DNA of 64,000 nt from Cryobacterium sp. N22 (GTDB taxonomy: Bacteria; Actinomycetota; Actinomycetes; Actinomycetales; Microbacteriaceae), in NCBI RefSeq assembly GCF_002929555.1, contig NZ_PJJP01000038.1, forward strand, positions 193,409 to 257,408, written 5' to 3'. The notes beneath the pieces were generated by a model that was not told where the DNA came from, did not search any database, and was given only the letters and a program-made list of their open reading frames with translations. The translations under genes and the position numbers were made by a program. Each line of letters opens with the position of its first letter. Positions within the stretch are counted from its first letter, which is position 1. Below are positions 1 through 64,000 of this stretch, piece after piece.

Positions 1-70
1 CTGTGCCGTCCTTGTTGCGGTCCTTCGTCTTCCTCTTGACCTTGACGAGCGGGGTCGGTGTCGCGGTCAT
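1..70 (-). CDS. Sugar ABC transporter permease, second subunit (MalG-like), N-terminal fragment
   Basis: Only the first 23 codons are in the window and the gene continues past the left edge. The visible N-terminus is Lys/Arg-rich (VKVKRKTKDR), as in the cytoplasmic tail of many MalG-type permeases. Its ATG overlaps the TGA of the upstream permease gene (ATGA), so translation is probably coupled. The identity rests on operon position, third after a binding lipoprotein and a MalF-like permease, not on domain content. Confidence 0.6.
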   Translation of the reverse strand, partial: MTATPTPLVKVKRKTKDRNKDGT

Positions 71-1062
71 CGGAGTTCCTCCTGCGACTTGTAACTGCGG
101 ATTTGGTAGATGATGAGCGGCACAACGGCGATCATCAGGACGATCACGACCGCTGCGGCCTTGCCCGGATTCTGGAAGCTGAACAGCTGCGAGTAGAAGT
201 CGACGACAAGCACGCTGGTGTTGTACTGCCCGCCGGTCATCGCGTAGATGACGTCGAAGGTCTTCATGACGAAAATGGTGACCGTGACGAAAACGGCCAG
301 CACGGTGCCACGGATCTGCGGGACGATCACCAGGAGGAATGTCCGTCTCTCACTCGCGCCGTCGAGGCGCGCGGCCTCGATCGTCTCTTCGGGCACGCCC
401 TTGACCGCCGCCGACAGGAGCACCATCGCGAAGCCCACCTGCAGCCAGATGCCGATGAACATCAAGAGGAAGCTGTTGAGGCGGGCCGCATCGATCGTGA
501 GCCACGTCACAGGGTCATTGCCGGTGAGGCGCGTCCAGATGGCGTTGAGCAGGTAGATCTGCGGATTGCCTGGCGGGGCGTAAAAGTAGATGAAGCGCCA
601 GGTGACGGCCGCTGCCACGCCGCTGATCGCCATGGGGATGAAGATCATCGCCTTGAACGACTGCTCGCGGCGGTGGCCGAGTCGGTCCGTGAGGATCGCG
701 ATGAGCAGTCCGATCAGAACTGATGCGGCCGGCACGACGAGCACCCAGAGAAAGTTGTTGATCAGAACGCTGAGGAAGTTCGGGTCAGTGAACAGTGAGA
801 TGTAATTGTCCAGCCCGACGAATTTCGCCCCTTCGCCTCGGCGCCTGCTTTGCTCCATGAAGCTTTCCACGAAGGTGCGCAACGCCGGGTAGAGGAGGAA
901 AACCGCGACAAGGATGATCACGGGCAGCAGGAAGACGTACGGCAGTAGCCGCGCCTTCGTTTTGTCATGCGTCTTTTCAACGACCCAGTTAAGAAGCCAG
1001 AAGATCAGGAACGAGACCCCCAAGCCCAGGACCACGGATATGACTGCGCTGAAGATGGCCAT
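67..1062 (-). CDS. Sugar ABC transporter permease (MalF/AglF-like)
   Basis: A 331-residue inner-membrane permease of a carbohydrate (CUT1-type) ABC importer. It has an N-terminal membrane span, a charged loop, then a core of about six spans. The EAA loop that contacts the ATPase is visible at about residues 230-255 (EAARLDGASERRTFLLVIVP). It follows the binding-protein gene after an 85-bp gap that contains a strong hairpin, and overlaps the next permease by four bases. The long double N-terminal region resembles AglF-type alpha-glucoside permeases, but the substrate is inference. No ATPase is visible; CUT1 systems often use a shared MsiK-type ATPase encoded elsewhere. Confidence 0.85.
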   Translation of the reverse strand: MAIFSAVISVVLGLGVSFLIFWLLNWVVEKTHDKTKARLLPYVFLLPVIILVAVFLLYPALRTFVESFMEQSRRRGEGAKFVGLDNYISLFTDPNFLSVLINNFLWVLVVPAASVLIGLLIAILTDRLGHRREQSFKAMIFIPMAISGVAAAVTWRFIYFYAPPGNPQIYLLNAIWTRLTGNDPVTWLTIDAARLNSFLLMFIGIWLQVGFAMVLLSAAVKGVPEETIEAARLDGASERRTFLLVIVPQIRGTVLAVFVTVTIFVMKTFDVIYAMTGGQYNTSVLVVDFYSQLFSFQNPGKAAAVVIVLMIAVVPLIIYQIRSYKSQEELR

Positions 1063-1099
1063 CGTAACCGCCTGACGTCATTGTGCGGAAGGAGAGTTC

Positions 1100-1133
1100 G
1101 CCTGTCGGGCGGCGGAGAGGCCGCCCGACAGGC
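1100..1133 (-). terminator. Intercistronic hairpin between binding protein and permease
   Basis: A perfect 14-bp stem (GCCTGTCGGGCGGC with its complement) encloses a 6-base loop. There is no T-run after it on the minus strand. In binding-protein ABC operons such a hairpin usually protects the upstream mRNA or attenuates transcription, giving excess binding protein over permease. The structure is seen directly; the role is inferred from position. Confidence 0.7.
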
Positions 1134-1146
1134 CGTGAGGTGGGGA

Positions 1147-2451
1147 CTACCGAGGCCAGGCGGCGTCAATGTCCGAGAAGGCCTGCTCCATCGACTTCTG
1201 ACCAGCGAACCAGCTGGTCAGCTCGGTCCACTCGGCGCCGGCACCGACCTCACCCGGCATCTGGTCGGAGGCATCGAAACCGAACACGGCGGAGTCCTTC
1301 AGCATCGTCTGTGCGTTCTTCTGGAACTCCGTGGTGTAGTTCGACGCGTCGAAGTCGTTGTGCGGGGACAGGAAGATCGCTTGGCTGGCATACCCGTTGG
1401 TGCCGAACTCCTTGCTGGTGAGGTACTCCACCACCTGCTTGGTGGCATCGGAGTCCGTGAACGCGCCGACGAGGTCGCCGCCGCCCAGCATCGAAACATC
1501 CGTACCCTCAGGGGAAGGCAGCTGGAAGAAGTTGACGTTCGACAGGTCATTCTGGGCGATCTGCGCCTTGATGTCATCCGGGAAGAAGTCCGAGATGAAC
1601 GACCCCTGACGCATCATGAAGCACTGACCGTTTTCCGCTCCGGAGACGAACAGCTGGTTGCCTGCCGTCTGGAACGAGGTGGTGGCGGCTGAGGCCCCAC
1701 CCCCGTTGACCTTGTTCGGCGCAAGGAGTTCGTCCGCAACCTTGGTACCGGCCTGGTTCACCAGCGGGCTCGTGAAGAGAACGTCTCCGGCGATCCAGTC
1801 GTTGTACTGATCGAGGCCACCGAAGCGCAGCACGTACTCCTCGAGCCAGTCCGTTGCCGGCCATCCTGTGGCGGCACCCGCCTCGAGACCTACGCACCAG
1901 GGGTAGCCCAGGCCGTTGTCGATGATCTGCTGCTGCACTGCGGTCAGCTCGGCATCCGTCGTGGGAACCGTCAGTCCCGCCGCCTCGAACGCGGCTGGGT
2001 TGTACCAGACAAGCGACTTCACATTGATGGAAAAGGGCAATCCGAAGGTCTGACCGTCGACTTCTGCGATCGTGCCGAGACCGTTCGCCTCATCGGCGGT
2101 GATCGCCTCAACGTCGATGCCGAGATCCTCCAGCGGGAACAGCGACTGCGTCTGGCTCTTCAACACACCCGGCTGCGGGTAGATCGCGACGTCCGGCGGG
2201 TTGCCCGCCGTCGCCCGCGCCACAACCGCGGTCTGGAAGTCGGTGTTGCCGTCGTAGGTGGCCGAGATCCCTGAGGTTTCCGACCACTTGTCCAGGTCGT
2301 CCTGGAAGGCCTTGGCCTGGGCGTCGGTGAACGCGCCCATAATCGTCACCTCTTCGCCGCCGCCCCCCTCATCGGATCCACCGGTGCACCCTGCCAGCAG
2401 GCTCACGGCCGCGACCACAACCACCACGCGAGTAATCCGGTTTCGAAGCAT
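1147..2451 (-). CDS. Sugar ABC transporter substrate-binding lipoprotein (AglE/MalE-like)
   Basis: A 434-residue extracellular solute-binding protein, family 1 type. It has a classical lipoprotein signal: a basic start, a Val/Ala-rich core and the lipobox LLAGC with Cys22, followed by a Gly/Ser/Glu linker. The remainder reads as a two-lobe binding protein with Trp/Tyr-rich sugar-contact segments and a late DQMPGEVGAGAEW segment, as in alpha-glucoside binding proteins. The start was placed at the ATG before the signal peptide, preceded by GAGGAT. Upstream in-frame sequence is antisense to the nucleoside hydrolase and was not included. First gene of an operon with the two permeases. Confidence 0.88.
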   Translation of the reverse strand: MLRNRITRVVVVVAAVSLLAGCTGGSDEGGGGEEVTIMGAFTDAQAKAFQDDLDKWSETSGISATYDGNTDFQTAVVARATAGNPPDVAIYPQPGVLKSQTQSLFPLEDLGIDVEAITADEANGLGTIAEVDGQTFGLPFSINVKSLVWYNPAAFEAAGLTVPTTDAELTAVQQQIIDNGLGYPWCVGLEAGAATGWPATDWLEEYVLRFGGLDQYNDWIAGDVLFTSPLVNQAGTKVADELLAPNKVNGGGASAATTSFQTAGNQLFVSGAENGQCFMMRQGSFISDFFPDDIKAQIAQNDLSNVNFFQLPSPEGTDVSMLGGGDLVGAFTDSDATKQVVEYLTSKEFGTNGYASQAIFLSPHNDFDASNYTTEFQKNAQTMLKDSAVFGFDASDQMPGEVGAGAEWTELTSWFAGQKSMEQAFSDIDAAWPR

Positions 2452-2488
2452 CGTCGCTTCATCCTCTCGTTGGGGAGACGTGATCTCC

Positions 2489-2500
2489 CAAAACGGTTTG
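2489..2500. promoter_or_regulatory. LacI-type operator-like site upstream of the sugar ABC operon
   Basis: CAAAACGGTTTG fits the CAAAnCGnTTTG pattern used by many LacI-family sugar regulators, with the central CG. It lies 38 bp before the binding-protein start and just downstream of a possible minus-strand -10 hexamer TATAGT (2509-2514), where a repressor could block initiation. No LacI gene lies beside this operon in the window, so the regulator is unknown. Confidence 0.4.
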
Positions 2501-2580
2501 TTGCCGCGACTATAGTCAAGTTGAGAAAAACTCGACATGGCTTGCGGTAACGACGAAGTAACGATGGCCAGCCGGCCGCA

Positions 2581-2586
2581 TAAAAT
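2581..2586 (+). promoter_or_regulatory. -10 hexamer of a leaderless promoter (nucleoside hydrolase)
   Basis: TAAAAT ends exactly six bases before the ATG at 2593, which would place the transcription start on the start codon. No clear -35 box is seen. The same spacing recurs before several other genes in this window. Confidence 0.5.
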
Positions 2587-2592
2587 CGAGGG

Positions 2593-3564
2593 ATGCCCAC
2601 GATTCCTGTTCTCCTCGACGTCGACACCGGCGTCGATGACGCCCTCGCCATCCTGTTCGCCGTCGCCCACCCCGACATCGAGGTGCTCGGCATCAGCTGC
2701 GTCGCCGGCAATGCTTCGCTCGAGCGGGTCGTGGAGAACACCCTGCGGATCCTCGACGTCGCTGGCGCCCCCGACATCCCCGTGGCCGCCGGCGCCCGCC
2801 GACCGCTGATCTCGCCTGCCCGCAGCGCGTCGCACGTGCACGGCGAGGGCGGCCTGGGCACCGTGCACCTGCCGCCGGGCGAGCGCACCCCCGAGCCGGT
2901 CAGTGCGGTGGAGCTGATGCGCCGGCTCATCACCGACAGCCCCCGCCCGGTGACCGTGGTGGCCCTGGCCCCGCAGACCAACCTGGCGCTGCTGCTGCGC
3001 CAGTACCCCGACCTGGCCGAGAACATCGAGCGAATCGTGTTCATGGGAGGCTCGGCCAGCGTGGGCAACGCCACCGCCGTGGCCGAGTTCAACGTGTGGC
3101 ACGACCCCGAGGCGGCGGCGATCGTGCTCGACGCGGGCATCCCCACCTTCATGTACGGGCTGGACGTCTTCAACCAGGTCAGCGTAGACCGCGACGTCGC
3201 CGCCGCGCTGGAGGCCGGCGACTCCGGCTACGGGCGGGTGGTGGGCGCGCTGCTGGCGAACCGGGTGGCCCGCAGCGAGAACAGCGCGGCCGAGTACACC
3301 GGGCTGATCGGTGACGCCGGGGCGATCTGCGCGCTGGTCGACCCGGATGCGCTGACCACCCGGCTGCTACGCGTGCGGGTGGAGCTCACCGGGTACGGTC
3401 GCGGCCAGACCATCGTGGACCAGCGCCACCGGGTGGGCGAAGACATCGTGCACGGCACCGCCGGCACCTGGGAGGTCGTGGAGGTGGCCCTGGACGTGGA
3501 CGCCCCACGCTTCGCGCGCCTGTTCCTCGACACCCTGGGCCTGTCCTCCCCCCTCGCGAACTGA
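2593..3564 (+). CDS. Inosine/uridine-preferring nucleoside hydrolase family protein
   Basis: A 323-residue member of the IUNH family, which hydrolyses the N-glycosidic bond of ribonucleosides to ribose and free base in the cytoplasm. The calcium- and ribose-binding signature DVDTGVDDALA is at residues 9-19. Further family landmarks are the VALAPQTNLAL segment and a central FMGGSA motif. The gene is probably leaderless. Its last two codons and TGA stop lie inside a palindromic repeat element (CGCGAACTGA), so the C-terminus may have been altered by that element. It is divergent from the sugar ABC operon; a shared role in nucleoside or ribose salvage is possible but unproven. Confidence 0.88.
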   Translation: MPTIPVLLDVDTGVDDALAILFAVAHPDIEVLGISCVAGNASLERVVENTLRILDVAGAPDIPVAAGARRPLISPARSASHVHGEGGLGTVHLPPGERTPEPVSAVELMRRLITDSPRPVTVVALAPQTNLALLLRQYPDLAENIERIVFMGGSASVGNATAVAEFNVWHDPEAAAIVLDAGIPTFMYGLDVFNQVSVDRDVAAALEAGDSGYGRVVGALLANRVARSENSAAEYTGLIGDAGAICALVDPDALTTRLLRVRVELTGYGRGQTIVDQRHRVGEDIVHGTAGTWEVVEVALDVDAPRFARLFLDTLGLSSPLAN

Positions 3565-3614
3565 GAGAAAAGCCCCAAAAACTCGCCCGCGAAGGTGCTT
3601 ATCTCACAGTTCGC
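3555..3614. repeat. GCGAACTGTGAG palindromic element, copy A
   Basis: Imperfect inverted repeat. The left arm is CGCGAACTGAGAGAAAAGCC and the right arm is the complement of CGCGAACTGTGAGATAAGC. It lies between convergent genes (nucleoside hydrolase and Nudix-like protein) and probably acts as a bidirectional terminator. The left arm contains the TGA stop of the nucleoside hydrolase. The AAAGC arm comes first, the same orientation as copies D and E. Confidence 0.8.
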
Positions 3615-3631
3615 GGATGAGGGGCGGCGGG

Positions 3632-4219
3632 TCAGCGCAGCGCGCCGACCGAGGCCAGGGCCATGCGGAGGAGGCCGCCGCGGCCGCCTTCCATCTCGGC
3701 CGAGACGGCGTCGGTGGCCGCCTCCTCCGGGGTCATCCAGGTGACCTCGAGGGCATCCTGGCGGGGGTCGCAGGTGCCGGTGACGGGCACGACGTAGGCC
3801 AGCGACACGGCGTGCTGGCGGTCATCCGTGAACGCGGTGATGCCGGGCATCGGGAAGTACTCGGCGACCGAGTACGGCACCGGGCTCGGCGGCAGCTGCG
3901 GGAACGCCATCGGGCCGAGGTCCTTCTCGAGGTGCCGGAACAGCGCGTCGCGCAGGGTCTCGCCGTAAAGCACGCGGCCGGAGACCAGGGTGCGGGTCAT
4001 CTTGCCCTCCGGGGTGGCGCGCAGCAGCACGCCGACCTCGACGACCTGGCCCAGCCCGTCGACCCGCACGGGCACGGCCTCGACGTACAGCAGGGGCAGC
4101 CGCTGGCGGATCTCGGCGAGCTCGATGTCGCTCAGCCAACCCGGGTTCGAGTTGGGCGGTGGTGCGTCATCCCCGCCAGGCGTCCAGTCCGGATCGGGGT
4201 CAGGGGTGCGCACGCTCAT
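3632..4219 (-). CDS. Nudix-fold protein with degenerate Nudix box (DUF4916-like)
   Basis: A 195-residue protein with a Pro/Asp-rich N-terminus and a Nudix-like core. A Nudix-box-like helix is visible around GRVLYGETLRDALFRHLEKD. The spacing G-x5-E-x7-R is kept, but the catalytic RExxEE part reads RHLEKD, so the metal-binding glutamates are largely replaced. This matches the actinobacterial NUDIX-family group annotated as DUF4916. Pyrophosphohydrolase activity is therefore doubtful; ligand binding without hydrolysis is an alternative. It converges on the nucleoside hydrolase with a palindromic element between them. Confidence 0.7.
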   Translation of the reverse strand: MSVRTPDPDPDWTPGGDDAPPPNSNPGWLSDIELAEIRQRLPLLYVEAVPVRVDGLGQVVEVGVLLRATPEGKMTRTLVSGRVLYGETLRDALFRHLEKDLGPMAFPQLPPSPVPYSVAEYFPMPGITAFTDDRQHAVSLAYVVPVTGTCDPRQDALEVTWMTPEEAATDAVSAEMEGGRGGLLRMALASVGALR

Positions 4220-4284
4220 AGTTCATTCTCACTCACGAGAGCGGTGGATGCACCACCGGGGTCCGCGAGTCCGGTCGCGCACAC

Positions 4285-4349
4285 CCCGCGAACTGTGAGC
4301 TAAGCACCACCCCGGGCGCGTTTTTGGGCCTTTTCTCTCAGTTCGCGGG
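4285..4349. repeat. GCGAACTGTGAG palindromic element, copy B
   Basis: Left arm CCCGCGAACTGTGAG (4285-4299) pairs with CTCTCAGTTCGCGGG (4335-4349); the inner parts TAAGCACC and GGCCTTTT also pair partly. The orientation is opposite to copy A, with the TAAGC arm first. Unusually for this family it lies in a divergent gap, between the starts of the Nudix-like gene and the esterase gene, so it is not simply a terminator of a neighbour. Confidence 0.8.
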
Positions 4350-4433
4350 ACCCCAGCGCACCGCGGCGCGGGCGTGGAAGGATTGAGGGAGTCGGCGCGC
4401 ACCTGGGCCGACCTGAACGTGAGGAACCGACAC

Positions 4434-5102
4434 ATGGCCACCAGCATCCGCCCAGAGCCGATCGACCCGGCCGCCGTGCTGTGGTCGGCCGCCGCACCGG
4501 ACCGGGTGGGCCGCCCGCTGCTGCTGGTGCTGCACGGCTACGGGTCGACCGAGGGCGACCTGTTCTCGCTCGCCCCGCACCTGCCGTTGCAGCCGACGAT
4601 CGCGGCGCTGCGGGCGCCGCTGCAAGCCGGCCAGGGCTGGTCGTGGTTTCCCATCGGGGTGCCCGGCGACCCCGTCGGCGACGCTCTCGACGCGGCAGCG
4701 CTCGGCATCATCGAGTGGCTCGACGCCCTGCCGGAGCAGCCCACGTCCATCGGCCTACTCGGCTTCTCGCAGGGCGGCGCCATGACGCTGCAGCTGATGC
4801 GGCACGCGCCGGAGCGGTTCGCGTTCGCGGTGCAGCTGTCGGGGTTCATCGGCAGCGGCACGCATCCGGGTGACGCACGGCTGGCCGAGCTGGCGCCGCC
4901 GGTGTTCTGGGGCCGCGGCACCCTGGACCCCGTGATCCCCGAGGGGGCGGTCGCCCGCACCCAGGCGTGGCTGCCGACGCACTCCACGCTCACCGAGGGC
5001 ATCTACGAGGGAATGGGTCACTCCATCTCGCAGGCCGAACTCGGCGAGATCGTCGCGTTCCTGCGCGAACAGTACGCGGCTCCGGCGGTGCCGACCGCCT
5101 GA
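4434..5102 (+). CDS. Phospholipase/carboxylesterase family alpha/beta hydrolase
   Basis: A 222-residue cytoplasmic alpha/beta hydrolase of the carboxylesterase/acyl-protein-thioesterase family. The oxyanion segment LVLHGYGS is near residue 31. The nucleophile elbow GFSQGG gives Ser112, and Asp165 (GTLDPVIP) and His196 (GMGHS) complete the triad. The start was taken at the ATG with GAGGAA just upstream rather than 60 bases earlier. It appears monocistronic. The stop lies inside an 8-bp tandem repeat and is followed by a palindromic repeat. The natural ester substrate is unknown. Confidence 0.85.
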   Translation: MATSIRPEPIDPAAVLWSAAAPDRVGRPLLLVLHGYGSTEGDLFSLAPHLPLQPTIAALRAPLQAGQGWSWFPIGVPGDPVGDALDAAALGIIEWLDALPEQPTSIGLLGFSQGGAMTLQLMRHAPERFAFAVQLSGFIGSGTHPGDARLAELAPPVFWGRGTLDPVIPEGAVARTQAWLPTHSTLTEGIYEGMGHSISQAELGEIVAFLREQYAAPAVPTA

Positions 5103-5124
5103 CCGCCTGACCGCCTGACCGCCT
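5093..5124 (+). repeat. Tandem octamer (GACCGCCT) x4
   Basis: Four exact copies of GACCGCCT run head to tail across the esterase stop codon. Each junction creates CTGA, so the repeat carries successive TGA triplets in shifting frames. It is a likely site of slippage and length variation. Confidence 0.9.
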
Positions 5125-5130
5125 TGACGA

Positions 5131-5198
5131 CGAGCTGCCCCCGAACGGACGAATTGCCCCGTCCCAACGGAGCAACTCGTCCGGGGCGGGGCAACTCG
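5131..5198. repeat. GACGAGTTGCCCC palindromic element, copy 1
   Basis: A long imperfect inverted repeat. The left arm begins CGAGCTGCCCCCGAACGGAC and pairs with the right arm ending CCGGGGCGGGGCAACTCG. It lies between the convergent esterase and DUF5997 genes and resembles the element at 38842-38906. Probably a bidirectional terminator that belongs to a repeat family. Confidence 0.75.
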
Positions 5199-5213
5199 GT
5201 GAAAAAGGTCGAG

Positions 5214-5654
5214 CTAGGAGCGCTTGCGGGCGGCCTGCTCGTTTTGGGCGGCGAAGCGCTCGGCGTGCGCCTTCTTGCGGGCCTTCTCGGCGTCGCGGTC
5301 CTTCACGCGGATCTGCTCCTCGCGCACCTCGAACTGGGTGGCGCGCTCGGTGACGAGCCAGGCCGGCGGCTGCTGCAGCAGTGCCTGGATCTCGGCGGTG
5401 GTCAGCGGCTCGGTGACCTCGCCGCGCACCAGGCCCGAGATCGACACGCCGAGCTTGGCGGCGACGACCTGCTTGGGGTGCGGGCCGTTGGCGCGCAGCT
5501 CGGTGAGCCACTCCGGCGGGTTGGCCTCGAGGGCGGCCAGCTCGGTGCGGGACACCGGCGTGGACTGGAACTCCTCGGGTGCTGCTTCGAGCAGAATCCC
5601 GAGCTTCTGGGCAGCCGTGGCCGGCTTCATGGTCTGGGGCTTCTTCTCGCTCAT
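5214..5654 (-). CDS. DUF5997 family protein
   Basis: A 146-residue soluble protein conserved in Actinobacteria (DUF5997). A central helix-rich segment (KQVVAAKLGVSISGLVRGEV) looks like a helix-turn-helix. The C-terminus is a strongly charged Lys/Glu/Arg helix, possibly a coiled coil. It is divergent from a gene for a LysR-type effector domain that lacks its own DNA-binding domain; the pairing suggests, without proof, that the two work together. A -10-like hexamer TACGCT lies exactly six bases before the ATG, so it is probably leaderless. Confidence 0.75.
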   Translation of the reverse strand: MSEKKPQTMKPATAAQKLGILLEAAPEEFQSTPVSRTELAALEANPPEWLTELRANGPHPKQVVAAKLGVSISGLVRGEVTEPLTTAEIQALLQQPPAWLVTERATQFEVREEQIRVKDRDAEKARKKAHAERFAAQNEQAARKRS

Positions 5655-5785
5655 GGTTCCAGCGTATAGCCTGAGAGCACTATGGTTTCGGTGTCCTGCG
5701 CCCGAACACCGCCAAAACGGCCCGTCGCCGGCACTTCACGCCTGCCCGCGCAGCCACCGCCCACACTGATTTTGCACACGAGAGG

Positions 5786-6583
5786 ATGCCGGTGACCTTT
5801 TCCATTGCCTTCGTCGCCGGGGTCACCCCCACCAAATGGACTCGCATTTGGGCCGAGCGGCGCCCGGAGGTCGAACTCTCGGTCTTCCGCACCAGCATCG
5901 CCGATCAGGAGGCCGTGCTGCGGGACGGCCGCGCCGACGTGAGCCTGGTGCGCCTGCCCATCGATGAAGACGGCCTCAGCCTGATCAACCTGTACAACGA
6001 GATCCCCGTGGTGGTCGTGGCCAAGGATCATTTCCTGGCCGACGCCGACAGCGTGGTCGTGGCCGACCTGGTCGACGAGCACCTGCTACAGGATCCCGAC
6101 GAGATCCCCGAGTGGCGCGATGCGGCCGTGGAGGTGCGCGACGGCAGCCGCCGCCCGCTGCCGCCGATGCGTGACATGGACGAGACCATGGAACTGGTCG
6201 CCGCCGGCGTGGGCATCGTCATCGTGCCGCACTCGGTGGCCCGCCTGCACAGCCGCAAAGATGTCGTCTCCAAGCCGGTGGAGGACACCGCAGAGAGCCG
6301 GATCGCGCTGGCCTGGCGCACGGTGGACACCACGCCCGACGTGGAGGAGTTCATCGGCATCGTGCGTGGCCGCACCCCGGACAGCTCGCGCACCAACGCG
6401 GTGGCGGCCGGCGACGAGCCCGTGAAGAAGGAAAAGAAGACCGCGAAGGCCAAGGCCGCCGCCAAGGCCGTGCGTGCGGCCGCGGCCGCCGCGAAACCGG
6501 CCACCGCGCGCAAGACGCAGAGCGCCGGTCGCACCCGCAACTCCCCCAGCCCGCAGGCCGGCAAGCGCCGCGGCGGTCGCTGA
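5786..6583 (+). CDS. LysR-type substrate-binding-domain protein without HTH, basic C-terminal tail
   Basis: A 265-residue protein whose first ~210 residues match the LysR effector-binding fold: TFSIAFVAGVTP, an alternating beta/alpha pattern, and VAAGVGIVIVPHSVARL near the end. No N-terminal winged helix precedes it. From about residue 213 it changes to a Lys/Ala-rich tail (KKEKKTAKAKAAAKAVRAA), like histone-type DNA- or RNA-binding tails. An in-frame GTG six bases downstream (5792) has a better-placed AGAGGA. It is divergent from DUF5997. It may sense a ligand and bind DNA through the basic tail or through its partner. Confidence 0.75.
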   Translation: MPVTFSIAFVAGVTPTKWTRIWAERRPEVELSVFRTSIADQEAVLRDGRADVSLVRLPIDEDGLSLINLYNEIPVVVVAKDHFLADADSVVVADLVDEHLLQDPDEIPEWRDAAVEVRDGSRRPLPPMRDMDETMELVAAGVGIVIVPHSVARLHSRKDVVSKPVEDTAESRIALAWRTVDTTPDVEEFIGIVRGRTPDSSRTNAVAAGDEPVKKEKKTAKAKAAAKAVRAAAAAAKPATARKTQSAGRTRNSPSPQAGKRRGGR

Positions 6584-6585
6584 GC

Positions 6586-6650
6586 GCCCCGAACTGTGAG
6601 TTAAGCACCTATCCGGGCGTGTTTTCGGTGCTTTTCTCTCAGTTCGCGGG
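6586..6650. repeat. GCGAACTGTGAG palindromic element, copy C
   Basis: Left arm CCCGAACTGTGAGTTAAGCA pairs with the right arm GTGCTTTTCTCTCAGTTCG. The TAAGC arm comes first, as in copy B. It lies between the convergent LysR-domain gene and the GyrI-like gene, and is a probable bidirectional terminator. Confidence 0.8.
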
Positions 6651-6655
6651 AAGGT

Positions 6656-7342
6656 TCAGACGCGGGAGACCGGCTGCCGCACCACGGTCTTGAGCTTCCC
6701 CGGCGCGGTCTTGCGCGGGTCACCCAGGTACACCTCATGGTGCCGGTCGCGCTCGCGCAGGCCCGCCTGGGGCAGCACCTCGCCGTGCAGCCGGGCCAGT
6801 GCCGGGGCCTCGTCGTCGTACGAGCCCACGTGCAGCAGTTGCGCGCAGAGGCCCTCGTCGAGCCGCTCGATACGCAGAAGGTCCAGGGCCGGCAGCGCCT
6901 TCTTCTTGGCTCGCGCCGCCGTGACGGCCTCCTCGATCTCCGCGTCGCTCACCCAGTCGGGCTGGCTGATCATCATGGTCCAGCTCCACGCTGCCTTGTT
7001 GCGCGCGCTGAACACGGATGCGTCGTCGGCGTACCAGAGCCCCTCCAGCGGTCCCACCACCAGATCGCGGCCGCCGCCGCGCTTGCTGGTGAACTTCACC
7101 GTGTACGCCACCGCGTAGAGCGCCTCGACGGCCTCGACGTACGCGGTCGCCGTGTTCGGGTTGCCCGACCCGGCCACCGCCAGGAAACGTTGCGGCGGCA
7201 CCACCAGCGTCTCCCAGTCCCGGTTCTTCGGCGCGTACAGGGCCCGCAGCTCGCGCTTCACGTCGTACGGCGCGGCTCCGCCGGCTGACGCGGTGTCGAC
7301 GCCCGGTGTTGTCGCGGCATCCGCCACCTTCTCGGTCACCAC
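6656..7342 (-). CDS. GyrI-like small-molecule-binding domain protein
   Basis: A 228-residue stand-alone protein of the GyrI-like/SOUL-related ligand-binding superfamily. Typical segments are YDVKRELRALYAPKNRDWETLVVPPQRFLAVAG in two adjacent blocks, a Trp-rich middle, and a late HHEVYLGDPRKT strand. Relatives bind or hydrolyse small, often toxic cyclic or cyclopropanoid molecules. It is the last gene of a five-gene operon starting with an ABC exporter, starting three bases after the preceding VOC gene. Two consecutive GTG codons are possible starts. A detoxification or drug-sensing role is inferred from context. Confidence 0.75.
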   Translation of the reverse strand: MVTEKVADAATTPGVDTASAGGAAPYDVKRELRALYAPKNRDWETLVVPPQRFLAVAGSGNPNTATAYVEAVEALYAVAYTVKFTSKRGGGRDLVVGPLEGLWYADDASVFSARNKAAWSWTMMISQPDWVSDAEIEEAVTAARAKKKALPALDLLRIERLDEGLCAQLLHVGSYDDEAPALARLHGEVLPQAGLRERDRHHEVYLGDPRKTAPGKLKTVVRQPVSRV

Positions 7343-7345
7343 GGT

Positions 7346-7735
7346 TCAGTTCTGCAGCACGGAGAGGATGTTGCCGGCCGGGTCGGTGAACCAGGCGATC
7401 CGCGGCCCTCCGCCACCGCTCGCGATGCCGCGCGCGTCCTGCTCGAATCCGTCGTACCGGAGAAATTCGACGCCGCGTTCGGCGAGCACGTCCACGGTCT
7501 GGTCGATGTCGTCCACCTCGAGGTTGAGGATGGTGAACACCGCAGGGGTGTGGTCCTCCTTCGGGTAGACGAAGACGTCGGCCCCACCGGGCAGGGTCAG
7601 GCGCAGCGTCCCCATTCCGCCGTCGCCGATGTCGAGGCCGAGCACCTCGCGGTAGAACGTGCCGGCGGCGTCGATGTCGGGCACCGCGAATCCGGTGAAG
7701 CCGTGTTTGTACGTCACGGGGATTGTTGTGACCAT
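7346..7735 (-). CDS. VOC family protein (glyoxalase/bleomycin-resistance type), paralogue 2
   Basis: A 129-residue single-domain VOC protein with paired beta-alpha-beta-beta-beta modules: GFTGFAVPDIDAAGTFYREV at the start and IAWFTDPAGNILSVLQ at the end. Start chosen at the ATG preceded by AAGGAGAC; a longer GTG start would overlap the upstream stop. It is clearly a duplicate of the neighbouring VOC gene (same length, same landmarks). The family includes drug-binding, metal-dependent isomerase and dioxygenase members; nothing here fixes the reaction. Confidence 0.82.
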   Translation of the reverse strand: MVTTIPVTYKHGFTGFAVPDIDAAGTFYREVLGLDIGDGGMGTLRLTLPGGADVFVYPKEDHTPAVFTILNLEVDDIDQTVDVLAERGVEFLRYDGFEQDARGIASGGGGPRIAWFTDPAGNILSVLQN

Positions 7736-7755
7736 GGTCGTCTCCTTCTCTGGGC

Positions 7756-8142
7756 TCACTCCTGCATGATGGCGATGATGTTTCCGGCCGGGTCGGCGAT
7801 CCAGCCGCCGGTCGGCATCCCGCCGCCGCGCGAGATACCTCGCTCATCTTGCCCGAATCCTTCGTAGCGCAGCATGTCCACGCCACGTTCGGCCAACGCA
7901 TCCACTGCCTGCTCAATGTCGGGAACCGAGAGGTTGAGGACTGTGAACACCGCGGGCTGGTGGTCTTCCTTGTCGTAGATGATCACCCCGGTGCCGCCGG
8001 GCAGGGTGAGCTGCAGCATTCCCATCACATCGGAGACGTCAAGTCCGAGCACGTCTCCGTAGAAGTTGCGAGCGACCTCCAGGTCTGGCACGGCGAATCC
8101 GCCGAATCCGCGCTGGACGCTGAGTTTCGTTGATGGTGCCAT
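7756..8142 (-). CDS. VOC family protein (glyoxalase/bleomycin-resistance type), paralogue 1
   Basis: A 128-residue VOC protein with GFGGFAVPDLEVARNFYGDV near the N-terminus and GGWIADPAGNIIAIMQE at the end. It shares most conserved positions with the next gene, so the pair arose by tandem duplication and may form a heterodimer. It has a good ribosome site (GAGGGAG) and sits 53 bp after the ABC permease gene, in the same direction as the whole TetR-linked operon. Drug sequestration or modification is a reasonable but untested guess. Confidence 0.82.
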   Translation of the reverse strand: MAPSTKLSVQRGFGGFAVPDLEVARNFYGDVLGLDVSDVMGMLQLTLPGGTGVIIYDKEDHQPAVFTVLNLSVPDIEQAVDALAERGVDMLRYEGFGQDERGISRGGGMPTGGWIADPAGNIIAIMQE

Positions 8143-8195
8143 GATCGACTCCCTCTGCTCGGTGTTGCGCTCCCTGCTTCTGGACTGCGCCCAGG

Positions 8196-9038
8196 TCAGC
8201 GGGAGCTGATCGAGGCGAACTTACGAATGCACAATGGCACAAACACCACGAGCAGCACAACGACCCCGATGAGCACGGTCAGCACCGGATTCTGCAGCGT
8301 CCAGACATCCGGCACCGGAGCGCTGCCCTCGTTGCCGAAGAGCTCGCGGGCGGCCTGCACGAGAGCGGACACCGGGTTGAGTTCGGCGAAGACGCGCAAC
8401 GGGTCCGGCAGGGTCTCGATCGGCACGAACGCGTTGGAGATGAAGGTGATCGGGAACAGGATGATGAACGACGCGTTGTTGATCACCTCGGGTGAGCGCA
8501 CGCTCATGCCCAGCAGCGCCATCACCCAACTGAAGGCGTAGCTGAACAGCAGCAGCAGCCCGAGGCCGGCGAAGAATTCGCCCACCGAGGAGTTCACCCG
8601 CCAGCCGACCAGGAAGCCGGTGGCCATCATGATGATCATCGAAATGGTGTTGAGCACCAGGTCCCCGTTGGTGCGGCCGACCAGCACCGCCGAGGAGCTC
8701 ATCGGCAGGCTGCGGAACCTGTCGATGATGCCGTCCTTGAGGTCCTGGGCCATGGCCGACCCCGAAAAGGTGGAACCGAACACCACGGTCTGGGCGAAGA
8801 TGCCGGCCATCAGGAACTGCACGTAGTCGGTGCCCTGCACGCTGATGGCCCCGCCGTAGACCTGGCTGAACAGCAGCACGAACATGATCGGCTGGATGAC
8901 CGCGAACACGAGCATGTCCGGGGTGCGCTTGATCTTGATGAGGTTGCGCTTGGTGGTCGTCCAGCCGTCCGAGTACCACAGCGACAACGGGTTCCAGGTG
9001 GGTGGTGCCGGGGCTGGCCTGGTGGCGGTGGCCGTCAT
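8196..9038 (-). CDS. ABC-2 type drug exporter permease (DrrB-like)
   Basis: A 280-residue inner-membrane protein with a short cytoplasmic N-terminus and about six spans. The ABC-2 signature appears as NNASFIILFPITFISNAFVPIETLPDPLRVFAELNP in adjoining blocks near residues 190-225. It resembles DrrB of the daunorubicin exporter. Its start overlaps the ATPase gene by four bases (ATGA), which indicates a coupled heteromeric exporter. Confidence 0.87.
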   Translation of the reverse strand: MTATATRPAPAPPTWNPLSLWYSDGWTTTKRNLIKIKRTPDMLVFAVIQPIMFVLLFSQVYGGAISVQGTDYVQFLMAGIFAQTVVFGSTFSGSAMAQDLKDGIIDRFRSLPMSSSAVLVGRTNGDLVLNTISMIIMMATGFLVGWRVNSSVGEFFAGLGLLLLFSYAFSWVMALLGMSVRSPEVINNASFIILFPITFISNAFVPIETLPDPLRVFAELNPVSALVQAARELFGNEGSAPVPDVWTLQNPVLTVLIGVVVLLVVFVPLCIRKFASISSR

Positions 9039-10030
9039 TTCACCTTCTCCATCTTCTCGTCTTCGTTCTCGCCCGCCGCCATGTCGGCCTTGTGCCCGGT
9101 GAGCTTGAGGAACACGTCATCGAGGGTGGGCCGGCGCATGCCGGCGTCGTGCAGTTCGATTCCCGCGGTACGCAGGTCGGCGAGCACGTGCTGCAGCGCC
9201 GGCGGGCCGTCGGTCACGGCCACATCGATGCCGCGGCCGTCGCTGGAGACCTGCGGTTCGCCCGCGCCATACCGGGCCAGCACCTCGCGGGCGGCGTTGG
9301 CGTCGGCGGCGTCGACCAGGGCGATCACCACCCGGTGACCGCCGATCTGCGCCTTGAGCTCGTCGGAGGTGCCCTCGGCGATGACCTTGCCGTAATCGAT
9401 GACCGCGATGCTGTCGGCGAGCTGGTCGGCCTCCTCGAGGTACTGGGTGGTGAGCAGCACCGTGGTGCCGTCGTCGACGAGCTTGTTGATCACGCCCCAC
9501 AGCGCCATCCGGCTGCGCGGGTCGAGCCCGGTGGTCGGTTCGTCGAGGAAGAGGATCTTGGGGTTGAACACCAGGGCACCGGCCAGGTCGATGCGTCGCC
9601 GCATGCCGCCGGAGAAGCCCTTCACCGGACGGTTGCCGGCCGCGGTGAGTTCGAACAGGTCGATCAGCTCCTGCGCCCGCCGCCGGGAGGCCGCACCGCC
9701 GAGGTGGTAGAGCCGGCCCACCATTTCGAGGTTCTCGAAGCCGGTGAGGTTCTCGTCGACGGCCGCGTACTGGCCGGACACCCCGATGATGCTGCGCACG
9801 GCCTTCGGGTCGTCGAGCACGTTGATGCCGTCCACGACCGCAGTGCCGGTGTCGGGCCGGATGAGGGTGGTCAGGATCTTGACCACCGTGGTCTTGCCCG
9901 CACCGTTGGGCCCGAGGATCGCCTTGACCGTGCCGCGCGGCACGGTGAGGTCGAGTCCGGCGAGCGCGTGCACCGGTCCGGTCTTGGATTTGTAGGTCTT
10001 GGTGAGCCCTGAGGCTTCGATGATTGTCAT
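9035..10030 (-). CDS. ABC exporter ATPase (DrrA-like, daunorubicin-resistance family)
   Basis: A 331-residue ATPase with Walker A GPNGAGKTT (residues 40-48), signature FSGGMRRR in place of LSGGQ, Walker B ILFLDEPTTGLD and a switch region LLTTQYLEEAD. The C-terminal extension after the nucleotide-binding domain, with the RPTLDDVFLKLTG motif, is characteristic of the DrrA subfamily. First gene of the operon, 84 bp from the divergent TetR gene with an operator-like palindrome between them. Confidence 0.9.
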   Translation of the reverse strand: MTIIEASGLTKTYKSKTGPVHALAGLDLTVPRGTVKAILGPNGAGKTTVVKILTTLIRPDTGTAVVDGINVLDDPKAVRSIIGVSGQYAAVDENLTGFENLEMVGRLYHLGGAASRRRAQELIDLFELTAAGNRPVKGFSGGMRRRIDLAGALVFNPKILFLDEPTTGLDPRSRMALWGVINKLVDDGTTVLLTTQYLEEADQLADSIAVIDYGKVIAEGTSDELKAQIGGHRVVIALVDAADANAAREVLARYGAGEPQVSSDGRGIDVAVTDGPPALQHVLADLRTAGIELHDAGMRRPTLDDVFLKLTGHKADMAAGENEDEKMEKVK

Positions 10031-10063
10031 GCCATGCCCCTGCCGTCGGATGGCTATGCTGGT

Positions 10064-10082
10064 ATGTGTACGTTGTGCACAT
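10064..10082. promoter_or_regulatory. TetR-type operator palindrome
   Basis: ATGTGTACGTTGTGCACAT has two 8-base arms around a 3-base centre with one mismatch. It is located midway in the gap between the TetR gene and drrA, where binding would control both promoters. The palindrome is seen directly; the assignment to this TetR protein is inference. Confidence 0.55.
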
Positions 10083-10114
10083 GTGAGCTTTTATCGTAAC
10101 GAAACGGATGCGCG

Positions 10115-10756
10115 TTGACAACGGGTCTCGGCACTTCTCCGGCACGAACTTCGTACCGGCACGGCGACCTGCGCCGTGCCCTCATCGAAGCCGGCGTCGA
10201 CCTGGCCGGCGAGGGCGGGCCATCCGCCGTCGTGCTGCGTGAGGCCACCCGGCGGGCCGGGGTGACACCCAGCGCCGCGTACCGGCACTTCGCCGACCGG
10301 CAGGCGCTGTTGGACGCGGTCTGCTCCAGCTGCCAGGCCCTGGTGGCGCGGGCGATCGAGGCCGATCAGGCGCGCATCCACTGCGACGATGCGGCCGAGG
10401 CGGCGCGGCTGCGCTTTCGTGCCGTGGGCACCGGCTACCTGCGTTTCGCCCTCGAGGAGCCCGGCCGGTTCCAGACCGCGTTCTCGGCCTCGTCGGACCT
10501 GGAGAGCGCCACCAGCTCGGCGCGCGCCGGCGAGCACGGTCTCACCCCGTTCCAGCTGCTCACCGTCGCGCTCGACGATCTTGTGACCGAGGGTCTGCTG
10601 CCCGCCCAGCGCCGGCCGGCGGCGGAGTTCCTGGCCTGGTCGGCCGTGCACGGGTTGGCGGAGCTGTTCATCGACGGGCCGCTGCGGGCCCTGCCGGACC
10701 CGGTCAAGCAGACCCTGATCACCCGGGTGATCGACATGGTGGAACAGGGGCTGTAG
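10115..10756 (+). CDS. TetR/AcrR family transcriptional regulator
   Basis: A 213-residue regulator. The N-terminal helix-turn-helix spans about residues 14-60 (RRALIEAGVDLAGEGGPSAV, then REATRRAGVTPSAAYRHFAD). The C-terminal ligand domain is alpha-helical and starts near residue 75. The TTG start is the only in-frame choice that retains the whole HTH with some leader. Divergent from the drrAB-VOC-VOC-GyrI operon, which it most likely represses. Confidence 0.87.
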   Translation: MTTGLGTSPARTSYRHGDLRRALIEAGVDLAGEGGPSAVVLREATRRAGVTPSAAYRHFADRQALLDAVCSSCQALVARAIEADQARIHCDDAAEAARLRFRAVGTGYLRFALEEPGRFQTAFSASSDLESATSSARAGEHGLTPFQLLTVALDDLVTEGLLPAQRRPAAEFLAWSAVHGLAELFIDGPLRALPDPVKQTLITRVIDMVEQGL

Positions 10757-10761
10757 CCCGC

Positions 10762-11748
10762 TCAGCCCACCGAGCCCACCTCGACGCTCCCATCCGGACG
10801 CCAGGTGAGGTAGGTGTTCGTCGGACCCATCGCCGAGCCGTCGTCCGGCGACGAGAAGATCCCCTCCGACGCCCAGTACAGCCGCAATCCCGTGGACGGG
10901 AAGTCCTGCTCCAGGGTGCACGTCGACAGGTAGTCCATGGTCAGCGGCACCACGATCAGGCAGACCATGTTCGAGGTCGTGCGGGCGACGTAGTAGACAA
11001 TCTGCGGTGCGGGGCCCGCGTCGACCGAGCCCATCGAACCCAGTTGCCGCAGGGTCGCCACATCGAACCCCTCGGGGAGCAGGATCGCGGGGAGGTCCTC
11101 TGGCGTCTGCTCCCGCTGGAAGGCCGACAGCGCGAGGGGTTGTGGCGTGCCGGCCGCGGTGGCCGAGGCTGTCGGCGCGGGCGCCGCACCCAGCCCGGTG
11201 AGGGCGGAGAGCGGGCCGCCGACGATCACGCCCAGCAGCACCGCGGCGGCGAGGCCGGCGATGAGCAGCACCCGCCGGCGCGGGGCCGCGGGACGAGGAG
11301 CATCCGCCGCCGGGCCGTCATCCGCTTCGCCGGGCCCGTCGGGTTCGGGAGTGTCCCCGGGGCCGCCCCGGTCGTCGGCTCCGGCGAGCGCCCCGCCGAC
11401 CCCCGTCTGCGCGGCCGTGCGGCGTCTGAGGTCCGCGTGCGCGGCGGTGATCGCCTCCGTGGCGGCAGAGCGTTCGGCCACGATCTCGGCCTCGAGCTCC
11501 CGCACGACCTGGGCCACCGCGTGGTCGCCGGCGGCGTCGCCATCCGCCGCGAAGACCCGGCGTTGCAGCTCCCGCAGCCGGTGGATGGGCGACGGGCTCC
11601 CGCTAGGGGCCGGGTCCTCCGGGTGCCACTCCCACCAGAGCGCATCGAGCAGACTCCACCGGCCGGTATGGGCCGCGGCTGCCGCCGCCCGGAATTGCGG
11701 ATCGGCCAGCGCCAGGTCATACGGGTCGTCGTACACATTCTGAGCCAA
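10762..11748 (-). CDS. Single-span membrane protein of unknown function, tandem paralogue 1
   Basis: I do not recognise the family. The N-terminal cytoplasmic part (~120 residues) contains DDPYD, LLDALWWEWHP and PSGSPSP followed by LQRRVFAADGDAAGD and a Glu/Ala-rich helix. A Pro/Asp/Gly-rich linker leads to one membrane span (VLLIAGLAAAVLLGVIVGG) and an extracytoplasmic domain with two cysteines that may form a disulfide. TTG 11748 was chosen because it has GGGGG upstream and aligns with the paralogue's LAQ/VAQ start; ATG at 11760 and 11763 are alternatives. The neighbouring gene is a clear paralogue. Confidence 0.6.
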   Translation of the reverse strand: MAQNVYDDPYDLALADPQFRAAAAAAHTGRWSLLDALWWEWHPEDPAPSGSPSPIHRLRELQRRVFAADGDAAGDHAVAQVVRELEAEIVAERSAATEAITAAHADLRRRTAAQTGVGGALAGADDRGGPGDTPEPDGPGEADDGPAADAPRPAAPRRRVLLIAGLAAAVLLGVIVGGPLSALTGLGAAPAPTASATAAGTPQPLALSAFQREQTPEDLPAILLPEGFDVATLRQLGSMGSVDAGPAPQIVYYVARTTSNMVCLIVVPLTMDYLSTCTLEQDFPSTGLRLYWASEGIFSSPDDGSAMGPTNTYLTWRPDGSVEVGSVG

Positions 11749-11796
11749 TGAAACCCCCATCATTGTTGCACCCAGCCTGACACACGCCCCGCCGGC

Positions 11797-12831
11797 TCAG
11801 GGAATCAGCGACCGGCCAGACCCGCGCGTCTCGATCGTCGAGTCGCTCAGCCAGGCCACGGTGATGTCCATCACCATCGCCCGGCCGTCCTGTTCCATCG
11901 GCAGGAAGTCGGTGCTCTGCCAGGACAGCCGCAGCCCGGTCGACGGGAAGCCCTCCTCGCGGGCGCAGGTGGTCAGGTAGCCGGCGCCCTCCGGAACCGC
12001 TACCAGGCAGACCAGGTTCTCCGCACCTCTGGCCGCGTAGTACGGCGAGTCCGTCACCCCGTTGGCGTCGGAGTCCCGCCAGCCCGCCGCGCCCAGGTAC
12101 CGGAACGAGGCCGGGTCGTAGGCCGCTGGCAGCGGTACGCGCGGGATGTCCTGGCCGGTCTGGACCCGGGCGAACACCTGCGCGGCGATCACCGGCACGG
12201 CCGACGGGGTCGCCGACCCGGTGCTGCTCGCCGCGGGCGTGGGCGCCAGGGCGCCCGGCGGGTTCGCGGCCGTGACCTGACTGCCCAGGAGCGCGCCGAG
12301 CAACAGCGCCCCGACCAGTCCTGCGCCCAACAGCAGCCGGTTGCGCTGTGGTGCGGGATCGGGAACCGGGCCGCCGTCCGACAGGTCCGGTGGCTCGGCG
12401 GCCCCGTCGGAGATCGGCGCTCGATCGGCACCAAGTGCGGTCGGCGGTGCGGTGGCGGGCCGCGTCGAATCGACTGCAGGTGTTCGTTCCCCTCTGCCAG
12501 CAACCTCCTCCCCCGCCCCCGCCGCGGCGAGGGCCGCGCCGATCGCCGCCCGCTCGGCCGCGATCTCCCCCTCCAGCTCTCGGGCAGCCGCGGCCACGGC
12601 GCCGTCGCCGGCCGCGTCGCCATCCGCGCCGAACAGCCGGCGCTGAAGCGTGCTCAACCGGGCGCTGGGAGACGGGCTGCCGCTCGGGGCAGCCTCGGAC
12701 GGATGGGACCACCACCAGAGCGCGTCGAGCGCCGGCCACCGGCCCCGATGCGCCGCGCTCACAGCCCGCAGAAAGTCCGGATCGGTCAGGGCGCGCTCGT
12801 ACGGGTCATCGCCACGCCGCGCCTGTGCCAC
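11797..12831 (-). CDS. Single-span membrane protein of unknown function, tandem paralogue 2
   Basis: A 344-residue paralogue of the next gene, in the same order: DDPYE, LDALWWWSHP, PSGSPSP, LQRRLFGADGDAAGD, Glu/Ala helix, Pro-rich linker, one span (LLLGAGLVGALLLGALLG), and an outer domain ending in GFPSTGLRLSW and a Trp-containing strand. The outer domain has paired cysteines (LVCLVAVP and TTCAREE). The GTG start is preceded by GGGGAG. Both genes read in the same direction, 48 bp apart. The topology resembles a sensor or anti-sigma-like protein, but there is no recognisable anti-sigma motif. Confidence 0.65.
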   Translation of the reverse strand: MAQARRGDDPYERALTDPDFLRAVSAAHRGRWPALDALWWWSHPSEAAPSGSPSPSARLSTLQRRLFGADGDAAGDGAVAAAARELEGEIAAERAAIGAALAAAGAGEEVAGRGERTPAVDSTRPATAPPTALGADRAPISDGAAEPPDLSDGGPVPDPAPQRNRLLLGAGLVGALLLGALLGSQVTAANPPGALAPTPAASSTGSATPSAVPVIAAQVFARVQTGQDIPRVPLPAAYDPASFRYLGAAGWRDSDANGVTDSPYYAARGAENLVCLVAVPEGAGYLTTCAREEGFPSTGLRLSWQSTDFLPMEQDGRAMVMDITVAWLSDSTIETRGSGRSLIP

Positions 12832-12936
12832 GGGACTCCCCTCATTGGTGCGCACATCCTGCCACCATCCTGCCGATCCGGCCCGGGCCCGCTGCCACCC
12901 TTGCCCGGCCGGCGCCGCGGCTGCCACACTGACCTC

Positions 12937-13290
12937 ATGGCCGAGCAACCCGACAGTGTGCAGGCGTACATCGAGGCGTTCCCTGGCGAGGTGCAGCCGG
13001 TGCTGGCCGGCATCCGCGCCGCCATTCTCGCGGCCGCGCCCGGCGCCACCGAAACCATCAGCTACGGGATGCCCACGGTGGCGCTCGACGGTCGCCTGCT
13101 GATCTACTTCGCCGGCTGGAAACGGCACGTGGCGCTGTACGCGATCGGTGGGCAGGACGCGGAGCTCGAAGCGGACCTGGCGCCGTTCCGGGCGGAGAAG
13201 GACACCGTGCGGTTTCCGCTGAATCGCCCGGTGCCCTACGACCTGGTCGAACGGCTCACCCGCGCCCTGATCGCGGCCCGCACGGCTTAG
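12937..13290 (+). CDS. DUF1801 (YdhG-like, frataxin-fold) protein
   Basis: A 117-residue protein with the DUF1801 pattern: a helical start, GIRAAILAAAPGATETISYG, then MPTV and a beta-sheet core with LIYFAGWKRHVALYAI. The family is sometimes annotated as an intracellular iron chaperone, which is not demonstrated by this sequence. The start at ATG 12937 gives the usual family length; there is no clear ribosome site. It is divergent from the unknown membrane-protein pair. Confidence 0.78.
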   Translation: MAEQPDSVQAYIEAFPGEVQPVLAGIRAAILAAAPGATETISYGMPTVALDGRLLIYFAGWKRHVALYAIGGQDAELEADLAPFRAEKDTVRFPLNRPVPYDLVERLTRALIAARTA

Positions 13291-13345
13291 CCCCACCTGC
13301 CGCCCCGGCATTGGCTGGGCGGTGTACGGGTGGCAGGATGCCCGC

Positions 13346-14017
13346 ATGATGGCGACCGACATCCGCATCGACGCGTGGGGCGGACCGCGTCAGGCACGCT
13401 GGCAACAGGCCGTCGACTGGCCACTCACCATCGCAGCGATCCTCTTCCTGGTCGCCTATTCGATTGCGGTGATCGCCGACGTCGATGTCGCCACCGCGGA
13501 CCTCCTGCGGGCGCTGATCCTGGTCAGCTGGGCGCTCTTCCCGGTGAGCTATCTCGTGGAGATCTTCCTCGCCGACCATCGGTGGCAGTGGGTGGTGCAC
13601 CATCCGGTGAACCTGCTCTTCGTGTTGATGCCCCTGCTTCGGCCACTGCGCCTGCTGCGGGTCGTCGCTCACAGCAACGTCTTCCAGAATTCCGCGGGTA
13701 CGGCCTTCCGCGCCCGGGTGCTGGTCTACCTCGCCGGCGCCGCGATCCTCGTCACCTACATCGCCGCCCTCGCGGTGCTCGACGCAGAACGGGCGGCCCC
13801 GAACGCCAACATCACCTCGTTCGGCGACTCGCTCTGGTGGGCCGCCGTGACCATCACCACCGTCGGCTACGGCGATTTCACGCCGGTCACCCTCCGCGGA
13901 CGCGCCGTCGCCACCCTTCTGATGCTCGGCGGCGTCGCCGTGCTCGGCGTTCTCACGGCCACGCTCTCGTCCTGGCTCGTGCAGCGGGTGTCCGAGGCCG
14001 AAGACCGCCGCAAGTAG
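13346..14017 (+). CDS. Voltage-gated-type potassium channel (six-span ion channel)
   Basis: A 223-residue membrane protein with about six spans. The pore loop SLWWAAVTITTVGYGDFTPV contains the potassium selectivity filter TVGYGD. An S4-like segment (PLLRPLRLLRVV) carries regularly spaced arginines, suggesting voltage sensing. A short charged C-terminus follows the last span with no regulatory domain. ATG 13346 was preferred over the upstream GTG. No partner gene is apparent. Confidence 0.87.
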   Translation: MMATDIRIDAWGGPRQARWQQAVDWPLTIAAILFLVAYSIAVIADVDVATADLLRALILVSWALFPVSYLVEIFLADHRWQWVVHHPVNLLFVLMPLLRPLRLLRVVAHSNVFQNSAGTAFRARVLVYLAGAAILVTYIAALAVLDAERAAPNANITSFGDSLWWAAVTITTVGYGDFTPVTLRGRAVATLLMLGGVAVLGVLTATLSSWLVQRVSEAEDRRK

Positions 14018-14246
14018 CCTGGCGGCCGTGATAAACACGAATAGGGCCAGCGAGGCGGGAATGATACACTCTCCGAATACCCTTAACGAACCGCTGTGCC
14101 ATTTTCAGTCGCGTGTTGTATCCAGTGAGTTGCCCTGGGTGCGTCGAATCGGCTGTGGCAGCACCGCGGCGGAGCACGGCTGGCGCCCCGCGCCGCCGTC
14201 CGGGTGATACGTCAACCACGCTCAACGAATTATGAGGCTGCATCAG

Positions 14247-14747
14247 ATGATTTTCGAAGTCGGCGAGACCGTCGTCTATCCCCACCACGGCGCGGCAACG
14301 ATCACCGCTGTCGAGACCCGCACGATCAAGGGTGTCGAGAAGCGTTACATCACGCTCACCGTGCACCAGAGCGACCTGGCCATCAACCTGCCCATCGACA
14401 ACGCCGAGCTCGTGGGCGTGCGCGACGTCATTGACGCCGCCGGTGTCGAGGCCGTCTTCGACGTGCTCCGCAGCGACGTCGAAGAAGAGCCCAGCAACTG
14501 GTCGCGTCGTTACAAGGCCAACACCGAGAAGATGGGCAGCGGCAGCGTCTACCGCGTCAGCGAGGTCGTTCGCGACCTGTGGCGCCGCGACCGCATCTCC
14601 GGCGTCTCCGCCGGTGAGAAGCGCATGCTCATCAAGGCCCGCCAGGTTCTCGTCTCCGAGCTCGCGCTCGCGCAGAAGTCCACCGAAGAAGAGGCCTTCG
14701 TCACCCTTGACGACGTGCTGAACGCCAGCGTCGCCGAAGTCGCCTAG
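14247..14747 (+). CDS. carD: CarD/CdnL family transcriptional regulator
   Basis: A 166-residue RNA-polymerase-binding regulator that stabilises the open promoter complex, notably at rRNA promoters in Actinobacteria. The N-terminal RNAP-interaction domain starts with the conserved [15 protein letters not shown]. The C-terminal helical DNA-binding domain includes the conserved tryptophan region ([14 protein letters not shown]) and VVRDLWRRD. The ATG at 14247 was chosen because family members begin M-x-F-E-V-G, with GAGG upstream. The 230-bp upstream region contains TACACT-like and other AT-richer stretches but no firmly assignable promoter. Confidence 0.93.
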
Positions 14748-14759
14748 TTCACCACCCTT

Positions 14760-14809
14760 AGCGCGTCGCCGGATGAGCAGCCTGCTGGTTGCCGTCCGGC
14801 GGCGCTTTT
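14760..14809 (+). terminator. Intrinsic terminator of carD, overlapping the next start codon
   Basis: AGCGC-gt-CGCCGGA pairs with TCCGGCG-GCGCT around a 21-base loop that has internal pairing, followed by TTTTG. The left arm ends on the ATG of the downstream lipoprotein gene, so that gene's first 11 codons lie in the terminator. Confidence 0.7.
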
Positions 14810-15600
14810 GTGTTGCCGCGGCACTGGTGGCCCTGGCAGTGTCCGGCTGCGCGGCCGGGCCTCCGACCGCATCCGCCCCGGTGCCGCCACCGGTCGGCGG
14901 TGGCCTCGACTACCAGCTCGGCGGCGCCTACGACCCGCCCACCGGAGTGGACGTCGTGGTGCGTGACAGCACCGATGAGCCCGCCGCCGGCGTCTACTCG
15001 GTGTGTTACCTGAACGGGTTCCAGACCCAGCCGGCCGACTCCGAGCGGATGCTCGCGGACTCCCCCGAGCTGATCCTCACCGCCGGCGGCGGGCCGGTGC
15101 GCGACGAGAACTGGTCGGACGAACTGCTGTTCGATACCGGCAGCGCCGGCAAGCGCACCGCCCTGGCCGCACTGCTGCTCCCCCAGGTGACGGCCTGTGC
15201 CGCGGCCGGCTTCGACGCCGTGGAGCTCGACAACCTCGACTCGTACACCCGGTCGGCCGGACTGCTCACCGCCGAGGACAATGTCGCGTTCGCCCGCATC
15301 CTGGTCACCGGCGCGCACGGCGAGGGCCTGGCGATCGGTCAGAAGAACGCCGCCGACCTGGCCGGGCCGCTCTCCGAACTGTTCGACTTCGCGGTGGCCG
15401 AGGAGTGCGACCGCTGGCAGGAGTGCGGACTGTACCGGGCGGCCTACGGCGACCGGGTGCTGGCGATCGAGTACGCCGACGACCTGCGCGAGGACTTCGC
15501 CGCGGCCTGCGCGGTGCCGGGCCGCCCGCGGTCGATGATTCTGCGCGACCGTGACCTGACCGTGGCGGGTGCGGTCGGCTACGTCTATGAACGCTGCTGA
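14773..15600 (+). CDS. Lipoprotein of GH114 (endo-alpha-1,4-polygalactosaminidase-like) family
   Basis: A 275-residue secreted lipoprotein with a basic N-terminus (VRRRF), a hydrophobic core and the lipobox AVSGC with Cys26, followed by a Pro/Ala linker. The rest matches the TIM-barrel GH114 family: FDAVELDNLDSY near residue 153 is the conserved Asp-rich catalytic strand, followed by GLAIGQKNA and a closing YADD. GH114 enzymes cut alpha-1,4-galactosamine polymers of bacterial or fungal matrices; the substrate here is unknown. No upstream in-frame alternative start was found. Confidence 0.78.
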   Translation: MSSLLVAVRRRFCVAAALVALAVSGCAAGPPTASAPVPPPVGGGLDYQLGGAYDPPTGVDVVVRDSTDEPAAGVYSVCYLNGFQTQPADSERMLADSPELILTAGGGPVRDENWSDELLFDTGSAGKRTALAALLLPQVTACAAAGFDAVELDNLDSYTRSAGLLTAEDNVAFARILVTGAHGEGLAIGQKNAADLAGPLSELFDFAVAEECDRWQECGLYRAAYGDRVLAIEYADDLREDFAAACAVPGRPRSMILRDRDLTVAGAVGYVYERC

Positions 15601-15698
15601 GCGGGCGGTTCCGGGGGCGCGACCAAACCATCCGGGCGAGGGCGGCGAACCAGTGTTGTGAGGCGATCCGGCCTCCGGTCAACCACCAGGAGCTCCCC

Positions 15699-16100
15699 AT
15701 GCGTTTCATCCCCACCAAGGTCCACGCGGTCCTCGACTACGTCGTTGCGATCGCCCTGATCCTCGCCCCCACCATCTTCATGTTCGAAGAGGTCGGCGGC
15801 GCCGCCGTCATCGTTCCCCGCGTCCTCGGCGTCGGCCTGATCCTGTACAGCCTGTTCACCCGCTACGAGCTGGGCCTGGTCAAGGTCATCGGCATGCCGG
15901 TCCACCTCATCTTCGACGTGCTGGCGTCGGTCGTGCTGATCTTGTCGCCGTTCCTGTTCGGCTTCAGCGACGAGGCGCCGAACGCCTGGCTGCCGCACAT
16001 CGTCGTCGGCGTCGCCGTGATCCTCGTCGTGCTGTGCTCGAAGAGCCAGCCCGGCGCCCGCGTCTCCGGCACCCGGGCGCACGCCGGCAGCGTCGCCTGA
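15699..16100 (+). CDS. Small four-span membrane protein (SPW-repeat-like)
   Basis: A 133-residue protein with four predicted membrane spans in two similar halves: LDYVVAIALILAPTIFMF and LIFDVLASVVLILSPFLFGF share the pattern L-x-x-D-x-x-x-x-x-x-L-I-L-(A/S)-P. This duplicated architecture resembles SPW-repeat proteins, though the SPW tripeptide itself is absent. The function is unknown. A good ribosome site (CAGGAG) precedes the ATG and a perfect intrinsic terminator follows. Confidence 0.6.
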   Translation: MRFIPTKVHAVLDYVVAIALILAPTIFMFEEVGGAAVIVPRVLGVGLILYSLFTRYELGLVKVIGMPVHLIFDVLASVVLILSPFLFGFSDEAPNAWLPHIVVGVAVILVVLCSKSQPGARVSGTRAHAGSVA

Positions 16101-16118
16101 GCCGCACTGCCCTCGATT

Positions 16119-16156
16119 GCGGCAGGCGCCCCCACGCGGGGCGCCTGCCGCTTTTT
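16119..16156 (+). terminator. Intrinsic terminator
   Basis: A perfect 14-bp GC-rich stem (GCGGCAGGCGCCCC and complement) with a 5-base loop, followed by TTTTT. It ends the transcript of the small membrane protein. Confidence 0.93.
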
Positions 16157-16187
16157 CGCGCATCCGGTGCGCTCGGTATCGTGCGCT

Positions 16188-16317
16188 CGAATCGCCGCAA
16201 AGCGCCCTCTCGAAGCACCCAAAAGAGCGTTTTTCGGCAAGTCGGCGAATCTCCTGTTCTCGACTTGCCGCGAAGTGCCCCATCAGGACGTCCCAAGGGG
16301 CGTTTTGCGGCGACTCG
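16188..16317. repeat. Two tandem palindromes with TCGCCGC/GACTTGCCGC arms
   Basis: Module 1 (16188-16247) pairs CGAATCGCCGCAAAGCGCC with the complement of a GACTTGCCGAAAAACGC arm. Module 2 (16261-16317) pairs CGACTTGCCGCGAAGTGCCC with GGGGCGTTTTGCGGCGACTC. The two modules share arm sequence, so they are diverged copies of one element. No gene is present. Confidence 0.65.
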
Positions 16318-16444
16318 CGGGCGGGCGGATGCGGGGCGGCCGCGGCGGCTGTTGGTGCCGTGCGAATCAACATCAGTGGCTCAATTCTGCTGGGGATGGT
16401 GAGTTCTGACACTTCTCAGCGGCGCGCAAGTCCCCCCTGCCCCG
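16318..16444. other. Gene-free spacer between palindrome pairs
   Basis: About 125 bp of GC-rich sequence without a supported reading frame, RNA gene or promoter. It belongs to the roughly 480-bp gene-free block 16101-16583; the remainder of that block is a terminator and four palindromes. Confidence 0.6.
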
Positions 16445-16573
16445 CGACATGCCAGTTGGGGCCCCCTGCGCACCTCGGAAGGGGCCGCAACTGGCAACTC
16501 ACCCCAGCACCGCCGACTGACTTGCCAGTTGTCGCCCAAAATGCTCGCTCGTGTGGGCCTCAACTGGCAAGTC
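16445..16573. repeat. Two tandem palindromes with GACTTGCCAGTTG arms
   Basis: Module 1 (16445-16500) has CGACATGCCAGTTGGGGCCC against GGGGCCGCAACTGGCAACTC. Module 2 (16519-16573) has GACTTGCCAGTTGTCGCCCA against TGGGCCTCAACTGGCAAGTC (18 of 20 paired). They flank the 3' end of the yidC paralogue and are probably terminators. They are related to each other, and by the outer GACTTGCC to the preceding pair. Confidence 0.72.
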
Positions 16574-16583
16574 GCGGGCAGCG

Positions 16584-17393
16584 CTAGCGGGCCGGGCGCA
16601 GCATGCGCCAGAGCACCGCGCGTTCGGTGACGGACCAGAGCGCGCTCACCGTGAGGTAGATCGCCGCTGCCAGGGGCACGAAGGCCGCGAAGACCACGCT
16701 GATCAGCGGCATCCAGCTCAGCATGCCGGTCATGGTCGCTTGGGCAGCGGGCGAGAGCGCACCCGGAGCGGGCGGTACCGCTGCTGCGGCCGGCGCGGTC
16801 GCCGCGGCACCGGGGGCCGGAGCGGCGGCCGCGGCGCCCTGGGCGAGCATCAGCCGACGGCTGAGCAGTTGGGCCACCAGCAGCACGACGAGCAACACGC
16901 CGCCGACCAGGAGCACCGTCGGGGTGGGCCCGGCGCCCCAGCCGGTGAGGATGCTGGTGCCCAGCGGGCTGCCGAACAGGCCGCCGGCGAGCAGGGCGTT
17001 GTTGTGCCCGTTGATGGTGCCCAGCACGAACAGACCGTAGACGATCGAGAGGATCGGCGCCTGCACCAGCAGGGGCAGGCAACCGGCCAGCGGGGAGGCG
17101 TTCTCGGCGGCGTAGAGGGCGGCCGTCTCGCGTTGCAGGCGCTCCGGATTTGTGCCGTGTAGCCGGCGCAGCTCGGTCAGGCGCGGGGCGAGGCGTTGGC
17201 GCTGCTGTTGCGCGCGCGCCTGCGACACCCCCACCGGGATGAGCACCAGGCGCAGGGCGAGGGTGAGCACGATGACGGCCAGGGCCGCCGCGTTCGCGGT
17301 GGCGAACGGGGTGAGGAACAGGGTGAGGTTGTGCAGAACGGCATAGGCCGCGTCGAGCACGGCCGCGATGGGGCCGAAGGCATAGATGTCCAT
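16584..17393 (-). CDS. YidC/Oxa1 family membrane insertase paralogue
   Basis: A 269-residue insertase-like protein. Visible features are an amino-terminal span, a basic cytoplasmic coiled hairpin (RAQQQRQRLAPRLTELRRLH), ASPLAGCLPLLVQAPILSIVY (a conserved YidC core block) and three further spans. An Ala/Pro-rich insertion sits before the final spans. It lacks the long basic C-terminus of the main ribosome-associated YidC and is shorter than it, so it is probably an accessory copy. Next to the DUF6412 gene on the same strand. Confidence 0.82.
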   Translation of the reverse strand: MDIYAFGPIAAVLDAAYAVLHNLTLFLTPFATANAAALAVIVLTLALRLVLIPVGVSQARAQQQRQRLAPRLTELRRLHGTNPERLQRETAALYAAENASPLAGCLPLLVQAPILSIVYGLFVLGTINGHNNALLAGGLFGSPLGTSILTGWGAGPTPTVLLVGGVLLVVLLVAQLLSRRLMLAQGAAAAAPAPGAAATAPAAAAVPPAPGALSPAAQATMTGMLSWMPLISVVFAAFVPLAAAIYLTVSALWSVTERAVLWRMLRPAR

Positions 17394-17485
17394 GGAAAAC
17401 TCCCGGTCGGAATACGGAAAAAGCGGAACCGTATGGTCGCGACAGGGGTGCGTGGCACCCGGCGGGTGCGGCGCGAGAGAGCTCC

Positions 17486-17836
17486 CTAGGCGACCGGGAG
17501 GGCGCGGCCCGGGGCGCGCGGCTGGGGCTTGCCCGGCGCATCCGGAACGCTCTGGCCGACCTGGGAGGCCAGCTCGGGGTAGGGCCGGGCGACCGGGGTG
17601 GGGGCGCCGGTGAGCACCATGACCAGCATGGCGAGCACCTGTTGGGCCGCGCCGGTGACGGCCACGGCCGAGGCGGCCAGGGTGAACAGGGCCGCCAGGG
17701 CGAGCAGCTCACCGAAGCCGCGGCCGCCGAGGGACAGCGCGCCGAGGCCGAACCCGGACCCCAGACTCAGGCCGAGCAGCACCGCCAGGCGGGACATCGG
17801 GGACGCCAGCGGCGGCAGTAACGTGCGTGCGCGCAT
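17486..17836 (-). CDS. DUF6412 family small membrane protein
   Basis: A 116-residue protein with two predicted spans (LAVLLGLSLGSGFGLGALSL and AALFTLAASAVAVTGAAQQV) and a Pro/Arg-rich cytoplasmic C-terminus. It fits the actinobacterial DUF6412 group found beside YidC paralogues. It precedes the yidC-like gene by 92 bp on the same strand and may be its partner or substrate. The function is unknown. Confidence 0.65.
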   Translation of the reverse strand: MRARTLLPPLASPMSRLAVLLGLSLGSGFGLGALSLGGRGFGELLALAALFTLAASAVAVTGAAQQVLAMLVMVLTGAPTPVARPYPELASQVGQSVPDAPGKPQPRAPGRALPVA

Positions 17837-17894
17837 CCGGTTCCCCTTTCTTGGGTCGATCCGGCCAGCCTAGCCGGACTCAGCGGGGATGAGC

Positions 17895-18284
17895 TCAGAG
17901 CGCCCGCATCGAATTGTTGCGCTTCTCGTGCGTGAGCTCGGCCAGGCCCAGGTGCTCGAGCAACGGTGGCAGGTACATGCCGAAGCGGCCACGGTAGCCC
18001 TTGCGCAGGCCGTACCAGCCGCCGACCGGATTGTCGGTGGACCGGCCCCACGCTTCGACGCTGCCCTCCGGCGCGGCCTTCTGTTCGTCACTGGCGCCGA
18101 GCGGAACCCAGTCGCCCTGCTCGACCAACCACGCGTGCAGGTCGTCGATGGCCCTGGCCTGATACTTCAGGGTCGTGGCGCCCACCTGGCAGACGAGTTC
18201 GTCGCCCTCGCGGTACATCGAGTACGTCGAGGTGCCGGGCGGGGTCGTGAGCTGCCAGGGGGCTGCGGGCGTTCCGTCGGTCAT
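17895..18284 (-). CDS. Conserved actinobacterial protein of unknown function (DUF6855-like)
   Basis: A 129-residue soluble protein. It has a compact beta-rich start (PWQLTTPPGTSTYSMYREGD), a Trp-containing helix (LHAWLVEQGDWVPLGASDEQ) and a Gly/Tyr/Arg-rich end (GGWYGLRKGYRGRFGMYLPP) closing with NNSMRAL. I recognise it as a conserved actinobacterial family, possibly DUF6855, with no known role. ATG 18284 was chosen for its GGAGA site; an in-frame GTG lies four codons upstream. Confidence 0.65.
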   Translation of the reverse strand: MTDGTPAAPWQLTTPPGTSTYSMYREGDELVCQVGATTLKYQARAIDDLHAWLVEQGDWVPLGASDEQKAAPEGSVEAWGRSTDNPVGGWYGLRKGYRGRFGMYLPPLLEHLGLAELTHEKRNNSMRAL

Positions 18285-18422
18285 CAGGGTCTCCACTCGT
18301 CAGCGAATGCCGGGAGCCCACCGGCTCCCGTCCGCCCCAGCCTAGGCCGGGTGCCGCAAATCTCTACGGTGCCACCACCCCACCGAGTACGCTGAGCGCA
18401 CGTGAATCAGGGAGGACCGCGC

Positions 18423-19280
18423 ATGGCGAAGAAGGATGCATCCGCCACACCCCGCATGGACAAGAAACTCTACGAGGGTGAGCTGCGCACGCTGCAGTCC
18501 GACCTCGTGACCATGCAGGAGTGGGTCCGCGAGTCCGGCGCCCGGATCGTGGTGATCTTCGAGGGTCGCGATGCGGCGGGCAAGGGCTCGGCCATCAAGC
18601 GGGTCACCGAATACCTCAATCCGCGCATCGCGCGCATCGTGGCGCTGCCGGTGCCCACCGACCGCCAGCGCGGCCAGTGGTATTTCCAGCGCTACATCGA
18701 ACATCTGCCCACGGCGGGCGAGATCGTGCTGATGGACCGGTCCTGGTACAACCGCGCGGGCGTCGAGAAGGTGATGGGCTACTGCACGCCCGACGAATAC
18801 CGCCGGTTCCTGCACCAGGCTCCCCTGTTCGAACGGATGCTCGTCGAAGAGGGCATCATCCTGCTCAAGTACTGGTTCTCGGTGTCCGACCTGGAGCAGG
18901 AACTGCGCTTCAGGTCGCGGCTGAACGACCCGATGCGGCGCTGGAAACTGTCGGAGACGGATGTGCTCTCGATCACCAAGTGGGTGGACTACTCCAAGGC
19001 GAAGGACGAGATGTTCGTGCACACCGACATCGCCGAGGCCCCCTGGTGGGTGGTAGAGAGCGAGGACAAGCGCGCCGCACGCCTGAACATGATCAGCCAC
19101 TTCCTGTCGATGGTGCCCTACGAGCAGATGGAGCCGCCGCCCGTGCACATCCCGCACCGGCCGCCGGCGTCGGACTACGAGCGGCCGCCCCGCGAGCTCA
19201 CTCGCCCGGTGCCCGATCACGCGGCGCGCATCACCGAGCTGGCCGCGGAGGCGAAGGCGAAGAAAAAGAAGAAAAGCTAA
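18423..19280 (+). CDS. ppk2: Polyphosphate kinase 2 (PPK2 family)
   Basis: A 285-residue PPK2 enzyme that transfers phosphate between polyphosphate and nucleoside mono- or diphosphates. Walker A GRDAAGKGS is at residues 48-56, Walker B VLMDRSWYNRAG near residue 105, and the lid region FRSRLNDPMRRWKLS is intact. The C-terminus ends in a Lys-rich stretch (KAKKKKKS). The ATG has GGGAGGA upstream; a GTG seven codons earlier is less likely. Single gene, ended by a long palindrome shared with the convergent oxidoreductase. Confidence 0.92.
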   Translation: MAKKDASATPRMDKKLYEGELRTLQSDLVTMQEWVRESGARIVVIFEGRDAAGKGSAIKRVTEYLNPRIARIVALPVPTDRQRGQWYFQRYIEHLPTAGEIVLMDRSWYNRAGVEKVMGYCTPDEYRRFLHQAPLFERMLVEEGIILLKYWFSVSDLEQELRFRSRLNDPMRRWKLSETDVLSITKWVDYSKAKDEMFVHTDIAEAPWWVVESEDKRAARLNMISHFLSMVPYEQMEPPPVHIPHRPPASDYERPPRELTRPVPDHAARITELAAEAKAKKKKKS

Positions 19281-19301
19281 CCGGTCCGGCCAGAACTGTG
19301 G

Positions 19302-19351
19302 CCGGTGCGGACAATTGCGCCCGGCACACCGGGTGCAATTGTCCGCATCGG
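19302..19351. terminator. Long bidirectional hairpin between ppk2 and the oxidoreductase
   Basis: A 23-bp stem, CCGGTGCGGACAATTGCGCC continuing to CCGG, pairs with its complement across a CACA loop; the two mismatches on the plus strand are of G-T type. It lies 15 bp upstream of the stop of the convergent oxidoreductase gene, outside both coding regions. Same layout as the palindromic repeat families, but only one copy was noticed. Confidence 0.75.
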
Positions 19352-19366
19352 TAACAGTAGGGACAG

Positions 19367-20809
19367 CTAGGGAGTGGCGGCGGCGGGCGGAGACTCGGCC
19401 AGGAGGGTGCGGGCGGCAAGGCCGATGATGGCGCTGTAGGTGGGGTAGGCGAACCGCACGTGGGCCAGGGTGGCCACGTCCACGCCGGCGGCGATGGCCG
19501 TCGTCACCGACTGCACCACCTCGATGGCGTTCTCGCCCACGGCGTGCGCGCCGAGGATCAGCTCCCGGCGCCGGTCGGAGATCAACATCAGGAATCCGCG
19601 TTCCCTGTCGTCGATGACCGCCCGGTCCAGGCTCGCGTACGGCACCGTCGCGACCACGCAGAGCGGGTCGCGGGCGCGAGCCTGCTCCTCGGTGAGCCCC
19701 ACCCCGGCGTAGTCGGGGTCGGTGAACCCGCCGGCGGGCAGCAGGTGGTGCGGGGTGCGACGGTTGGTGCCGAGCACGGCGTTCTCGGCCGCGGCCTCGC
19801 CCTCGAACTGCGCGGCCTGCACGAGCATGTCGCGGCCGTTCGCGTCGCCGACGGCGAAGATGTGCGACACCTCGCTTCGGAAGTACTGGTCGACGGGAAT
19901 CGCCGACCGCGCCGTGGCCACGCCCGCGTTCGCCAGACCCAGGTCGTCGACATCCGCCGGCCAGCCCGTGGCCATGATCACGGCGTCGAACTGCCCGGAG
20001 ACCGGTTCACCGGCCGTGCGCCAGGTCAGCACGATCGAGCCATCCGGCTGCTTCACCAGCGACTCGACGGTGTCGATGCCGGTGTCCACCCGGGTGCCCT
20101 GCTCGCGGAACGCCGTGGTCACGCCCGCGGAGACGGCGGCGTCCGAGGCAATCAGGATCCGCGGCGCCACGTCGAGCAACGTCACCCGTGAGCCGAACGA
20201 GCTGAAGATCGTCACCAGCTGGGCGCCGGTGTTGCCGCCGCCGATCACCGCGAGGCGTTCGGGCAGGGCGGGCAGGGCGAGTACGTGTTCGGGCACCGTG
20301 GCCAGTTCGGCGCCGGGGACCGGCAGCCGGCGCGAGTGGCCGCCGACGCAGATCAGGATGTTGTCGGCGCTGATGAGGCGGCCGCTGTCGAGCTGCACGG
20401 TGTGCGGGTCGACGAACCGGGCCCGCCCCTCCAGGACGAGATCGATGCCCGCGTCGCTGAACCGCTCGGCCTCGCGCTTGATCGACCGCACCCTGTCGAC
20501 GGACTCGGTGACCCTGGCGGCCGTGGTGCGCCAGTCGAACCGCTGGATGACCGCCTCGATGCCGTAGGTCTCTGCGGTGCGCACCTCGCGCATCAGCCTG
20601 GCTGCCTTGGCGAGCGCCCGGGTGGGCACACAGCCGGTGTTGACGCAGGTGCCGCCGGTGCGGTCGGACTCGACGACGACGACCCTGGCGCCCAGTTCGG
20701 CAGCGCGGAGGGCCGCGGCGGTGCCGGCAGGACCGGCCCCGATCACGAGTATGTCGTAGTGCGATTGCGGCGCGGTGGCTGTGACGGGAACGGCGGGATC
20801 AGCGGGCAT
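19367..20809 (-). CDS. NAD(P)/FAD-dependent pyridine nucleotide-disulfide oxidoreductase (MerA/Lpd-like)
   Basis: A 480-residue flavoprotein. FAD-binding GAGPAG is at residues 24-29, and the redox-active disulfide GGTCVNTGCVPTR gives Cys55 and Cys60. A second Rossmann motif (GGGNTG) serves NAD(P)H, and the dimerisation domain follows. The family's C-terminal His-Glu base pair (HPT-x-x-E) is replaced: the segment reads FAYPTYSAI. It is therefore unlikely to be dihydrolipoamide dehydrogenase or glutathione reductase; a quinone or metal reductase is possible. A strong AGGAGG precedes the ATG. Confidence 0.85.
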   Translation of the reverse strand: MPADPAVPVTATAPQSHYDILVIGAGPAGTAAALRAAELGARVVVVESDRTGGTCVNTGCVPTRALAKAARLMREVRTAETYGIEAVIQRFDWRTTAARVTESVDRVRSIKREAERFSDAGIDLVLEGRARFVDPHTVQLDSGRLISADNILICVGGHSRRLPVPGAELATVPEHVLALPALPERLAVIGGGNTGAQLVTIFSSFGSRVTLLDVAPRILIASDAAVSAGVTTAFREQGTRVDTGIDTVESLVKQPDGSIVLTWRTAGEPVSGQFDAVIMATGWPADVDDLGLANAGVATARSAIPVDQYFRSEVSHIFAVGDANGRDMLVQAAQFEGEAAAENAVLGTNRRTPHHLLPAGGFTDPDYAGVGLTEEQARARDPLCVVATVPYASLDRAVIDDRERGFLMLISDRRRELILGAHAVGENAIEVVQSVTTAIAAGVDVATLAHVRFAYPTYSAIIGLAARTLLAESPPAAATP

Positions 20810-20884
20810 GAGAACCTCCTGGCAGCAGTACGAATCACCGACTTTGCCAGCGGGTCCTGGGAAAAGACCCTGACCAGCAGGTAG

Positions 20885-22102
20885 CTAGGCGGGGCCGGGC
20901 GCGCGTTTGGCTTCCTTTCCCTGGCCGGACTTTGCCGCCCGGCCGGCCTTGCGCAGGGCGCGTTGGCGGGCATCCTCGACCTTCATCAGGGTGCGGGTTT
21001 CATCGAGGTCACCGATCAGGGGGCGCCACCAGGCGGCCGCGGGGTCGGCATCCACCAGAATCGTACGGATCAGCAGGGTGAGCGGAATCGCCAGGATCGC
21101 GCCGATCGCGCCGAGCACGATGGCCCAGAACAGCACCGATGCGAAGGTGAGCGACTGGCTGAGGGCGACGGCGTTGCCCACCACGCGGGGCTGCACGATC
21201 GACTGCACGACGCCGTTGACGATCGCGTAGATCACGATCACGGGCAACGCGAGCTCCCAGCCGCCGGTGAGGAACGCGAACACCGTGGGCGGGATGATGG
21301 CGATGAAGTAGCCCACATTGGGGATGAAGCTGCAGAGGAACGACAGCAGTCCCCAGAGGAACGCGCCCGGCACCCCGAGCGCCACCAGAGCGAGGGCGTT
21401 GAGCACCCCCTGGGCGATGCCCAGGAGAGTGGTGGCCACCATGTAGCGGCGCACGCTGGACGCGAAGTTCGTCAGCGCCTCCACCAGGGTCGGTCGGGAC
21501 GGCCGCAGCTGGTCGAGCAGGGTGGGCAGGTAGCCGGCGTCCGCGGCCATCAGGATCAGCATGGTGAGCACGATCACGAGGGCAACCGTGATGTTGGTGA
21601 TGCTGCCGAAGAGCCCGGAGACCACCGTGACCAGGTTGCTCGGGTCGAAGCCCTCCTCGATCGCCTGCACCTGCGCGGCACCGAAACCGATGCTCGCGAG
21701 CCAGTCGGTCACCGCCGCGCCGATGTCGCTGAGTTGGCTGGCGAACTGGGGCAGCAGGGCGGCGAACTGGCCGAGGGCCAGGCCCAGCGCCGCCACGAAG
21801 GCCGCCAGAACGACGAAGACCGTTGCCACCACCGAGCCCGTGGCCAGGCCGCGGGGAACGCCGCGCCGTTCCAGGCCCCGGCGCACCGGTTGGGCGCAGA
21901 TGGTCAGCACCAGCGCCAGGAGGATCGGCCCCGCGATGCCGGCGATGGCGGCCAGGCCGAACACCGCCACCGTGGCACCGCCCAGACCGATGAGGATCGA
22001 GGTGGTGCGCCGCGACGCGACCGGCGGGCCGACGATCACCGCCGTGCCTGGCGGTTGCGTCTCGTCCGGATGGGGTCGGGTCCTGGATCGGCGTCGCCAC
22101 AT
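20885..22102 (-). CDS. AI-2E family transporter
   Basis: A 405-residue membrane protein of the AI-2E/UPF0118 family, with about eight spans, an amphipathic middle segment (QFAALLPQFASQLSDIGAAV) and the conserved FIPNVGYFIAIIPPTVFAFL region before the last spans. The family includes the putative autoinducer-2 exporter TqsA and sodium/proton antiporters, so the substrate is open. The cytoplasmic C-terminus is Lys/Arg/Ala-rich. The ATG is preceded by GAAGGGA. A 17-bp palindrome lies 64 bp upstream of the start. Confidence 0.82.
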   Translation of the reverse strand: MWRRRSRTRPHPDETQPPGTAVIVGPPVASRRTTSILIGLGGATVAVFGLAAIAGIAGPILLALVLTICAQPVRRGLERRGVPRGLATGSVVATVFVVLAAFVAALGLALGQFAALLPQFASQLSDIGAAVTDWLASIGFGAAQVQAIEEGFDPSNLVTVVSGLFGSITNITVALVIVLTMLILMAADAGYLPTLLDQLRPSRPTLVEALTNFASSVRRYMVATTLLGIAQGVLNALALVALGVPGAFLWGLLSFLCSFIPNVGYFIAIIPPTVFAFLTGGWELALPVIVIYAIVNGVVQSIVQPRVVGNAVALSQSLTFASVLFWAIVLGAIGAILAIPLTLLIRTILVDADPAAAWWRPLIGDLDETRTLMKVEDARQRALRKAGRAAKSGQGKEAKRAPGPA

Positions 22103-22165
22103 GGGGGTCCCTTCCGCATCGGTTCGCGTCAGGCACAGTGTCCTCCCCCGCGCCCCGCCGCGGCG

Positions 22166-22182
22166 TCACCCGTTTCGGGTGA
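22166..22182. promoter_or_regulatory. TCACCCG-n3-CGGGTGA palindrome, site 1
   Basis: TCACCCGTTTCGGGTGA is a 7+3+7 perfect inverted repeat upstream of the AI-2E transporter gene. The same arms recur at 40600-40616 with one centre base changed. Possible operator of an unidentified regulator. Confidence 0.4.
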
Positions 22183-22208
22183 GCCCGGAGCCGAGGGTCA
22201 GCCGGGTG

Positions 22209-23963
22209 TCAGAGCCCGGGCAGGTGCCGGATGTTGGACCTCGCCATCTGCACAGCCTCACCCACCCCACCATTGAGCACGGTCTTCGACAGGGCCAGCG
22301 CGAAGCCCTTGACCTGCTTGGCGGTCACGTTCGGCGGCAGGGACAGCGCCAGCGGGTCGGTGACGATGTCGACCAGGGCGGGCCCGTCGTGGGCGAAGGC
22401 TGCCGTGAGCGCGGACCGCAGCGCGGCCGGATCCTCCACCCGCACGGCATGGAAGCCGAGCGCGGAGGCAACGGCGGCGTAATCGACGGCGGGGACATCG
22501 ACCCCGAAATCGGGGTACCCGTCGACGAACATCTCCAGTTTCACCAGGCCCAGGGTGGAGTTGTTGAACACCACGACCTTCACCGGCAGCTGCTGCGCGA
22601 CGATGGTGATGAGCTCGCCGAGCAGCATGGCCAGTCCCCCGTCGCCGCTGATGGTGACCACCTGGCGGTCGGGGTAGGCGCTCTGAGCGCCGATGGCCTG
22701 CGGCATGGCGTTGGCCATCGACCCGTGCAGGTACGAGCCGATCAGCCGGCGGCGCCCGTTGGGGGTGAGGTACCGGGCCTGCCAGACGTTGCCCATGCCG
22801 GTGTCGGCGGTGACGATGGCGTCGTCGGCGACGAGCTCGTCGAGCATGGCGGCAGCGAACTCGGGGTGGATGGGACGGCCGTGGCCGACATCCGTGTAGG
22901 TGCCGACGACGGAGCTGAGCAGTTTGTCGTGCTTCTTGAGAGTGCGCTCGAGGAAGGCCCGGTCGGTCTTCTTCGTCACCAGGTCGGTGAGGGCCGCCAG
23001 GGTTGCCGCCACGTCGCCGTGAACCGGATGGGTGACGCTGACCCGACGGCCCAGGTGGGACGGGTTGGTGTCGACCTGGGCGATGACCACCTTGGCGCCG
23101 TCGGGCAGGAACTGTTCGTAGGGGAAGTCGGTGCCGAGCAGCAGCACCAGGTCGGCGTCGTGGATGCCGGCGTGCGCGGCCCCGTAGCCGAGCAGCCCGG
23201 TCATGCCCACGTCGAACGGGTTGTCGTACTGGATCCACTCCTTGCCGCGCAGGCTGTGCCCGACGGGCGCGGCGACGAGGTCGGCGAAGGCGATCACCGC
23301 GTCGTGGGCGCCGGCGACGCCGGCCCCGGCGAAGATCGCGACGGTCTTGGCCCGGTTGATGGCGTCGGCCAGGGCGTGCACGTCGTCCGCTGCGGGCACC
23401 ACGGTAGGTCGCCCCGGCAGCACGAAGCGGGGGACGGCGCCCTCGGCGTCGAGCTCGGCGACGTCACCGGGCAGGGTGACCACCGAGACGCCACCCAGTG
23501 CCACCGCGTGCCGCATGGCCGCGTTGATCACCTTGGGCGATTGCTCGGCGGAGGAGACCAGTTCCCGGTAGTGCGAGCACTCGGTGAAGAGCCGGTCGGG
23601 GTGGGTTTCCTGGAAGAAACCGCTGCCGATCTGACCGGTTGGGACGTGGCTGGCGATGGCCAGCACCGGCGCTCCGCTGCGATGCGCGTCGTAGAGCCCG
23701 TTGATCAGGTGCAGGTTTCCCGGCCCGCAGCTGCCCGCGCACACGGCGAGGCGCCCGGTGAGCTGGGCCTCGGCGCCGGCCGCAAACGCCGCGGCCTCCT
23801 CATTGCGCACGTGCACCCAGTCGATGCCGCCCTTGGCGGCTCCGCCGGTGCGGCGCACGGCGTCGACGACGGGGTTGAGGCTGTCCCCGACGATGCCGTA
23901 GATGCGGCGCACGCCGGCGTCCACGAGTTGGGCGATGATCTGGTCTGCGACGGTCTGAGCCAT
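22209..23963 (-). CDS. poxB: Pyruvate dehydrogenase (quinone) / pyruvate oxidase
   Basis: A 584-residue ThDP-dependent flavoenzyme that decarboxylates pyruvate to acetate and CO2 and passes electrons to membrane quinone. The pyrimidine-domain glutamate lies in VHVRNEEAAAFAAGAEAQL, followed by VCAGSCGPGNLHLINGLYDA and SGFFQETHP, as in E. coli PoxB. The ThDP-Mg motif is GDGGLAMLLGELIT to VFNN. The C-terminal amphipathic part needed for membrane docking is present. Monocistronic. A poor -10-like TTTACT stands six bases before the ATG with no ribosome site, so it may be leaderless. Confidence 0.93.
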   Translation of the reverse strand: MAQTVADQIIAQLVDAGVRRIYGIVGDSLNPVVDAVRRTGGAAKGGIDWVHVRNEEAAAFAAGAEAQLTGRLAVCAGSCGPGNLHLINGLYDAHRSGAPVLAIASHVPTGQIGSGFFQETHPDRLFTECSHYRELVSSAEQSPKVINAAMRHAVALGGVSVVTLPGDVAELDAEGAVPRFVLPGRPTVVPAADDVHALADAINRAKTVAIFAGAGVAGAHDAVIAFADLVAAPVGHSLRGKEWIQYDNPFDVGMTGLLGYGAAHAGIHDADLVLLLGTDFPYEQFLPDGAKVVIAQVDTNPSHLGRRVSVTHPVHGDVAATLAALTDLVTKKTDRAFLERTLKKHDKLLSSVVGTYTDVGHGRPIHPEFAAAMLDELVADDAIVTADTGMGNVWQARYLTPNGRRRLIGSYLHGSMANAMPQAIGAQSAYPDRQVVTISGDGGLAMLLGELITIVAQQLPVKVVVFNNSTLGLVKLEMFVDGYPDFGVDVPAVDYAAVASALGFHAVRVEDPAALRSALTAAFAHDGPALVDIVTDPLALSLPPNVTAKQVKGFALALSKTVLNGGVGEAVQMARSNIRHLPGL

Positions 23964-24065
23964 CGGTCCAGTAAACCCCGCGGCCCCGGCGCGGCGATAT
24001 CGCCTACGAGCAGAATCAGCGAACTCACAGGGGCGCGCGACACCACGGCCACCTGTCGAGAATGG

Positions 24066-24956
24066 CTACCCGGCGTCGACGGTGATCTGGTCGAACACTG
24101 TCACCAGCGACGCTTGGCGCACCGCCAGATACCCCGGATCGGGCCGGGAGCTCTTCGATCGCTCATTCCACAGCCCTGGACCGATCCGGCTGTAGTCCAG
24201 CTCGAACGCGGTAATCTCGGCGACCTGCTCCAGGAACAGCTTGCCGGTGCGCCCATTCCCCTCCCGGCCGAAATGCGCCTGGTTGATGTTGGCGTAGACG
24301 TACGCGGCGGTGGTCACGAACTCACGTCTCGGCAGCGCCGGCAGGTCCGCGTTGCGGATCGCTTCGGTGGCGTTTCGCCAGTAGTTGTCGATCTGGTTGG
24401 GCTGGGCAAAAGCATGCGGGCCCTTGACCAGTCCGTGCGGCCGCACCGCGCCGGCCCAGTTCGGGTACAGCTCAGCGAACATCGCCGCATGCATCCGCCG
24501 CGCGTGAGCCAGGTCGTACGTTCGCTCAATCGCTATCTCACCCGTCTGGATGGAATCCCGCGCGCGCTCGGCCAGGACGTATTCGACCTGCTGCAGCATC
24601 GTGCCATCGCGGATGCCCCAGGCATTGCGCATCACCGGCACCCCGCCCTCCTCGCCGAGGGGATACAGCGTGGACGAGAAATCGGGGTACGTCGCATCGA
24701 ACAGCTCCGCGCCGGTGATCAGGTCTGGGGCGTCAAAACCGAAAAGGCCGAGTTCGGCCAGAGCACGATCCTGGAACTGATGTGGCGAGATCCTCTTCGT
24801 GGCCAGGAGGACCGCCAGCTCGACGTCGCGCCGAGACGCCTGGCGTCCCTCGTGCGCATCGCTTCCGAAGTTGCTGACAACCCGCCTCGCGGAGGTCGCC
24901 TCGACCCCCTCGAAGAGATCGGGGTGCAGCGCACGAACATCGTAGCCACCGGCCAT
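24066..24956 (-). CDS. Fic/DOC family protein
   Basis: A 296-residue Fic-fold protein, a family that usually transfers AMP or another nucleotide group to target proteins. The active-site loop reads HFGREGNGRTGK (His228 to Lys239). Compared with HPFxEGNGRxxR it lacks the Pro-Phe pair but keeps His, Glu, GNG and Arg. The upstream ERTYDLAHARRMHAAMF helix and YPNWAGAVR strand are typical. An S-x3-E-G sequence at residues 32-37 matches the inhibitory motif of self-inhibited Fic proteins, but its distance from the active site is long. No separate antitoxin gene is adjacent. Confidence 0.8.
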   Translation of the reverse strand: MAGGYDVRALHPDLFEGVEATSARRVVSNFGSDAHEGRQASRRDVELAVLLATKRISPHQFQDRALAELGLFGFDAPDLITGAELFDATYPDFSSTLYPLGEEGGVPVMRNAWGIRDGTMLQQVEYVLAERARDSIQTGEIAIERTYDLAHARRMHAAMFAELYPNWAGAVRPHGLVKGPHAFAQPNQIDNYWRNATEAIRNADLPALPRREFVTTAAYVYANINQAHFGREGNGRTGKLFLEQVAEITAFELDYSRIGPGLWNERSKSSRPDPGYLAVRQASLVTVFDQITVDAG

Positions 24957-24979
24957 GAGGTGCCCTTTCGTGGACTGGT

Positions 24980-25684
24980 CTAGTCCCTGTCGGATGCCGC
25001 GACCGGCGTGACATCCCAGACCACGGGTGCGGGGTAGAACGGGTTGACGGCGGGATCCGGCTCCGAGAGGGCCAGGTCGGCCACGTTGTGCCAGCCCAGT
25101 CCGACCACGGCGGAACCGATCGGTGCCGTGTAGAGCACACAGGCGATGTACTCGTTGGGGCCCCGGTCCTCGTCGAGGTCGAAACGCCCGATCTCGAACG
25201 GGCAGGCCGTGTCGGCCGTCATCGAGCCCAGGTACTCACGCTGCACGATGCCGCCCTCGGTGCCGTCATCGAGCAGCGGGCGCAGGAGGGGCGTCGTGTA
25301 GGCGGACACATCGCCGGTGACCCAGCGGTACTGCATCACGGCGAAGAACGGGGTGTCCCCCGCGTACTCCGCACCGTTGTCGAAGCCGTCCCAATAGGAG
25401 GGATCGCCCTCGACCACACCTAAGACTGTCGTCTCGATCGCGTCTTCCGGCACGCCCTTGTAGTTCGCCTGCGGGAGCAGAGCGATCTCACCTGTCCCGA
25501 GGTGCTGTCCGGGCACTGCTGTGGGCGCCTGGTCGGCCGGCATGGTGACGGTGTCGAACGGCATCGCGGGCGGCTGGTTGTCGACCTCCGCCTCGACCGA
25601 GCAGCCCGTCAGCAGAGCGCCGACAACGAACGCTCCGGCAAGCGGCAGCACGGTCCATCGACCTGTCAGTTCACGAATTTTCAT
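24980..25684 (-). CDS. Secreted lipoprotein of unknown function
   Basis: A 234-residue lipoprotein with a basic start, a hydrophobic core and lipobox LLTGC. The mature part is acidic, with many Asp/Glu/Pro and Tyr/Trp residues (DPSYWDGFDNGAEY) and a pair of cysteines that could form a disulfide. No family was recognised. The ATG has GGGGGA upstream; in-frame sequence further upstream was rejected because it lies before this ribosome site. It precedes the Fic gene by 23 bp on the same strand, so they may be co-transcribed. Confidence 0.7.
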   Translation of the reverse strand: MKIRELTGRWTVLPLAGAFVVGALLTGCSVEAEVDNQPPAMPFDTVTMPADQAPTAVPGQHLGTGEIALLPQANYKGVPEDAIETTVLGVVEGDPSYWDGFDNGAEYAGDTPFFAVMQYRWVTGDVSAYTTPLLRPLLDDGTEGGIVQREYLGSMTADTACPFEIGRFDLDEDRGPNEYIACVLYTAPIGSAVVGLGWHNVADLALSEPDPAVNPFYPAPVVWDVTPVAASDRD

Positions 25685-25735
25685 GTTTCCCCCTGCTGTA
25701 AACATTGCAGCGCGTGGGGACAAAAGCAATTTGGC

Positions 25736-27010
25736 TTAGGCGGCCGGTGTGGGACCCGTTCGAGTGCGCAGGCACACGGCCTGCACGGCCAGTCCGGCCA
25801 GGGGCCCGGCGGAGAGGGCCAGCGCAGCGCGGCTTTCCAGGGTCAGCGGTATGAACAGGATGGCTACCGAGATCACCGCGGCGACGATCCAGCCTGCGGC
25901 GTACCCGCGGTGCTGTCCGCGTGCCACCAGCGCGGAGCCGGTCACGCACAGGGCCCCGATGAACCCGGATGACACCACCAGCGGGACCAAGGCCGAAGCC
26001 GACAGCGCGAAGTCCCCTCGGCTGAGCATGTCGAAGAGGCGAGGTCCCCAGAGGGCGGTGGCTCCGGCCAGCGCCACCAGCACAACGGCGATGACGGCCA
26101 TCGCCTGGCCGATGAGTCGCCAGGGAGTGGCGGGCGACACCGCGAACCGGGTGATGAGGTAGCTCTGCAACGCGAAGAGCGGGACGAGCACAGGCGCGCG
26201 GGTGAACGTGACGGCCAGGATGAGGGCCCCGAGCTCCTCGTTCTGGTCCGGCCTGGCGAAGAACGCCAGCACCATCGGGAATCCGTTGACGATGAGCGCC
26301 ATCGCGGTGGCCGCCACGACCGTATGCGCCGAGTTGACCAGAAGCCGGCGGTAGCCGGATGACGTCCGGGAGACGGCCATCGTCGTTCGGGGCGACACCA
26401 GGAAGACTATGGCCAGCGCGAGCGGGAATGGGAGGATGACCGCCCAGGCCAGCACCTGCAGGTCACCTCCGAGCATGAGCGCGCCGGCTACGCCGGCCAA
26501 CCGCAGGATGCCATCGAGTGCGATGACGGCCGCCAGGTGGCTCCACCTGTTCGCCCCGGCGAAGGCGCCGCTGAAGGTGGCCACGAAGACGTTCGCTCCC
26601 GCCCCCAGGGCGACCTGGACGACCAAGCCGGCGTGTGCCGCCCCGAGGGTCGGCGGCGCCCACCAGACGCCGGTGACCAGAACAACAGCGACCACTCCGG
26701 CCGCGATAAGGGCTGCGAACACCCAGAATGATCGTCGCCGGTCCGTGTGTGCGGCGGTTACCCGTTCAACGGCCGCCGCCCGCGTGGTTTCCTGCTGGAT
26801 GCCGAAGAGGACGCCGACGATCAGGAACAACGACGACCAGTACACCCCGAAGACGGCGTACCCGGCGCTGCCCAGCGCACGAAAGGCCAGGAGCATGACG
26901 ACGAATCCCGACAACCCGCTGACGGCTGTCGCCGGAAGGACCCAGCGCGCCGTGGCGGTTCGTGTCACATCAGGGGCGGCGGTGTCGGATGTCGGCAGCG
27001 AAGATGTCAT
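25736..27010 (-). CDS. Polysaccharide-flippase-like membrane protein (MATE/MVF superfamily)
   Basis: A 424-residue protein with about 12 hydrophobic spans and few long loops. The first span pair (GLSGFVVMLLAFRALGSAGYAVFGVYWS) is typical of the Wzx/RfbX-type flippase N-terminus. Such proteins flip lipid-linked glycans across the membrane. No glycosyltransferases surround it, so the substrate is unknown. ATG 27010 was taken as the start; a TTG precedes it directly and the ribosome site is weak. Confidence 0.72.
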   Translation of the reverse strand: MTSSLPTSDTAAPDVTRTATARWVLPATAVSGLSGFVVMLLAFRALGSAGYAVFGVYWSSLFLIVGVLFGIQQETTRAAAVERVTAAHTDRRRSFWVFAALIAAGVVAVVLVTGVWWAPPTLGAAHAGLVVQVALGAGANVFVATFSGAFAGANRWSHLAAVIALDGILRLAGVAGALMLGGDLQVLAWAVILPFPLALAIVFLVSPRTTMAVSRTSSGYRRLLVNSAHTVVAATAMALIVNGFPMVLAFFARPDQNEELGALILAVTFTRAPVLVPLFALQSYLITRFAVSPATPWRLIGQAMAVIAVVLVALAGATALWGPRLFDMLSRGDFALSASALVPLVVSSGFIGALCVTGSALVARGQHRGYAAGWIVAAVISVAILFIPLTLESRAALALSAGPLAGLAVQAVCLRTRTGPTPAA

Positions 27011-27110
27011 CAATTCGTCAGTCTAGCCAGCGCCCCGATGCACCCCGGCAGGCGTTCCGCCCTGAGCGAAGGGCCGCACAAGAGACCTGCCAGTTCGCTT
27101 AGCTGGGGCC

Positions 27111-28085
27111 ATGAGGCGAGTACTTGTTTTGGGTGGGACCGGCTGGCTGGGTCGGGAAATCGCGCGGACCGCGATTGCCGAGGGGGCTGCGGTCACCGCT
27201 CTGGCGCGTGGAGAATCCGGGGCGGTCCCCGACGGGGCTCGGCTTGTTCGAGCGGATCGGTTGCGGCCGGGCGCATACGACGCCCTCGCAGGCGACTGGG
27301 ACGAGATCATCGAGCTTGCCGTCGAGCCGGGGCTGGTGGGCCCCGCGCTTGACGCCCTCGGTGATCGCGCCTCCCATTGGACGCTGGTCTCGAGTGTCTC
27401 GGTGTACGAGAACAACACCAGCCCGTTCGCGGACGAGTCGGCGGTCACAGTGGAGCCTCTCGACCTGGCACAGTACGCCGACGCCAAGGTGGCAGCCGAG
27501 CGGTTGAGCGCAGCACGCCTGGGAGACCGGCTGCTCATCGCCCGGCCCGGCCTCATCGTCGGGCCGGGCGACCCCAGCGACCGCTTCGGCTACTGGCCGG
27601 CCCGACTGCACCGAGGTGGGCGGGTCGTCATCCCGGCAGCGGAAGGCCGCTACGTGCAGGCCATCGATGTTGACGACCTCGCCGGGTGGATCGAGCGGGC
27701 CGGACGTGACCACCTGGTCGGAGTGGTGAACGCGGTCGGCGCGGTCCACCCGATGGATGGCTTCTTCCGCGAGCTCAGCGCGGCAACGCGGTTCCGCGGC
27801 GAGCAGGTCAGCGTCGATGACGCTGACCTGCTGGCGAGTGGTGTCCGGTACTGGGCTGGCCCCCGGTCGCTTCCACTCTGGCTCCCCCTGTCGGATGCCG
27901 CCTTCGCTCAACGCGACGGCTCCGCCTACCTCGCAGCCGGCGGCACCCTGCGTCCTCTGCGGGAGACGCTGGCTCGCACCCTGGAGGACGAGATCGCGCG
28001 CGGCCTGGACCGACCACGCCGCGCGGGCCTCACCCCGGACGAGGAAAGCGCCGTGCTCGAGAGACGATTGGGGACCGGGAGCTAA
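27111..28085 (+). CDS. NAD-dependent epimerase/reductase family protein
   Basis: A 324-residue Rossmann-fold protein of the extended SDR (epimerase) type. The nucleotide-binding loop LGGTGWLGREIA is at residues 7-18. A strand ending VSSVSVYENN gives the Ser and Tyr region of the active site, but the usual YxxxK is reduced to QYADAKVAAER. The C-terminal half has an RPGLIVGPGDPSDRF segment that shapes a substrate pocket. Similar actinobacterial proteins are annotated as reductases of unknown substrate. It is convergent with the ABC ATPase gene downstream. Confidence 0.78.
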   Translation: MRRVLVLGGTGWLGREIARTAIAEGAAVTALARGESGAVPDGARLVRADRLRPGAYDALAGDWDEIIELAVEPGLVGPALDALGDRASHWTLVSSVSVYENNTSPFADESAVTVEPLDLAQYADAKVAAERLSAARLGDRLLIARPGLIVGPGDPSDRFGYWPARLHRGGRVVIPAAEGRYVQAIDVDDLAGWIERAGRDHLVGVVNAVGAVHPMDGFFRELSAATRFRGEQVSVDDADLLASGVRYWAGPRSLPLWLPLSDAAFAQRDGSAYLAAGGTLRPLRETLARTLEDEIARGLDRPRRAGLTPDEESAVLERRLGTGS

Positions 28086-28111
28086 GACGCAGGACGCCGT
28101 CGAGTGTGGAC

Positions 28112-28804
28112 TCAGGCGGCGGGGAGCACGTCGACAAGTTTGCCGTCGACCAGGTGCACAACTCCGTGCATGCGCGGGAGATGCACCAGGTCGTGGGTGA
28201 CGAGCAGGGTTGACGTGCTCAACTCATCGGTGAGGCGCAGAATCAGGTCGATGATGCTGGCGCCGCGTTCTTGGTCCAGGGCGCTGGTGGGTTCGTCGAC
28301 GAGAAGGACGCTGGGGTCGTTCATGAGTGCTCTGGCGATGTTGACCCGCTGGCGCTGGCCGCCGGAGAGCTGGTGCGGGCGCTTGCCACGTTGGTCGGCG
28401 AGGCCGACCGCGTCGAGGAGCGAATCGGCCCGCGTGGTGGCTTTTCCGCGGTTCCGCCGGCTGTGCCGGGCACCGAGCTCGTTCATGACGGTCAATTGTT
28501 CCCGCACGGTGAGGGAGGGGATGAGGTTGGACTGCTGGAAGACGATGCCGATCTTGTCGCGGCGCAGTTCGGTCGCTTCACCCGGAGTCAGTCCTGTGGT
28601 GTCGATGTCGTCGATGAGGACCTGGCCGGTGTCCGGCCGGATGAGGGTTGCCGCGACGGCGAGGAGGCTCGATTTTCCGGAACCGCTGGGTCCGGTGATG
28701 CCGGTGACGGTTCCGGGGTGGGCGGTGAGGGTGACGTGGTCGACGGCGGTGACGCGGCTGTCGCCGTCGGGGAAGGTCAGGGTGATGTCGTTCAGGCGGA
28801 TCAT
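28112..28804 (-). CDS. ABC transporter ATPase (MacB/LolD-type)
   Basis: A 230-residue ATPase with Walker A GPSGSGKSS, signature LSGGQRQRV, Walker B SVLLVDEPTSALD and a switch His in TLLVTHDLV. The QQSNLIPSLTVREQL block after Walker A is typical of the FtsX-linked MacB/LolD group. Its start overlaps the permease gene by four bases (ATGA). Probably energises extrusion or envelope mechanotransmission rather than import. Confidence 0.9.
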   Translation of the reverse strand: MIRLNDITLTFPDGDSRVTAVDHVTLTAHPGTVTGITGPSGSGKSSLLAVAATLIRPDTGQVLIDDIDTTGLTPGEATELRRDKIGIVFQQSNLIPSLTVREQLTVMNELGARHSRRNRGKATTRADSLLDAVGLADQRGKRPHQLSGGQRQRVNIARALMNDPSVLLVDEPTSALDQERGASIIDLILRLTDELSTSTLLVTHDLVHLPRMHGVVHLVDGKLVDVLPAA

Positions 28805-29871
28805 CGGTTGCTCCCAAGGGCGGTGAGGGGGTCGGCGGAGGTGACGGAGCGGAGCGCGAAGGCGGCGCCCGCGAGGCCGAGCGCGATCATGATCACGCCG
28901 GGCAGAACCGTCGTGATCGGGCTGAGCAGGAAGGGCAGTGCAGTGCCGGCGAGAGTTCCCAGAACGGCGACGAGTCCTAAACCGACCCCGATGCCGACCA
29001 GCAACACGATCAAGGCTTGGCCGAGAGCGTCACGCACAAGCGATGTGGTGCTGGCGCCGAGGGCCTTGAGGACGGCGATGTCGCCTTTTCGCTGCATAGT
29101 CCAGACCGTGAAGAACGCACCGATCACCAGACCGGAGATTCCAAACAGCATGGTGACCATGAGCAGGAGCGATCCGATCTCGGAGCGGAACGCGCTGAGC
29201 GCCATCAGGGAACCCAGGGTGCTCTCGGACACTGTCGCGTTCGTCGCGTCGGCGGCAGCCCAGTCGGGGGTTCCGGCGACGGCAAGGACGGTGGCGTAGG
29301 CGTCGGGGTTCCCGGTGGCGGCGGAGTAGTCCTGCCAGTCGTGGAGGGTCATCTGCACGACGGGTGTGTGGCTGTACCAGCCGTCTCCGTCGATGGTTTC
29401 GACGGTGTAGGTGGTGCCGGCGATCGTCACGTCATCACCTTCGCTCACGCCGAGGTCTGTCGCCGCGGGATCGGACAGGCCCAGGCGGCCGTCGCGGGTG
29501 GGTGCGGCCCGGTTGAAGCCCGGTTGCACACCGAAGACGGCGATCGCGGCGCGGGTGGTGCCGGCCTCGCCGCGGGTCTGGCTGATCCCGATGGGTTCCG
29601 CGGCGGTGACCGCATCCGTTGACGCCCAATCCCTCGCCTGCTGCTCGGTGATGGTGGAGTCGGAGAAGGTGGCACTGGATTCCCCGGCAGCTGGGGCAGA
29701 GAACACGATGCGGTCGCCGGGAAGTGCGAGCACGGCCGAGATGTTCTGTGTCGCGAGCCCTCCCGTCAGCCCGCTGAGAAAACCGACGAGAACGGTGATG
29801 AGGCCGACGACGGAGCCGATGAGGAGGAACCGTCCCCTGGCGAAGCGAAGATCGCGTAACGCGACGAACAT
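28801..29871 (-). CDS. ABC transporter permease (FtsX/MacB-type, single unit)
   Basis: A 356-residue permease. It has one N-terminal span (FLLIGSVVGLITVLVGFLSG), a periplasmic-type domain of about 200 residues (MacB_PCD-like) and three C-terminal spans forming the FtsX domain (MVTMLFGISGLVIGAFFTVW, then ALGASTTSLVRDALGQALIV). ATG 29871 was chosen because AGGAAAGG precedes it. The divergent histidine kinase and regulator probably control this pair, as in BceRS/BceAB-like arrangements, though the subunit type differs. Confidence 0.87.
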   Translation of the reverse strand: MFVALRDLRFARGRFLLIGSVVGLITVLVGFLSGLTGGLATQNISAVLALPGDRIVFSAPAAGESSATFSDSTITEQQARDWASTDAVTAAEPIGISQTRGEAGTTRAAIAVFGVQPGFNRAAPTRDGRLGLSDPAATDLGVSEGDDVTIAGTTYTVETIDGDGWYSHTPVVQMTLHDWQDYSAATGNPDAYATVLAVAGTPDWAAADATNATVSESTLGSLMALSAFRSEIGSLLLMVTMLFGISGLVIGAFFTVWTMQRKGDIAVLKALGASTTSLVRDALGQALIVLLVGIGVGLGLVAVLGTLAGTALPFLLSPITTVLPGVIMIALGLAGAAFALRSVTSADPLTALGSNR

Positions 29872-29989
29872 GTGGTGTGCCTTTCCTGTCACCGAATGTG
29901 ATGACAGTTCCCACTTTCCCGTCTCGCTCCGGTTCGGTCATCGGCCGCCCGAACACCGTTTCGCACCCGGAGGGAGTACCCGCCCGTCG

Positions 29990-29995
29990 TACATT
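29990..29995 (+). promoter_or_regulatory. -10 hexamer of a leaderless promoter (histidine kinase)
   Basis: TACATT stands exactly six bases before the ATG at 30002, with no ribosome site between. Consistent with leaderless transcription of the two-component operon. Confidence 0.45.
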
Positions 29996-30001
29996 CGAAC
30001 G

Positions 30002-31225
30002 ATGATCCTCAAACGGTGGACACGTAAACTCGGCCCCATGGTCCACACTGCTCTGACCCCGGTCTTCGTGGGTCTGCGAACCGGCCTGCACGTCCTGTTC
30101 GTCGCCTTGACCGTTCTCGTCATCGTCCGCGCGGTGGTCGCCCCCACCGACGCGAGCGTCACCGTTATCGTCGTGTCGGTCGCCCTCGTGGTGACCTACG
30201 GCCTCGGAGCGGCCATCGGCCGCCCGGGTCGTTTCCGCTCTCGCTTTCCGAGGCAGAGCTGGTTGGCTCTGCTCACCCTCGAGTGGGTGGCCCTACTGTG
30301 GCTGATCCCGGAGGCCGCATACCTGGTCTTTCCCCTGTTCTTTCTCTACCTTCACCTCCTCGGCCGATGGCGGGGGGCCGCCGCGATCCTGGTTTCGACG
30401 GTCGTGGCGATCTGCACCCTCGGGGTGCACAGCGGATGGACCGTCGGCGGGGTGGTGGGCCCGTTCGTCGGCGCCGGAGTCGCACTCCTGATCGGCCTCG
30501 CCTACCAAGCGCTGGCTCGCGAGGCCGAACAGCGCGAGGCCCTGATGAGAGAACTAATCAACACCCGGGGACAACTCGCCGCGACCGAACATGAAGCCGG
30601 CGTGCTGGCAGAGCGGGCCCGTCTCGCACGAGAGATCCACGACACGCTGGCTCAGGGGCTCTCCAGCATTCAGATGCTGCTGCACGCCGCCGAACGCACC
30701 GACCCCGACCGGCCCGGCGTCGAGCACGTCCGGCTGGCACGCGAAACGGCCGCCGCGAACCTCGCCGACGCCCGCCGCTTCATCCGCGAGCTCACCCCAC
30801 CGCAACTCGACGACCAGGGTCTCGGCGGAGCGCTCCGCAGGCTCGCTCAGACACAGTGGGCGACCCAGGGACTCGAAGTGACCGTTCGGGTTTCCGACAG
30901 CGTCGCGCTGCCGATGCATCTGCAGACTGCGCTGCTCCGCATCGCACAGGGCGCAATCGCGAACGTCATCCAGCACGCCCACGCCTCCACCGCCACCATC
31001 GCCCTCGCCGTCGACCGGGACGAGCTGTGCTTCACCGTCGTTGACGACGGGACCGGATTCGACCCGCTGCTCTCCACCAGGGATTCGGCAGAGAAGACGG
31101 ATTCCTTCGGCCTGCAGGCCACACACGAGCGTGTGCAGCAGCTCGGCGGAACCCTCACCATCGACAGCGCACCCGGCCGCGGAACCACCCTGACCGTCAA
31201 CCTATCCCGCACGGAGACCCCATGA
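30002..31225 (+). CDS. Sensor histidine kinase (NarL-system type, HisKA_3)
   Basis: A 407-residue kinase. About four to six N-terminal spans with short loops (residues 20-165) suggest sensing within the membrane. A coiled linker follows, then the HisKA_3 dimerisation box RLAREIHDTLAQGLSSIQML with phospho-acceptor His213. The ATPase domain shows VVDDGTGFDP and GLQATHERVQQLGG. The stop overlaps the regulator start (ATGA). ATG at 30038 is an alternative start. Confidence 0.88.
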   Translation: MILKRWTRKLGPMVHTALTPVFVGLRTGLHVLFVALTVLVIVRAVVAPTDASVTVIVVSVALVVTYGLGAAIGRPGRFRSRFPRQSWLALLTLEWVALLWLIPEAAYLVFPLFFLYLHLLGRWRGAAAILVSTVVAICTLGVHSGWTVGGVVGPFVGAGVALLIGLAYQALAREAEQREALMRELINTRGQLAATEHEAGVLAERARLAREIHDTLAQGLSSIQMLLHAAERTDPDRPGVEHVRLARETAAANLADARRFIRELTPPQLDDQGLGGALRRLAQTQWATQGLEVTVRVSDSVALPMHLQTALLRIAQGAIANVIQHAHASTATIALAVDRDELCFTVVDDGTGFDPLLSTRDSAEKTDSFGLQATHERVQQLGGTLTIDSAPGRGTTLTVNLSRTETP

Positions 31226-31848
31226 TCAAGCTCGTGATCGCGGATGATCACCCCATCGTCCGTGCCGGACTCAACGCATTGTTCAGCCTCGAGGAGGACT
31301 TCGACGTCGTCGCCGAAGCGGCCACCCCGGAGGAGGCTGTGCGGGCCGCCGAGCGCGAGAATCCGGATGTCGTGCTGATGGACCTCCAATTCGGTGCTGG
31401 TGAGGCTTCCACCGGCGCCGACGCCACCCGGCGCATCCGGGCTCTTGATGCGGCGCCGTATGTGCTGGTGTTGACGAACTACGATTCGGATGCTGACATC
31501 CTCGGCGCGGTCGAGGCGGGGGCGAGCGGATATCTCCTCAAAGACGCGCCACCGCACCAGCTGATTGCGGCGGTCCGAGCCGCGGCCGCCGGGGAGAGCG
31601 CCCTTGCACCCGTGATCGCCTCTCGCCTATTGAGCCGGATGCGCGCCCCCCAGGTCAGTCTCAGCGCCCGGGAAATGGAAGTGCTTGAGCTCGTCGCCCG
31701 CGGCAAGTCCAACACCGGGGTCGCCGCTGATCTGTTCGTCAGCGAAACGACTGTCAAGTCGCACCTCGCGCATATCTTCTCGAAACTCAACGTCACCTCG
31801 CGCACCGCCGCCGTCTCGGCCGCCCGGGACCGTGGGATTCTGCGCTGA
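31222..31848 (+). CDS. Response regulator (NarL/LuxR family)
   Basis: A 208-residue regulator. The receiver domain has Asp8/Asp9, phospho-acceptor Asp54 (VVLMDLQ) and a Lys in LLKDAPP. The C-terminal LuxR-type HTH spans about residues 147-208 (LSAREMEVLELVARGKSNTG, then SETTVKSHLAHIFSKL). It is translationally coupled to the kinase. Likely target: the divergent FtsX-type ABC pair. Confidence 0.92.
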   Translation: MIKLVIADDHPIVRAGLNALFSLEEDFDVVAEAATPEEAVRAAERENPDVVLMDLQFGAGEASTGADATRRIRALDAAPYVLVLTNYDSDADILGAVEAGASGYLLKDAPPHQLIAAVRAAAAGESALAPVIASRLLSRMRAPQVSLSAREMEVLELVARGKSNTGVAADLFVSETTVKSHLAHIFSKLNVTSRTAAVSAARDRGILR

Positions 31849-31851
31849 CTC

Positions 31852-32607
31852 GTGAACGGAAGGCTGGAGGGCGGATTTGACGGCGGCGCCCGTCTGATCG
31901 ACGGAACGATTCGCCGGGTTCCCGGTATCTGGACTCCGGCGGTGAACGCCCTCCTGCAGCATCTGGCAGCCACGGGATTCGTCGGGGCGCCGCGCCCGCT
32001 CGGGACTGACATGCACGGGCGCGACATCGTGAGCTATCTCGAGGGATCGACGGTCGGTAGCGCCCGCCCCTGGCCGCAGTGGACCCACAGCGACGAAGCG
32101 CTCCTCGACGTGGGCGACTGGCTGCGGCGCTATCACGGCGCGGTCGCCGACTTCGAGCCGCCCGCAGGGTCGCTGTGGCGGGAGGGCCACGTGTGGAAGC
32201 CAGGCCTGGTCATCGGGCACAACGACGCGGCGCCCTACAACGCGGTGTGGAATGACGTCGGGCTCGTGGGTTTCGTGGACTGGGATATGGCTGGGCCGAC
32301 CACGTGCGCCGAGGACCTCGCCTGGGTCGCCTTCTCCTGGGTTCCCCTCCACGCGCGTCAACTCGTACTGGACGAAGGATTCACGGCGTTCGGGGAGCGC
32401 CGGGCTCGCCTGGAAACATTTCTCCGGGCCTACGGGTGGGCCGGCACGACAAACGATGTGCTCGAGCTGGTCCGTCGACGTGTGCAGACACAAGTGAACG
32501 TCATCCGGTCCGTAGCCGCCGACGGCGACAAGACCTATCAAAGAATGCTGGCTCACGGGGTCGACCGCACTCTTCAGGCCGCCTTGGGTGAGCTCGACAC
32601 CGTCTGA
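31852..32607 (+). CDS. Aminoglycoside phosphotransferase (APH) family protein
   Basis: A 251-residue kinase-like protein. The catalytic loop is VIGHNDAAPYNAVW and the metal-binding segment is VGFVDWDMAGP, as in APH/choline-kinase folds. The N-terminal lobe is short. The GTG start lies three bases after the regulator's stop, so it is likely read through from the two-component operon. Family members phosphorylate antibiotics, choline or sugars; a resistance role is not established here. Confidence 0.82.
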   Translation: MNGRLEGGFDGGARLIDGTIRRVPGIWTPAVNALLQHLAATGFVGAPRPLGTDMHGRDIVSYLEGSTVGSARPWPQWTHSDEALLDVGDWLRRYHGAVADFEPPAGSLWREGHVWKPGLVIGHNDAAPYNAVWNDVGLVGFVDWDMAGPTTCAEDLAWVAFSWVPLHARQLVLDEGFTAFGERRARLETFLRAYGWAGTTNDVLELVRRRVQTQVNVIRSVAADGDKTYQRMLAHGVDRTLQAALGELDTV

Positions 32608-32691
32608 CGCCGCGGTCGACCGCAGCGAGCGCGGATGTGGGAGGCTGACTCCCATGGAGACGCTTACGTCAGAGATCTGTCGGCTCTAGGG

Positions 32692-33558
32692 ATGGCTGAA
32701 CGCACGCGAGTCGAACTTGGTCGCCGTGAGGACCTCGGGGCCGACTGCGCCAATTGCTTCGGCCTCTGCTGCGTGGCATTGGCTTTCGCCAAGTCCGCGG
32801 ACTTCCCCGTCGACAAACCGGCCGGCGAACCCTGCGTGAACTTGGACGAACGCGATGCCTGCCGGGTGCACACCGAGCTGCGGCCCCGCGGCTTCAAGGG
32901 CTGCACGGTGTTCGACTGTTTCGGCGCCGGTCAAAAGGTGTCCCGGCAGACCTTCGCTGGACGGTCGTGGCGAGACGATCCAGCCACCCGCGATGCCATG
33001 TTCCGCACCTTCCCCATCGTCCGCCGGCTTCACGAGCTGCTCTGGTATCTCGATCAGGCGCTCACCCTCGTCGAGACCACGAACGCGGATGCCCCGCTCC
33101 TGGCCGTGTTCGAAAGGGTGCTCGCTCTCAGCAACCAGCAGCCCGATGCCCTCACCGGCCTCGATGTCGACGCTGAATTCGATCGCGCCCGCCCGCTCCT
33201 CATCGAGGCGAGCGACCTCGCGCGAAGAACCCAGGGAGATCAGGGTGCCCGCGTCAGCCGGCGTACGGGCGGACGCAGCCTCGGCCCCGGTAGCGACCTC
33301 GTGGGCGCGAAGCTGGCCAATGCCGACCTCCGGGGTCTGACCCTTCGGGGTTCGCTGATGATCGGCGCGGATCTGCGGCGTGCCCGCCTGGGCCGGTGCG
33401 ACCTTCTCGGCGTGGACCTGCGAGACGCGAACCTTTCCGGCGCCGACCTCACCGGGGCGATCTACCTGACCCAGATGCAGGTCAACAGCGCTCGTGGGGA
33501 CGACACAACGGTGCTCCCGGCTGGATTCAGCCGGCCCTCGCACTGGCACGCGAGGTAG
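32692..33558 (+). CDS. Cys-cluster (YkgJ-like) domain fused to pentapeptide repeats
   Basis: A 288-residue two-part protein. The first ~80 residues hold a metal-binding-like cysteine set (Cys19, 22, 26, 27, 48, 57, 71, 76; CANCFGLCC) resembling the YkgJ zinc/iron-chelating family. A helical middle follows. The C-terminal ~70 residues are pentapeptide repeats with A(D/N)LxG periodicity (GADLRRARLGRCDLLGVDLR), forming a short right-handed beta-helix. The start was set at ATG 32692; an upstream in-frame GTG (32635) would add 19 residues. Function unknown; a QnrB-like DNA-mimic role is speculative. Confidence 0.72.
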   Translation: MAERTRVELGRREDLGADCANCFGLCCVALAFAKSADFPVDKPAGEPCVNLDERDACRVHTELRPRGFKGCTVFDCFGAGQKVSRQTFAGRSWRDDPATRDAMFRTFPIVRRLHELLWYLDQALTLVETTNADAPLLAVFERVLALSNQQPDALTGLDVDAEFDRARPLLIEASDLARRTQGDQGARVSRRTGGRSLGPGSDLVGAKLANADLRGLTLRGSLMIGADLRRARLGRCDLLGVDLRDANLSGADLTGAIYLTQMQVNSARGDDTTVLPAGFSRPSHWHAR

Positions 33559-33585
33559 CGACAGCCGCGCCCCGGACGGGCGACG

Positions 33586-34641
33586 TCAGCTGCGGGTGCG
33601 GGGTGCCGCTGTGCTCTCGCGCACCACCAGTTCCGGTGCGATCGCGGGAATCATTTCCGCAGCCTCACCGGCCATCAGCTGCAGCAGCCGGTCGACCGCG
33701 AGGCGGCCGACCTCGTCGAAGTCGAGCCGGATGGTGGTGAGCCCGGGCTGGAAATATCGGGCCTCGCTCATGTCGTCGAAGCCCACGACGCTCACGTCGC
33801 CCGGCACCGACAGACCGCGTTCGGTCAGAGCCTTCATGATTCCCAGGGCCATGGAGTCGTTGGCGGCGAGCACCGCCGTGATCGACGGGTTATCGGCGAT
33901 GAGCAGTCCGGCGCGGTAACCGGATTCGACGGTCCAGTCAGCCGTGGCGAACTCGGGGTTCACCGGGCGGTGGGCGGCGGCCAGCTCGGCCATCCAGCCG
34001 GCGCGGCGAGCATCCGACGCCATCCAGCCCCGCGGTCCGGCCACGTGCCACACGGTTTCGTGCCCGAGGTCGAGCAGGTGCCGGGTGGCCAGTCGTGCAC
34101 CGAGTCCGTCATCCATCGTCACGGCGTGCGAACTGGCCGGCGCGCCCTGTTCGAAGCGCACGATGGGCACGTCCAGGTCCAGCCCGTTGAGCACCGGAGC
34201 CGCGGCGGACATCGGCGCCAGCACGACAATCCCATCCACGGAGTCACCCAGCAGGGTGTCCACAGCCGCCCGGATGCCGTCCGAATCGACGTCGGAGATG
34301 CTGACGAGGCTGGTGGCGTAGCCGTTGCGGCGCGCCTCCTCCGCGACTCCGAACAGCACCATGGTCGAGCCGTGCACCGGCAGGGAATAGCTGAGCACCC
34401 CGAGGTTCATCGAGCGATTCGTCGCCAGCGCGCGCGCCGCCGAATTGCGGTTGTACCTCAGCTGAGTGATCGCCCGTTCCACCCGCTCCCGCACCTCGGG
34501 TCCCACATTGCTGTGGCCGTTCACAACCCGCGACACGGTTTGCTGGGAGACACCGGCGAGCCTGGCCACGTCGATCATGCGCACGCTGCGGTTGGTCGGC
34601 CGCAGGCTCTCGCTCACCGGGAGCTCAGGAGAAGTCGACAT
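33586..34641 (-). CDS. LacI family transcriptional regulator, probable arabinose regulator
   Basis: A 351-residue LacI-type repressor. The N-terminal HTH (IDVARLAGVSQQTVSRVVNG) is at about residues 22-42 with hinge helix NRNSAARALAT, followed by a periplasmic-binding-protein-like effector domain. It lies divergent from araBDA with three copies of one palindromic operator in the gap: one near its own start and two near araB. It most likely represses the operon and itself until L-arabinose or a derivative binds. Confidence 0.88.
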   Translation of the reverse strand: MSTSPELPVSESLRPTNRSVRMIDVARLAGVSQQTVSRVVNGHSNVGPEVRERVERAITQLRYNRNSAARALATNRSMNLGVLSYSLPVHGSTMVLFGVAEEARRNGYATSLVSISDVDSDGIRAAVDTLLGDSVDGIVVLAPMSAAAPVLNGLDLDVPIVRFEQGAPASSHAVTMDDGLGARLATRHLLDLGHETVWHVAGPRGWMASDARRAGWMAELAAAHRPVNPEFATADWTVESGYRAGLLIADNPSITAVLAANDSMALGIMKALTERGLSVPGDVSVVGFDDMSEARYFQPGLTTIRLDFDEVGRLAVDRLLQLMAGEAAEMIPAIAPELVVRESTAAPRTRS

Positions 34642-34667
34642 TGGTCAAGAATACTCCAGTTGACCGC

Positions 34668-34681
34668 GATAGCGCACTATC
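34668..34681. promoter_or_regulatory. LacI-type operator 3 (regulator-proximal)
   Basis: GATAGCGCACTATC matches the reverse complement of the araB-proximal sites (GTTAGCGCACTATC) at 13 of 14 bases. It lies 27 bp upstream of the regulator's start, which suggests autoregulation. Confidence 0.7.
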
Positions 34682-34788
34682 ACCACAGTTTTACCTTTCA
34701 GCCGAACCCGCCGGATGGCGCACTGCATTCGGCGTTTCATCAGCAAGAACCACCGATTTGAGCGACGTCATGGCTGGCAGATGACTCC

Positions 34789-34804
34789 GATAGTGCGCTA
34801 ACAT
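34789..34804. promoter_or_regulatory. LacI-type operator 1 (araB-proximal)
   Basis: GATAGTGCGCTAACAT, with a central GCGC core, is repeated identically 24 bp downstream. Probable repressor site for the araBDA promoter. Confidence 0.75.
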
Positions 34805-34812
34805 CGGCGGCT

Positions 34813-34828
34813 GATAGTGCGCTAACAT
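34813..34828. promoter_or_regulatory. LacI-type operator 2 (araB-proximal)
   Basis: Second exact copy of GATAGTGCGCTAACAT, 64 bp before the araB start codon. The 24-bp centre spacing is a little over two helical turns, which would allow cooperative binding. Confidence 0.75.
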
Positions 34829-34891
34829 TCAACCGCGGGCATCGATCCACCTCCCGCCCAACTCACCACAGCCCTGACAAGGAAGTCGATT

Positions 34892-36592
34892 GTGACCAAC
34901 GCCTCACCCTCACGCGATTCGGAGCCGTCCACCGAGTCGTACGTCATCGGAATCGACTACGGGACCCTGTCCGGCCGTGCCGTGGTGGTGCGGGTCTCCG
35001 ACGGTGTTGAGCTGGGTTCGGCCACGCTGGACTACCCGCACGCGGTGATGGACACGACGCTGGTCTCGACCGGTGCGGTGTTGCCGCCGGAGTGGGCGTT
35101 GCAGGTGCCGCAGGACTACGTGGACGTGCTCAAGAGCGCGGTGCCGGCTGCCGTGCTGGACGCCGGCATCGACCCCGCCCGGGTGATCGGTGTTGGCACC
35201 GACTTCACCGCGTGCACGATGGTGCCGACTCTGGCCGATGGCACGCCGCTGAACGAGTTGCCCGAGTATGCCGGGAACCCGCACGCGTACGTGAAGTTGT
35301 GGAAGCACCACGCGGCGCAGTCGCACGCAGACCGGATCAACGAGCTGGCCGCGGCGCGGAACGAGTCCTGGTTGCCCCGGTACGGCGGACTGATTTCCAG
35401 CGAGTGGGAGTTCGCGAAGGGCCTGCAGCTGCTTGAGGAAGCTCCCGAGCTGTACGCGCGGATGGAGCACTGGGTGGAAGCGGCGGACTGGATCGTCTGG
35501 CAGCTCACCGGCCGGTACGTGCGGAACGCCTGCACCGCCGGGTACAAGGGAATCCTGCAGGATGGCGCCTACCCGAGCGAGGAGTTCCTGGCCGCGTTGA
35601 ACCCGGGCTTCGCGCAGTTCGCCAACGAGAAGGTCGCGCATCAGATCGGCCAGCTCGGTGCCGCCGCCGGCACCCTCTCCGCCGAGGCCGCCGCGTGGAC
35701 CGGGCTGCCAGAGGGCATCGCGGTTGCCGTGGGCAACGTCGACGCGCATGTCACCGCCCCGGCGGCGCAGGCCGTGTTGCCGGGCCAGATGGTCGCGATC
35801 ATGGGCACCTCGACCTGTCACGTGATGAACTCGGACCACCTGGCCGAGGTTCCCGGCATGTGCGGTGTCGTCGACGGTGGCATCGTGTCCGGCCTGTTCG
35901 GCTACGAGGCCGGCCAGTCCGGTGTCGGTGACATTTTCGCCTGGTACGTCAAAAACCAGGTCCCGGCCCACTACTACGACGCCGCGGCCGCGTCGGGGTT
36001 GAGCATCCACCAGCACCTGACCGAGCTGGTCAAGGACCAGCCCGTCGGCGGCCACGGCCTCGTGGCGTTGGACTGGCACTCGGGCAACCGGTCGGTGCTG
36101 GTCGACCACGAACTCTCCGGTCTCGTCGTCGGCACCACCCTGACCACCCGCACCGAGGAGGTGTACCGGGCGCTGTTCGAAGCGACCGCGTTCGGCACCC
36201 GCACCATCGTGGAGACCTTCAACGCCTCCGGGGTGCCGGTGACGGAGTTCATCGTGGCCGGTGGGCTGCTCAAGAACGCGTTCCTGATGCAGACCTACTG
36301 CGACATCCTGCGCCTGCCGATCTCGACCATCGCCAGCGACCAGGGCCGGGCGCTGGGCTCGGCGATCCACGCGGCCGTCGCCGCGGGCGCCTACCCAGAC
36401 GTACGCGCCGCCGGGCAGGCAATGGGCAAGCTCAACAAAAACGTGTACACGCCCAACGAAACCGCGGCGACGGCGTACGACGCCCTGTTCGCGGAGTACT
36501 CGCTGCTGCACGACTACTTCGGCCGCGGCGCCAACGACGTCATGCACCGCCTGAAAGCCATGAAGCGCAACACAACGAAGGTGGAATCGTAA
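34892..36592 (+). CDS. araB: Ribulokinase
   Basis: A 566-residue FGGY-family kinase that phosphorylates L-ribulose to L-ribulose 5-phosphate, the second step of arabinose breakdown. The N-terminal phosphate loop is GIDYGTLSGRAVVV. The FGGY ATPase half shows MGTSTCHVM, GLFGYEAGQSGVGD and VAGGLLKNAFLMQTY. The GTG start has AAGGAAG upstream. First gene of araB-araD-araA; the gene order and tight spacing indicate one transcript. Confidence 0.96.
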   Translation: MTNASPSRDSEPSTESYVIGIDYGTLSGRAVVVRVSDGVELGSATLDYPHAVMDTTLVSTGAVLPPEWALQVPQDYVDVLKSAVPAAVLDAGIDPARVIGVGTDFTACTMVPTLADGTPLNELPEYAGNPHAYVKLWKHHAAQSHADRINELAAARNESWLPRYGGLISSEWEFAKGLQLLEEAPELYARMEHWVEAADWIVWQLTGRYVRNACTAGYKGILQDGAYPSEEFLAALNPGFAQFANEKVAHQIGQLGAAAGTLSAEAAAWTGLPEGIAVAVGNVDAHVTAPAAQAVLPGQMVAIMGTSTCHVMNSDHLAEVPGMCGVVDGGIVSGLFGYEAGQSGVGDIFAWYVKNQVPAHYYDAAAASGLSIHQHLTELVKDQPVGGHGLVALDWHSGNRSVLVDHELSGLVVGTTLTTRTEEVYRALFEATAFGTRTIVETFNASGVPVTEFIVAGGLLKNAFLMQTYCDILRLPISTIASDQGRALGSAIHAAVAAGAYPDVRAAGQAMGKLNKNVYTPNETAATAYDALFAEYSLLHDYFGRGANDVMHRLKAMKRNTTKVES

Positions 36593-37303
36593 TTGAGTTC
36601 CTTTGGACCCGAGATCGAGGTGGCGATCGCGAGAGTACGCGAAGACATCGCCCGCCTGCACGGTGAACTGACCAGCAACGGCCTGGTGGTGTGGACCGGC
36701 GGCAACGTGTCGGGCCGGGTGCCCGGCGCTGACCTGTTCGTGATCAAGCCGAGCGGCGTGGATTACGTCGATCTGGCGCCGGAGAACATGATTCTCTGCG
36801 ACCTGGACGGCGCTGTCATCCCGGAGACGCCCGGCTCGGACCGGTCGCCGTCCAGTGACACGGCCGCGCACGCCTATGTGTACCGGAACATGCCCGAGGT
36901 CGGCGGGGTGGTGCACACGCACTCGACCTACGCCACCGCCTGGGCCGCCCGCGGCGAAGAGATCCCCTGCGTGATCACGGCGATGGCGGATGAGTTCGGT
37001 GGGCCGATTCCGGTGGGCCGGTTCGCGATCATCGGCGATGACACCATCGGCCAGGGCATCGTCGAGGCTCTGACCGGGCACCGCTCCCGGGCGGTGCTGA
37101 TGCAGAACCACGGCCCGTTCACGATCGGCAAGGATGCCCGCGACGCGGTCAAGGCCGCCGTGATGGTCGAAGACGTCGCCCGCACCGTGCACCTGGCCCG
37201 CCAGGGCGGCCCGCTCATCCCGATCCCGCAAGAAGCGATCGATTCCCTCTTCAACCGCTACCAAAACGTCTACGGACAAGCACCGCAAGGAGCCCTTAAA
37301 TAA
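36593..37303 (+). CDS. araD: L-ribulose-5-phosphate 4-epimerase
   Basis: A 236-residue class II aldolase/epimerase that converts L-ribulose 5-phosphate to D-xylulose 5-phosphate, feeding the pentose phosphate pathway. The zinc-binding histidines appear in [10 protein letters not shown] and [19 protein letters not shown] and KPSGVDY bind phosphate. A TTG start lies directly after the araB stop codon, so translation is probably coupled. Its stop overlaps the araA start by one base (TAATG). Confidence 0.95.
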
Positions 37304-38826
37304 TGTCAACCACCACACTCAACACGAGCCTCGACCAGTACGAAGTCTGGTTCCTCACCGGCAGCCAGAACCTCTACGGCGAAGAAACCCTCCGCCAGGT
37401 CGCCGAACAGTCCCAGACGATCGCCGACGCCCTCAACGCCTCCAGCGACGTTCCGGTGAAGGTCGTCTGGAAGCCCGTGCTCAAGGACGCCGAGTCCATC
37501 CGTCGCGCCGCCCTCGACGCGAACAGTGACGACACGGTCATCGGCCTGATCGCCTGGATGCACACGTTCTCGCCGGCGAAGATGTGGATCGGCGGCCTGA
37601 ACGCTTTGACCAAGCCGCTGCTGCACCTGCACACCCAGGCCAACGTCGAACTGCCCTGGGCCGAGATCGACTTCGACTTCATGAACCTGAACCAGGCCGC
37701 CCACGGCGACCGCGAGTTCGGCTACATCCAGACCCGCCTCGGTGTGTCCCGCAAGACCGTCGTCGGCCACGTCTCCAACCCCGTCGTCAGCGCCTCCATC
37801 GGCACCTGGACCCGCGCCGCCGCCGGTTGGGCTGCGTCCAACAGCATGAAACTGGCCCGGTTCGGCGACAACATGCGTTACGTCGCCGTCACCGAGGGTG
37901 ACAAGACCGAAGCCGAACTGCGTTTCGGCGTGCAGGTGAACACCTGGTCGGTCAACGAACTCGCCGACGTCGTGCACGCCGCCACGGATGCCGACATCGA
38001 CGCCCTCGTCGCCGAATACGAAGAGCTCTACGACGTGGCCCCGGAGCTTCGCCGCGGTGGCGACCGGCACGAGTCGCTGCGCTACGGCGCCGCGATCGAA
38101 ATCGGCCTGAAGTCATTCCTCGAAGCCGGCGGCTTCAGCGCCTTCACCACCAACTTCGAAGACCTCGGCGCCCTCAAGCAGCTGCCCGGCCTGGCCGTGC
38201 AACGCCTGATGGCCCAGGGCTACGGCTTCGGCGCCGAAGGCGACTGGAAGACCGCGATCCTGGTCCGCGTGGCCAACGTGATGGGCTCCGGCCTGCCCGG
38301 CGGCGCGAGCCTGATGGAGGACTACACCTACGACCTCACCCCCGGCGCCGAGCTCATCCTCGGCGCGCACATGCTCGAGGTCAGTCCGTCCCTGGCGACC
38401 GCCAAGCCCACCCTGGAGATCCACCCGCTGGGCATCGGCGGCAAGGAGGACCCGGTGCGCCTGGTCTTCAATGCCGCCCCCGGCCCCGCCGTGGTGGTCG
38501 CGATGAGCGACATGCGCGACAGGTTCCGCCTCACGGCGAACGTGGTCGAGGTCGTCGAACCCACCGAAGCCCTGCCCAAGCTCCCCGTCGGCCGTGCCGT
38601 CTGGAAGCCCGCACCGGACTTCGCCACCTCAGCCGCCGCCTGGCTCACCGCCGGCGCCGCCCACCACACCGTCATGTCGACAGCCGTCGGCATCGAGGTG
38701 TTCCAGGATTTCGCCGAGATCGCTCACACCGAGCTTCTCGTGATCGATGAGACCACCACCCTGCGGGACTTCTCCCGCGAGGTGCGTTGGAACCAGGCGT
38801 ACTACCGCCTGGCGCAAGGCCTGTAG
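37303..38826 (+). CDS. araA: L-arabinose isomerase
   Basis: A 507-residue cytoplasmic isomerase converting L-arabinose to L-ribulose. Recognisable blocks are [17 protein letters not shown] at the start, [12 protein letters not shown], and the metal-binding ETHR-like region with conserved Glu and His residues toward the C-terminus (LGAHMLEV). The length is normal for the family. Last gene of the operon, followed by a palindromic repeat. No arabinose transporter gene is in this cluster. Confidence 0.96.
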
Positions 38827-38841
38827 CGCTCAGCCGCCTAC

Positions 38842-38906
38842 CACTTGCCCTCTTCCGGACGAGTTGCCCCGCACAGCGGGGCGGCTCGTCCGGACGGGGG
38901 CACTTC
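38842..38906. repeat. GACGAGTTGCCCC palindromic element, copy 2
   Basis: Left arm with TTCCGGACGAGTTGCCCCG pairs with CGGGGCGGCTCGTCCGG around a short loop; the outer ends CACTTGCCC and GGGGGCACTTCG also pair. It shares the GGACGAGTTGCCCCG block with the element at 5131-5198. Located between the convergent araA and GGDEF genes. Confidence 0.75.
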
Positions 38907-38917
38907 GGTGTGATGGG

Positions 38918-40471
38918 TCAGTCGCCGACGTGCACCACGCGGTTGCGGCCGTCTCGTTTGGCCACGTACATGCGCACGTCAGCCGCCCGCAACAGCGACG
39001 AGCTCGTAGCCGCGTCGTCCGGGGCGAGCGCGACGCCCAGGCTCACGGTGACCCGCAGGCCCGCGTCGATGGGCGACCAATCGTGACCGGCCACATCCAG
39101 CCGTACCTTCTCACACAGCGCGCCCGCGGCGGCCGCGTCGTGCGCGGGCAGAATAAGAAGGAACTCCTCGCCGCCCAGTCGTGCCGCGATGCCCCCGGGA
39201 ACCGTCTCGACGGCCTCCGTCAATATGCGGCCGAGCGTTCGGAGCACGTCGTCGCCGACCTCGTGCGAGAGCGTGTCATTGATGCGCTTGAAATGGTCGA
39301 CATCGAGCATGGCGATGGCGACGGGCGCGCCGCCCTCGCGGAGGAGCGACAGCAGGAGACTGAGGTGCTCGTCGACGAACCGGCGGTTGTGCAACTCGGT
39401 CAGCGGATCGCGTTCGGCCATCTCGCGGTAGCGCTCGCTTTCCCGACGGGATTCAGCCGTCTGGAACATCGCCTCGAGGATGCGCCCGCGCGCCTCGTTC
39501 TCGCTCGCGCCGAGCGCGATGGACTGTTCGTGGTAGCTGCGATAGGCCTCGAACGCCGCCCGGAAGTCCTCCCGCTCGGCGTGGATCTCGGCCTGCTCGC
39601 GGATGAGCTCGGTGGCCCAGCGCACGAGTCCGTTCTCCCTTGTGAGCTCCCGGCACTGGTCGACGACGGCCTGGGCCTGATCCAGGCGTCCCAGTCTGCG
39701 ACAGGTCTCGGCGAGGGTGACCTGGGCGGCGGCGATGCTGTCGGGGTGAAAGTCGACCGGCTTGGCCTCGATGGCCGCCACCAGGGTCGCTTCGGCTTCC
39801 TCAAGCCGTCCGGCAGCGAGGTAGACCCTGGCGATGGTGTCGCGGGCGTACATGCCGATCGGGCGGTTGTTGAGTTCGGACAGCGCGAGCAGACTCTCCA
39901 CCGCGACCAATGCGTCGTCCTGGTTGCCGGCCAGGTACTCCGAGAAGGCGAGGTTGTTCAGGATCATGTAACGGATGCTGGTTTCCGGGTCGTCGATGAC
40001 CAGACGAAGCGCCTCGTTGTACCGGCGGCGTGCCTCGTCGAACGAACCCGCAGAGCCGAGGGCATCGGCCAGGGTCAGGCGGGCTGCGGCCCGCATCAAG
40101 GGGCTCTCGGACTCGCCGAGGAGGTCGTTCGTTGCGACGGCGTGTTCCAGGGCCAGGGCCCGGTCGCCCACCATCTCGAAGACCGAGCCGAGAACGTCGT
40201 GGCAGCGAGACTGCAGGGTGGGCTCGCCGTGCCGCTCTGCCCAACGCAGAATGCGCTGCACATCGGTTGCGCCCTGGCTCGGATCGCCCTTGCGGGTCAT
40301 GATCGAGGCCACCTGCACTTCCAGGCGCCGGCTCAGCGCACCGTGCTCGCCTGGTCCCAGCTCCGCCAGCCAGTCCTGGGCGGCGGCGAGCGCAACGTCC
40401 TTGTCGATCCAGTACTGGCGCTCAACCCAGGCAAGACGCTCATCGACCGTCAGTTGCTCGACTGCCGTCAC
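38918..40471 (-). CDS. Diguanylate cyclase with N-terminal TPR-like repeats
   Basis: A 517-residue soluble signalling protein. The first ~340 residues are helical repeats of TPR type (for example SPLMRAAARLTLADALGSAG and RLEEAEATLVAAIEA), suggesting protein-protein sensing. The C-terminal GGDEF domain has DPLTELHNRRF, LDVDHFKRINDTLSHEVGD and the active motif GGEEF. No RxxD inhibitory site precedes it. It makes c-di-GMP from GTP. The start is uncertain: GTG 40471 has GGGAG/GGGGG upstream; GTG 40537 is possible. Confidence 0.87.
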   Translation of the reverse strand: MTAVEQLTVDERLAWVERQYWIDKDVALAAAQDWLAELGPGEHGALSRRLEVQVASIMTRKGDPSQGATDVQRILRWAERHGEPTLQSRCHDVLGSVFEMVGDRALALEHAVATNDLLGESESPLMRAAARLTLADALGSAGSFDEARRRYNEALRLVIDDPETSIRYMILNNLAFSEYLAGNQDDALVAVESLLALSELNNRPIGMYARDTIARVYLAAGRLEEAEATLVAAIEAKPVDFHPDSIAAAQVTLAETCRRLGRLDQAQAVVDQCRELTRENGLVRWATELIREQAEIHAEREDFRAAFEAYRSYHEQSIALGASENEARGRILEAMFQTAESRRESERYREMAERDPLTELHNRRFVDEHLSLLLSLLREGGAPVAIAMLDVDHFKRINDTLSHEVGDDVLRTLGRILTEAVETVPGGIAARLGGEEFLLILPAHDAAAAGALCEKVRLDVAGHDWSPIDAGLRVTVSLGVALAPDDAATSSSLLRAADVRMYVAKRDGRNRVVHVGD

Positions 40472-40599
40472 CGCGCCCCCACTCCCCAACAGTCGCCTCC
40501 GTTCCCGCCGGAAGTCTTCTCGAGGGAGAGGACGCACTGTTGTGGCTCAGCATAGCCGTCCACGGCCTCCCCCGACCCAGGTTTGCCGCCGTGCTGTTC

Positions 40600-40616
40600 T
40601 CACCCGTTCCGGGTGA
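40600..40616. promoter_or_regulatory. TCACCCG-n3-CGGGTGA palindrome, site 2
   Basis: TCACCCGTTCCGGGTGA, same arms as the site at 22166-22182. It lies in the divergent gap between the diguanylate cyclase and the PLDc_N/SHOCT gene. Confidence 0.4.
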
Positions 40617-40724
40617 TCCAGAACCGCCCTGTGTGATTACCGTGAATACCAGCCAAGGACTGTGACATGCTGCCCCATGCGGCGGCAGGGCCTCGGCCAT
40701 ACGCTACAGAGAAAGGTGCCGACC

Positions 40725-41138
40725 ATGAGTTTCTGGTCTAATTTCTGGGATTTCATCGGATTCTTCTTTTGGACATTCGTGTTCGTGTCCTACCTCTTCG
40801 CACTCTTCGCTGTGATCATCGACGTGTTCCGGGATCGCACCCTGAACGGTTGGGCCAAGGCGGCGTGGCTGCTCTTCATGGTCTTCGTACCCATCCTGAC
40901 CGTGCTGGTGTACGTCATCGCACGCGGCCGCAGTATGGCGGAGCGCCAGGTCAACGCTGGAATGCAAGAGAGGGCGAGTACCGACGAGTACATCCGGTCG
41001 GTCGCCGGCAGCAACCCCGCACAAGACATCGCCCAGGCCAAGCAGCTCCTGGACTCGGGAGCGATCAGCCAGGGTGAGTACGCGGTTTTGAAGGACCGGG
41101 CACTGGGCAACACCCAGGCCCGATCCGACGTCGTCTGA
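40725..41138 (+). CDS. PLDc_N membrane protein with C-terminal SHOCT domain
   Basis: A 137-residue protein. Two N-terminal spans form a PLDc_N-type module (FFFWTFVFVSYLFALFAVII, then AWLLFMVFVPILTVLVYVIA). A charged linker leads to a short SHOCT helix pair (DIAQAKQLLDSGAISQGEYA), a motif common at protein termini. The ATG has GAAAGG upstream. Small proteins of this design are often stress-induced in Actinobacteria; the actual role is unknown. Confidence 0.8.
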   Translation: MSFWSNFWDFIGFFFWTFVFVSYLFALFAVIIDVFRDRTLNGWAKAAWLLFMVFVPILTVLVYVIARGRSMAERQVNAGMQERASTDEYIRSVAGSNPAQDIAQAKQLLDSGAISQGEYAVLKDRALGNTQARSDVV

Positions 41139-41148
41139 CAACTACAGC

Positions 41149-41184
41149 CAGCGGGCGGTGCATCCGAGATGCCGCCGCCCGCTG
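41149..41184. terminator. Convergent-gene terminator hairpin
   Basis: CAGCGGGCGGTGCAT pairs with ATGCCGCCGCCCGCTG (one extra base) around CCGAG. It lies between the convergent PLDc_N/SHOCT and SDR genes. There is no clear T-run. Confidence 0.6.
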
Positions 41185-41203
41185 TCGCTGTGTCCGTGCT
41201 CGG

Positions 41204-42082
41204 TCAGAACCCGCGCCCGCCGGTGACCGGCAGCACGGCACCGGACGTGTACGACGCGTCCGTCGAGGCCAGGTAGACGTATGCCGACGCCAGCTCGGCG
41301 GGTTGACCGGCCCGACCCAGCGGGGTGTCCTGGCCGAAGGTGGGCAGTTTGTCGGGCCACGACGTCGCGGGGATCAGCGGGGTCCAGATCGGCCCGGGTG
41401 CTACGGCGTTGACCCGCACCCCGGTGGACCCCAGCTGCTGGGCGAGGGCCTGGGTGAACGCGACCAGCGCCGCCTTGGTCATCGCGTAGTCGATCAGCTC
41501 CGGTGACGGGCTGGCCGCCTGGATCGAGGTGGTGGTGATGATCGACGACCCCGGCTCGAGGTGCGGAATCGCGGCGCGCGCGATCCACAGCGTGGCGTAG
41601 AGATTGGTCTTGAAAACCCTGTCGAACTCCTTCGTCGAGAGGGTCTCCAGCCCGTTGCGGTTTTCCTGGTAGGCGGCGTTCAGCACGAGGATGTCGAGGC
41701 CGCCGAGCTGAACCGTGGTGTGCTCCACGATGTCGATGCAGTGTTGTTCGTTGCGGATGTCGCCGGCCAGCAGCACCGCGGTGCGGCCGGCAGCGCGCAC
41801 GAGGGCCGCGGTGTCTTCGGCGTCGGCCTGCTCGTCGGGCAGGTACGAGATGGCCACGTCTGCGCCCTCGCGGGCGAAGGCAATCGCGACGGCACGGCCG
41901 ATCCCCGAGTCGCCACCGGTGATCAGCGCCCGCTTGCCCAGGAGCTTGCCGGTGCCCGCATAGGTGTCTTCGCCGTGGTCGGGGCGCGGCAGGGTCGCCC
42001 CGGTGAGGCCGGGCTGGTGCTGCTGCTGTGGTGGGAAGCCGCCGGTGTGGTAGCTGGTGACGGGGTTCCGGACGTCGGTCAT
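41204..42082 (-). CDS. SDR family oxidoreductase (general-stress YhdG/YghA-like)
   Basis: A 292-residue short-chain dehydrogenase. A ~45-residue N-terminal extension (Gln/Pro-rich) precedes the cofactor motif TGGDSGIGRA. The active-site Ser lies in ITTTSIQAA and Tyr/Lys in DYAMTKAAL; NAAYQEN and PGPIWTPLIPA are typical of the group named general stress protein 39. The ATG has AAGGAG six bases upstream. The substrate is unknown; relatives act on small alcohols, aldehydes or sugars. Confidence 0.88.
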   Translation of the reverse strand: MTDVRNPVTSYHTGGFPPQQQHQPGLTGATLPRPDHGEDTYAGTGKLLGKRALITGGDSGIGRAVAIAFAREGADVAISYLPDEQADAEDTAALVRAAGRTAVLLAGDIRNEQHCIDIVEHTTVQLGGLDILVLNAAYQENRNGLETLSTKEFDRVFKTNLYATLWIARAAIPHLEPGSSIITTTSIQAASPSPELIDYAMTKAALVAFTQALAQQLGSTGVRVNAVAPGPIWTPLIPATSWPDKLPTFGQDTPLGRAGQPAELASAYVYLASTDASYTSGAVLPVTGGRGF

Positions 42083-42164
42083 GAAAGCTCCTTGCGGCAC
42101 GAGGGGTCAAGCCGGAGAACGGCTTGCCAGGTTCATGACTAAGACGAGCCCAGCGGTCCAATCG

Positions 42165-44453
42165 TCACGGCAGGAGCGGGATTGCGTCCTGTGCGCCCGG
42201 TTCGAGTTCGTGGCGAGCCGCCAACCAGCTGTCGAATTCCCGGGCCGGAATCGGCTGCGACATGTAGAAACCCTGCGCGTGATCGCAGCCGTACCGGGCC
42301 AGCTCGTCGTACGCCACGCTGCTCTCGACACCCTCGGCCACCATGCGCAGGCCCAGGCTGTGGGCCAGCTCGATGGTGGACGCCACCAGCGAGGCCGCGC
42401 GGGCGTCGTAGGCCATCGGCAACACGAATGACCGGTCCAGCTTGAGTTCGTCGATGGGAAGGTCACGCAGGTAGGAGAGCGAGCTGTAGCCGGTGCCGAA
42501 GTCGTCGACCGCGATCTGGATTCCGGCTTCCCGCAGCCGGGTGAGCACGTCCCTGGCCCGGTCCCTGTCGCTCATCAGGAAGTCTTCGGTGATCTCCAGC
42601 ATCAGCGCCGACGCCGGCAGCTTGCGTGCCGCGACCATGCTCACGATCTCCTCGGGGAGCTCGACGTTGACGAGCGAGCTTGCCGACATATTGACCGCGA
42701 TGGTCATCGCGTGGCCGTCAGCCTGCCAGAGCACGGCCTGATCGAGCGCCTTGGTCAGCACGATCCGGGTGAGCGCGTGCATCAGCCCCGATTCCTCGAC
42801 GAGGTCGAGGAAGTCCTCGGGCAACAGCAGCCCGCGGGTCGGATGCTGCCAGCGCACGAGCGCCTCGACGCCGGTGACCTCGCCGGTCTGCAGGCCGATC
42901 TTGGGTTGGTAGTGCACCAGGAGTTGGTCGTCGGTGACGGCCAGACGCAGTTCCTGCAGGGTACGCAGCCTGGTGTCGCCGTGGCTGTCGTCTTCGGACT
43001 GGTACACGTGGTGGCCGTGCCGGCCGGACTTGGCCTTGTACATTGCCATGTCGGCACGACGCAAGAGGTCGCTGAGGTCATGGCCCTGTTCGGGGAACAG
43101 CGCAATGCCGATGCTGACGCTGGTCTGCACGGCCAGCCCCTCAAGGGTGAAGGTCTGGGCGAGCGCGTCGCGCAGGTCCAGTGCCACGGCAGTGGCTTCG
43201 GCCTCGCCGGCGTTGCCGAGCAGGATGGCGAATTCGTCCCCGCCGAGGCGGGCCAGCCTGGCGTCCTCCGGCAGCGCCGCCGCCAGACGGGCGCTCACCT
43301 GCACCAGCAGCCTGTCGCCGACATCGTGGCCGAGGCTGTCGTTGACCTCCTTGAACCTGTCGAGGTCAAGCAACAGGAGCGCGCTGTGCCGTTGACGCCC
43401 GCTCGCACGGCTGATGGTGAGCAGAGCCGGCGCATCCGCGTAGAGCGCGCGCCGGTTAGGCAGGCCGGTCAGGTCGTCGGTTCGTGCCTGCCGGCGCAGC
43501 AGTCGCTGCCGGAACACCAGCGGGATCGCGGCCAAGGACACAGTGAGGCTGGCCAGGATGACCGCCGCAACGGGCTGGACGATTTGCGTCCCCAGGATGA
43601 GCACGCCCAGTCCTGCGGCGACAGCGACCGCGGGGACGAAGAGGGCCGGGGTCTTCCTGTCAGTGAAATAGGTGCCGGGGTGCGGGCGTCCGGCGGCGTC
43701 GACCCACACGGCCATGAGGGCGGTGCCGAGCGCCCACGCGGCGTCGAGGGGAAGGCCGACGAGGTAGGTGCCGCTCACCTCGAGAAGCGCGTATACGACG
43801 TCCGCGGCGGCGAAGACGACGAGGCCGCCGACGAGGAAGGCCCAGCGCGGGCCAATGCGCAAGCCCGGAGCGGCGGCGATGCCGGCGATCGCGGCGACGA
43901 GGAGCAGGTCGAAGACCGGGTAGGCCACCGCGACGGCCGTGGCCAGGATCGCGGACTCGTCGACCGCCTCGGTGAGCACCGGGCCGAGGAGCGCAGCGAG
44001 GACTGCAGCGGCACCGAGGGCACCGACCGCGCTATCCAGCAGGACGGACCAGGCCAGGCCGCGCATCTGGCTGCGAACCAGGGCGATCAGGGCGAGGAGC
44101 ATCAGTGGGTAGAACAGCAGGTACCCGACATCGGCCGGAGACGGGAACGGCAGTTCGCCCGACGCATCCATCGCGAGCACGTAGTAGGTGTCGGCGGCGG
44201 CGTTGAACGTCAGCGCGAGCGTGGCGAACAGCACGTCGCCGCGGGCGAAGCCCGTGCGCACAGCGGCCAGCCAGAAGACCGCGGCGGGGAGCCACTGGGT
44301 GAGCTCCCCCAACCAGATGTCAACGACGGGGTTCGGGCCCTCGCCGTGCAGCAGCAGCCCGATCGTGTAGGCCGCCACGAGGATGAAGACGGCCCAGATC
44401 AGCCAGCGGTCTCCGCTGCGTCGGGAGTTCGTGTCACGCCAGTTCCGCCACAC
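42165..44453 (-). CDS. GGDEF-EAL protein with multi-span membrane sensor
   Basis: A 762-residue c-di-GMP protein. About nine to ten N-terminal spans (residues ~15-310) form the membrane sensor. The GGDEF domain has DDLTGLPNRRAL, LDLDRFKEVNDSLGHDVGD and an intact GGDEF. The EAL domain has GVEALVRW, NMSASSL, EITEDFLM, DDFGTGYSSLSYL and KLDRSFV, and looks catalytically complete. It may both make and degrade c-di-GMP. GTG 44453 was chosen for its GAGGGAGAG. Confidence 0.92.
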   Translation of the reverse strand: MWRNWRDTNSRRSGDRWLIWAVFILVAAYTIGLLLHGEGPNPVVDIWLGELTQWLPAAVFWLAAVRTGFARGDVLFATLALTFNAAADTYYVLAMDASGELPFPSPADVGYLLFYPLMLLALIALVRSQMRGLAWSVLLDSAVGALGAAAVLAALLGPVLTEAVDESAILATAVAVAYPVFDLLLVAAIAGIAAAPGLRIGPRWAFLVGGLVVFAAADVVYALLEVSGTYLVGLPLDAAWALGTALMAVWVDAAGRPHPGTYFTDRKTPALFVPAVAVAAGLGVLILGTQIVQPVAAVILASLTVSLAAIPLVFRQRLLRRQARTDDLTGLPNRRALYADAPALLTISRASGRQRHSALLLLDLDRFKEVNDSLGHDVGDRLLVQVSARLAAALPEDARLARLGGDEFAILLGNAGEAEATAVALDLRDALAQTFTLEGLAVQTSVSIGIALFPEQGHDLSDLLRRADMAMYKAKSGRHGHHVYQSEDDSHGDTRLRTLQELRLAVTDDQLLVHYQPKIGLQTGEVTGVEALVRWQHPTRGLLLPEDFLDLVEESGLMHALTRIVLTKALDQAVLWQADGHAMTIAVNMSASSLVNVELPEEIVSMVAARKLPASALMLEITEDFLMSDRDRARDVLTRLREAGIQIAVDDFGTGYSSLSYLRDLPIDELKLDRSFVLPMAYDARAASLVASTIELAHSLGLRMVAEGVESSVAYDELARYGCDHAQGFYMSQPIPAREFDSWLAARHELEPGAQDAIPLLP

Positions 44454-44533
44454 GTGACTCTCCCTCAGATCTCGGTTCAGCCTACCGCCCGGCGACCTTT
44501 GGTCCCCACCGCAGGGCGCTGGCCCGGAGACGC

Positions 44534-44565
44534 AGAATGGCCCCGGCGTCACGCCGGGGCCATTC
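44534..44565 (-). terminator. Intrinsic-type hairpin after rpmJ
   Basis: GAATGGCCCCGGCGT and its complement form a stem of about 14 bp with a very short loop. It lies in the ~190-bp gap between rpmJ and the GGDEF-EAL gene, both minus strand. The only adjacent T-rich sequence (TTCTCTTA) follows it on the plus strand. Confidence 0.65.
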
Positions 44566-44642
44566 TCTTAGGGCTGGAAATGCCGACTCGCCAATCGAGC
44601 GGCGGCACGGATCGGCCGGACCCGCACGCCGCACCGACGGGA

Positions 44643-44765
44643 CTAACCCTGGCGAGCCTTGAATCGGGGGTTCAACTTATTGATGACGAATGTGCGCCCA
44701 TGGCGCCGCACCGTCTGTGAACCCTGCATCTTCTTCATCGAACCCAGTGAATTACGTACCTTCAT
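44643..44765 (-). CDS. rpmJ: 50S ribosomal protein L36 (bL36), cysteine-free paralogue
   Basis: A 40-residue protein starting [15 protein letters not shown] and ending [12 protein letters not shown], an unmistakable bL36 of the second type. The zinc-binding cysteines and histidine set of canonical L36 are absent, so this is the zinc-independent form that can replace the zinc-containing form under zinc limitation. A strong AAAGGAG lies six bases before the ATG. Such paralogues are commonly controlled by Zur, but I saw no convincing Zur box upstream. Confidence 0.93.
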
Positions 44766-44813
44766 CCTGGCTCCTTTCCGTCGGTTAACCAGACCAACAC
44801 AAAACAGCCGAAA

Positions 44814-45290
44814 TTATTCCGATTCGGTGGCCTCCGGTGCGTTGAATACCCGGCGCGGGCCGGCGCCGTCGGTGCGCAGGCGGTCATCGGAGTTCACCAC
44901 GGCGCACCGGGTTTGCGACAGGCAGCCGCAGCCGATGCAGCCGGTGAGCTCGGCCTGCATCCGTTCGAGCACGGCTCGTTGGCGCGCGAGGTGCTCCCCC
45001 CAGGTGGCGGAAATGGTGCTCCATTCGGCCCGGCTCGGTGGGCGGCTGTCCGGCAGGTCCTTGAGCATCTCGGCGACCTCGGCGAGTGAGATCCCGTAGC
45101 GCACCGAAACTTGAATGAGGGCGATGCGCCGCAGCACGTGCCGCGGAAAGAGGCGCGCGTTGCCGTTCGAGCGCAGCGCCGGGATCAGTCCCAGCGTCTC
45201 GTAGTAGCGCACGGTGGAGACCGGAACTCCGGCGCGGGCGGCAACCTGCCCGATCGGCAGAAGATCATTGCTGGACAAGTGCTCTGACAC
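44814..45290 (-). CDS. soxR: Redox-sensitive transcriptional activator SoxR
   Basis: A 158-residue MerR-family sensor. The N-terminal winged helix starts with LPIGQVAARAGVPVSTVRYY; a dimerisation helix follows. The [2Fe-2S] ligands are Cys118, Cys121, Cys123 and Cys129 (CIGCGCLSQTRC), the exact SoxR spacing. The GTG start has AAGGAGAAGG upstream. Divergent from sodA, with an 18-bp perfect SoxR-type palindrome between them. Confidence 0.95.
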   Translation of the reverse strand: MSEHLSSNDLLPIGQVAARAGVPVSTVRYYETLGLIPALRSNGNARLFPRHVLRRIALIQVSVRYGISLAEVAEMLKDLPDSRPPSRAEWSTISATWGEHLARQRAVLERMQAELTGCIGCGCLSQTRCAVVNSDDRLRTDGAGPRRVFNAPEATESE

Positions 45291-45306
45291 TGGGCCTTCT
45301 CCTTGA

Positions 45307-45324
45307 TCTCAAGTGCACTTGAGA
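45307..45324 (+). promoter_or_regulatory. SoxR box in the sodA promoter
   Basis: TCTCAAGTGCACTTGAGA is a perfect palindrome that fits the E. coli SoxR site (CTCAAGT-n2-ACTTGAG). It lies between a possible -35 TTGATC (45303-45308) and -10 TATCGT (45328-45333) with a 19-bp spacer, the long spacing that MerR-family activators correct by twisting DNA. Confidence 0.85.
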
Positions 45325-45327
45325 CGA

Positions 45328-45333
45328 TATCGT
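45328..45333 (+). promoter_or_regulatory. -10 hexamer of the sodA promoter, leaderless
   Basis: TATCGT ends six bases before the ATG at 45340. No ribosome site is present, so the mRNA is predicted to start at or next to the start codon. Confidence 0.6.
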
Positions 45334-45339
45334 AAACAA

Positions 45340-45963
45340 ATGACCGCATATACGCTTCCCCCGCTGACCTATGACTATGCCGCCCTCGAGCCCGCCATCA
45401 GCGGGCGCATTATGGAGCTCCACCACAGCAAGCACCACCAGGCCTACGTGACCGGTGCCAACACCGCACTCGACCAGCTCGCTGAGGCCCGCGAATCCGG
45501 CAACCTCACCTTCGTCAACAAGCTGCAGAAGGACCTCTCCTTCAACCTCGGCGGCCACGTCAACCACTCGATCTTCTGGACCAACATGTCCCCGAACGGT
45601 GGCGACAAGCCCACCGGTGAGCTCGCTGCCGCAATCGATGACACTTTCGGCTCGTTCGAGAAGTTCCAGGCGCACTTCACCGCCGTCGCCATGGGCGTTC
45701 AGGGCTCCGGCTGGTCGATCCTCGCCTGGGACACCCTGGGCCAGCAGCCGATCATCGTGCAGCTCTACGACCAGCAGGGCAACCTGCCCGCCGGCATCGT
45801 ACCGCTGCTCATGCTCGACGTCTGGGAGCACGCCTACTACCTCGACTACCAGAACGTGCGCGCCGACTACGTCAAGGCGTTCTGGACCGTCACCGACTGG
45901 GAGAACGTCTCCGCTCGCTTCACGAAGGCGCGCGACACCACCTCCGGCCTCATCACGCTGTAG
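45340..45963 (+). CDS. sodA: Superoxide dismutase (Mn/Fe type)
   Basis: A 207-residue cytoplasmic enzyme converting superoxide to oxygen and hydrogen peroxide. Metal ligands are visible as His28 ([10 protein letters not shown]), the His of [10 protein letters not shown], and Asp and His in [20 protein letters not shown] is the second conserved region. The start at ATG 45340 gives the family-standard N-terminus ([15 protein letters not shown]). Controlled by the divergent SoxR through the palindrome directly upstream. Ends at a palindromic element. Confidence 0.96.
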
Positions 45964-45984
45964 CACCAACCAGCGCGCCCGCCT

Positions 45985-46045
45985 CGCGAGCCGTGAGAAA
46001 AGCCCCGAAAACCAGCGTTTTTCGGGGCTTAGCTCACGGCTCGCG
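45985..46045. repeat. GCGAACTGTGAG palindromic element, copy D (compensated variant)
   Basis: Left CGCGAGCCGTGAG (45985-45997) pairs perfectly with CTCACGGCTCGCG (46033-46045); the inner AAGCCCCGAAAA pairs with TTTTTCGGGGCTT. Relative to the other copies both arms changed AAC-TG to AGC-CG together, keeping the stem. It lies between convergent sodA and the ABC permease gene. Same orientation as copies A and E. Confidence 0.88.
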
Positions 46046-46059
46046 TGCGTGTGGCGGGG

Positions 46060-48627
46060 TCAGTCCGCCGACACGGCCTGCAGCACGGGCAACCGCGCCG
46101 CGTGGATCGCCGGCCACAGGGCAGCCAGCACTCCGACCAGGGCGGCGACCCCGAGCATCGACGCGAGCTGGCCCCAGGGTATGGCGAGCTCGGTGAGCCC
46201 GATCTCGGTGAAGACCGCGGGCATCAGCGACGCGATGCCCACCCCGACGGCCATGCCCAGGACGGTGCCGAACAGGGCCGTGAGGACCGATTCGATGGTG
46301 ATGATGCCGGCCAGTTGCATCCGGCCCAGGCCCACCGCCCGCATGAGCCCGATCTCCCGGGTGCGTTCGATCACCGACAGCGCCAGGGTGTTCACGATGC
46401 CGAGGATCGCGATGATGATCGACAACGCCAGCATCGCGTAGAGGATGCCGAGGATCTGGTCGACCTGCCCCGCCAAACGGCCCGCGAACTCCTCCTTGTC
46501 GAGCACCGACAGCACGACGTATGGCGCGGCCGCCTCGGTCAGTTCGTCACGGACCTCGGCCGGCGAGGCGTTCGCCGCCGAGGTGATCAGCAGCGAGTCG
46601 ATCGCGGCCTGCGACGCCGGCACGATGCGGTCGAAGACGTCGTCCGGCATGATGATCGGCGCGCCGATCATGGCGGTGTCGACGATCGCGCTGATCGGGG
46701 CGGATGCCCGCCCGGCCTCCGTCGTGAAGGTCACCTCGTCGCCCACCGACCAGCCGTGGTCGTCTGCGGCGCTTCGCTGAACGGCAACCTGCCCCGACGC
46801 GAAGCCGGCCAGCGTGCCCTCGACGGCGTCGATGTCGAGGGTCTGCCCGAGCGCGGCGGGCGGCAGTGCCACCACGATGAGAGACCGCTCGGCGACGGCG
46901 TCACCGGCGGCCGGAGCCAGCATCGCCGGGCCGTAGCGCAGCTCCTCGACGGAGTCCACCGCACCCAGGGCGCGCAGGTCGGCCACCACACCGGCCGGCA
47001 CCACCCCGGCGGCGGACTGCACCGAGAAGTCCGCGATCCAGCCGTCGTCCACAATCGCGCGGGTCGAGACCGTCGCCGAGGCGGCGAGCACCGAGGCCGC
47101 TCCCACCAGGGCCATGCCGATCATGAGCGCCCCCGCGGTGTTCGCGGTGCGGCGGGGGTTGCGGATCACATTGCCGCGAGCCAGCCGGCCCAGCGGTGCG
47201 ACGGCCACGACGAAGACCGCGGCCAGGGCGCTGAGCGAGTAGCGGGCGATCACCGGGGCCAGGACCAGCACCCCGACGACGACCCCGGCGGCGCCGAGGC
47301 CCAGCAGTGCCGGGCCGTCGGGGTCGGGCCGGGACCACGCGGCGACCAGGCCGGCCAGGCCGGCGACGGTGAGGGCGGATCCGACGATGGCCCGCAGCCG
47401 AAGCGACTTGGACCTGGCACCACCGGCCTCGCGCATGGCCTCCACCGGCGGGGTGAGCGCCGCCCGGCGGGCGGGCAGCGCCGCCGCCGCGATGCTCACC
47501 AGGGTGCCCACCAGCAGCGAGATCACCACGGTGGCGGGGTCGAGCGGGATGCTGCCGGACAGGTCCATGCCGATCTGGCCGACCGCCATGCGCACAAGCG
47601 ACACCAGGCCGAGGCCGGCGGCGATGCCGAGTGCGGAGCCGGCCAGACCCACCACCGCGGCCTGGATGAGGATGGAAGCGAACACCTGGCCGGGCGAAGC
47701 GCCGACGGCGCGCAGGAGGGCGAATTCACGCATCCGCTGCTGCACCGACATCGCGAAGGTGTTGGAGATGATGAAAGCACCGACGAACAGCGAGATCCCG
47801 GCGAAGACCAGCATGAACGTCTGAACGAATCCGAGCATGTCGTTGATCTCTGACGTGACCTCGGTGCGCATGGCGGTGCCGCTGACGGTCTCGAGCCCGG
47901 TGGCGTCGGCGGCGGCCAGGGCCGCCTCGATCCGGTCGACGAGGGTCTGCTCGTCCACCCCGGCGTCCCCGTAGACGTCGATGCTCGCCACCAGGCCGTC
48001 GGCCGCGTAGACGGCGGTGGAGGTGGGCACATCCAGGAAGACGATGGTGGCGCCGGCCATCGGCGCACCGAGCGACACCTCCCCCACAACCGAGACGGTC
48101 TGCACCTCACCGGCGAGCACGACCGAGGTCTCGTCGCCGACGGTCAGGCCCGACGACTCGAGGGTGGCCGATTCCAGCGCGATCTCCGTCGGGCCGACCG
48201 GTGTCTGCCCGGCGACGATGTCGAGGGTGTCGTCGTCGGGGTAAAGCGCCATCCCGAAGCTGGGTGCCTGCGAGCTCACCACGGCCGTGCCGTCGGCGCC
48301 GACAAGAACGATGGGTCCGGAGACCGCGGGCAGGGCGTGCCGCACACCATCGACGGTGTTGAGGGTCTGGGCAAGGTCGGCCGGGATGGCCTCCCGCACC
48401 TCAGCGGCCGAGCTTCCGGGCTGGGCGGCACTGGCGGCGGGCTCGCTGCCGCGCACGTAGACATCCGCCTGCATCGAGCTGGCCACGATGCCGGAGAAGG
48501 TGGATCCCATCATGGTGCGAAGCGACAGGGTGCCCGCCACGAACGCGACCCCGAGGGTCACCGCCAGCAGCGACAACAGAAAGCGCACCAGGTGGGCGCG
48601 GATGCCGCGCAACGCGACCCTGGTCAT
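46060..48627 (-). CDS. Large FtsX-type ABC transporter permease (two FtsX units)
   Basis: An 855-residue exporter-type permease. It has an N-terminal span (FLLSLLAVTLGVAFVAGTLS), a large outer domain, a first FtsX unit with three spans (VGAFIISNTFAMSVQQRMRE, then LRAVGASPGQVFAS), further spans, a second outer domain and a C-terminal FtsX unit (ERTREIGLMRAVGLGRMQLA). This duplicated layout is typical of actinobacterial lipoprotein- or drug-exporter permeases. Its start overlaps the ATPase gene by four bases. Confidence 0.9.
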   Translation of the reverse strand: MTRVALRGIRAHLVRFLLSLLAVTLGVAFVAGTLSLRTMMGSTFSGIVASSMQADVYVRGSEPAASAAQPGSSAAEVREAIPADLAQTLNTVDGVRHALPAVSGPIVLVGADGTAVVSSQAPSFGMALYPDDDTLDIVAGQTPVGPTEIALESATLESSGLTVGDETSVVLAGEVQTVSVVGEVSLGAPMAGATIVFLDVPTSTAVYAADGLVASIDVYGDAGVDEQTLVDRIEAALAAADATGLETVSGTAMRTEVTSEINDMLGFVQTFMLVFAGISLFVGAFIISNTFAMSVQQRMREFALLRAVGASPGQVFASILIQAAVVGLAGSALGIAAGLGLVSLVRMAVGQIGMDLSGSIPLDPATVVISLLVGTLVSIAAAALPARRAALTPPVEAMREAGGARSKSLRLRAIVGSALTVAGLAGLVAAWSRPDPDGPALLGLGAAGVVVGVLVLAPVIARYSLSALAAVFVVAVAPLGRLARGNVIRNPRRTANTAGALMIGMALVGAASVLAASATVSTRAIVDDGWIADFSVQSAAGVVPAGVVADLRALGAVDSVEELRYGPAMLAPAAGDAVAERSLIVVALPPAALGQTLDIDAVEGTLAGFASGQVAVQRSAADDHGWSVGDEVTFTTEAGRASAPISAIVDTAMIGAPIIMPDDVFDRIVPASQAAIDSLLITSAANASPAEVRDELTEAAAPYVVLSVLDKEEFAGRLAGQVDQILGILYAMLALSIIIAILGIVNTLALSVIERTREIGLMRAVGLGRMQLAGIITIESVLTALFGTVLGMAVGVGIASLMPAVFTEIGLTELAIPWGQLASMLGVAALVGVLAALWPAIHAARLPVLQAVSAD

Positions 48628-49445
48628 CGCCGGGCGCCGTCGTGCTCGTGCTCGGCCTCGGTCTCGTCGCCCATCGACCGCATGACGTCGAGCACCGACG
48701 CCTGGGTGGGGTCGGTGAGTTCGTGCACGAGCCGGCCGTCGGCGAGGAACAGCACCCGGTGGGCGTAGGCCGCCGCCCGGGCGTCGTGGGTCACCATGAC
48801 GACCGTCTGGCCGAGGTCGTCGACCGACCCGCGCAGGAAACGCAGCAGGTCACCGGCGGATTTCGAGTCGAGGTTGCCGGTGGGCTCGTCGGCGAACACC
48901 ACCGCCGGCCGGGCCACCAGGGCTCGGGCGCAGGCCACGCGCTGCTGCTGACCACCGGAGAGTTCGCTGGGCCGGTGGTGCAGGCGGTCCTCGAGCCCGA
49001 CGGCCGCGACGATCGCGGCAAAATGCGCCCGGTCTACCGGGCGCCGGGCGATGTCCAGCGGCAGGGTGATGTTCTCGGCGGCAGTGAGCGTGGGAATCAG
49101 GTTGAACGACTGGAAGATGAAGCCGAGCCGGGTGCGGCGAAGCGCCGTGAGCTGACGCTGTGACATCCGCCCCACGTTCATGTCGTCCACGATCACGGTG
49201 CCGGCGGTGACGGTGTCCAGTCCCGCCATGCAGTGCATCAGCGACGACTTGCCCGACCCGGACGGGCCCATGATCGCCGTCAGTTCGCCTCGGGCGAAGT
49301 CCACGTCGATGCCGTCCAGGGCGCGCACCTCGGTCTCGCCGGTGCCGTAGGTCTTGACCAGGCCCCTGGCGTACGCGATCACGGATGCCGGCGGTGCTGA
49401 AAGCGAGCGCGCCGGGTGGTTCGAGGTGAGCGTGTGGGCGGTCAT
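48624..49445 (-). CDS. ABC transporter ATPase (MacB/LolD-type)
   Basis: A 273-residue ATPase with a ~25-residue N-terminal extension, Walker A GPSGSGKSS, FQSFNLIPTLTAAENITLPL, signature LSGGQQQRV, Walker B AVVFADEPTGNLDS and VMVTHDARAAAYA. The ATG has AAGGA upstream; sequence further upstream in frame was not included. Forms a two-gene unit with the large permease. Confidence 0.92.
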   Translation of the reverse strand: MTAHTLTSNHPARSLSAPPASVIAYARGLVKTYGTGETEVRALDGIDVDFARGELTAIMGPSGSGKSSLMHCMAGLDTVTAGTVIVDDMNVGRMSQRQLTALRRTRLGFIFQSFNLIPTLTAAENITLPLDIARRPVDRAHFAAIVAAVGLEDRLHHRPSELSGGQQQRVACARALVARPAVVFADEPTGNLDSKSAGDLLRFLRGSVDDLGQTVVMVTHDARAAAYAHRVLFLADGRLVHELTDPTQASVLDVMRSMGDETEAEHEHDGARR

Positions 49446-49572
49446 GTACGGTCCTTCACTGTCGGAGCGCGGGCGCGCTGGGGTCGATCCCCAGTGTTGC
49501 CCTCTGGCCGCATCGCGGCATCGGGACAAACCCTGACTCGACCCTGAGCGAACCCTGAGTGCCGCCTTCGGG

Positions 49573-50106
49573 CTACCCGGGAAGGTCGTAACGGTGGCGG
49601 ATGTGCCGGCGGTCGGCGCTGGCCTGCCAGAACTCGATCTCGGAGGGCCGCAGCGCGTAGAGCTGCCAGGCCGGGTTCGGTGCCGCATCGGCGGCGGGCC
49701 GTGCGGCCCAGTCCTGGGCGGAGGCTTCGGCCGAGAGCTCGACGACCGGGCCGACCAGTCGCACCTGACGGCCGAGCTGGGACCAGTAGAAGTTCATGGC
49801 TGCCTGCGGGTTGGCCGCCAGCTCACGGCCCTTGCGGGAGGTGCGCGCGGTGGCGAACTGCCAACCGTCGTCGTCGAGGTCTTTGAGGATGAGCATCCGC
49901 GACGACGGCGCCCCCGCCCCGGGCCCGGCGCCGACGGTGGCGAGGCTGAAAGCGTGCGGCTGCCGCACCCCGGCGGCCAGCGCCGCCTCGAACCAGCTGA
50001 GGAACAGCTCCACCGGGTCGGCCGGGGCGGTAGCCGGGTCGAACTTCGGCAGGTCATCGGGAAAGTCGGGCAGGGCACGCAGCCGCGCTCTCAAGGTGTC
50101 ACTCAC
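49573..50106 (-). CDS. Pyridoxine/pyridoxamine 5'-phosphate oxidase family protein
   Basis: A 177-residue FMN-binding split-barrel protein. PSSRMLILKDLDDDGWQF, FATARTSRKGRELAANPQAA and FYWSQLGRQVRLVGPV are the PdxH-type FMN and phosphate contacts. The C-terminal dimerisation segment ends with EFWQASADRRHIRHRY, a near-match to the PdxH C-terminal EFWQG...RLHDR pattern. It is shorter than PdxH and some positions differ, so the true substrate could be another pyridine or flavin compound. GTG 50106 was chosen; the ribosome site is weak. Confidence 0.82.
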   Translation of the reverse strand: MSDTLRARLRALPDFPDDLPKFDPATAPADPVELFLSWFEAALAAGVRQPHAFSLATVGAGPGAGAPSSRMLILKDLDDDGWQFATARTSRKGRELAANPQAAMNFYWSQLGRQVRLVGPVVELSAEASAQDWAARPAADAAPNPAWQLYALRPSEIEFWQASADRRHIRHRYDLPG

Positions 50107-50129
50107 GGTCGCGAGCCTACCCATCCGCC

Positions 50130-50190
50130 CGCGAACCGTGAGCAAAGCACCTAAAACTTGAGATTTCTGGGGCTTAGCTCACAGTTCGCG
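50130..50190. repeat. GCGAACTGTGAG palindromic element, copy E
   Basis: Left CGCGAACCGTGAG (50130-50142) pairs with CTCACAGTTCGCG (50178-50190). It lies between nagA and the oxidase gene, both minus strand. The right arm, read on the minus strand, encodes the last nagA codons and its TAA stop. Orientation as in copies A and D. Confidence 0.82.
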
Positions 50191-51394
50191 AGACCCAGAC
50201 GCCCTCGAGGAGGGTCGCGTGCACGTGCAGGCCGGCGTCGAGCAGCACCAGGTCGGCGCGGAGGCCCGGCCGGATGCGGCCCCGGTCAGTGAGGGCGAGC
50301 AGGTCGGCGGGGTTCTGGGTGCCGGCCCGGATCGCGAGCGGCAGCGGCACCCCGGCGGTGAGCACCGCGTAGCGCACCGCGTGGCTGATGGTAAGCACGC
50401 TGCCGGCGATGGTGCCGTCGACCAGCCGTGCCTCGCCGTTGACCACCCGTACGTCCAGGGCGCCCAGTTTGTAGTCGCCGTCCTCGGCGCCGGCCGCGGC
50501 CATCGCATCCGACACGAACACCGTGCGGGCCGGACTCTCGGTGATCAGGCGCAGGACGGCCGGATGCAGGTGCACCCCATCGGCGACCAGCTCGGCGAAC
50601 ACCGTCGGGTCCTCGAGCAGCGCGAGGGCGGCGCCCGGCTGGCGGTGGTGCAGCGGCCGCATGGCGTTGAAGACATGGGTGCCCGCGGTGGCCCCGGCCG
50701 CGATCGCGGCCTGCGTGAGGTCGTAGTCCGCGTCGGTGTGGCCGACGGCGGCCACGGCGCCGTGCTCCACGATGCGTGCCACGGCGGCCAACCCGCCCTC
50801 CAGCTCCGGGGCGATGGTGACCATGCGCACCGCGCCGCCGCCGGCTCCCATCAGCCGCTCGACGCTCGCCGGGTCGGGCAGCAGCAACAGGTGCTCGGCA
50901 TGCGCGCCCCGGTGCGCGGGGCTCAGCCACGGGCCCTCCAGGTGGATGCCGGCCAGCAGGCCGTCGTGCACCAGCTCGGCGAGCGCCCGCACCAGGCGCT
51001 CCATCTCGTCGATGGGCGAGGTCACCAGGCTGGCCATCAGGGTGGTGGTGCCGTGGTCGCGGTGGGTCTGGGTGATACGCCTGGCGACGGCGTGAGTGTC
51101 CGCATCGTTGAAGCTGACCCCACCGCCACCGTGGTTGTGGGCGTCGATGAAGCCCGGCGCGAGCACCCCGGCCGGCAGTGAGACATCCGCGGGCCGGGGT
51201 GGTTCGCCGGCTCCGCAGTCAACGATCAGGCCGCCGCGCACCTCGACCCAGCCGGGTGAGTACTCCCGGTCGGGCAGGATCACCGTGCCGGCGGCGAGAA
51301 GCAGCGGCGTCTCGGTGCCCGGTCCGGCATCGCCCGGCAGCGCGGGCGCGTGCCCGGGCTCTGCAGTGTCGGGTCGGGAAAAGGGCGGTGTCAT
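50174..51394 (-). CDS. nagA: N-acetylglucosamine-6-phosphate deacetylase
   Basis: A 406-residue amidohydrolase that removes acetate from GlcNAc-6-phosphate. Metal-binding residues are in GFIDAHNHGGGGVSF, LEGPWLSPAHRGAHA, VGHTDADYD, THVFNAMRPLHHRQPG and FVSDAMAAAG, all NagA landmarks. The final residues RTVS and the TAA stop are encoded by repeat copy E. It follows the PTS IIB and IIA genes on the same strand. Confidence 0.94.
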   Translation of the reverse strand: MTPPFSRPDTAEPGHAPALPGDAGPGTETPLLLAAGTVILPDREYSPGWVEVRGGLIVDCGAGEPPRPADVSLPAGVLAPGFIDAHNHGGGGVSFNDADTHAVARRITQTHRDHGTTTLMASLVTSPIDEMERLVRALAELVHDGLLAGIHLEGPWLSPAHRGAHAEHLLLLPDPASVERLMGAGGGAVRMVTIAPELEGGLAAVARIVEHGAVAAVGHTDADYDLTQAAIAAGATAGTHVFNAMRPLHHRQPGAALALLEDPTVFAELVADGVHLHPAVLRLITESPARTVFVSDAMAAAGAEDGDYKLGALDVRVVNGEARLVDGTIAGSVLTISHAVRYAVLTAGVPLPLAIRAGTQNPADLLALTDRGRIRPGLRADLVLLDAGLHVHATLLEGVWVSRTVS

Positions 51395-51432
51395 GACGGG
51401 GTCTCCAGGAATGTCGGTGGCGGGCTGCGGGG

Positions 51433-51906
51433 TCAGCCGCGGACGGTGAGGAAGGTGTCTCCGGCCGCGAGCTCCAGACCGGCGGCCACGGCGTCGGCCA
51501 GGGTGATGTTCTCCGCCTGGCGCTCCAGGATGATCACCGGCACGATCGGGTCGCGGCCGCTCGCGACGATGGCGGGAACGTCATAGCTGACGATCACGTC
51601 ACCGGCGGTGACGGTGTCGCCCTGCTGGGCGCGCAGGGTGAACCCCGCACCCTTCAGCTGCACGGTGTCGATACCGAGGTGCACGAGCACCCCGACACCC
51701 TCCGGCGCCACGATCACGTAGGCGTGCGGGAAAACCTTGAGCAGTTTGCCGCTGATCGGCGCGATCGCGTCGACGACCTCGCGAGGAGGGTCGATCGCCC
51801 CGCCGGGCCCGACGATCGCCTGGGCGAAGGTGGGGTCGGGTACCAGGCCGAGCTCGACGGCCCGGCCGGCAACGGGCGCGAGCACGGTCAGGGCGGCGTT
51901 GCTCAC
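51433..51906 (-). CDS. PTS sugar transporter subunit IIA (glucose/GlcNAc family)
   Basis: A 157-residue EIIA-Glc-type protein. The active-site histidine is in GVGVLVHLGIDTVQLKG, and APVAGRAVEL and DPTFAQAIVGPGGAI are family blocks. It receives phosphate from HPr and passes it to IIB. The GTG start overlaps the IIB stop by four bases (GTGA). Part of the GlcNAc uptake system. Confidence 0.9.
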   Translation of the reverse strand: MSNAALTVLAPVAGRAVELGLVPDPTFAQAIVGPGGAIDPPREVVDAIAPISGKLLKVFPHAYVIVAPEGVGVLVHLGIDTVQLKGAGFTLRAQQGDTVTAGDVIVSYDVPAIVASGRDPIVPVIILERQAENITLADAVAAGLELAAGDTFLTVRG

Positions 51907-52136
51907 CTGAGGTCCTCGATGTCGTCGGCGAGGTTCTCGGCTTCGGGGCCGACGATGACCTGCACGATGGTGCCGGACCTGAACACGCCGTGCGCGCCGG
52001 CGGCCTTGAGTGCGGGCTCGTCGACCAGCGTGGGGTCGGTCACTTCGGTGCGCAGCCGGGTGATGCACGCCTCGATGTCGACGACGTTATCGGCGCCGCC
52101 GAGGCCGGCCAGGATCTGCTCTGCCTTGCTACTCAT
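51903..52136 (-). CDS. PTS sugar transporter subunit IIB (glucose/GlcNAc family)
   Basis: A 77-residue stand-alone EIIB domain. The phosphorylated cysteine is in VVDIEACITRLRTEV; the C-terminal strand SGTIVQVIVGPEAENLA completes the fold. In many bacteria this domain is fused to IIC (NagE); here it is separate and divergently transcribed from IIC. First gene of the IIB-IIA-nagA operon. Confidence 0.9.
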   Translation of the reverse strand: MSSKAEQILAGLGGADNVVDIEACITRLRTEVTDPTLVDEPALKAAGAHGVFRSGTIVQVIVGPEAENLADDIEDLR

Positions 52137-52264
52137 TCGTTACTCCTCGGAAATGTTCACGGATCTGTGGGATGGATCGGTCGACAAGGAGGCTCTCATC
52201 TACGAGACGCCCATGCGGGCCGGCCCTTGACAAACCGACCGCCGCACCTCCATTATCGAGTAAT

Positions 52265-52286
52265 TGGACCGTACCAGTACGGACCA
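52265..52286. promoter_or_regulatory. GntR/DasR-type operator palindrome
   Basis: A near-palindrome of 22 bp: TGGACCGTACC followed by AGTACGGACCA. One half contains ACTGGT and the other TGGTCC on the reverse strand, similar to the DasR site ACTGGTCTAGACCAGT. It lies in the divergent gap between IIB-IIA-nagA and the GntR gene. A further half-site AGTGGTCT lies at 52296-52303. Confidence 0.55.
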
Positions 52287-52374
52287 CAAAGCGGAAGTGG
52301 TCTGGTTGGTTGTCAGCTGGATCACAGAAAGCCCGCTCCCCCGAATGCCAACACCCCGGAAAGGTGACGAAGTC

Positions 52375-53118
52375 GTGACACACCTCGACGGCCCGCTCCT
52401 CGCCAACGGCGCCGTGCCCAAGCACGTGCAGTTGCGGTCTATCCTGCTCGAACGAGTCGAGACCACCCTGGCACCGCATGCCGCGATCCCGCCCGAACGA
52501 AAGCTCATGACCAAGTACGGCGTGAGCCGGTCAACGGTGCGGGAGGCGATCCGCCAACTGGTCGACGAGGGTGTGCTGTACCGCATCCAGGGCAAGGGCA
52601 CCTTCGTCGCCGGCGAGCGCGTGCAGAGCGACCTGCACCTCGCCTCGTTCACCGAAGACATGCGCCGGCGCGGCCTCGTGCCCGCCACCGTCGTGATGAG
52701 CTCCAGGTTGATCGACGCACCCCTCGAGGTGCGGGCGGCGCTGGGACTGAAGGCCGGGGCGCAGGTGCAGCGGGTCGAGCGCCTGCGGCTCGCCGGCGGC
52801 ATCCCGATGGCCTTCGAACGCGGCTACTACCCTGCCGGCCTGCTGCCCGACCTCGGCGGCCAGGACCTCACCCGTTCGCTCTACGCCACCTTCGCCACCG
52901 AGTACGGCCTGCGCATCGATCACGCCGAACAGACCGCGTGGGCCGAGACCGCGAATGCCGAACTGGCCGAACCACTCGGCATCGACGTGGGCGTTCCCCT
53001 TCTCGTCTTCCTCCGCACCTCGTCGGCGGGGTCCACCCCCGTTGAACACGTCACCTCGTGGTACCGGGGCGACCGCTACCAGATCCACATGACCCTCGAC
53101 CTCAACCACGAACTGTAA
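52375..53118 (+). CDS. GntR family transcriptional regulator (DasR/NagR-like, UTRA domain)
   Basis: A 247-residue regulator. The N-terminal winged helix is IPPERKLMTKYGVSRSTVREAIRQLVDEG in adjacent helices, with RIQGKGTFVA as the wing. The C-terminal UTRA effector domain covers about residues 90-245. DasR/NagR homologues respond to glucosamine- or GlcNAc-6-phosphate. The context (between nagA and nagB genes) supports that role. GTG 52375 was chosen over an in-frame ATG at 52345 because GGAAAGG precedes it. Confidence 0.88.
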   Translation: MTHLDGPLLANGAVPKHVQLRSILLERVETTLAPHAAIPPERKLMTKYGVSRSTVREAIRQLVDEGVLYRIQGKGTFVAGERVQSDLHLASFTEDMRRRGLVPATVVMSSRLIDAPLEVRAALGLKAGAQVQRVERLRLAGGIPMAFERGYYPAGLLPDLGGQDLTRSLYATFATEYGLRIDHAEQTAWAETANAELAEPLGIDVGVPLLVFLRTSSAGSTPVEHVTSWYRGDRYQIHMTLDLNHEL

Positions 53119-53253
53119 GTCAGCCTGCCGCGCCCCACCCGGGTGGCCTGCCGAGCTCATCGGCAGCGCCAGCATGCCGTCCCGCAGCCTCTGGCCGCAC
53201 ATCGTTCACCCGTCCACAAGACACACCCACGAGCACCAACACAGGAGGAATCC

Positions 53254-54495
53254 ATGTCCAGCACCACCGTAGATGCCGGAACGGGACGAAAAATCCCGGG
53301 CCTCGCCCAACTCCAGCGCATCGGCCGCAGCCTCATGCTGCCGATCGCCGCCCTGCCCGCCGCCGGCCTGTTACTGCGCCTGGGTCAACCCGACCTGCTG
53401 GGCGCCATCCCGGGCTTCGAGACCGGGGCGGCCGTGATCGCCGCTGCCGGCGGCGCGCTGTTCGACAACCTCCCCCTGCTCTTCGCGGTGGGCGTGGCGA
53501 TCGGCTTCGCCAAGAAGGCGGATGGCTCGACCGCCCTGGCCGCAGTGGTGGGTTACCTCGTCTTCAGCAACGTCGGCAAGGCGATGTCTCCGCTCGTGAT
53601 GGGCCTGCCCGAAAAGGGCGCCGACCAGGTTCTGGTGAACTACAACGTGCTTGCCGGCGTGCTCATGGGCGTCGTCTCCGCCGTCCTGTGGCAGAAGTAC
53701 CACCGCATCAAACTGCCCAGCTATCTGGCCTTCTTCGGCGGACGCCGGTTCGTGCCGATCGTCACCGCCATTGCGGCACTGGTGCTCGGTGTTCTGCTCA
53801 GCTTCCTCTACCCGGCGTTCAGCAGCGGCCTCACCTCGTTCGGTGCGTTCGTCAGCTCCAACGACATCTGGGGCGGGTTCCTCTACGGCACCGCGAACCG
53901 CCTGCTCATCCCCGTCGGCCTGCACCACATCCTCAACTCGATGATGTGGTTCGTGATCGGCGACTACAACGGCGCCACCGGCGACCTGCACCGCTTCTTC
54001 GCCGGCGACCCCACCGCGGGTTCGTTCATGACCGGGTTCTTCCCCATCATGATGTTCGCCCTCCCTGCCGGCGCCCTGGCCATCTGGCACGAAGCCAAGA
54101 AGTCGCAGAAGAAGATCGTCGGTGGCATCATGCTCACCGGCGCCCTCACGGCGATGCTCACCGGCGTCACCGAGCCGCTGGAATTCTCGTTCATGTTCGT
54201 CGCCTTCCCGCTCTACGTCATCCATGCTGTGCTCACCGGCACCTCGCACGCCCTGGTGAACTTCCTGGAGATCCGGGACGGCTTCAGCTTCAGCGCCGGC
54301 GCCTTCGACTACATCCTCAACTTCGGCCTCGCCGAGAAGCCGTTGCTGCTCATCCCCATCGGGCTGGCCTACGCGGCGCTGTACTACTTCCTGTTCCGGT
54401 TCGTCATCCGCCGCTGGAACCTGAAGACACCGGGCCGCGGCGACGACATCGTGGAGGAGGGCGCCCCCGACTCCACCTCGAAGGCCGCGGTCTAG
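53254..54495 (+). CDS. nagE: PTS N-acetylglucosamine transporter subunit IIC
   Basis: A 413-residue membrane permease of the glucose/GlcNAc PTS superfamily, with about ten spans. Key blocks are LMLPIAALPAAGLLLRLG, a GLHHILNSMMW transport motif and GVTEPLEFSFMFVAFPLYV carrying the substrate Glu. It takes up GlcNAc while IIB/IIA phosphorylate it. AGGAGG precedes the ATG. Followed by a hairpin and then nagB. Confidence 0.92.
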   Translation: MSSTTVDAGTGRKIPGLAQLQRIGRSLMLPIAALPAAGLLLRLGQPDLLGAIPGFETGAAVIAAAGGALFDNLPLLFAVGVAIGFAKKADGSTALAAVVGYLVFSNVGKAMSPLVMGLPEKGADQVLVNYNVLAGVLMGVVSAVLWQKYHRIKLPSYLAFFGGRRFVPIVTAIAALVLGVLLSFLYPAFSSGLTSFGAFVSSNDIWGGFLYGTANRLLIPVGLHHILNSMMWFVIGDYNGATGDLHRFFAGDPTAGSFMTGFFPIMMFALPAGALAIWHEAKKSQKKIVGGIMLTGALTAMLTGVTEPLEFSFMFVAFPLYVIHAVLTGTSHALVNFLEIRDGFSFSAGAFDYILNFGLAEKPLLLIPIGLAYAALYYFLFRFVIRRWNLKTPGRGDDIVEEGAPDSTSKAAV

Positions 54496-54498
54496 CCT

Positions 54499-54541
54499 GA
54501 CCGGCCGGTGTCGCGAGCCTCGCTCGCGGCACCGGTCGGCA
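54499..54541 (+). terminator. Intercistronic hairpin between nagE and nagB
   Basis: GACCGGCCGGTGTCGCGAGC pairs with GCTCGCGGCACCGGTCGGC around CTC (17 of 20 paired). No T-run follows. It may protect or attenuate the nagE mRNA rather than end it, since nagB follows on the same strand. Confidence 0.65.
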
Positions 54542-54591
54542 CCATCGTTTCTCGCACCATCCTCTCTTCTCAATCGCACCTGGAGCACCCC

Positions 54592-55377
54592 TTGGCTGAA
54601 GTAGTCGTCCTCGAATCCGAGACCAACGCCGGCATCATCGCCGCCGCATCGATCAGAGCACTGATCAGCCAGAAACCGGATGCCGTCCTCGGCCTCGCCA
54701 CCGGTTCCACACCGATGTCGCTGTACAGCGCCCTCGCCGAGTCGCTGCGGAGCGACCCGCTGGACGTCAGCCGGGTGCGCGGTTTCGCGCTCGACGAATA
54801 CGTGGGCCTGCCCAGCGGACACCCGGAGAGCTATCGGGCCGTTATCACCCGCGACGCGGTGCTGCCCCTGGGCCTCACCCCCGACAACATCCGGGTGCCG
54901 AACGGCGACCTGGCCACCCTCGAGTCCGCGGGCAGCGAGTACGAGGCCGCCATCCGCGCCGCCGGCGGCGTCGACGTGCAGATCCTCGGCATCGGCCGCA
55001 CCGGCCACGTCGGCTTCAACGAGCCCGGCTCCTCGTTCGCCTCGCTGACCAGGGTCAAGACCCTCACCGAGAAGACCCGGATCGACAACGCCAGGTTCTT
55101 CAGCTCCCCCGACGACGTTCCCGTGCACTGCATCACCCAGGGCCTGGGCACCATCCGCCGGGCACGGCACCTGATCCTGCTGGCCTTCGGCGAGGAGAAG
55201 GCCGAGGCCATCGCCGCGGCGGTGGAGGGTCCGGTCACCTCCAGCAGCCCGGGCTCCGTCATCCAGCTGCACCCGCACGTGACCGTGCTCGTCGACGAGG
55301 CCGCGGCCTCGCGCCTGGCCAACCTCGACTACTACCGGTACACCTACGCGAACAAGCCTGCCTGGCAGGTCATCTAA
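54592..55377 (+). CDS. nagB: Glucosamine-6-phosphate deaminase
   Basis: A 261-residue enzyme converting GlcN-6-phosphate to fructose-6-phosphate and ammonia. GLATGSTPMSLYSAL binds phosphate, RGFALDEYVGL holds the catalytic Asp, and GIGRTGHVGFNEPGSSF holds the catalytic His/Glu. The TTG start has TGGAG seven bases upstream and gives the family-normal length; the earlier in-frame region is the hairpin spacer. Its stop codon overlaps the stop of the convergent LysE gene. Confidence 0.93.
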   Translation: MAEVVVLESETNAGIIAAASIRALISQKPDAVLGLATGSTPMSLYSALAESLRSDPLDVSRVRGFALDEYVGLPSGHPESYRAVITRDAVLPLGLTPDNIRVPNGDLATLESAGSEYEAAIRAAGGVDVQILGIGRTGHVGFNEPGSSFASLTRVKTLTEKTRIDNARFFSSPDDVPVHCITQGLGTIRRARHLILLAFGEEKAEAIAAAVEGPVTSSSPGSVIQLHPHVTVLVDEAAASRLANLDYYRYTYANKPAWQVI

Positions 55378-56015
55378 CCGGCCACCAGACCCCGCAGCGC
55401 CACGACGACGGCGGCCGCACCGAGCAGCATCACCAGGCCGTACCCGCAGGTACTGAGCACGGCCTGGCCGCGCACGCCGATCCGGCCGCCGGCGAAGGCC
55501 CCCACCGTAACCAGAACCAGTTGCCAGGCCAGGGAGGCCACCAGGGCGCCGGCCACGAACACGGCCGGCGCCCGGTCCAGGCCGAGGGACGGCGGCAACG
55601 CCGCCGTGAGTGCACCGAAGTAGAGCAGTGTCGCCGGGTTGATCGCGGTGAGCCCGGCGAACATCGCAAAGACCCGGCCCGGCGACGGCGGTCGCGGCCT
55701 GTCGCGCGGCACCGCCGCCGCGGGCCGGCGGCGCAGCCCAAGACCGCCCAGCAGCAGCAGGATCAGCCCGGCGCCCACGGCCGGTGCCGCTCCCCACGAG
55801 GCGAGAACCGGGGCGGCGGCCGCACCGATCGCCAGCGCTGCCACGCAGTAGAGTCCGTCCACCAGGGCCACCGCCAGCGCGGCCACGGCCCCGACGCCGA
55901 AGCCGCCCGTCAGAGCCTCCCGCATCAGGAGCACGCCGATGGCGCCAAGCGGCACCGCCACGCCCCACCCGGCCAGCAGCCCGCCGACGAGCAGTGGCCC
56001 CAGCTCGATCTCCAT
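55374..56015 (-). CDS. LysE family amino-acid exporter
   Basis: A 213-residue membrane protein with about six spans. The N-terminal LLAGWGVAVPLGAIGVLLMREAL and the central AMFAGLTAINPATLLYFGAL (with conserved Asn-Pro) are LysE/ArgO landmarks. It exports amino acids or related metabolites. Divergent from an AsnC/Lrp-type regulator, the usual arrangement for control by intracellular amino acid level. ATG 56015 was chosen; the frame extends further but has no matching family sequence. Confidence 0.87.
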   Translation of the reverse strand: MEIELGPLLVGGLLAGWGVAVPLGAIGVLLMREALTGGFGVGAVAALAVALVDGLYCVAALAIGAAAAPVLASWGAAPAVGAGLILLLLGGLGLRRRPAAAVPRDRPRPPSPGRVFAMFAGLTAINPATLLYFGALTAALPPSLGLDRAPAVFVAGALVASLAWQLVLVTVGAFAGGRIGVRGQAVLSTCGYGLVMLLGAAAVVVALRGLVAG

Positions 56016-56072
56016 GCCCACGATCCTGCCCTGGCCGGCGACCCGGCCCCTAGATTTTCGCAGCGGCACGGC

Positions 56073-56078
56073 TACAAT
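56073..56078 (+). promoter_or_regulatory. -10 hexamer of a leaderless promoter (AsnC gene)
   Basis: TACAAT ends exactly six bases before the ATG at 56085, with no ribosome site between. Confidence 0.6.
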
Positions 56079-56084
56079 CGCGGC

Positions 56085-56525
56085 ATGGACGATCTCGACG
56101 GCGAAATCATCGGCATTCTGCGCACCGATGGGCGCATTTCCTTCAGTGCTCTCGGGGCCGCGGTGGGTCTGAGCACGAACGCGGCTGCCGCCAGGGTGCG
56201 GAAGCTCGAAGCAACCGGGGTCATCGTGGGATATCGGGCCGTGCTGGCCGATGACGCCCCGTTGGGCCCACTCGGGCTGGAGGCTTTCATCGACGTTCGG
56301 CTCCGCGCCGACACGGACTCCGACTCCTTCCTCCGCGCCGCGCTGGCCGAGCCCGAGGTGCGCGACGCCGCGCATGTGACAGGTCCGTACGACTACCTGC
56401 TGCACGTCTGGGTCAACGACACCACGCACCTGAACGAGTTGCTGCACCGCCTGAAGAAGCAGGCCGGGGCCGGCCAGACCCAAACCCGGCTCGCCCTGCG
56501 CCCACCCGCCACCGCCAGAGAGTGA
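56085..56525 (+). CDS. Lrp/AsnC family transcriptional regulator
   Basis: A 146-residue regulator. The N-terminal HTH reads LDGEIIGILRTDGRISFSAL and GLSTNAAAARVRKLEATGVI; the C-terminal RAM ligand domain shows EVRDAAHVTGPYDYLLHVWV. Probably senses an amino acid and controls the divergent LysE exporter and possibly azlCD, which follows 35 bp downstream. Predicted to be leaderless. Confidence 0.92.
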   Translation: MDDLDGEIIGILRTDGRISFSALGAAVGLSTNAAAARVRKLEATGVIVGYRAVLADDAPLGPLGLEAFIDVRLRADTDSDSFLRAALAEPEVRDAAHVTGPYDYLLHVWVNDTTHLNELLHRLKKQAGAGQTQTRLALRPPATARE

Positions 56526-56548
56526 TCCGCGCCAGGCGCCGCTTCGGC

Positions 56549-56554
56549 TAAAAT
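56549..56554 (+). promoter_or_regulatory. -10 hexamer of a leaderless promoter (azlC)
   Basis: TAAAAT ends exactly six bases before the GTG at 56561, giving azlCD its own promoter separate from the AsnC gene. Confidence 0.55.
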
Positions 56555-56560
56555 CGCCCG

Positions 56561-57310
56561 GTGACCACGTCTTTGCGCCAGTCCCCCGGAGCCCGGGTCG
56601 GCCTGTCCATCGCCGTGGCCACCGGCCTGTACGGCGTCTCGTTCGGCGCGCTGTCCGTCGCGTCCGGGTTGACCGTGTGGCAGACCCAGGCGCTGAGCCT
56701 GCTGTTGTTCTCCGGCGGCTCACAGTTCGCGTTCATCGGGGTCATCGCCGGTGGCGGCACGCCGGTGGCCGCCGCGAGCGCGGCGGCGCTGCTGGGCATC
56801 CGCAACGCCGTGTACGGGATGCAGATCAACGTTCTGCTGCACCCGCGCGGATGGCGGCGCCTCGCGGCCGCCCAGGTGACCATCGACGAGTCGCTGGCCA
56901 CGAGCACCGGTCAGACCGACCCTCTCGAGCAGAGGCGCGGTTTCTGGGTGGCCGGGATCGGCATCTTCGTGCTGTGGAACGTGTTCACCCTGGTCGGGTC
57001 CCTGGCTGGTGACGCGCTGGGCGACCCCAAGCGGTGGGGCCTGGACGGCGCCGCCGTCGCCGCGTTCCTGGCGCTGCTCTGGCCGCGGCTGCGGTCCAGG
57101 GACGCCGGCGCGATCGCGGCGGCCTGCGCGCTCGCCACCATCCTCGCCGTGCCGTTCGTGCCGCCGGGCGTGCCGATTCTGGTGGCGGCGGTCGTCGCCG
57201 CCGCGGTCGGCTGGTTCGGGTACCGGGCCGGACCCGACGGTGAAGGCCTGGAGCCCGACATCGACCCCTATCCCGACACCGTGCAGACCGACCGGACGGA
57301 CCCCTCGTGA
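56561..57310 (+). CDS. azlC: AzlC family branched-chain amino acid exporter, large subunit
   Basis: A 249-residue membrane protein with about six spans. The block LLLFSGGSQFAFIGVIAGGG followed by LLGIRNAVYGMQI is the AzlC signature. With AzlD it exports branched-chain amino acids or their analogues (BrnFE type in Corynebacterium). The acidic C-terminus (GEGLEPDIDPYPD) is cytoplasmic. GTG start, four-base overlap with azlD. Confidence 0.92.
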   Translation: MTTSLRQSPGARVGLSIAVATGLYGVSFGALSVASGLTVWQTQALSLLLFSGGSQFAFIGVIAGGGTPVAAASAAALLGIRNAVYGMQINVLLHPRGWRRLAAAQVTIDESLATSTGQTDPLEQRRGFWVAGIGIFVLWNVFTLVGSLAGDALGDPKRWGLDGAAVAAFLALLWPRLRSRDAGAIAAACALATILAVPFVPPGVPILVAAVVAAAVGWFGYRAGPDGEGLEPDIDPYPDTVQTDRTDPS

Positions 57311-57618
57311 CCCTGTGGTTCTGGATCGTCGTCGCCTGCGTCGTGGGCTTTCTCACCAAGCTTCTCGGCTACCTCGTGCCCAAGAAGTGGCTGGCGAATC
57401 CGCGGGTGGCCCGGGTCGCCGGCACCCTCACCATCGGCCTGCTGGCCTCCCTCACCGTGGCCAACACGGTAGCGACTGGGCAGCTGCTGGTGCTCGACGC
57501 CAGGCTGGGGGCGCTGGTGGCCGCCGCCGTGGCCCTCTGGCTGAAGGCGCCCTTCCTGGTCGTGGTGATCGTGGGAGCGGCCGCGGCGGCCGGGCTCCGG
57601 CTGCTCGGACTCCCGTAG
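57307..57618 (+). CDS. azlD: AzlD family branched-chain amino acid exporter, small subunit
   Basis: A 103-residue protein with three to four spans (IVVACVVGFLTKLLGYLVP, TIGLLASLTVANTVATG, VVIVGAAAAAGLRLLGL). It is the obligatory partner of AzlC. The GTG start overlaps the azlC stop (GTGA). Confidence 0.9.
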   Translation: MTLWFWIVVACVVGFLTKLLGYLVPKKWLANPRVARVAGTLTIGLLASLTVANTVATGQLLVLDARLGALVAAAVALWLKAPFLVVVIVGAAAAAGLRLLGLP

Positions 57619-57621
57619 CGA

Positions 57622-57643
57622 CGGGCGGGACCGGTCCTGCCCG
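57622..57643. terminator. Palindrome after azlCD
   Basis: A 22-bp near-perfect palindrome: CGGGCGGGACC then GGTCCTGCCCG. It has no T-run, and is followed five bases later by a possible -10 TAGTGT (57649-57654) for the next transcript. Confidence 0.5.
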
Positions 57644-57856
57644 TGTGGTAGTGTAGGAAGTTGCGCGTCGATCTTTACCACGATCCGACCACTCCGCTGC
57701 CCCAATCCATGGCCGGAGTCACGCACCGCTCGAACGGGTCAACACCCGCTCGGACGCACTCGACCGGGACTTACGGTCGATCACCCACGCTGTTCGAATT
57801 CCGGCGCACGCAATGTTGCGCGCCGCCTTCACACGTCATAACGAAAAGTACGATTC

Positions 57857-58066
57857 ATGTTTACTGCCACCCATACCCTCGACCACGCCACGGAAGCCAT
57901 CGACACCCTGTCACCCGAGCACCGCCAGGCCATTCACCTCGCCTATTACTCGGGCTTCAGCAACAACCAGGTCGCCGATCTGCTCGGCGTGAGCGTCGAC
58001 GTCGCCGATTCTCGCCTGAGCGAGGGACTCACGCACCTGCGTTCGGCGCTGCGCGTCGCCGCCTGA
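57857..58066 (+). CDS. Small sigma-70 region 4-like helix-turn-helix protein
   Basis: A 69-residue protein that is almost entirely a sigma region 4 fold: IDTLSPEHRQAIHLAYYSG, then NNQVADLLGVSVDVADSRLS and GLTHLRSAL. No region 2 is encoded upstream, so it is a stand-alone -35-binding-type HTH, either a small regulator or a remnant of an ECF sigma factor. The 240 bp before it contain no supported gene and may be a long 5' untranslated region. A perfect terminator follows. Confidence 0.75.
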   Translation: MFTATHTLDHATEAIDTLSPEHRQAIHLAYYSGFSNNQVADLLGVSVDVADSRLSEGLTHLRSALRVAA

Positions 58067-58080
58067 CCCGATACCCCTAA

Positions 58081-58122
58081 AACGAAGCCGCCGACGCCCC
58101 GTGGGGCGTCGGCGGCTTCGTT
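58081..58122. terminator. Bidirectional intrinsic terminator
   Basis: A perfect 20-bp stem, AACGAAGCCGCCGACGCCCC with its complement, and a GT loop. TTTAT follows on the plus strand and A/T-rich sequence (TTTTAGGG on the complementary strand) on the other side. It ends both the sigma-like gene and the convergent kinase-mutarotase gene. Confidence 0.93.
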
Positions 58123-58162
58123 TATCGGCCGGGCAACCGCTCGCCGCATACGAGCCGAGCTG

Positions 58163-59596
58163 TCAGGACGACGGAGCGAGGACCGCACTCATGGTGTGGG
58201 TCTCCCCCGGCGCCAGAGTGATCCGGTCGCTCTGCAGATTGGCGCTCTCCAGACAGACCATGCCCGTCCATTCGTCGGCGCCGAAATCGGCCATCGCTTC
58301 GGCCTTCCGGCGCCACGGATTCCAGATCACCCGGCTCTGCGAGCCCTCGGTGGAGACTGACACCGTGCGCCCCGTGCCATCTGAGATGAGCGCGTCAGCG
58401 CTCGTGCCGAGATAGATCCGATCGGTTTCGCCCGTCAGCGTCACCGGGCGTTCCTCGCCGTCCTGCGCCTCCGGGCCGGCTAACCGGTCGATGAACCGCA
58501 GACCCTCGAACCCGGAGATCTGCACGGCCTGCGCGTCCGGCACGCTCAGATAGGTGTGGAAGGCCTCCTCGAACGCCACCGGGGCATCGTCGAGGTTGCG
58601 AATCTGCAGAGCGAGGCCCAGCCGGGCGCCGATGGTGACGGTGTAGCGCGCCTCGAACCGGTGCGGCCAGGCGGAGGACCGCGTCTGCTCGCTGTCGGTC
58701 AAGCTGAAGACGAGAACAACATCGCCTGCGGACTCGTGCGCCTGCGTCAGCTTCCACTTGGCCAGCCGGGCGAACCCGTGCGCCGGAGCGGTGGGGTCGG
58801 TCGCGAGTGGCCCGAACCACGGGAAGCAGACCGGCACCCCGCCGCGCATCGGGTGGCCCGGGGCGAACTCGCTCGAGCCGCTCATCCACAACACCGGCGC
58901 GTGACCGGTCGGCGTCCAGGCGGTGACGTGGGCACCGTGCAGGTAGACCTCCGCGGTGCCGGCGGCACCGGCGACCCTGACGACGGGCAGGCCACCCTGG
59001 CCGATGCCGATCGTCACGGATGCCGGCAGCGCGGGTGCGTCCAGCCTGGCCACGGATTCCGTCACGACGTCCAGCACCGGCTGGTCGATGTCGACGGCGA
59101 AGCCCGGCTCGTCGTCGTGCAGTTCTTCGAGGGTCGCCAGCTGCGACTCGAGCAGCGCGGGCGGCATGAAGTGCTCGCTGCGGCCCTCGAGCCGATTCGA
59201 GAGCACCTCGAGCGAGCCGGCCAGGTGCACGAACCGCACATTGGGCGCGGCCTGGCTGATCGCCTCGCGGTAGACCCGCTTGAGCGCCGAGCACGCGACG
59301 ACGAGTCCGCGTCCCTCGGCTCCCGCGTCGGCCAGGGCCTGGCCGACCAGCGCCAGCCACGGCCACCTGTCGGCATCCGTCAGCGGCACACCGCCGGCCA
59401 TCTTGACGATGTTGGCCTGCGGATGCAAACCGTCGGCGTCGGTGAACTGCACATCGAGAGAGTGTGCGATAAGCGCCCCGATGGTGCTCTTCCCCGACCC
59501 CGACACCCCCATGACGACTACCTGCACGGCCGCGGCGGCTACCCCTGTTGCCGCACCGCGCAGCTCCCCGACGGAGCTCTGCAGCGCCGCGCTCAC
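58163..59596 (-). CDS. Gluconokinase fused to D-hexose-6-phosphate mutarotase
   Basis: A 477-residue two-domain enzyme. Residues ~20-185 are a GntK-type gluconokinase with Walker [10 protein letters not shown] (30-38), [20 protein letters not shown] and [13 protein letters not shown]. Residues ~195-477 are a YeaD-type mutarotase with [28 protein letters not shown] and [16 protein letters not shown]. The first half phosphorylates gluconate; the second interconverts alpha- and beta-hexose-6-phosphate. There is no stop or frame break at the junction. The start overlaps the manD stop by four bases, so it is the last gene of the hexuronate operon. Confidence 0.9.
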
Positions 59597-60831
59597 CAGT
59601 CGTGGACCGTTCCATCGGCCAGCCGGTTGTACGGCAGGTAGGCCGTGGCGTACGGGTACTTGCCCGCTTCGTCCACGTTCATTTCGACGCCCAGGCCGGG
59701 GTTGTCGCCGGGGTGCAGCATGCCGTTGTTCCAGGTGTAGGACTGCTCGAAGACCGCGTTGGTCTTGTCGCCGTGCTTCATGTACTCCTGGATACCGAAG
59801 TTATGGATGGCCATGCCGAGATGCATTGCCGCGGCCATGCCCACCGGGGAGATGTCGGTCGGCCCGTGCATGCCCGACTTGATCTGGTACTGGGATGCGT
59901 ACTCGAGGATCTTCTTGAGGTGAGTGATGCCACCGGTGTGGGTGACGGCGCTGCGCACGTAGTCGATGAGCTGCTCGCGGATGATCTGCTGGTAGTCCCA
60001 GATCGAGTTGAAGATCTCGCCGATCGCCAGCGGCGTCGTCGTGTGCTGCCGCACCAGCCGCAGGGCCTCCTGGTTTTCGGCTGGCGTGCAGTCCTCGAGC
60101 CAGAACAGGTCGTACGGCTCCAGCGACTTGCCCAGCGATGCCGCCTGGATGGGCGTCATCCGGTGGTGGCCGTCGTGCAGCAGCGGGATTTCGGGGCCGA
60201 ACTCGTTGCGCACGGCCTCGAAGACCGTGGGCACGTGGCGCAGGTACGCGCGGGTGTCCCAGTCTTCCTCGGCGGGCAGAGCGCCGCGCTGGGCGGGTTC
60301 ATGGTCGTAGCGCACGCCCTCGTTGCCGGGCAGGCCCTTGTTCGACGCGATCCCGTAGATCGATTCGAGGCCGGGAACACCGGTCTGCACGCGGATGGCC
60401 TTGTAGCCCTGCTCCAAGTGCGAGTTGACGCTGTCGAACACCTCGGGGAGCGACTTGCCCGACGCGTGGCCGTAGGCGAGCAGGCCGGTGCGGGACGCGC
60501 CGCCGAGCAGCTGGTAGAGCGGCATGCCGGCGGCCTTGGCCTTGATGTCCCAGAGGGCGACATCCACGGCGGAGATCGCGGCCATGGTGACCGGGCCGCG
60601 ACGCCAGTAGGCGCTGCGGTACAGGAACTGCCAGGTGTCCTCGATGTTGTGAGCATCCCGGCCGAGGAGCAGCGGCACGACGTGCTCGGTGAGGTAGGCC
60701 ACGACGGCCAGTTCACGGCCGTTCAGGGTGGCGTCACCGAGGCCGGTGAGGCCGTCATCGGTCGTGAGCTTGAGAGTGACGAAGTTACGGTCGGGGCTGG
60801 TGACGATGACTTCAGCCTTGTCGATTTTCAC
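59593..60831 (-). CDS. manD: D-mannonate dehydratase (enolase superfamily, ManD)
   Basis: A 412-residue enolase-superfamily dehydratase converting D-mannonate to 2-keto-3-deoxygluconate. The N-terminal capping domain is followed by a barrel with [56 protein letters not shown] and [11 protein letters not shown]. The length and the [10 protein letters not shown] end match ManD/RspA. It replaces the unrelated UxuA in this pathway. The GTG start has AGAAGGA upstream. Confidence 0.92.
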
Positions 60832-60877
60832 GTGTGTGTCCTTCTGTTCTGCGGGATTCTTGCGGGATGAATTGTGG

Positions 60878-62356
60878 CTAGTCGAGCGGCGGGAGGGTGT
60901 TGCCCACCCGCTGCGCCCGGAAGGAGGCTGTCGACAGGGCCGGGTCGACGGGCGGCTCGCCCTGCTCGGCGCGGATGCGGCGTTCGGCGATCTCGGCGAC
61001 GATCACGGCGTGACGCTTGTCGGTCAGCGGGTAGAAGATCATCACGGCGATGGCGATCACGGATGCCACGAGGGGGACCAGCCCGGCGCCGGCGCGAATG
61101 CCGAGTTCGGCGGAGGCGGTCTGCACGGATTCGCCGGCGGCGTAGCCACCCCAGGCCAGGGAGAAGGCCGCGAGGGCGCCACCCACGGCCTGGCCGGTCT
61201 TGCGGGTGAAGGAGAACAGCGCGTAGGTCATGCCTTCGGCACGGACCCCGGTCTTCCACTCGCCGTACTCAACGGTGTCGGCCTCCAGCGCCCACACGAT
61301 CATGTTCACGAGGATGATGCCGATCAAGCAGATGGCGAGGCCGGAGAAGCCCAACCAGACCATGCTTGCGGGGGCCAAGAATACGATGAGCCCGCCGACG
61401 GCCATGATGCCGCCGCCGGCCATGTAGGCCGTGCGCTTGCCGAACTTGCGCACGATGGCCGGAATGAAGGCTGCCAGGCCGAAGGTGGCCACAATCTGGA
61501 AGATGGAGAGTGCGGCGTAGAGGGGCAGGGCGTGCAGCACGTCGCGCAGGTAGTACAGCTGCACTGTGCTCAGCGCGAGCATTCCGGTGAGGAAGATGAA
61601 CGAGCTGATGCAGAGCATGAACAGGGGCTTGTTGCCCTTGAGGGTGGCCAGGCTCTGTTTCAGCGACACATTGGTGACCGTCCGAACGACCCTTTCCTTG
61701 GCCGTGAAGACAGTGAACATGTACAGCGCGGTGCCGACGACGACGAAGCTGAGGGTCATGATCGTGAAGGTGGCCTGAAGGTCGGCGCCGGGCACGATCA
61801 GCGGGGCCACGAAGATGCCGAGCCCGGCACCCACGATCATGCCGCCAATGGTGCGCGCACTGGCCAGCTTGGCCCGTCCGGTGGGGGTCTGGGTCATCGC
61901 GCCGGCCATCGAGCCGAACGGGATGTTCACCAGGCTGTAGGCCAGTCCGAGGGCGGCGTAGGTGCAGTATGCGTAGATCAGCATGCCGGACTCGCCGATC
62001 TGCGGCACCGAGAAGGTGGCTGCAGAGAGCAGCAGCAGGGGGACGGAGCCGAACATGATGAACGGGCGGAACTTGCCGAACCGCTTGCTGTAGGCCCGGT
62101 CGACGATGCGGCCGGCGAAGACGTCGGCGAACGCGTCGAAGACGCGCACCACCAGCAGGAGCGTGCCCGCTGCTGCGGCCGAGATGCCGGCGACATCCGT
62201 GTAGTAGACCAGGAGGAACATCGTGGCTGTGGTGAAAGCCAGGTTGTTCGCGGCGTCTCCGGCGCCATAACCGAGAATGCTGAGTTTGCTCAGACCGGTC
62301 ACGGGCTCTTTCGTTGCTGCGGGATTGTCCGCATTCACGATCGTTGTGCTTGACAT
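60878..62356 (-). CDS. GPH-family sugar (hexuronide/hexuronate) symporter
   Basis: A 492-residue membrane transporter with about twelve spans. The N-terminus ([40 protein letters not shown]) is a GPH (glycoside-pentoside-hexuronide:cation) hallmark, and a [21 protein letters not shown] block lies in the second half. It probably brings in glucuronate, galacturonate or their glycosides for the adjacent enzymes. AAGGAG precedes the ATG. A LacI-type operator lies 137 bp upstream. Confidence 0.9.
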
Positions 62357-62492
62357 GGGGCTCCTTTACCCGTTGTACGCATGTTCTGCTGGGTGGCGGT
62401 GGCTGTCGAGTTCTCGCGAATCCTGCGAGCGAACCCCGTTACGAACCTTCCCTGCGTGTGTTCTGAATTCAGTGAATCACGTCATTCGCCAT

Positions 62493-62510
62493 TTGGCAAG
62501 CGGTTGCCAA
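62493..62510. promoter_or_regulatory. LacI-type operator upstream of the GPH symporter
   Basis: TTGGCAAGCGGTTGCCAA is an 18-bp palindrome with one mismatch and a central CG-type core typical of LacI-family sites. It lies in the ~260-bp gap between the fructuronate reductase and symporter genes. No regulator gene is present in the window, so it may be just beyond the right edge. Confidence 0.6.
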
Positions 62511-62617
62511 CATTGCCGGGAAACACCACACCCCCGAGGCCGGAATCAGAAGGATTCACCGGGCATCGGGGGCGGAGTAAGGCGGGCGGAGTTTTGGCCG
62601 GTCGGCCTGAGGATTGC

Positions 62618-64000
62618 TTAGCTATTGTCGGCCACGACGGCACGGATGCCGGCCAGGATGGCGTCGTCGGCGGCGAGGGCGGGGTCGATCAGCTCGACGA
62701 GCCGTTCGAGCGCCCTTTCCTGCCCCTCGGCCAGCGCCGCGGCCACGGCCCGCGAGTCGGCGTCGACAAGCGGATAGTCCCGAAGAACCAGGGTGACCCA
62801 CGAGCCGATCGCGCGGATGCCGGCGGCCGAGGTACGACCGGCCGTGCGCTCGGCGAGCATCGTCGGCACAATCCGCACGCGCAGCTTCGTGACGGCTTCG
62901 CCCGAGATCTGGCCGAGCCGGTGCTCGATGCGGGCGTTGTCGAAGCGTTCGAGCAGGGCAGCGCGGTAGTCATCGAGCGCCAGCCCGTCCGCGGGCAGGT
63001 GCCGGATGACGTCGTCCCACCAGTCGTTGACCCAGCCGCGGCACACAGGGTCGGCCATGGCCTGGGCTACGCTATCGTGGCCGCGGACCAGGCCGGCGTA
63101 GGCCAGCAGGCTGTGGGCGCCGTTGAGCATCCAGAGCTTGCGCCGTTCGAACGGTTCGATGTCGTCGACGAAGCGGGCGCCGGCTCGCTCCCAGGCCGGA
63201 CGTCCGCCCGGGAAGGACCCGCTGAGCACCCAGTCCCTGAACGGCTCGGTGACCACTGCCGCGTCGTCGTGCCAGCCGGTCAGGGCGGCGGCGGCGGCCA
63301 GGTCGGCCGGTGTCGTGCGCGGGGTGATCCGGTCGACGGAGGTGGAGACGAACGACGCCTCGGTGTCGATCCAGTCGGCCAGGGCCGGGCTGGTCAACCG
63401 GGCCAGCGCCCCGAGCCCCTTGGCGAGGAAGTCCCCGTTGTCGGGGATGTTGTCGCAGGACACTATCGCGAGCGGCCCGGCGCCGGCCCGGCACCTGGCC
63501 TCGAGTCCGAGCAAGAGCCGGCCCAACGTGGTGGTGGGCCCGTCCGTACGGGCATCCGGCAGCGTGTCTGCGGCGAAGGCCTCGCGCAGCCAGGCCACGT
63601 CGGCCGCTACGGCGGGGTCGGTCAGGTTGGGCAGCCCGTCGGCCCTCAGCCTGTAGCCGGCCTCGGTGATGGTCAACGTCACGACGCTCGTGGTCGGCGC
63701 CGCGAGCAGGTCGCAAAGCCTGGGCAGGTCGGCCCCGTCCACGGCTTCCACGATGCTCGTCACGATCGTCGCCGAGTCGCCGGCCTCCGAACGCTCGACG
63801 AGGGTGAATAGCCCATCCTGGGGCGCCAGCTCCAGTGCGGCCTGGGGGTTGCGGCCGGTGAAGGCGGCGATGCCCCACTCGGCGTCGTCGTCGACCTGGT
63901 CGGTGAACCAAGCTTGGTGCGCACGGTGGAACGCGCCCAGCCCGAGGTGCACGATGCGCACAGGAGCCTTCTTCTGCGGCTGACGGGTGCGCGCCGCGTA
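62618..64000 (-). CDS. uxuB: Fructuronate reductase / mannitol dehydrogenase family (right-edge partial)
   Basis: At least 447 residues of a mannitol-dehydrogenase-family enzyme; UxuB reduces fructuronate to mannonate, the substrate of ManD. RIVHLGLGAFHRAHQAWFTD binds NAD, SCDNIPDNG and the KLWMLNGAHSLLAY active-site Lys/Asn-His block are clear. A GTG at 63961 could start the protein, but the frame stays open to the window edge (AARTRQPQKKAPVRIV), a stretch that resembles the natural N-terminus of actinobacterial relatives. It is therefore listed as continuing past the edge. Confidence 0.88.
   Translation of the reverse strand, partial: YAARTRQPQKKAPVRIVHLGLGAFHRAHQAWFTDQVDDDAEWGIAAFTGRNPQAALELAPQDGLFTLVERSEAGDSATIVTSIVEAVDGADLPRLCDLLAAPTTSVVTLTITEAGYRLRADGLPNLTDPAVAADVAWLREAFAADTLPDARTDGPTTTLGRLLLGLEARCRAGAGPLAIVSCDNIPDNGDFLAKGLGALARLTSPALADWIDTEASFVSTSVDRITPRTTPADLAAAAALTGWHDDAAVVTEPFRDWVLSGSFPGGRPAWERAGARFVDDIEPFERRKLWMLNGAHSLLAYAGLVRGHDSVAQAMADPVCRGWVNDWWDDVIRHLPADGLALDDYRAALLERFDNARIEHRLGQISGEAVTKLRVRIVPTMLAERTAGRTSAAGIRAIGSWVTLVLRDYPLVDADSRAVAAALAEGQERALERLVELIDPALAADDAILAGIRAVVADNS

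What the first reader, a model, noticed from the sequence alone, without database searches (positions are those of the whole stretch)
3555..50190. Five-copy palindromic element GCGAACTGTGAG...CTCACAGTTCGC, both orientations, compensated arms
Copies at 3555-3614, 4285-4349, 6586-6650, 45985-46045 and 50130-50190 share ends GCGAAC(T/C)GTGAG and an inner (T/A)AAGC(A/C)CC. One arm consistently carries TAAGC and the other AAAGC, so the element has a direction: copies A, D, E one way, B, C the other. Copy D changed both arms together (GAGCCG against CGGCTC), which preserves pairing and argues for selection on the folded form. Four copies lie at gene 3' ends, one in a divergent gap. Looks like an actinobacterial REP- or MITE-like family doubling as terminators; I know of no description.
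Basis: seen in the sequence. Interest (0 to 1): 0.72.

Follow-up and report, generated by a model that had tools for sequence, protein, structure and literature searches.

The report
Dispersed 65-bp palindrome family in Cryobacterium
The five palindromes belong to a family of about 75 similar, 65-base mirror-image sequences that have spread through this bacterium's genome and mostly sit right behind the ends of genes; in related genomes a jumping gene uses their exact centre as a landing site.

Summary
All five copies are 59-bp palindromes (about 65 bp with YYC/GRR flanks) of a dispersed family. This genome has 76; 33 of 57 genomes of the genus (Cryobacterium) match the covariance model. It is not a set of independent terminators: copies at unrelated loci agree over 56-58 of 59 bp, hypervariable loop included, and identity stops at the element edge. 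Between species both arms change together (21 of 28 pairs), although in this genome most outer-arm positions vary independently. Copies favour gene 3' ends (33 of 67 convergent against 32 of 215 element-free gaps; 83 of 94 facing gene ends within 22 nt or inside the arm). At sodA the element stands where relatives have a canonical terminator, but U-tract orientation is random and a sister clade lacks the U-tract, so a classical terminator role is only partly supported. No RAYT gene was found (0 of 57). The searches made listed no description.

The parts
3556..3614 (+). copy A, 59-bp palindrome; its left arm supplies the stop codon (TGA at arm positions 7-9) of the nucleoside hydrolase gene 2593-3564; convergent
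   Evidence: copies at the ortholog site in G203, G186, G166, G150, G153, G189, G192; degenerate in G154, G180; remnant in G190; absent in G165
4288..4346 (-). copy B, 59-bp palindrome in the divergent gap between the NUDIX/DUF4916 gene (3632-4219, -) and a carboxylesterase-like gene (4434-5102, +)
   Evidence: shorter version in G203 and longer in G186
6589..6647 (-). copy C, 59-bp palindrome, convergent between a LysR-substrate-domain gene (ends 6583, +) and a GyrI-like gene (ends 6656, -)
   Evidence: no element in the orthologous gap of G203, G192, G165, G190; G150, G153, G166 have a different palindrome there
45986..46044 (+). copy D, both arms changed (GCGAGCCGTGAG / CTCACGGCTCGC), at the 3' end of sodA (45340-45963, +), convergent with an FtsX-type permease gene (46060-48627, -)
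   Evidence: five relatives have a hairpin + T-run terminator here
50131..50189 (+). copy E, 59-bp palindrome, tandem: overlaps the stop of the amidohydrolase gene (50174-51394, -) and precedes a pyridoxamine-phosphate-oxidase-like gene (49573-50124, -)
   Evidence: ortholog in G186, G166, G189, G192; decayed in G154, G180, G165

Best explanation
This is a largely genus-specific family of miniature, palindromic, dispersed DNA elements, REP/MITE-like in behaviour. The unit is YYC + 59 bp + GRR. Its arms are SCGARCYGTGAG (outer 12 bp), then two loose positions, then an inner AAGCMCC-type arm, around a hypervariable loop, at nearly fixed length. Shown: it has been copied to many loci as a unit with sharp ends; within a clade copies are inherited vertically; between two clades positions mostly differ and both arms have shifted together. 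It lies mostly just behind stop codons and sometimes supplies the stop codon itself. Inferred: there it forms a two-way hairpin at mRNA 3' ends that can take over termination or 3'-end protection (as at sodA), which makes the place a safe harbour. Shown: ends of IS30-family transposons lie at its exact centre in several genomes. Inferred, weakest step: its copying is done in trans by an enzyme other than RAYT; the best candidate is the DUF222-HNH gene whose duplicated unit starts with the element.
For: 68 exact 12-mers against 0 control; 73 + 3 copies; 38 copy pairs with at most 2 differences in the 17-nt loop against 0.55 expected from column shuffles, e.g. L198/L199 58 of 59 identical with unrelated flanks; 33 of 57 genus genomes by R1, 48 of 57 with at least one outer-arm match, reversed control 22 in all; cross-species pairing 92.0% against 73.0%, 144 against 53.7 double changes, 0 of 500 shuffles; convergent placement p = 3.6e-11, 83 of 94 facing 3' ends within 22 nt or overlapping, repeated in a second clade, 23 of 44 convergent and 0 divergent; sodA series; arm start 30-31 nt from the IS30 end in 28 of 58 ends, 3-bp duplication GCC at the centre in G188, IS30 model 254.1 bits; DUF222-HNH unit bordered by the element.
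Against: No clean empty site or target-site duplication of the element itself was found, so insertion is inferred from near-identical copies. No Y1/RAYT gene was found, so the mobiliser is unknown. The U-tract does not follow the direction of transcription (9 against 9 in tandem copies) and is missing in clade II. Several orthologous copies decay without compensation. Divergent placements exist (10 of 67) and are not significantly depleted when all gaps are counted (p = 0.15; p = 4e-4 for gaps of 40 nt or more). One of five covariation measures, the number of pair types, is only weakly above shuffles (27 of 500). The DUF222-linked loci were fetched because they hold the element, so unlinked genes of that kind would have been missed.
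Confidence: 0.72

Rival explanations
1. A family of ordinary bidirectional intrinsic terminators (like a genus-specific counterpart of the repeated terminator motif TRIT of mycobacteria, recalled) that look alike through common function, not through copying.
For: Inner hairpin plus GGGGCTTTTCTC resembles a terminator; other genera of the family have AGAAAAGCCCC...GGGGCTTTTCT hairpins (G149, G035, G129); 3'-end placement; sodA replacement.
Against: The outer 12-bp arms, among the most conserved parts, are not needed for a terminator; variable loops are shared between unrelated loci; U-tract orientation random; clade II lacks the U-tract; nearly fixed length.
Confidence: 0.15
2. A classical MITE: a non-autonomous relic of a DDE transposon with terminal inverted repeats.
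For: Short, palindromic, dispersed, sharp ends.
Against: No target-site duplication seen at the sites compared; no larger element with these ends was met: six unpaired half-sites in G172 turned out to be palindromes split by an IS30-family element with unrelated ends. Whole genomes were not searched for such a transposon.
Confidence: 0.12
3. A DNA-level site (for example for a nucleoid or topology protein between convergent genes, as proposed for REP and gyrase; recalled) kept by selection on protein binding.
For: Outer half-sites keep sequence rather than pairing within this genome (pairs 7/53, 9/51, 19/41 vary independently); convergent enrichment; nearly constant spacing of the half-sites.
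Against: Large copy-number differences between relatives, with few or none in many; uncompensated decay at orthologous sites.
Confidence: 0.12

Closest known systems
REP / REPIN elements with RAYT (TnpA-REP) transposases
   Same: Short extragenic palindromes in many copies; IS elements insert at a REP hairpin axis with a 3-bp repeat (ISPsy8 in P. syringae; PMC1525189, abstract and passages read). RAYT genes lie beside REPs (PMC3116915, passages read), as DUF222-HNH genes lie beside this element at the loci seen.
   Different: No Y1/RAYT gene found in 57 of 57 genus genomes; no GTAG or CGTC tag; one 59-65 bp palindrome, longer than the 20-40 bp given for REPs (PMC3733652, start of abstract in the listing, and a word search for six actinobacterial names that found none).
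IS30-family insertion hot spots
   Same: Nearly palindromic preferred targets (PMC9333248, abstract and passages read); here the insertion is at the dyad centre.
   Different: Here the target is a dispersed repeat family, hit at one position in 10 genomes (at most 2 mismatches in the arm) to 13 (at most 3).
REP13E12 / DUF222-HNH repeats of mycobacteria
   Same: Multi-copy, often recombining, no defined function (PMC13061034, a preprint, passages read); REP13E12 is named together with HNH endonuclease/DUF222 (PMC10589994, passages read). The Cryobacterium gene next to the element has DUF222 and HNH domains.
   Different: Association with a dispersed palindrome was not tested in mycobacteria; the link rests on shared Pfam domains only.
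TRIT, a repeated intrinsic terminator motif of mycobacteria (recalled, paper not seen)
   Same: Sequence-conserved hairpin family at 3' ends in an actinobacterium (recalled).
   Different: Outer conserved arms, random U-tract direction, a clade without U-tract.

Membership tests
REP (RAYT-associated) | RAYT / Y1 transposase encoded in the genome | tested here: not met
   PF01797: 0 of 57 genus genomes; rings in 5 of 14 control genomes
REP (RAYT-associated) | GTAG or CGTC tag at one end of the palindrome | tested here: not met
   Flanks of 73 copies are mostly YYC ... GRR
REP (RAYT-associated) | extragenic, many copies, palindromic | tested here: met
   73 copies, 0 called inside a gene in G000 (an earlier, worse caller put 1 inside); 1 of 44 so called in clade II, not verified
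MITE | terminal inverted repeats shared with an autonomous transposon | tested here: inconclusive
   No such transposon met; unpaired half-sites of G172 are IS30-split palindromes; whole genomes not searched for it
MITE | target-site duplication | tested here: inconclusive
   None seen at the sites compared, but spacers of relatives are too diverged for clean empty sites
Intrinsic terminator | G+C-rich hairpin followed by U-tract in the direction of transcription | tested here: not met
   Tandem copies: 9 with, 9 against, 6 symmetric; clade II copies have none
Intrinsic terminator | transcripts end at the site | not testable with these tools
   no RNA data
IS30-family target site | IS30-family transposase in the inserted element and a fixed insertion point | tested here: met
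   NF033563 254.1 bits, cut-off 80, for the IS of G188; arm start 30-31 nt from the IS in 28 of 58 ends
Known Rfam family | match at gathering score | tested here: not met
   0 matches in the window

The most novel reading that the evidence does not exclude
The palindrome family is mobilised by DUF222-HNH nucleases: an actinobacterial counterpart of the REP-RAYT partnership, in which a gene of unknown function that is multi-copy here carries the element at its left border and seeds free copies. Ten loci in four species share the element as the left limit of homology (20 nt outside it 40% identical, element 90%), all in one orientation; at eight of them the gene is in the sequence held, the other two are contig ends that share only the gene-side flank. 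Where the sequence reaches that far, homology ends within 15 nt of the gene's stop codon. One free copy (L024) has the same 17-nt loop as a gene-linked copy (L195).
Probability: 0.15. Interest if true: 0.8.

Novelty: new variant of a known kind. Interest (0 to 1): 0.6.

Why it matters
It is a REP-like population of short palindromes in an actinobacterial genus in which no gene of the RAYT type, thought to spread REPs, was found, so something else should copy it. If the DUF222-HNH link holds, it would give a testable function to a protein family without one. The IS30-family ends at the exact dyad, repeated over 10 or more genomes, show how a transposon can use such palindromes as landing sites behind genes.

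Tried and rejected
RAYT/Y1 as mobiliser: not supported, 0 of 57 genomes. DNA-uptake-signal idea (many unpaired sites): not supported; only 3 of 68 exact 12-mers in this genome are unpaired. Phage or plasmid carriage: 2 half-matches in viral contigs, neither a palindrome; no match in plasmids with one copy as query. Reading six unpaired half-sites of G172 as ends of a parent transposon: rejected, they are IS30-split palindromes. U-tract direction as the functional strand, suggested by a G-U bias at pair 7/53: dropped after orientation proved random in tandem copies. A first gene caller gave wrong frames (copy A called tandem) and was replaced. The stop-codon-supplying variant (A at arm position 9) as an adaptation: 6 of 15 such arms serve as stop, too few to claim. 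A second palindrome hit by IS30 in this genome: no intact copy by an exact pattern in 4 genomes, left open.

Rows dropped: family hits G014 and G140 looked like coding-sequence chance matches by eye, not checked, and were left out of alignment A3, as were best copies not 59 bp long. A3 holds one copy (the best or among the best by model R1) from each of 26 genomes. The first IS-end count examined 53 of 58 matches; the other five were fetched and read later.
Full report
THE OBSERVATION. All are 59 bp. Over 73 copies of this genome, read from both sides, the base outside the end is C in 144 of 146 half-sites and the next two are pyrimidines in 138 and 139 of 146, so the real unit is about 65 bp, YYC-59-GRR. 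The window matches no Rfam family.

NOT CHANCE, NOT LOCAL. The window is contig C17:193409-257408 of a 4.06-Mb genome in 39 contigs. The 12-mer GCGAACTGTGAG occurs 68 times there and its reversed control never; by comparison with the copy list, three of the 68 are unpaired. A covariance model from 24 copies gives 150 strand matches, its scoring cap; a matrix scan of the fetched loci gives 73 distinct 59-bp copies, and three more are 57-58 bp. By the model, 33 of 57 genus genomes have the element (stricter filters, so some weak matches are lost). By the outer arms alone, CYGTGAG-N32..38-CTCACRG, 48 of 57 have at least one match, with 0 to 75 per genome. This pattern finds 50 of the 76 copies here, and its reversed control totals 22 over the 57 genomes, so counts of one to three are not evidence by themselves. 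In a draw of 150 genomes of the family, 11 including this one have a match; most others are weak, several are plain AGAAAAGCCCC...GGGGCTTTTCT hairpins, and two looked like coding sequence.

IT HAS SPREAD BY COPYING. The 17-nt loop is highly variable, yet 38 copy pairs differ in it by at most 2 bases against 0.55 expected from column shuffles. In pairs such as L198/L199 (58 of 59 identical) or L218/L195 (57 of 59) the flanks are unrelated and identity stops at the element edge; a few other pairs are part of longer duplications. This is what a dispersed repeat leaves and what independent terminators would not. Within a clade copies are inherited: sites A, B, C and E have recognisable orthologs with similar loops in several relatives, and 8 of the sites fetched from G201 match sites of G172 with both flanks. 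Between the clades, only one gene cluster of this genome (C27) matched clade II sites on both sides, and a few more places on one side, among 44 clade II copies and 73 copies here (comparison limited to 1.2-1.5 kb of flank). Site C has no element in G203, the best match to this region, nor in G192, G165 and G190; G190 keeps part of an arm at site A, so loss by deletion happens; G150 has an extra copy at site A. No clean empty site with a target duplication was found.

FOLDING. Within this genome, pairs 7/53, 9/51 and 19/41 vary independently; pairs 24/36, 25/35, 27/33 and 5/55 covary (p below 0.01, uncorrected) and 22/38 is borderline (on 24 copies the whole structure is not above shuffles in four of five measures). 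So copy D alone does not prove selection on folding. Across 26 genomes, one copy each, 92.0% of cells pair against 73.0% in shuffles; 21 of 28 pairs have changes on both sides, 144 such cells against 53.7; 0 of 500 shuffles reach these values or the covariation score, 27 of 500 reach the number of pair types (relatedness inflates such figures, and I named the structure after seeing the copies). In clade II (G201, G172) the inner arms read TTTGGCACC/GGTGCCAAA instead of AAGCMCC/GGKGCTT in the 44 copies fetched, both arms together, apart from single-base variants.

WHERE IT SITS. With my own codon-based gene caller, of 67 copies with two called neighbours 33 are convergent, 24 tandem and 10 divergent; 6 are at contig edges. 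Element-free gaps of the loci compared are 32 convergent, 134 tandem, 49 divergent (p = 3.6e-11 for convergent; divergent p = 0.15, or 4e-4 if only gaps of 40 nt or more are compared). Of 94 gene 3' ends facing a copy, 64 lie within 22 nt, 11 farther, and 19 end inside the arm, which then supplies the stop codon (ending at arm position 11 in 9 cases, 9 in 6, 16 in 3, 24 in 1). In 22 of 24 tandem copies the element lies within 17 nt of, or overlaps, the upstream gene's stop. In clade II, 23 of 44 copies are convergent, 20 tandem, 0 divergent, 1 called inside a gene (not verified).

WHAT IT DOES. At the sodA 3' end (copy D; gene named) five relatives (G154, G180, G189, G192, G165) have a G+C hairpin with a T-run, G166 has such a hairpin followed by the element, and G186 and this genome have only the element (judged by eye). 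That is the best evidence that the element can replace a terminator. Against a classical terminator: in tandem copies the TTTT-bearing strand agrees with transcription 9 times and disagrees 9 times, 6 are symmetric; clade II has no U-tract; copies at sites A and E decay without compensation in some relatives (G154, G180, G165). I therefore favour a two-way 3'-end hairpin (termination or protection) as a tolerated, sometimes useful by-product of a spreading element. This step is inferred.

IS30 LANDS IN THE CENTRE. Unpaired half-sites in G172 proved to be palindromes split by an IS. The transposase of a complete copy in G188 is IS30 family (NF033563, 254.1 bits). A pattern for the IS ends, up to 3 mismatches, matches 58 times in 20 of 57 genomes. 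In all 58, read in two rounds, the arm starts 30 or 31 nt from the IS in 28 (24 with at most 2 mismatches, in 10 genomes; 28 in 13 genomes), against 8 hits spread over all other offsets from 14 to 59. Of three complete copies whose flanks I joined, the one in the element (G188, 1,262 bp) has GCC on both sides at the centre of a 59-bp site; one in another palindrome (G190) has CCG on both sides; the third (G175), not in a palindrome, shows CTG and CTA, no repeat. Ten ends, 8 of them in this genome, lie in that second palindrome, at about the same distance; the remaining 20 of 58 ends lie in neither. Insertion at the axis of REP hairpins with a 3-bp repeat is known for ISPsy8 (PMC1525189, passages), so this is a parallel case, not a new principle.

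A GENE LINKED TO IT. Two of the near-identical copies precede a duplicated gene with DUF222 and HNH domains (in L194 the gene is split into two open frames). At ten loci, five of this genome and five from named C. lactosi, C. zongtaii and C. adonitolivorans contigs, the element is the left limit of homology: 20 nt outside it are 40% identical on average, the element 90%, the first 20 nt on the gene side 63% without gaps, and the ten copies point the same way. At eight of the ten the gene is in the sequence held; L001 and L042 are contig ends that share only the gene-side flank. Against the L195 unit, homology of the four others that reach the end (L194, L218, L128, L129) stops within 15 nt of the stop codon. 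RAYT genes neighbour REPs in a similar manner (PMC3116915, passages). The sample is biased, since these loci were fetched for holding the element, and simple co-duplication explains the data equally well. More distant DUF222 genes (26-43% identical) in other fetched stretches are not so placed.

LITERATURE. Searches for the arm sequences (2 listed of 3; 15 listed of 20), for Cryobacterium with palindromic repeats (8 of 8), for MITEs in Microbacteriaceae (none) and for extragenic palindromes in Micrococcales and actinobacteria (15 listed of 40) listed no paper whose title or abstract start points to this family. The one Cryobacterium genome paper checked uses 'palindromic' only for CRISPR. Only open-licence full texts are held.

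VERDICT. A real, dispersed REP-like family in a genus without detectable RAYT; new variant of a known kind. Dispersal and placement are shown, the 3'-end function is inferred, and the mobiliser is open.

Noticed in passing
window 5130-5200; site C in G150, G153, G166 (L235, L236, L237): A second palindromic repeat with CGAGTTGCCCC / GGGGCAACTCG arms; 23 exact arm hits in this genome against 7 in the reversed control, some paired at 38 bp. It occupies the site of copy C in three relatives.
   Followed up: partly
G000 contig ends C5, C6, C10, C11, C17, C20, C38 (L427-L434); G190 (L381): IS30-family ends sit in another palindrome, TTGCGGACTTCCCGCCTTCG, again about 31 nt from the IS; no intact copy was found with an exact pattern in four genomes.
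   Followed up: partly
L226 1-790, L205 1-280: Behind an rrn-type terminator at two contig starts there are many copies of a further repeat, GGTCTCGACAGGCTCGACC and variants, mixed with copies of the element.
   Followed up: no
window 46060-49382: An FtsX-type ABC transporter operon lies between copy D and the oxidase-like gene here; by eye G180 has similar sequence between the oxidase-like gene and the amidohydrolase, and it is missing between the sodA and oxidase-like genes of G186 and G166.
   Followed up: no
G157, G198 site C (L242, L243): A different repeat, GGCGCGAAGCGGCGCAACTGGCGCGC and its complement, several times in the same convergent gap.
   Followed up: no
G155, G156, G159, G163, G167, G177, G178, G184 (L399, L400, L403, L407, L410, L418, L419, L424): Palindromes that keep the outer CCGTGAG/CTCACGG arms but have unlike interiors, several of them less well paired, as if the outer arms were the older unit.
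   Followed up: partly
G161 IS30-family ends (L367, L437-L441, L448): Ends of the same IS type lie in none of the two palindromes; several share CCATTCGACGGA or GCGARAGCGGGTGAATCGTCGG, perhaps other target repeats.
   Followed up: no
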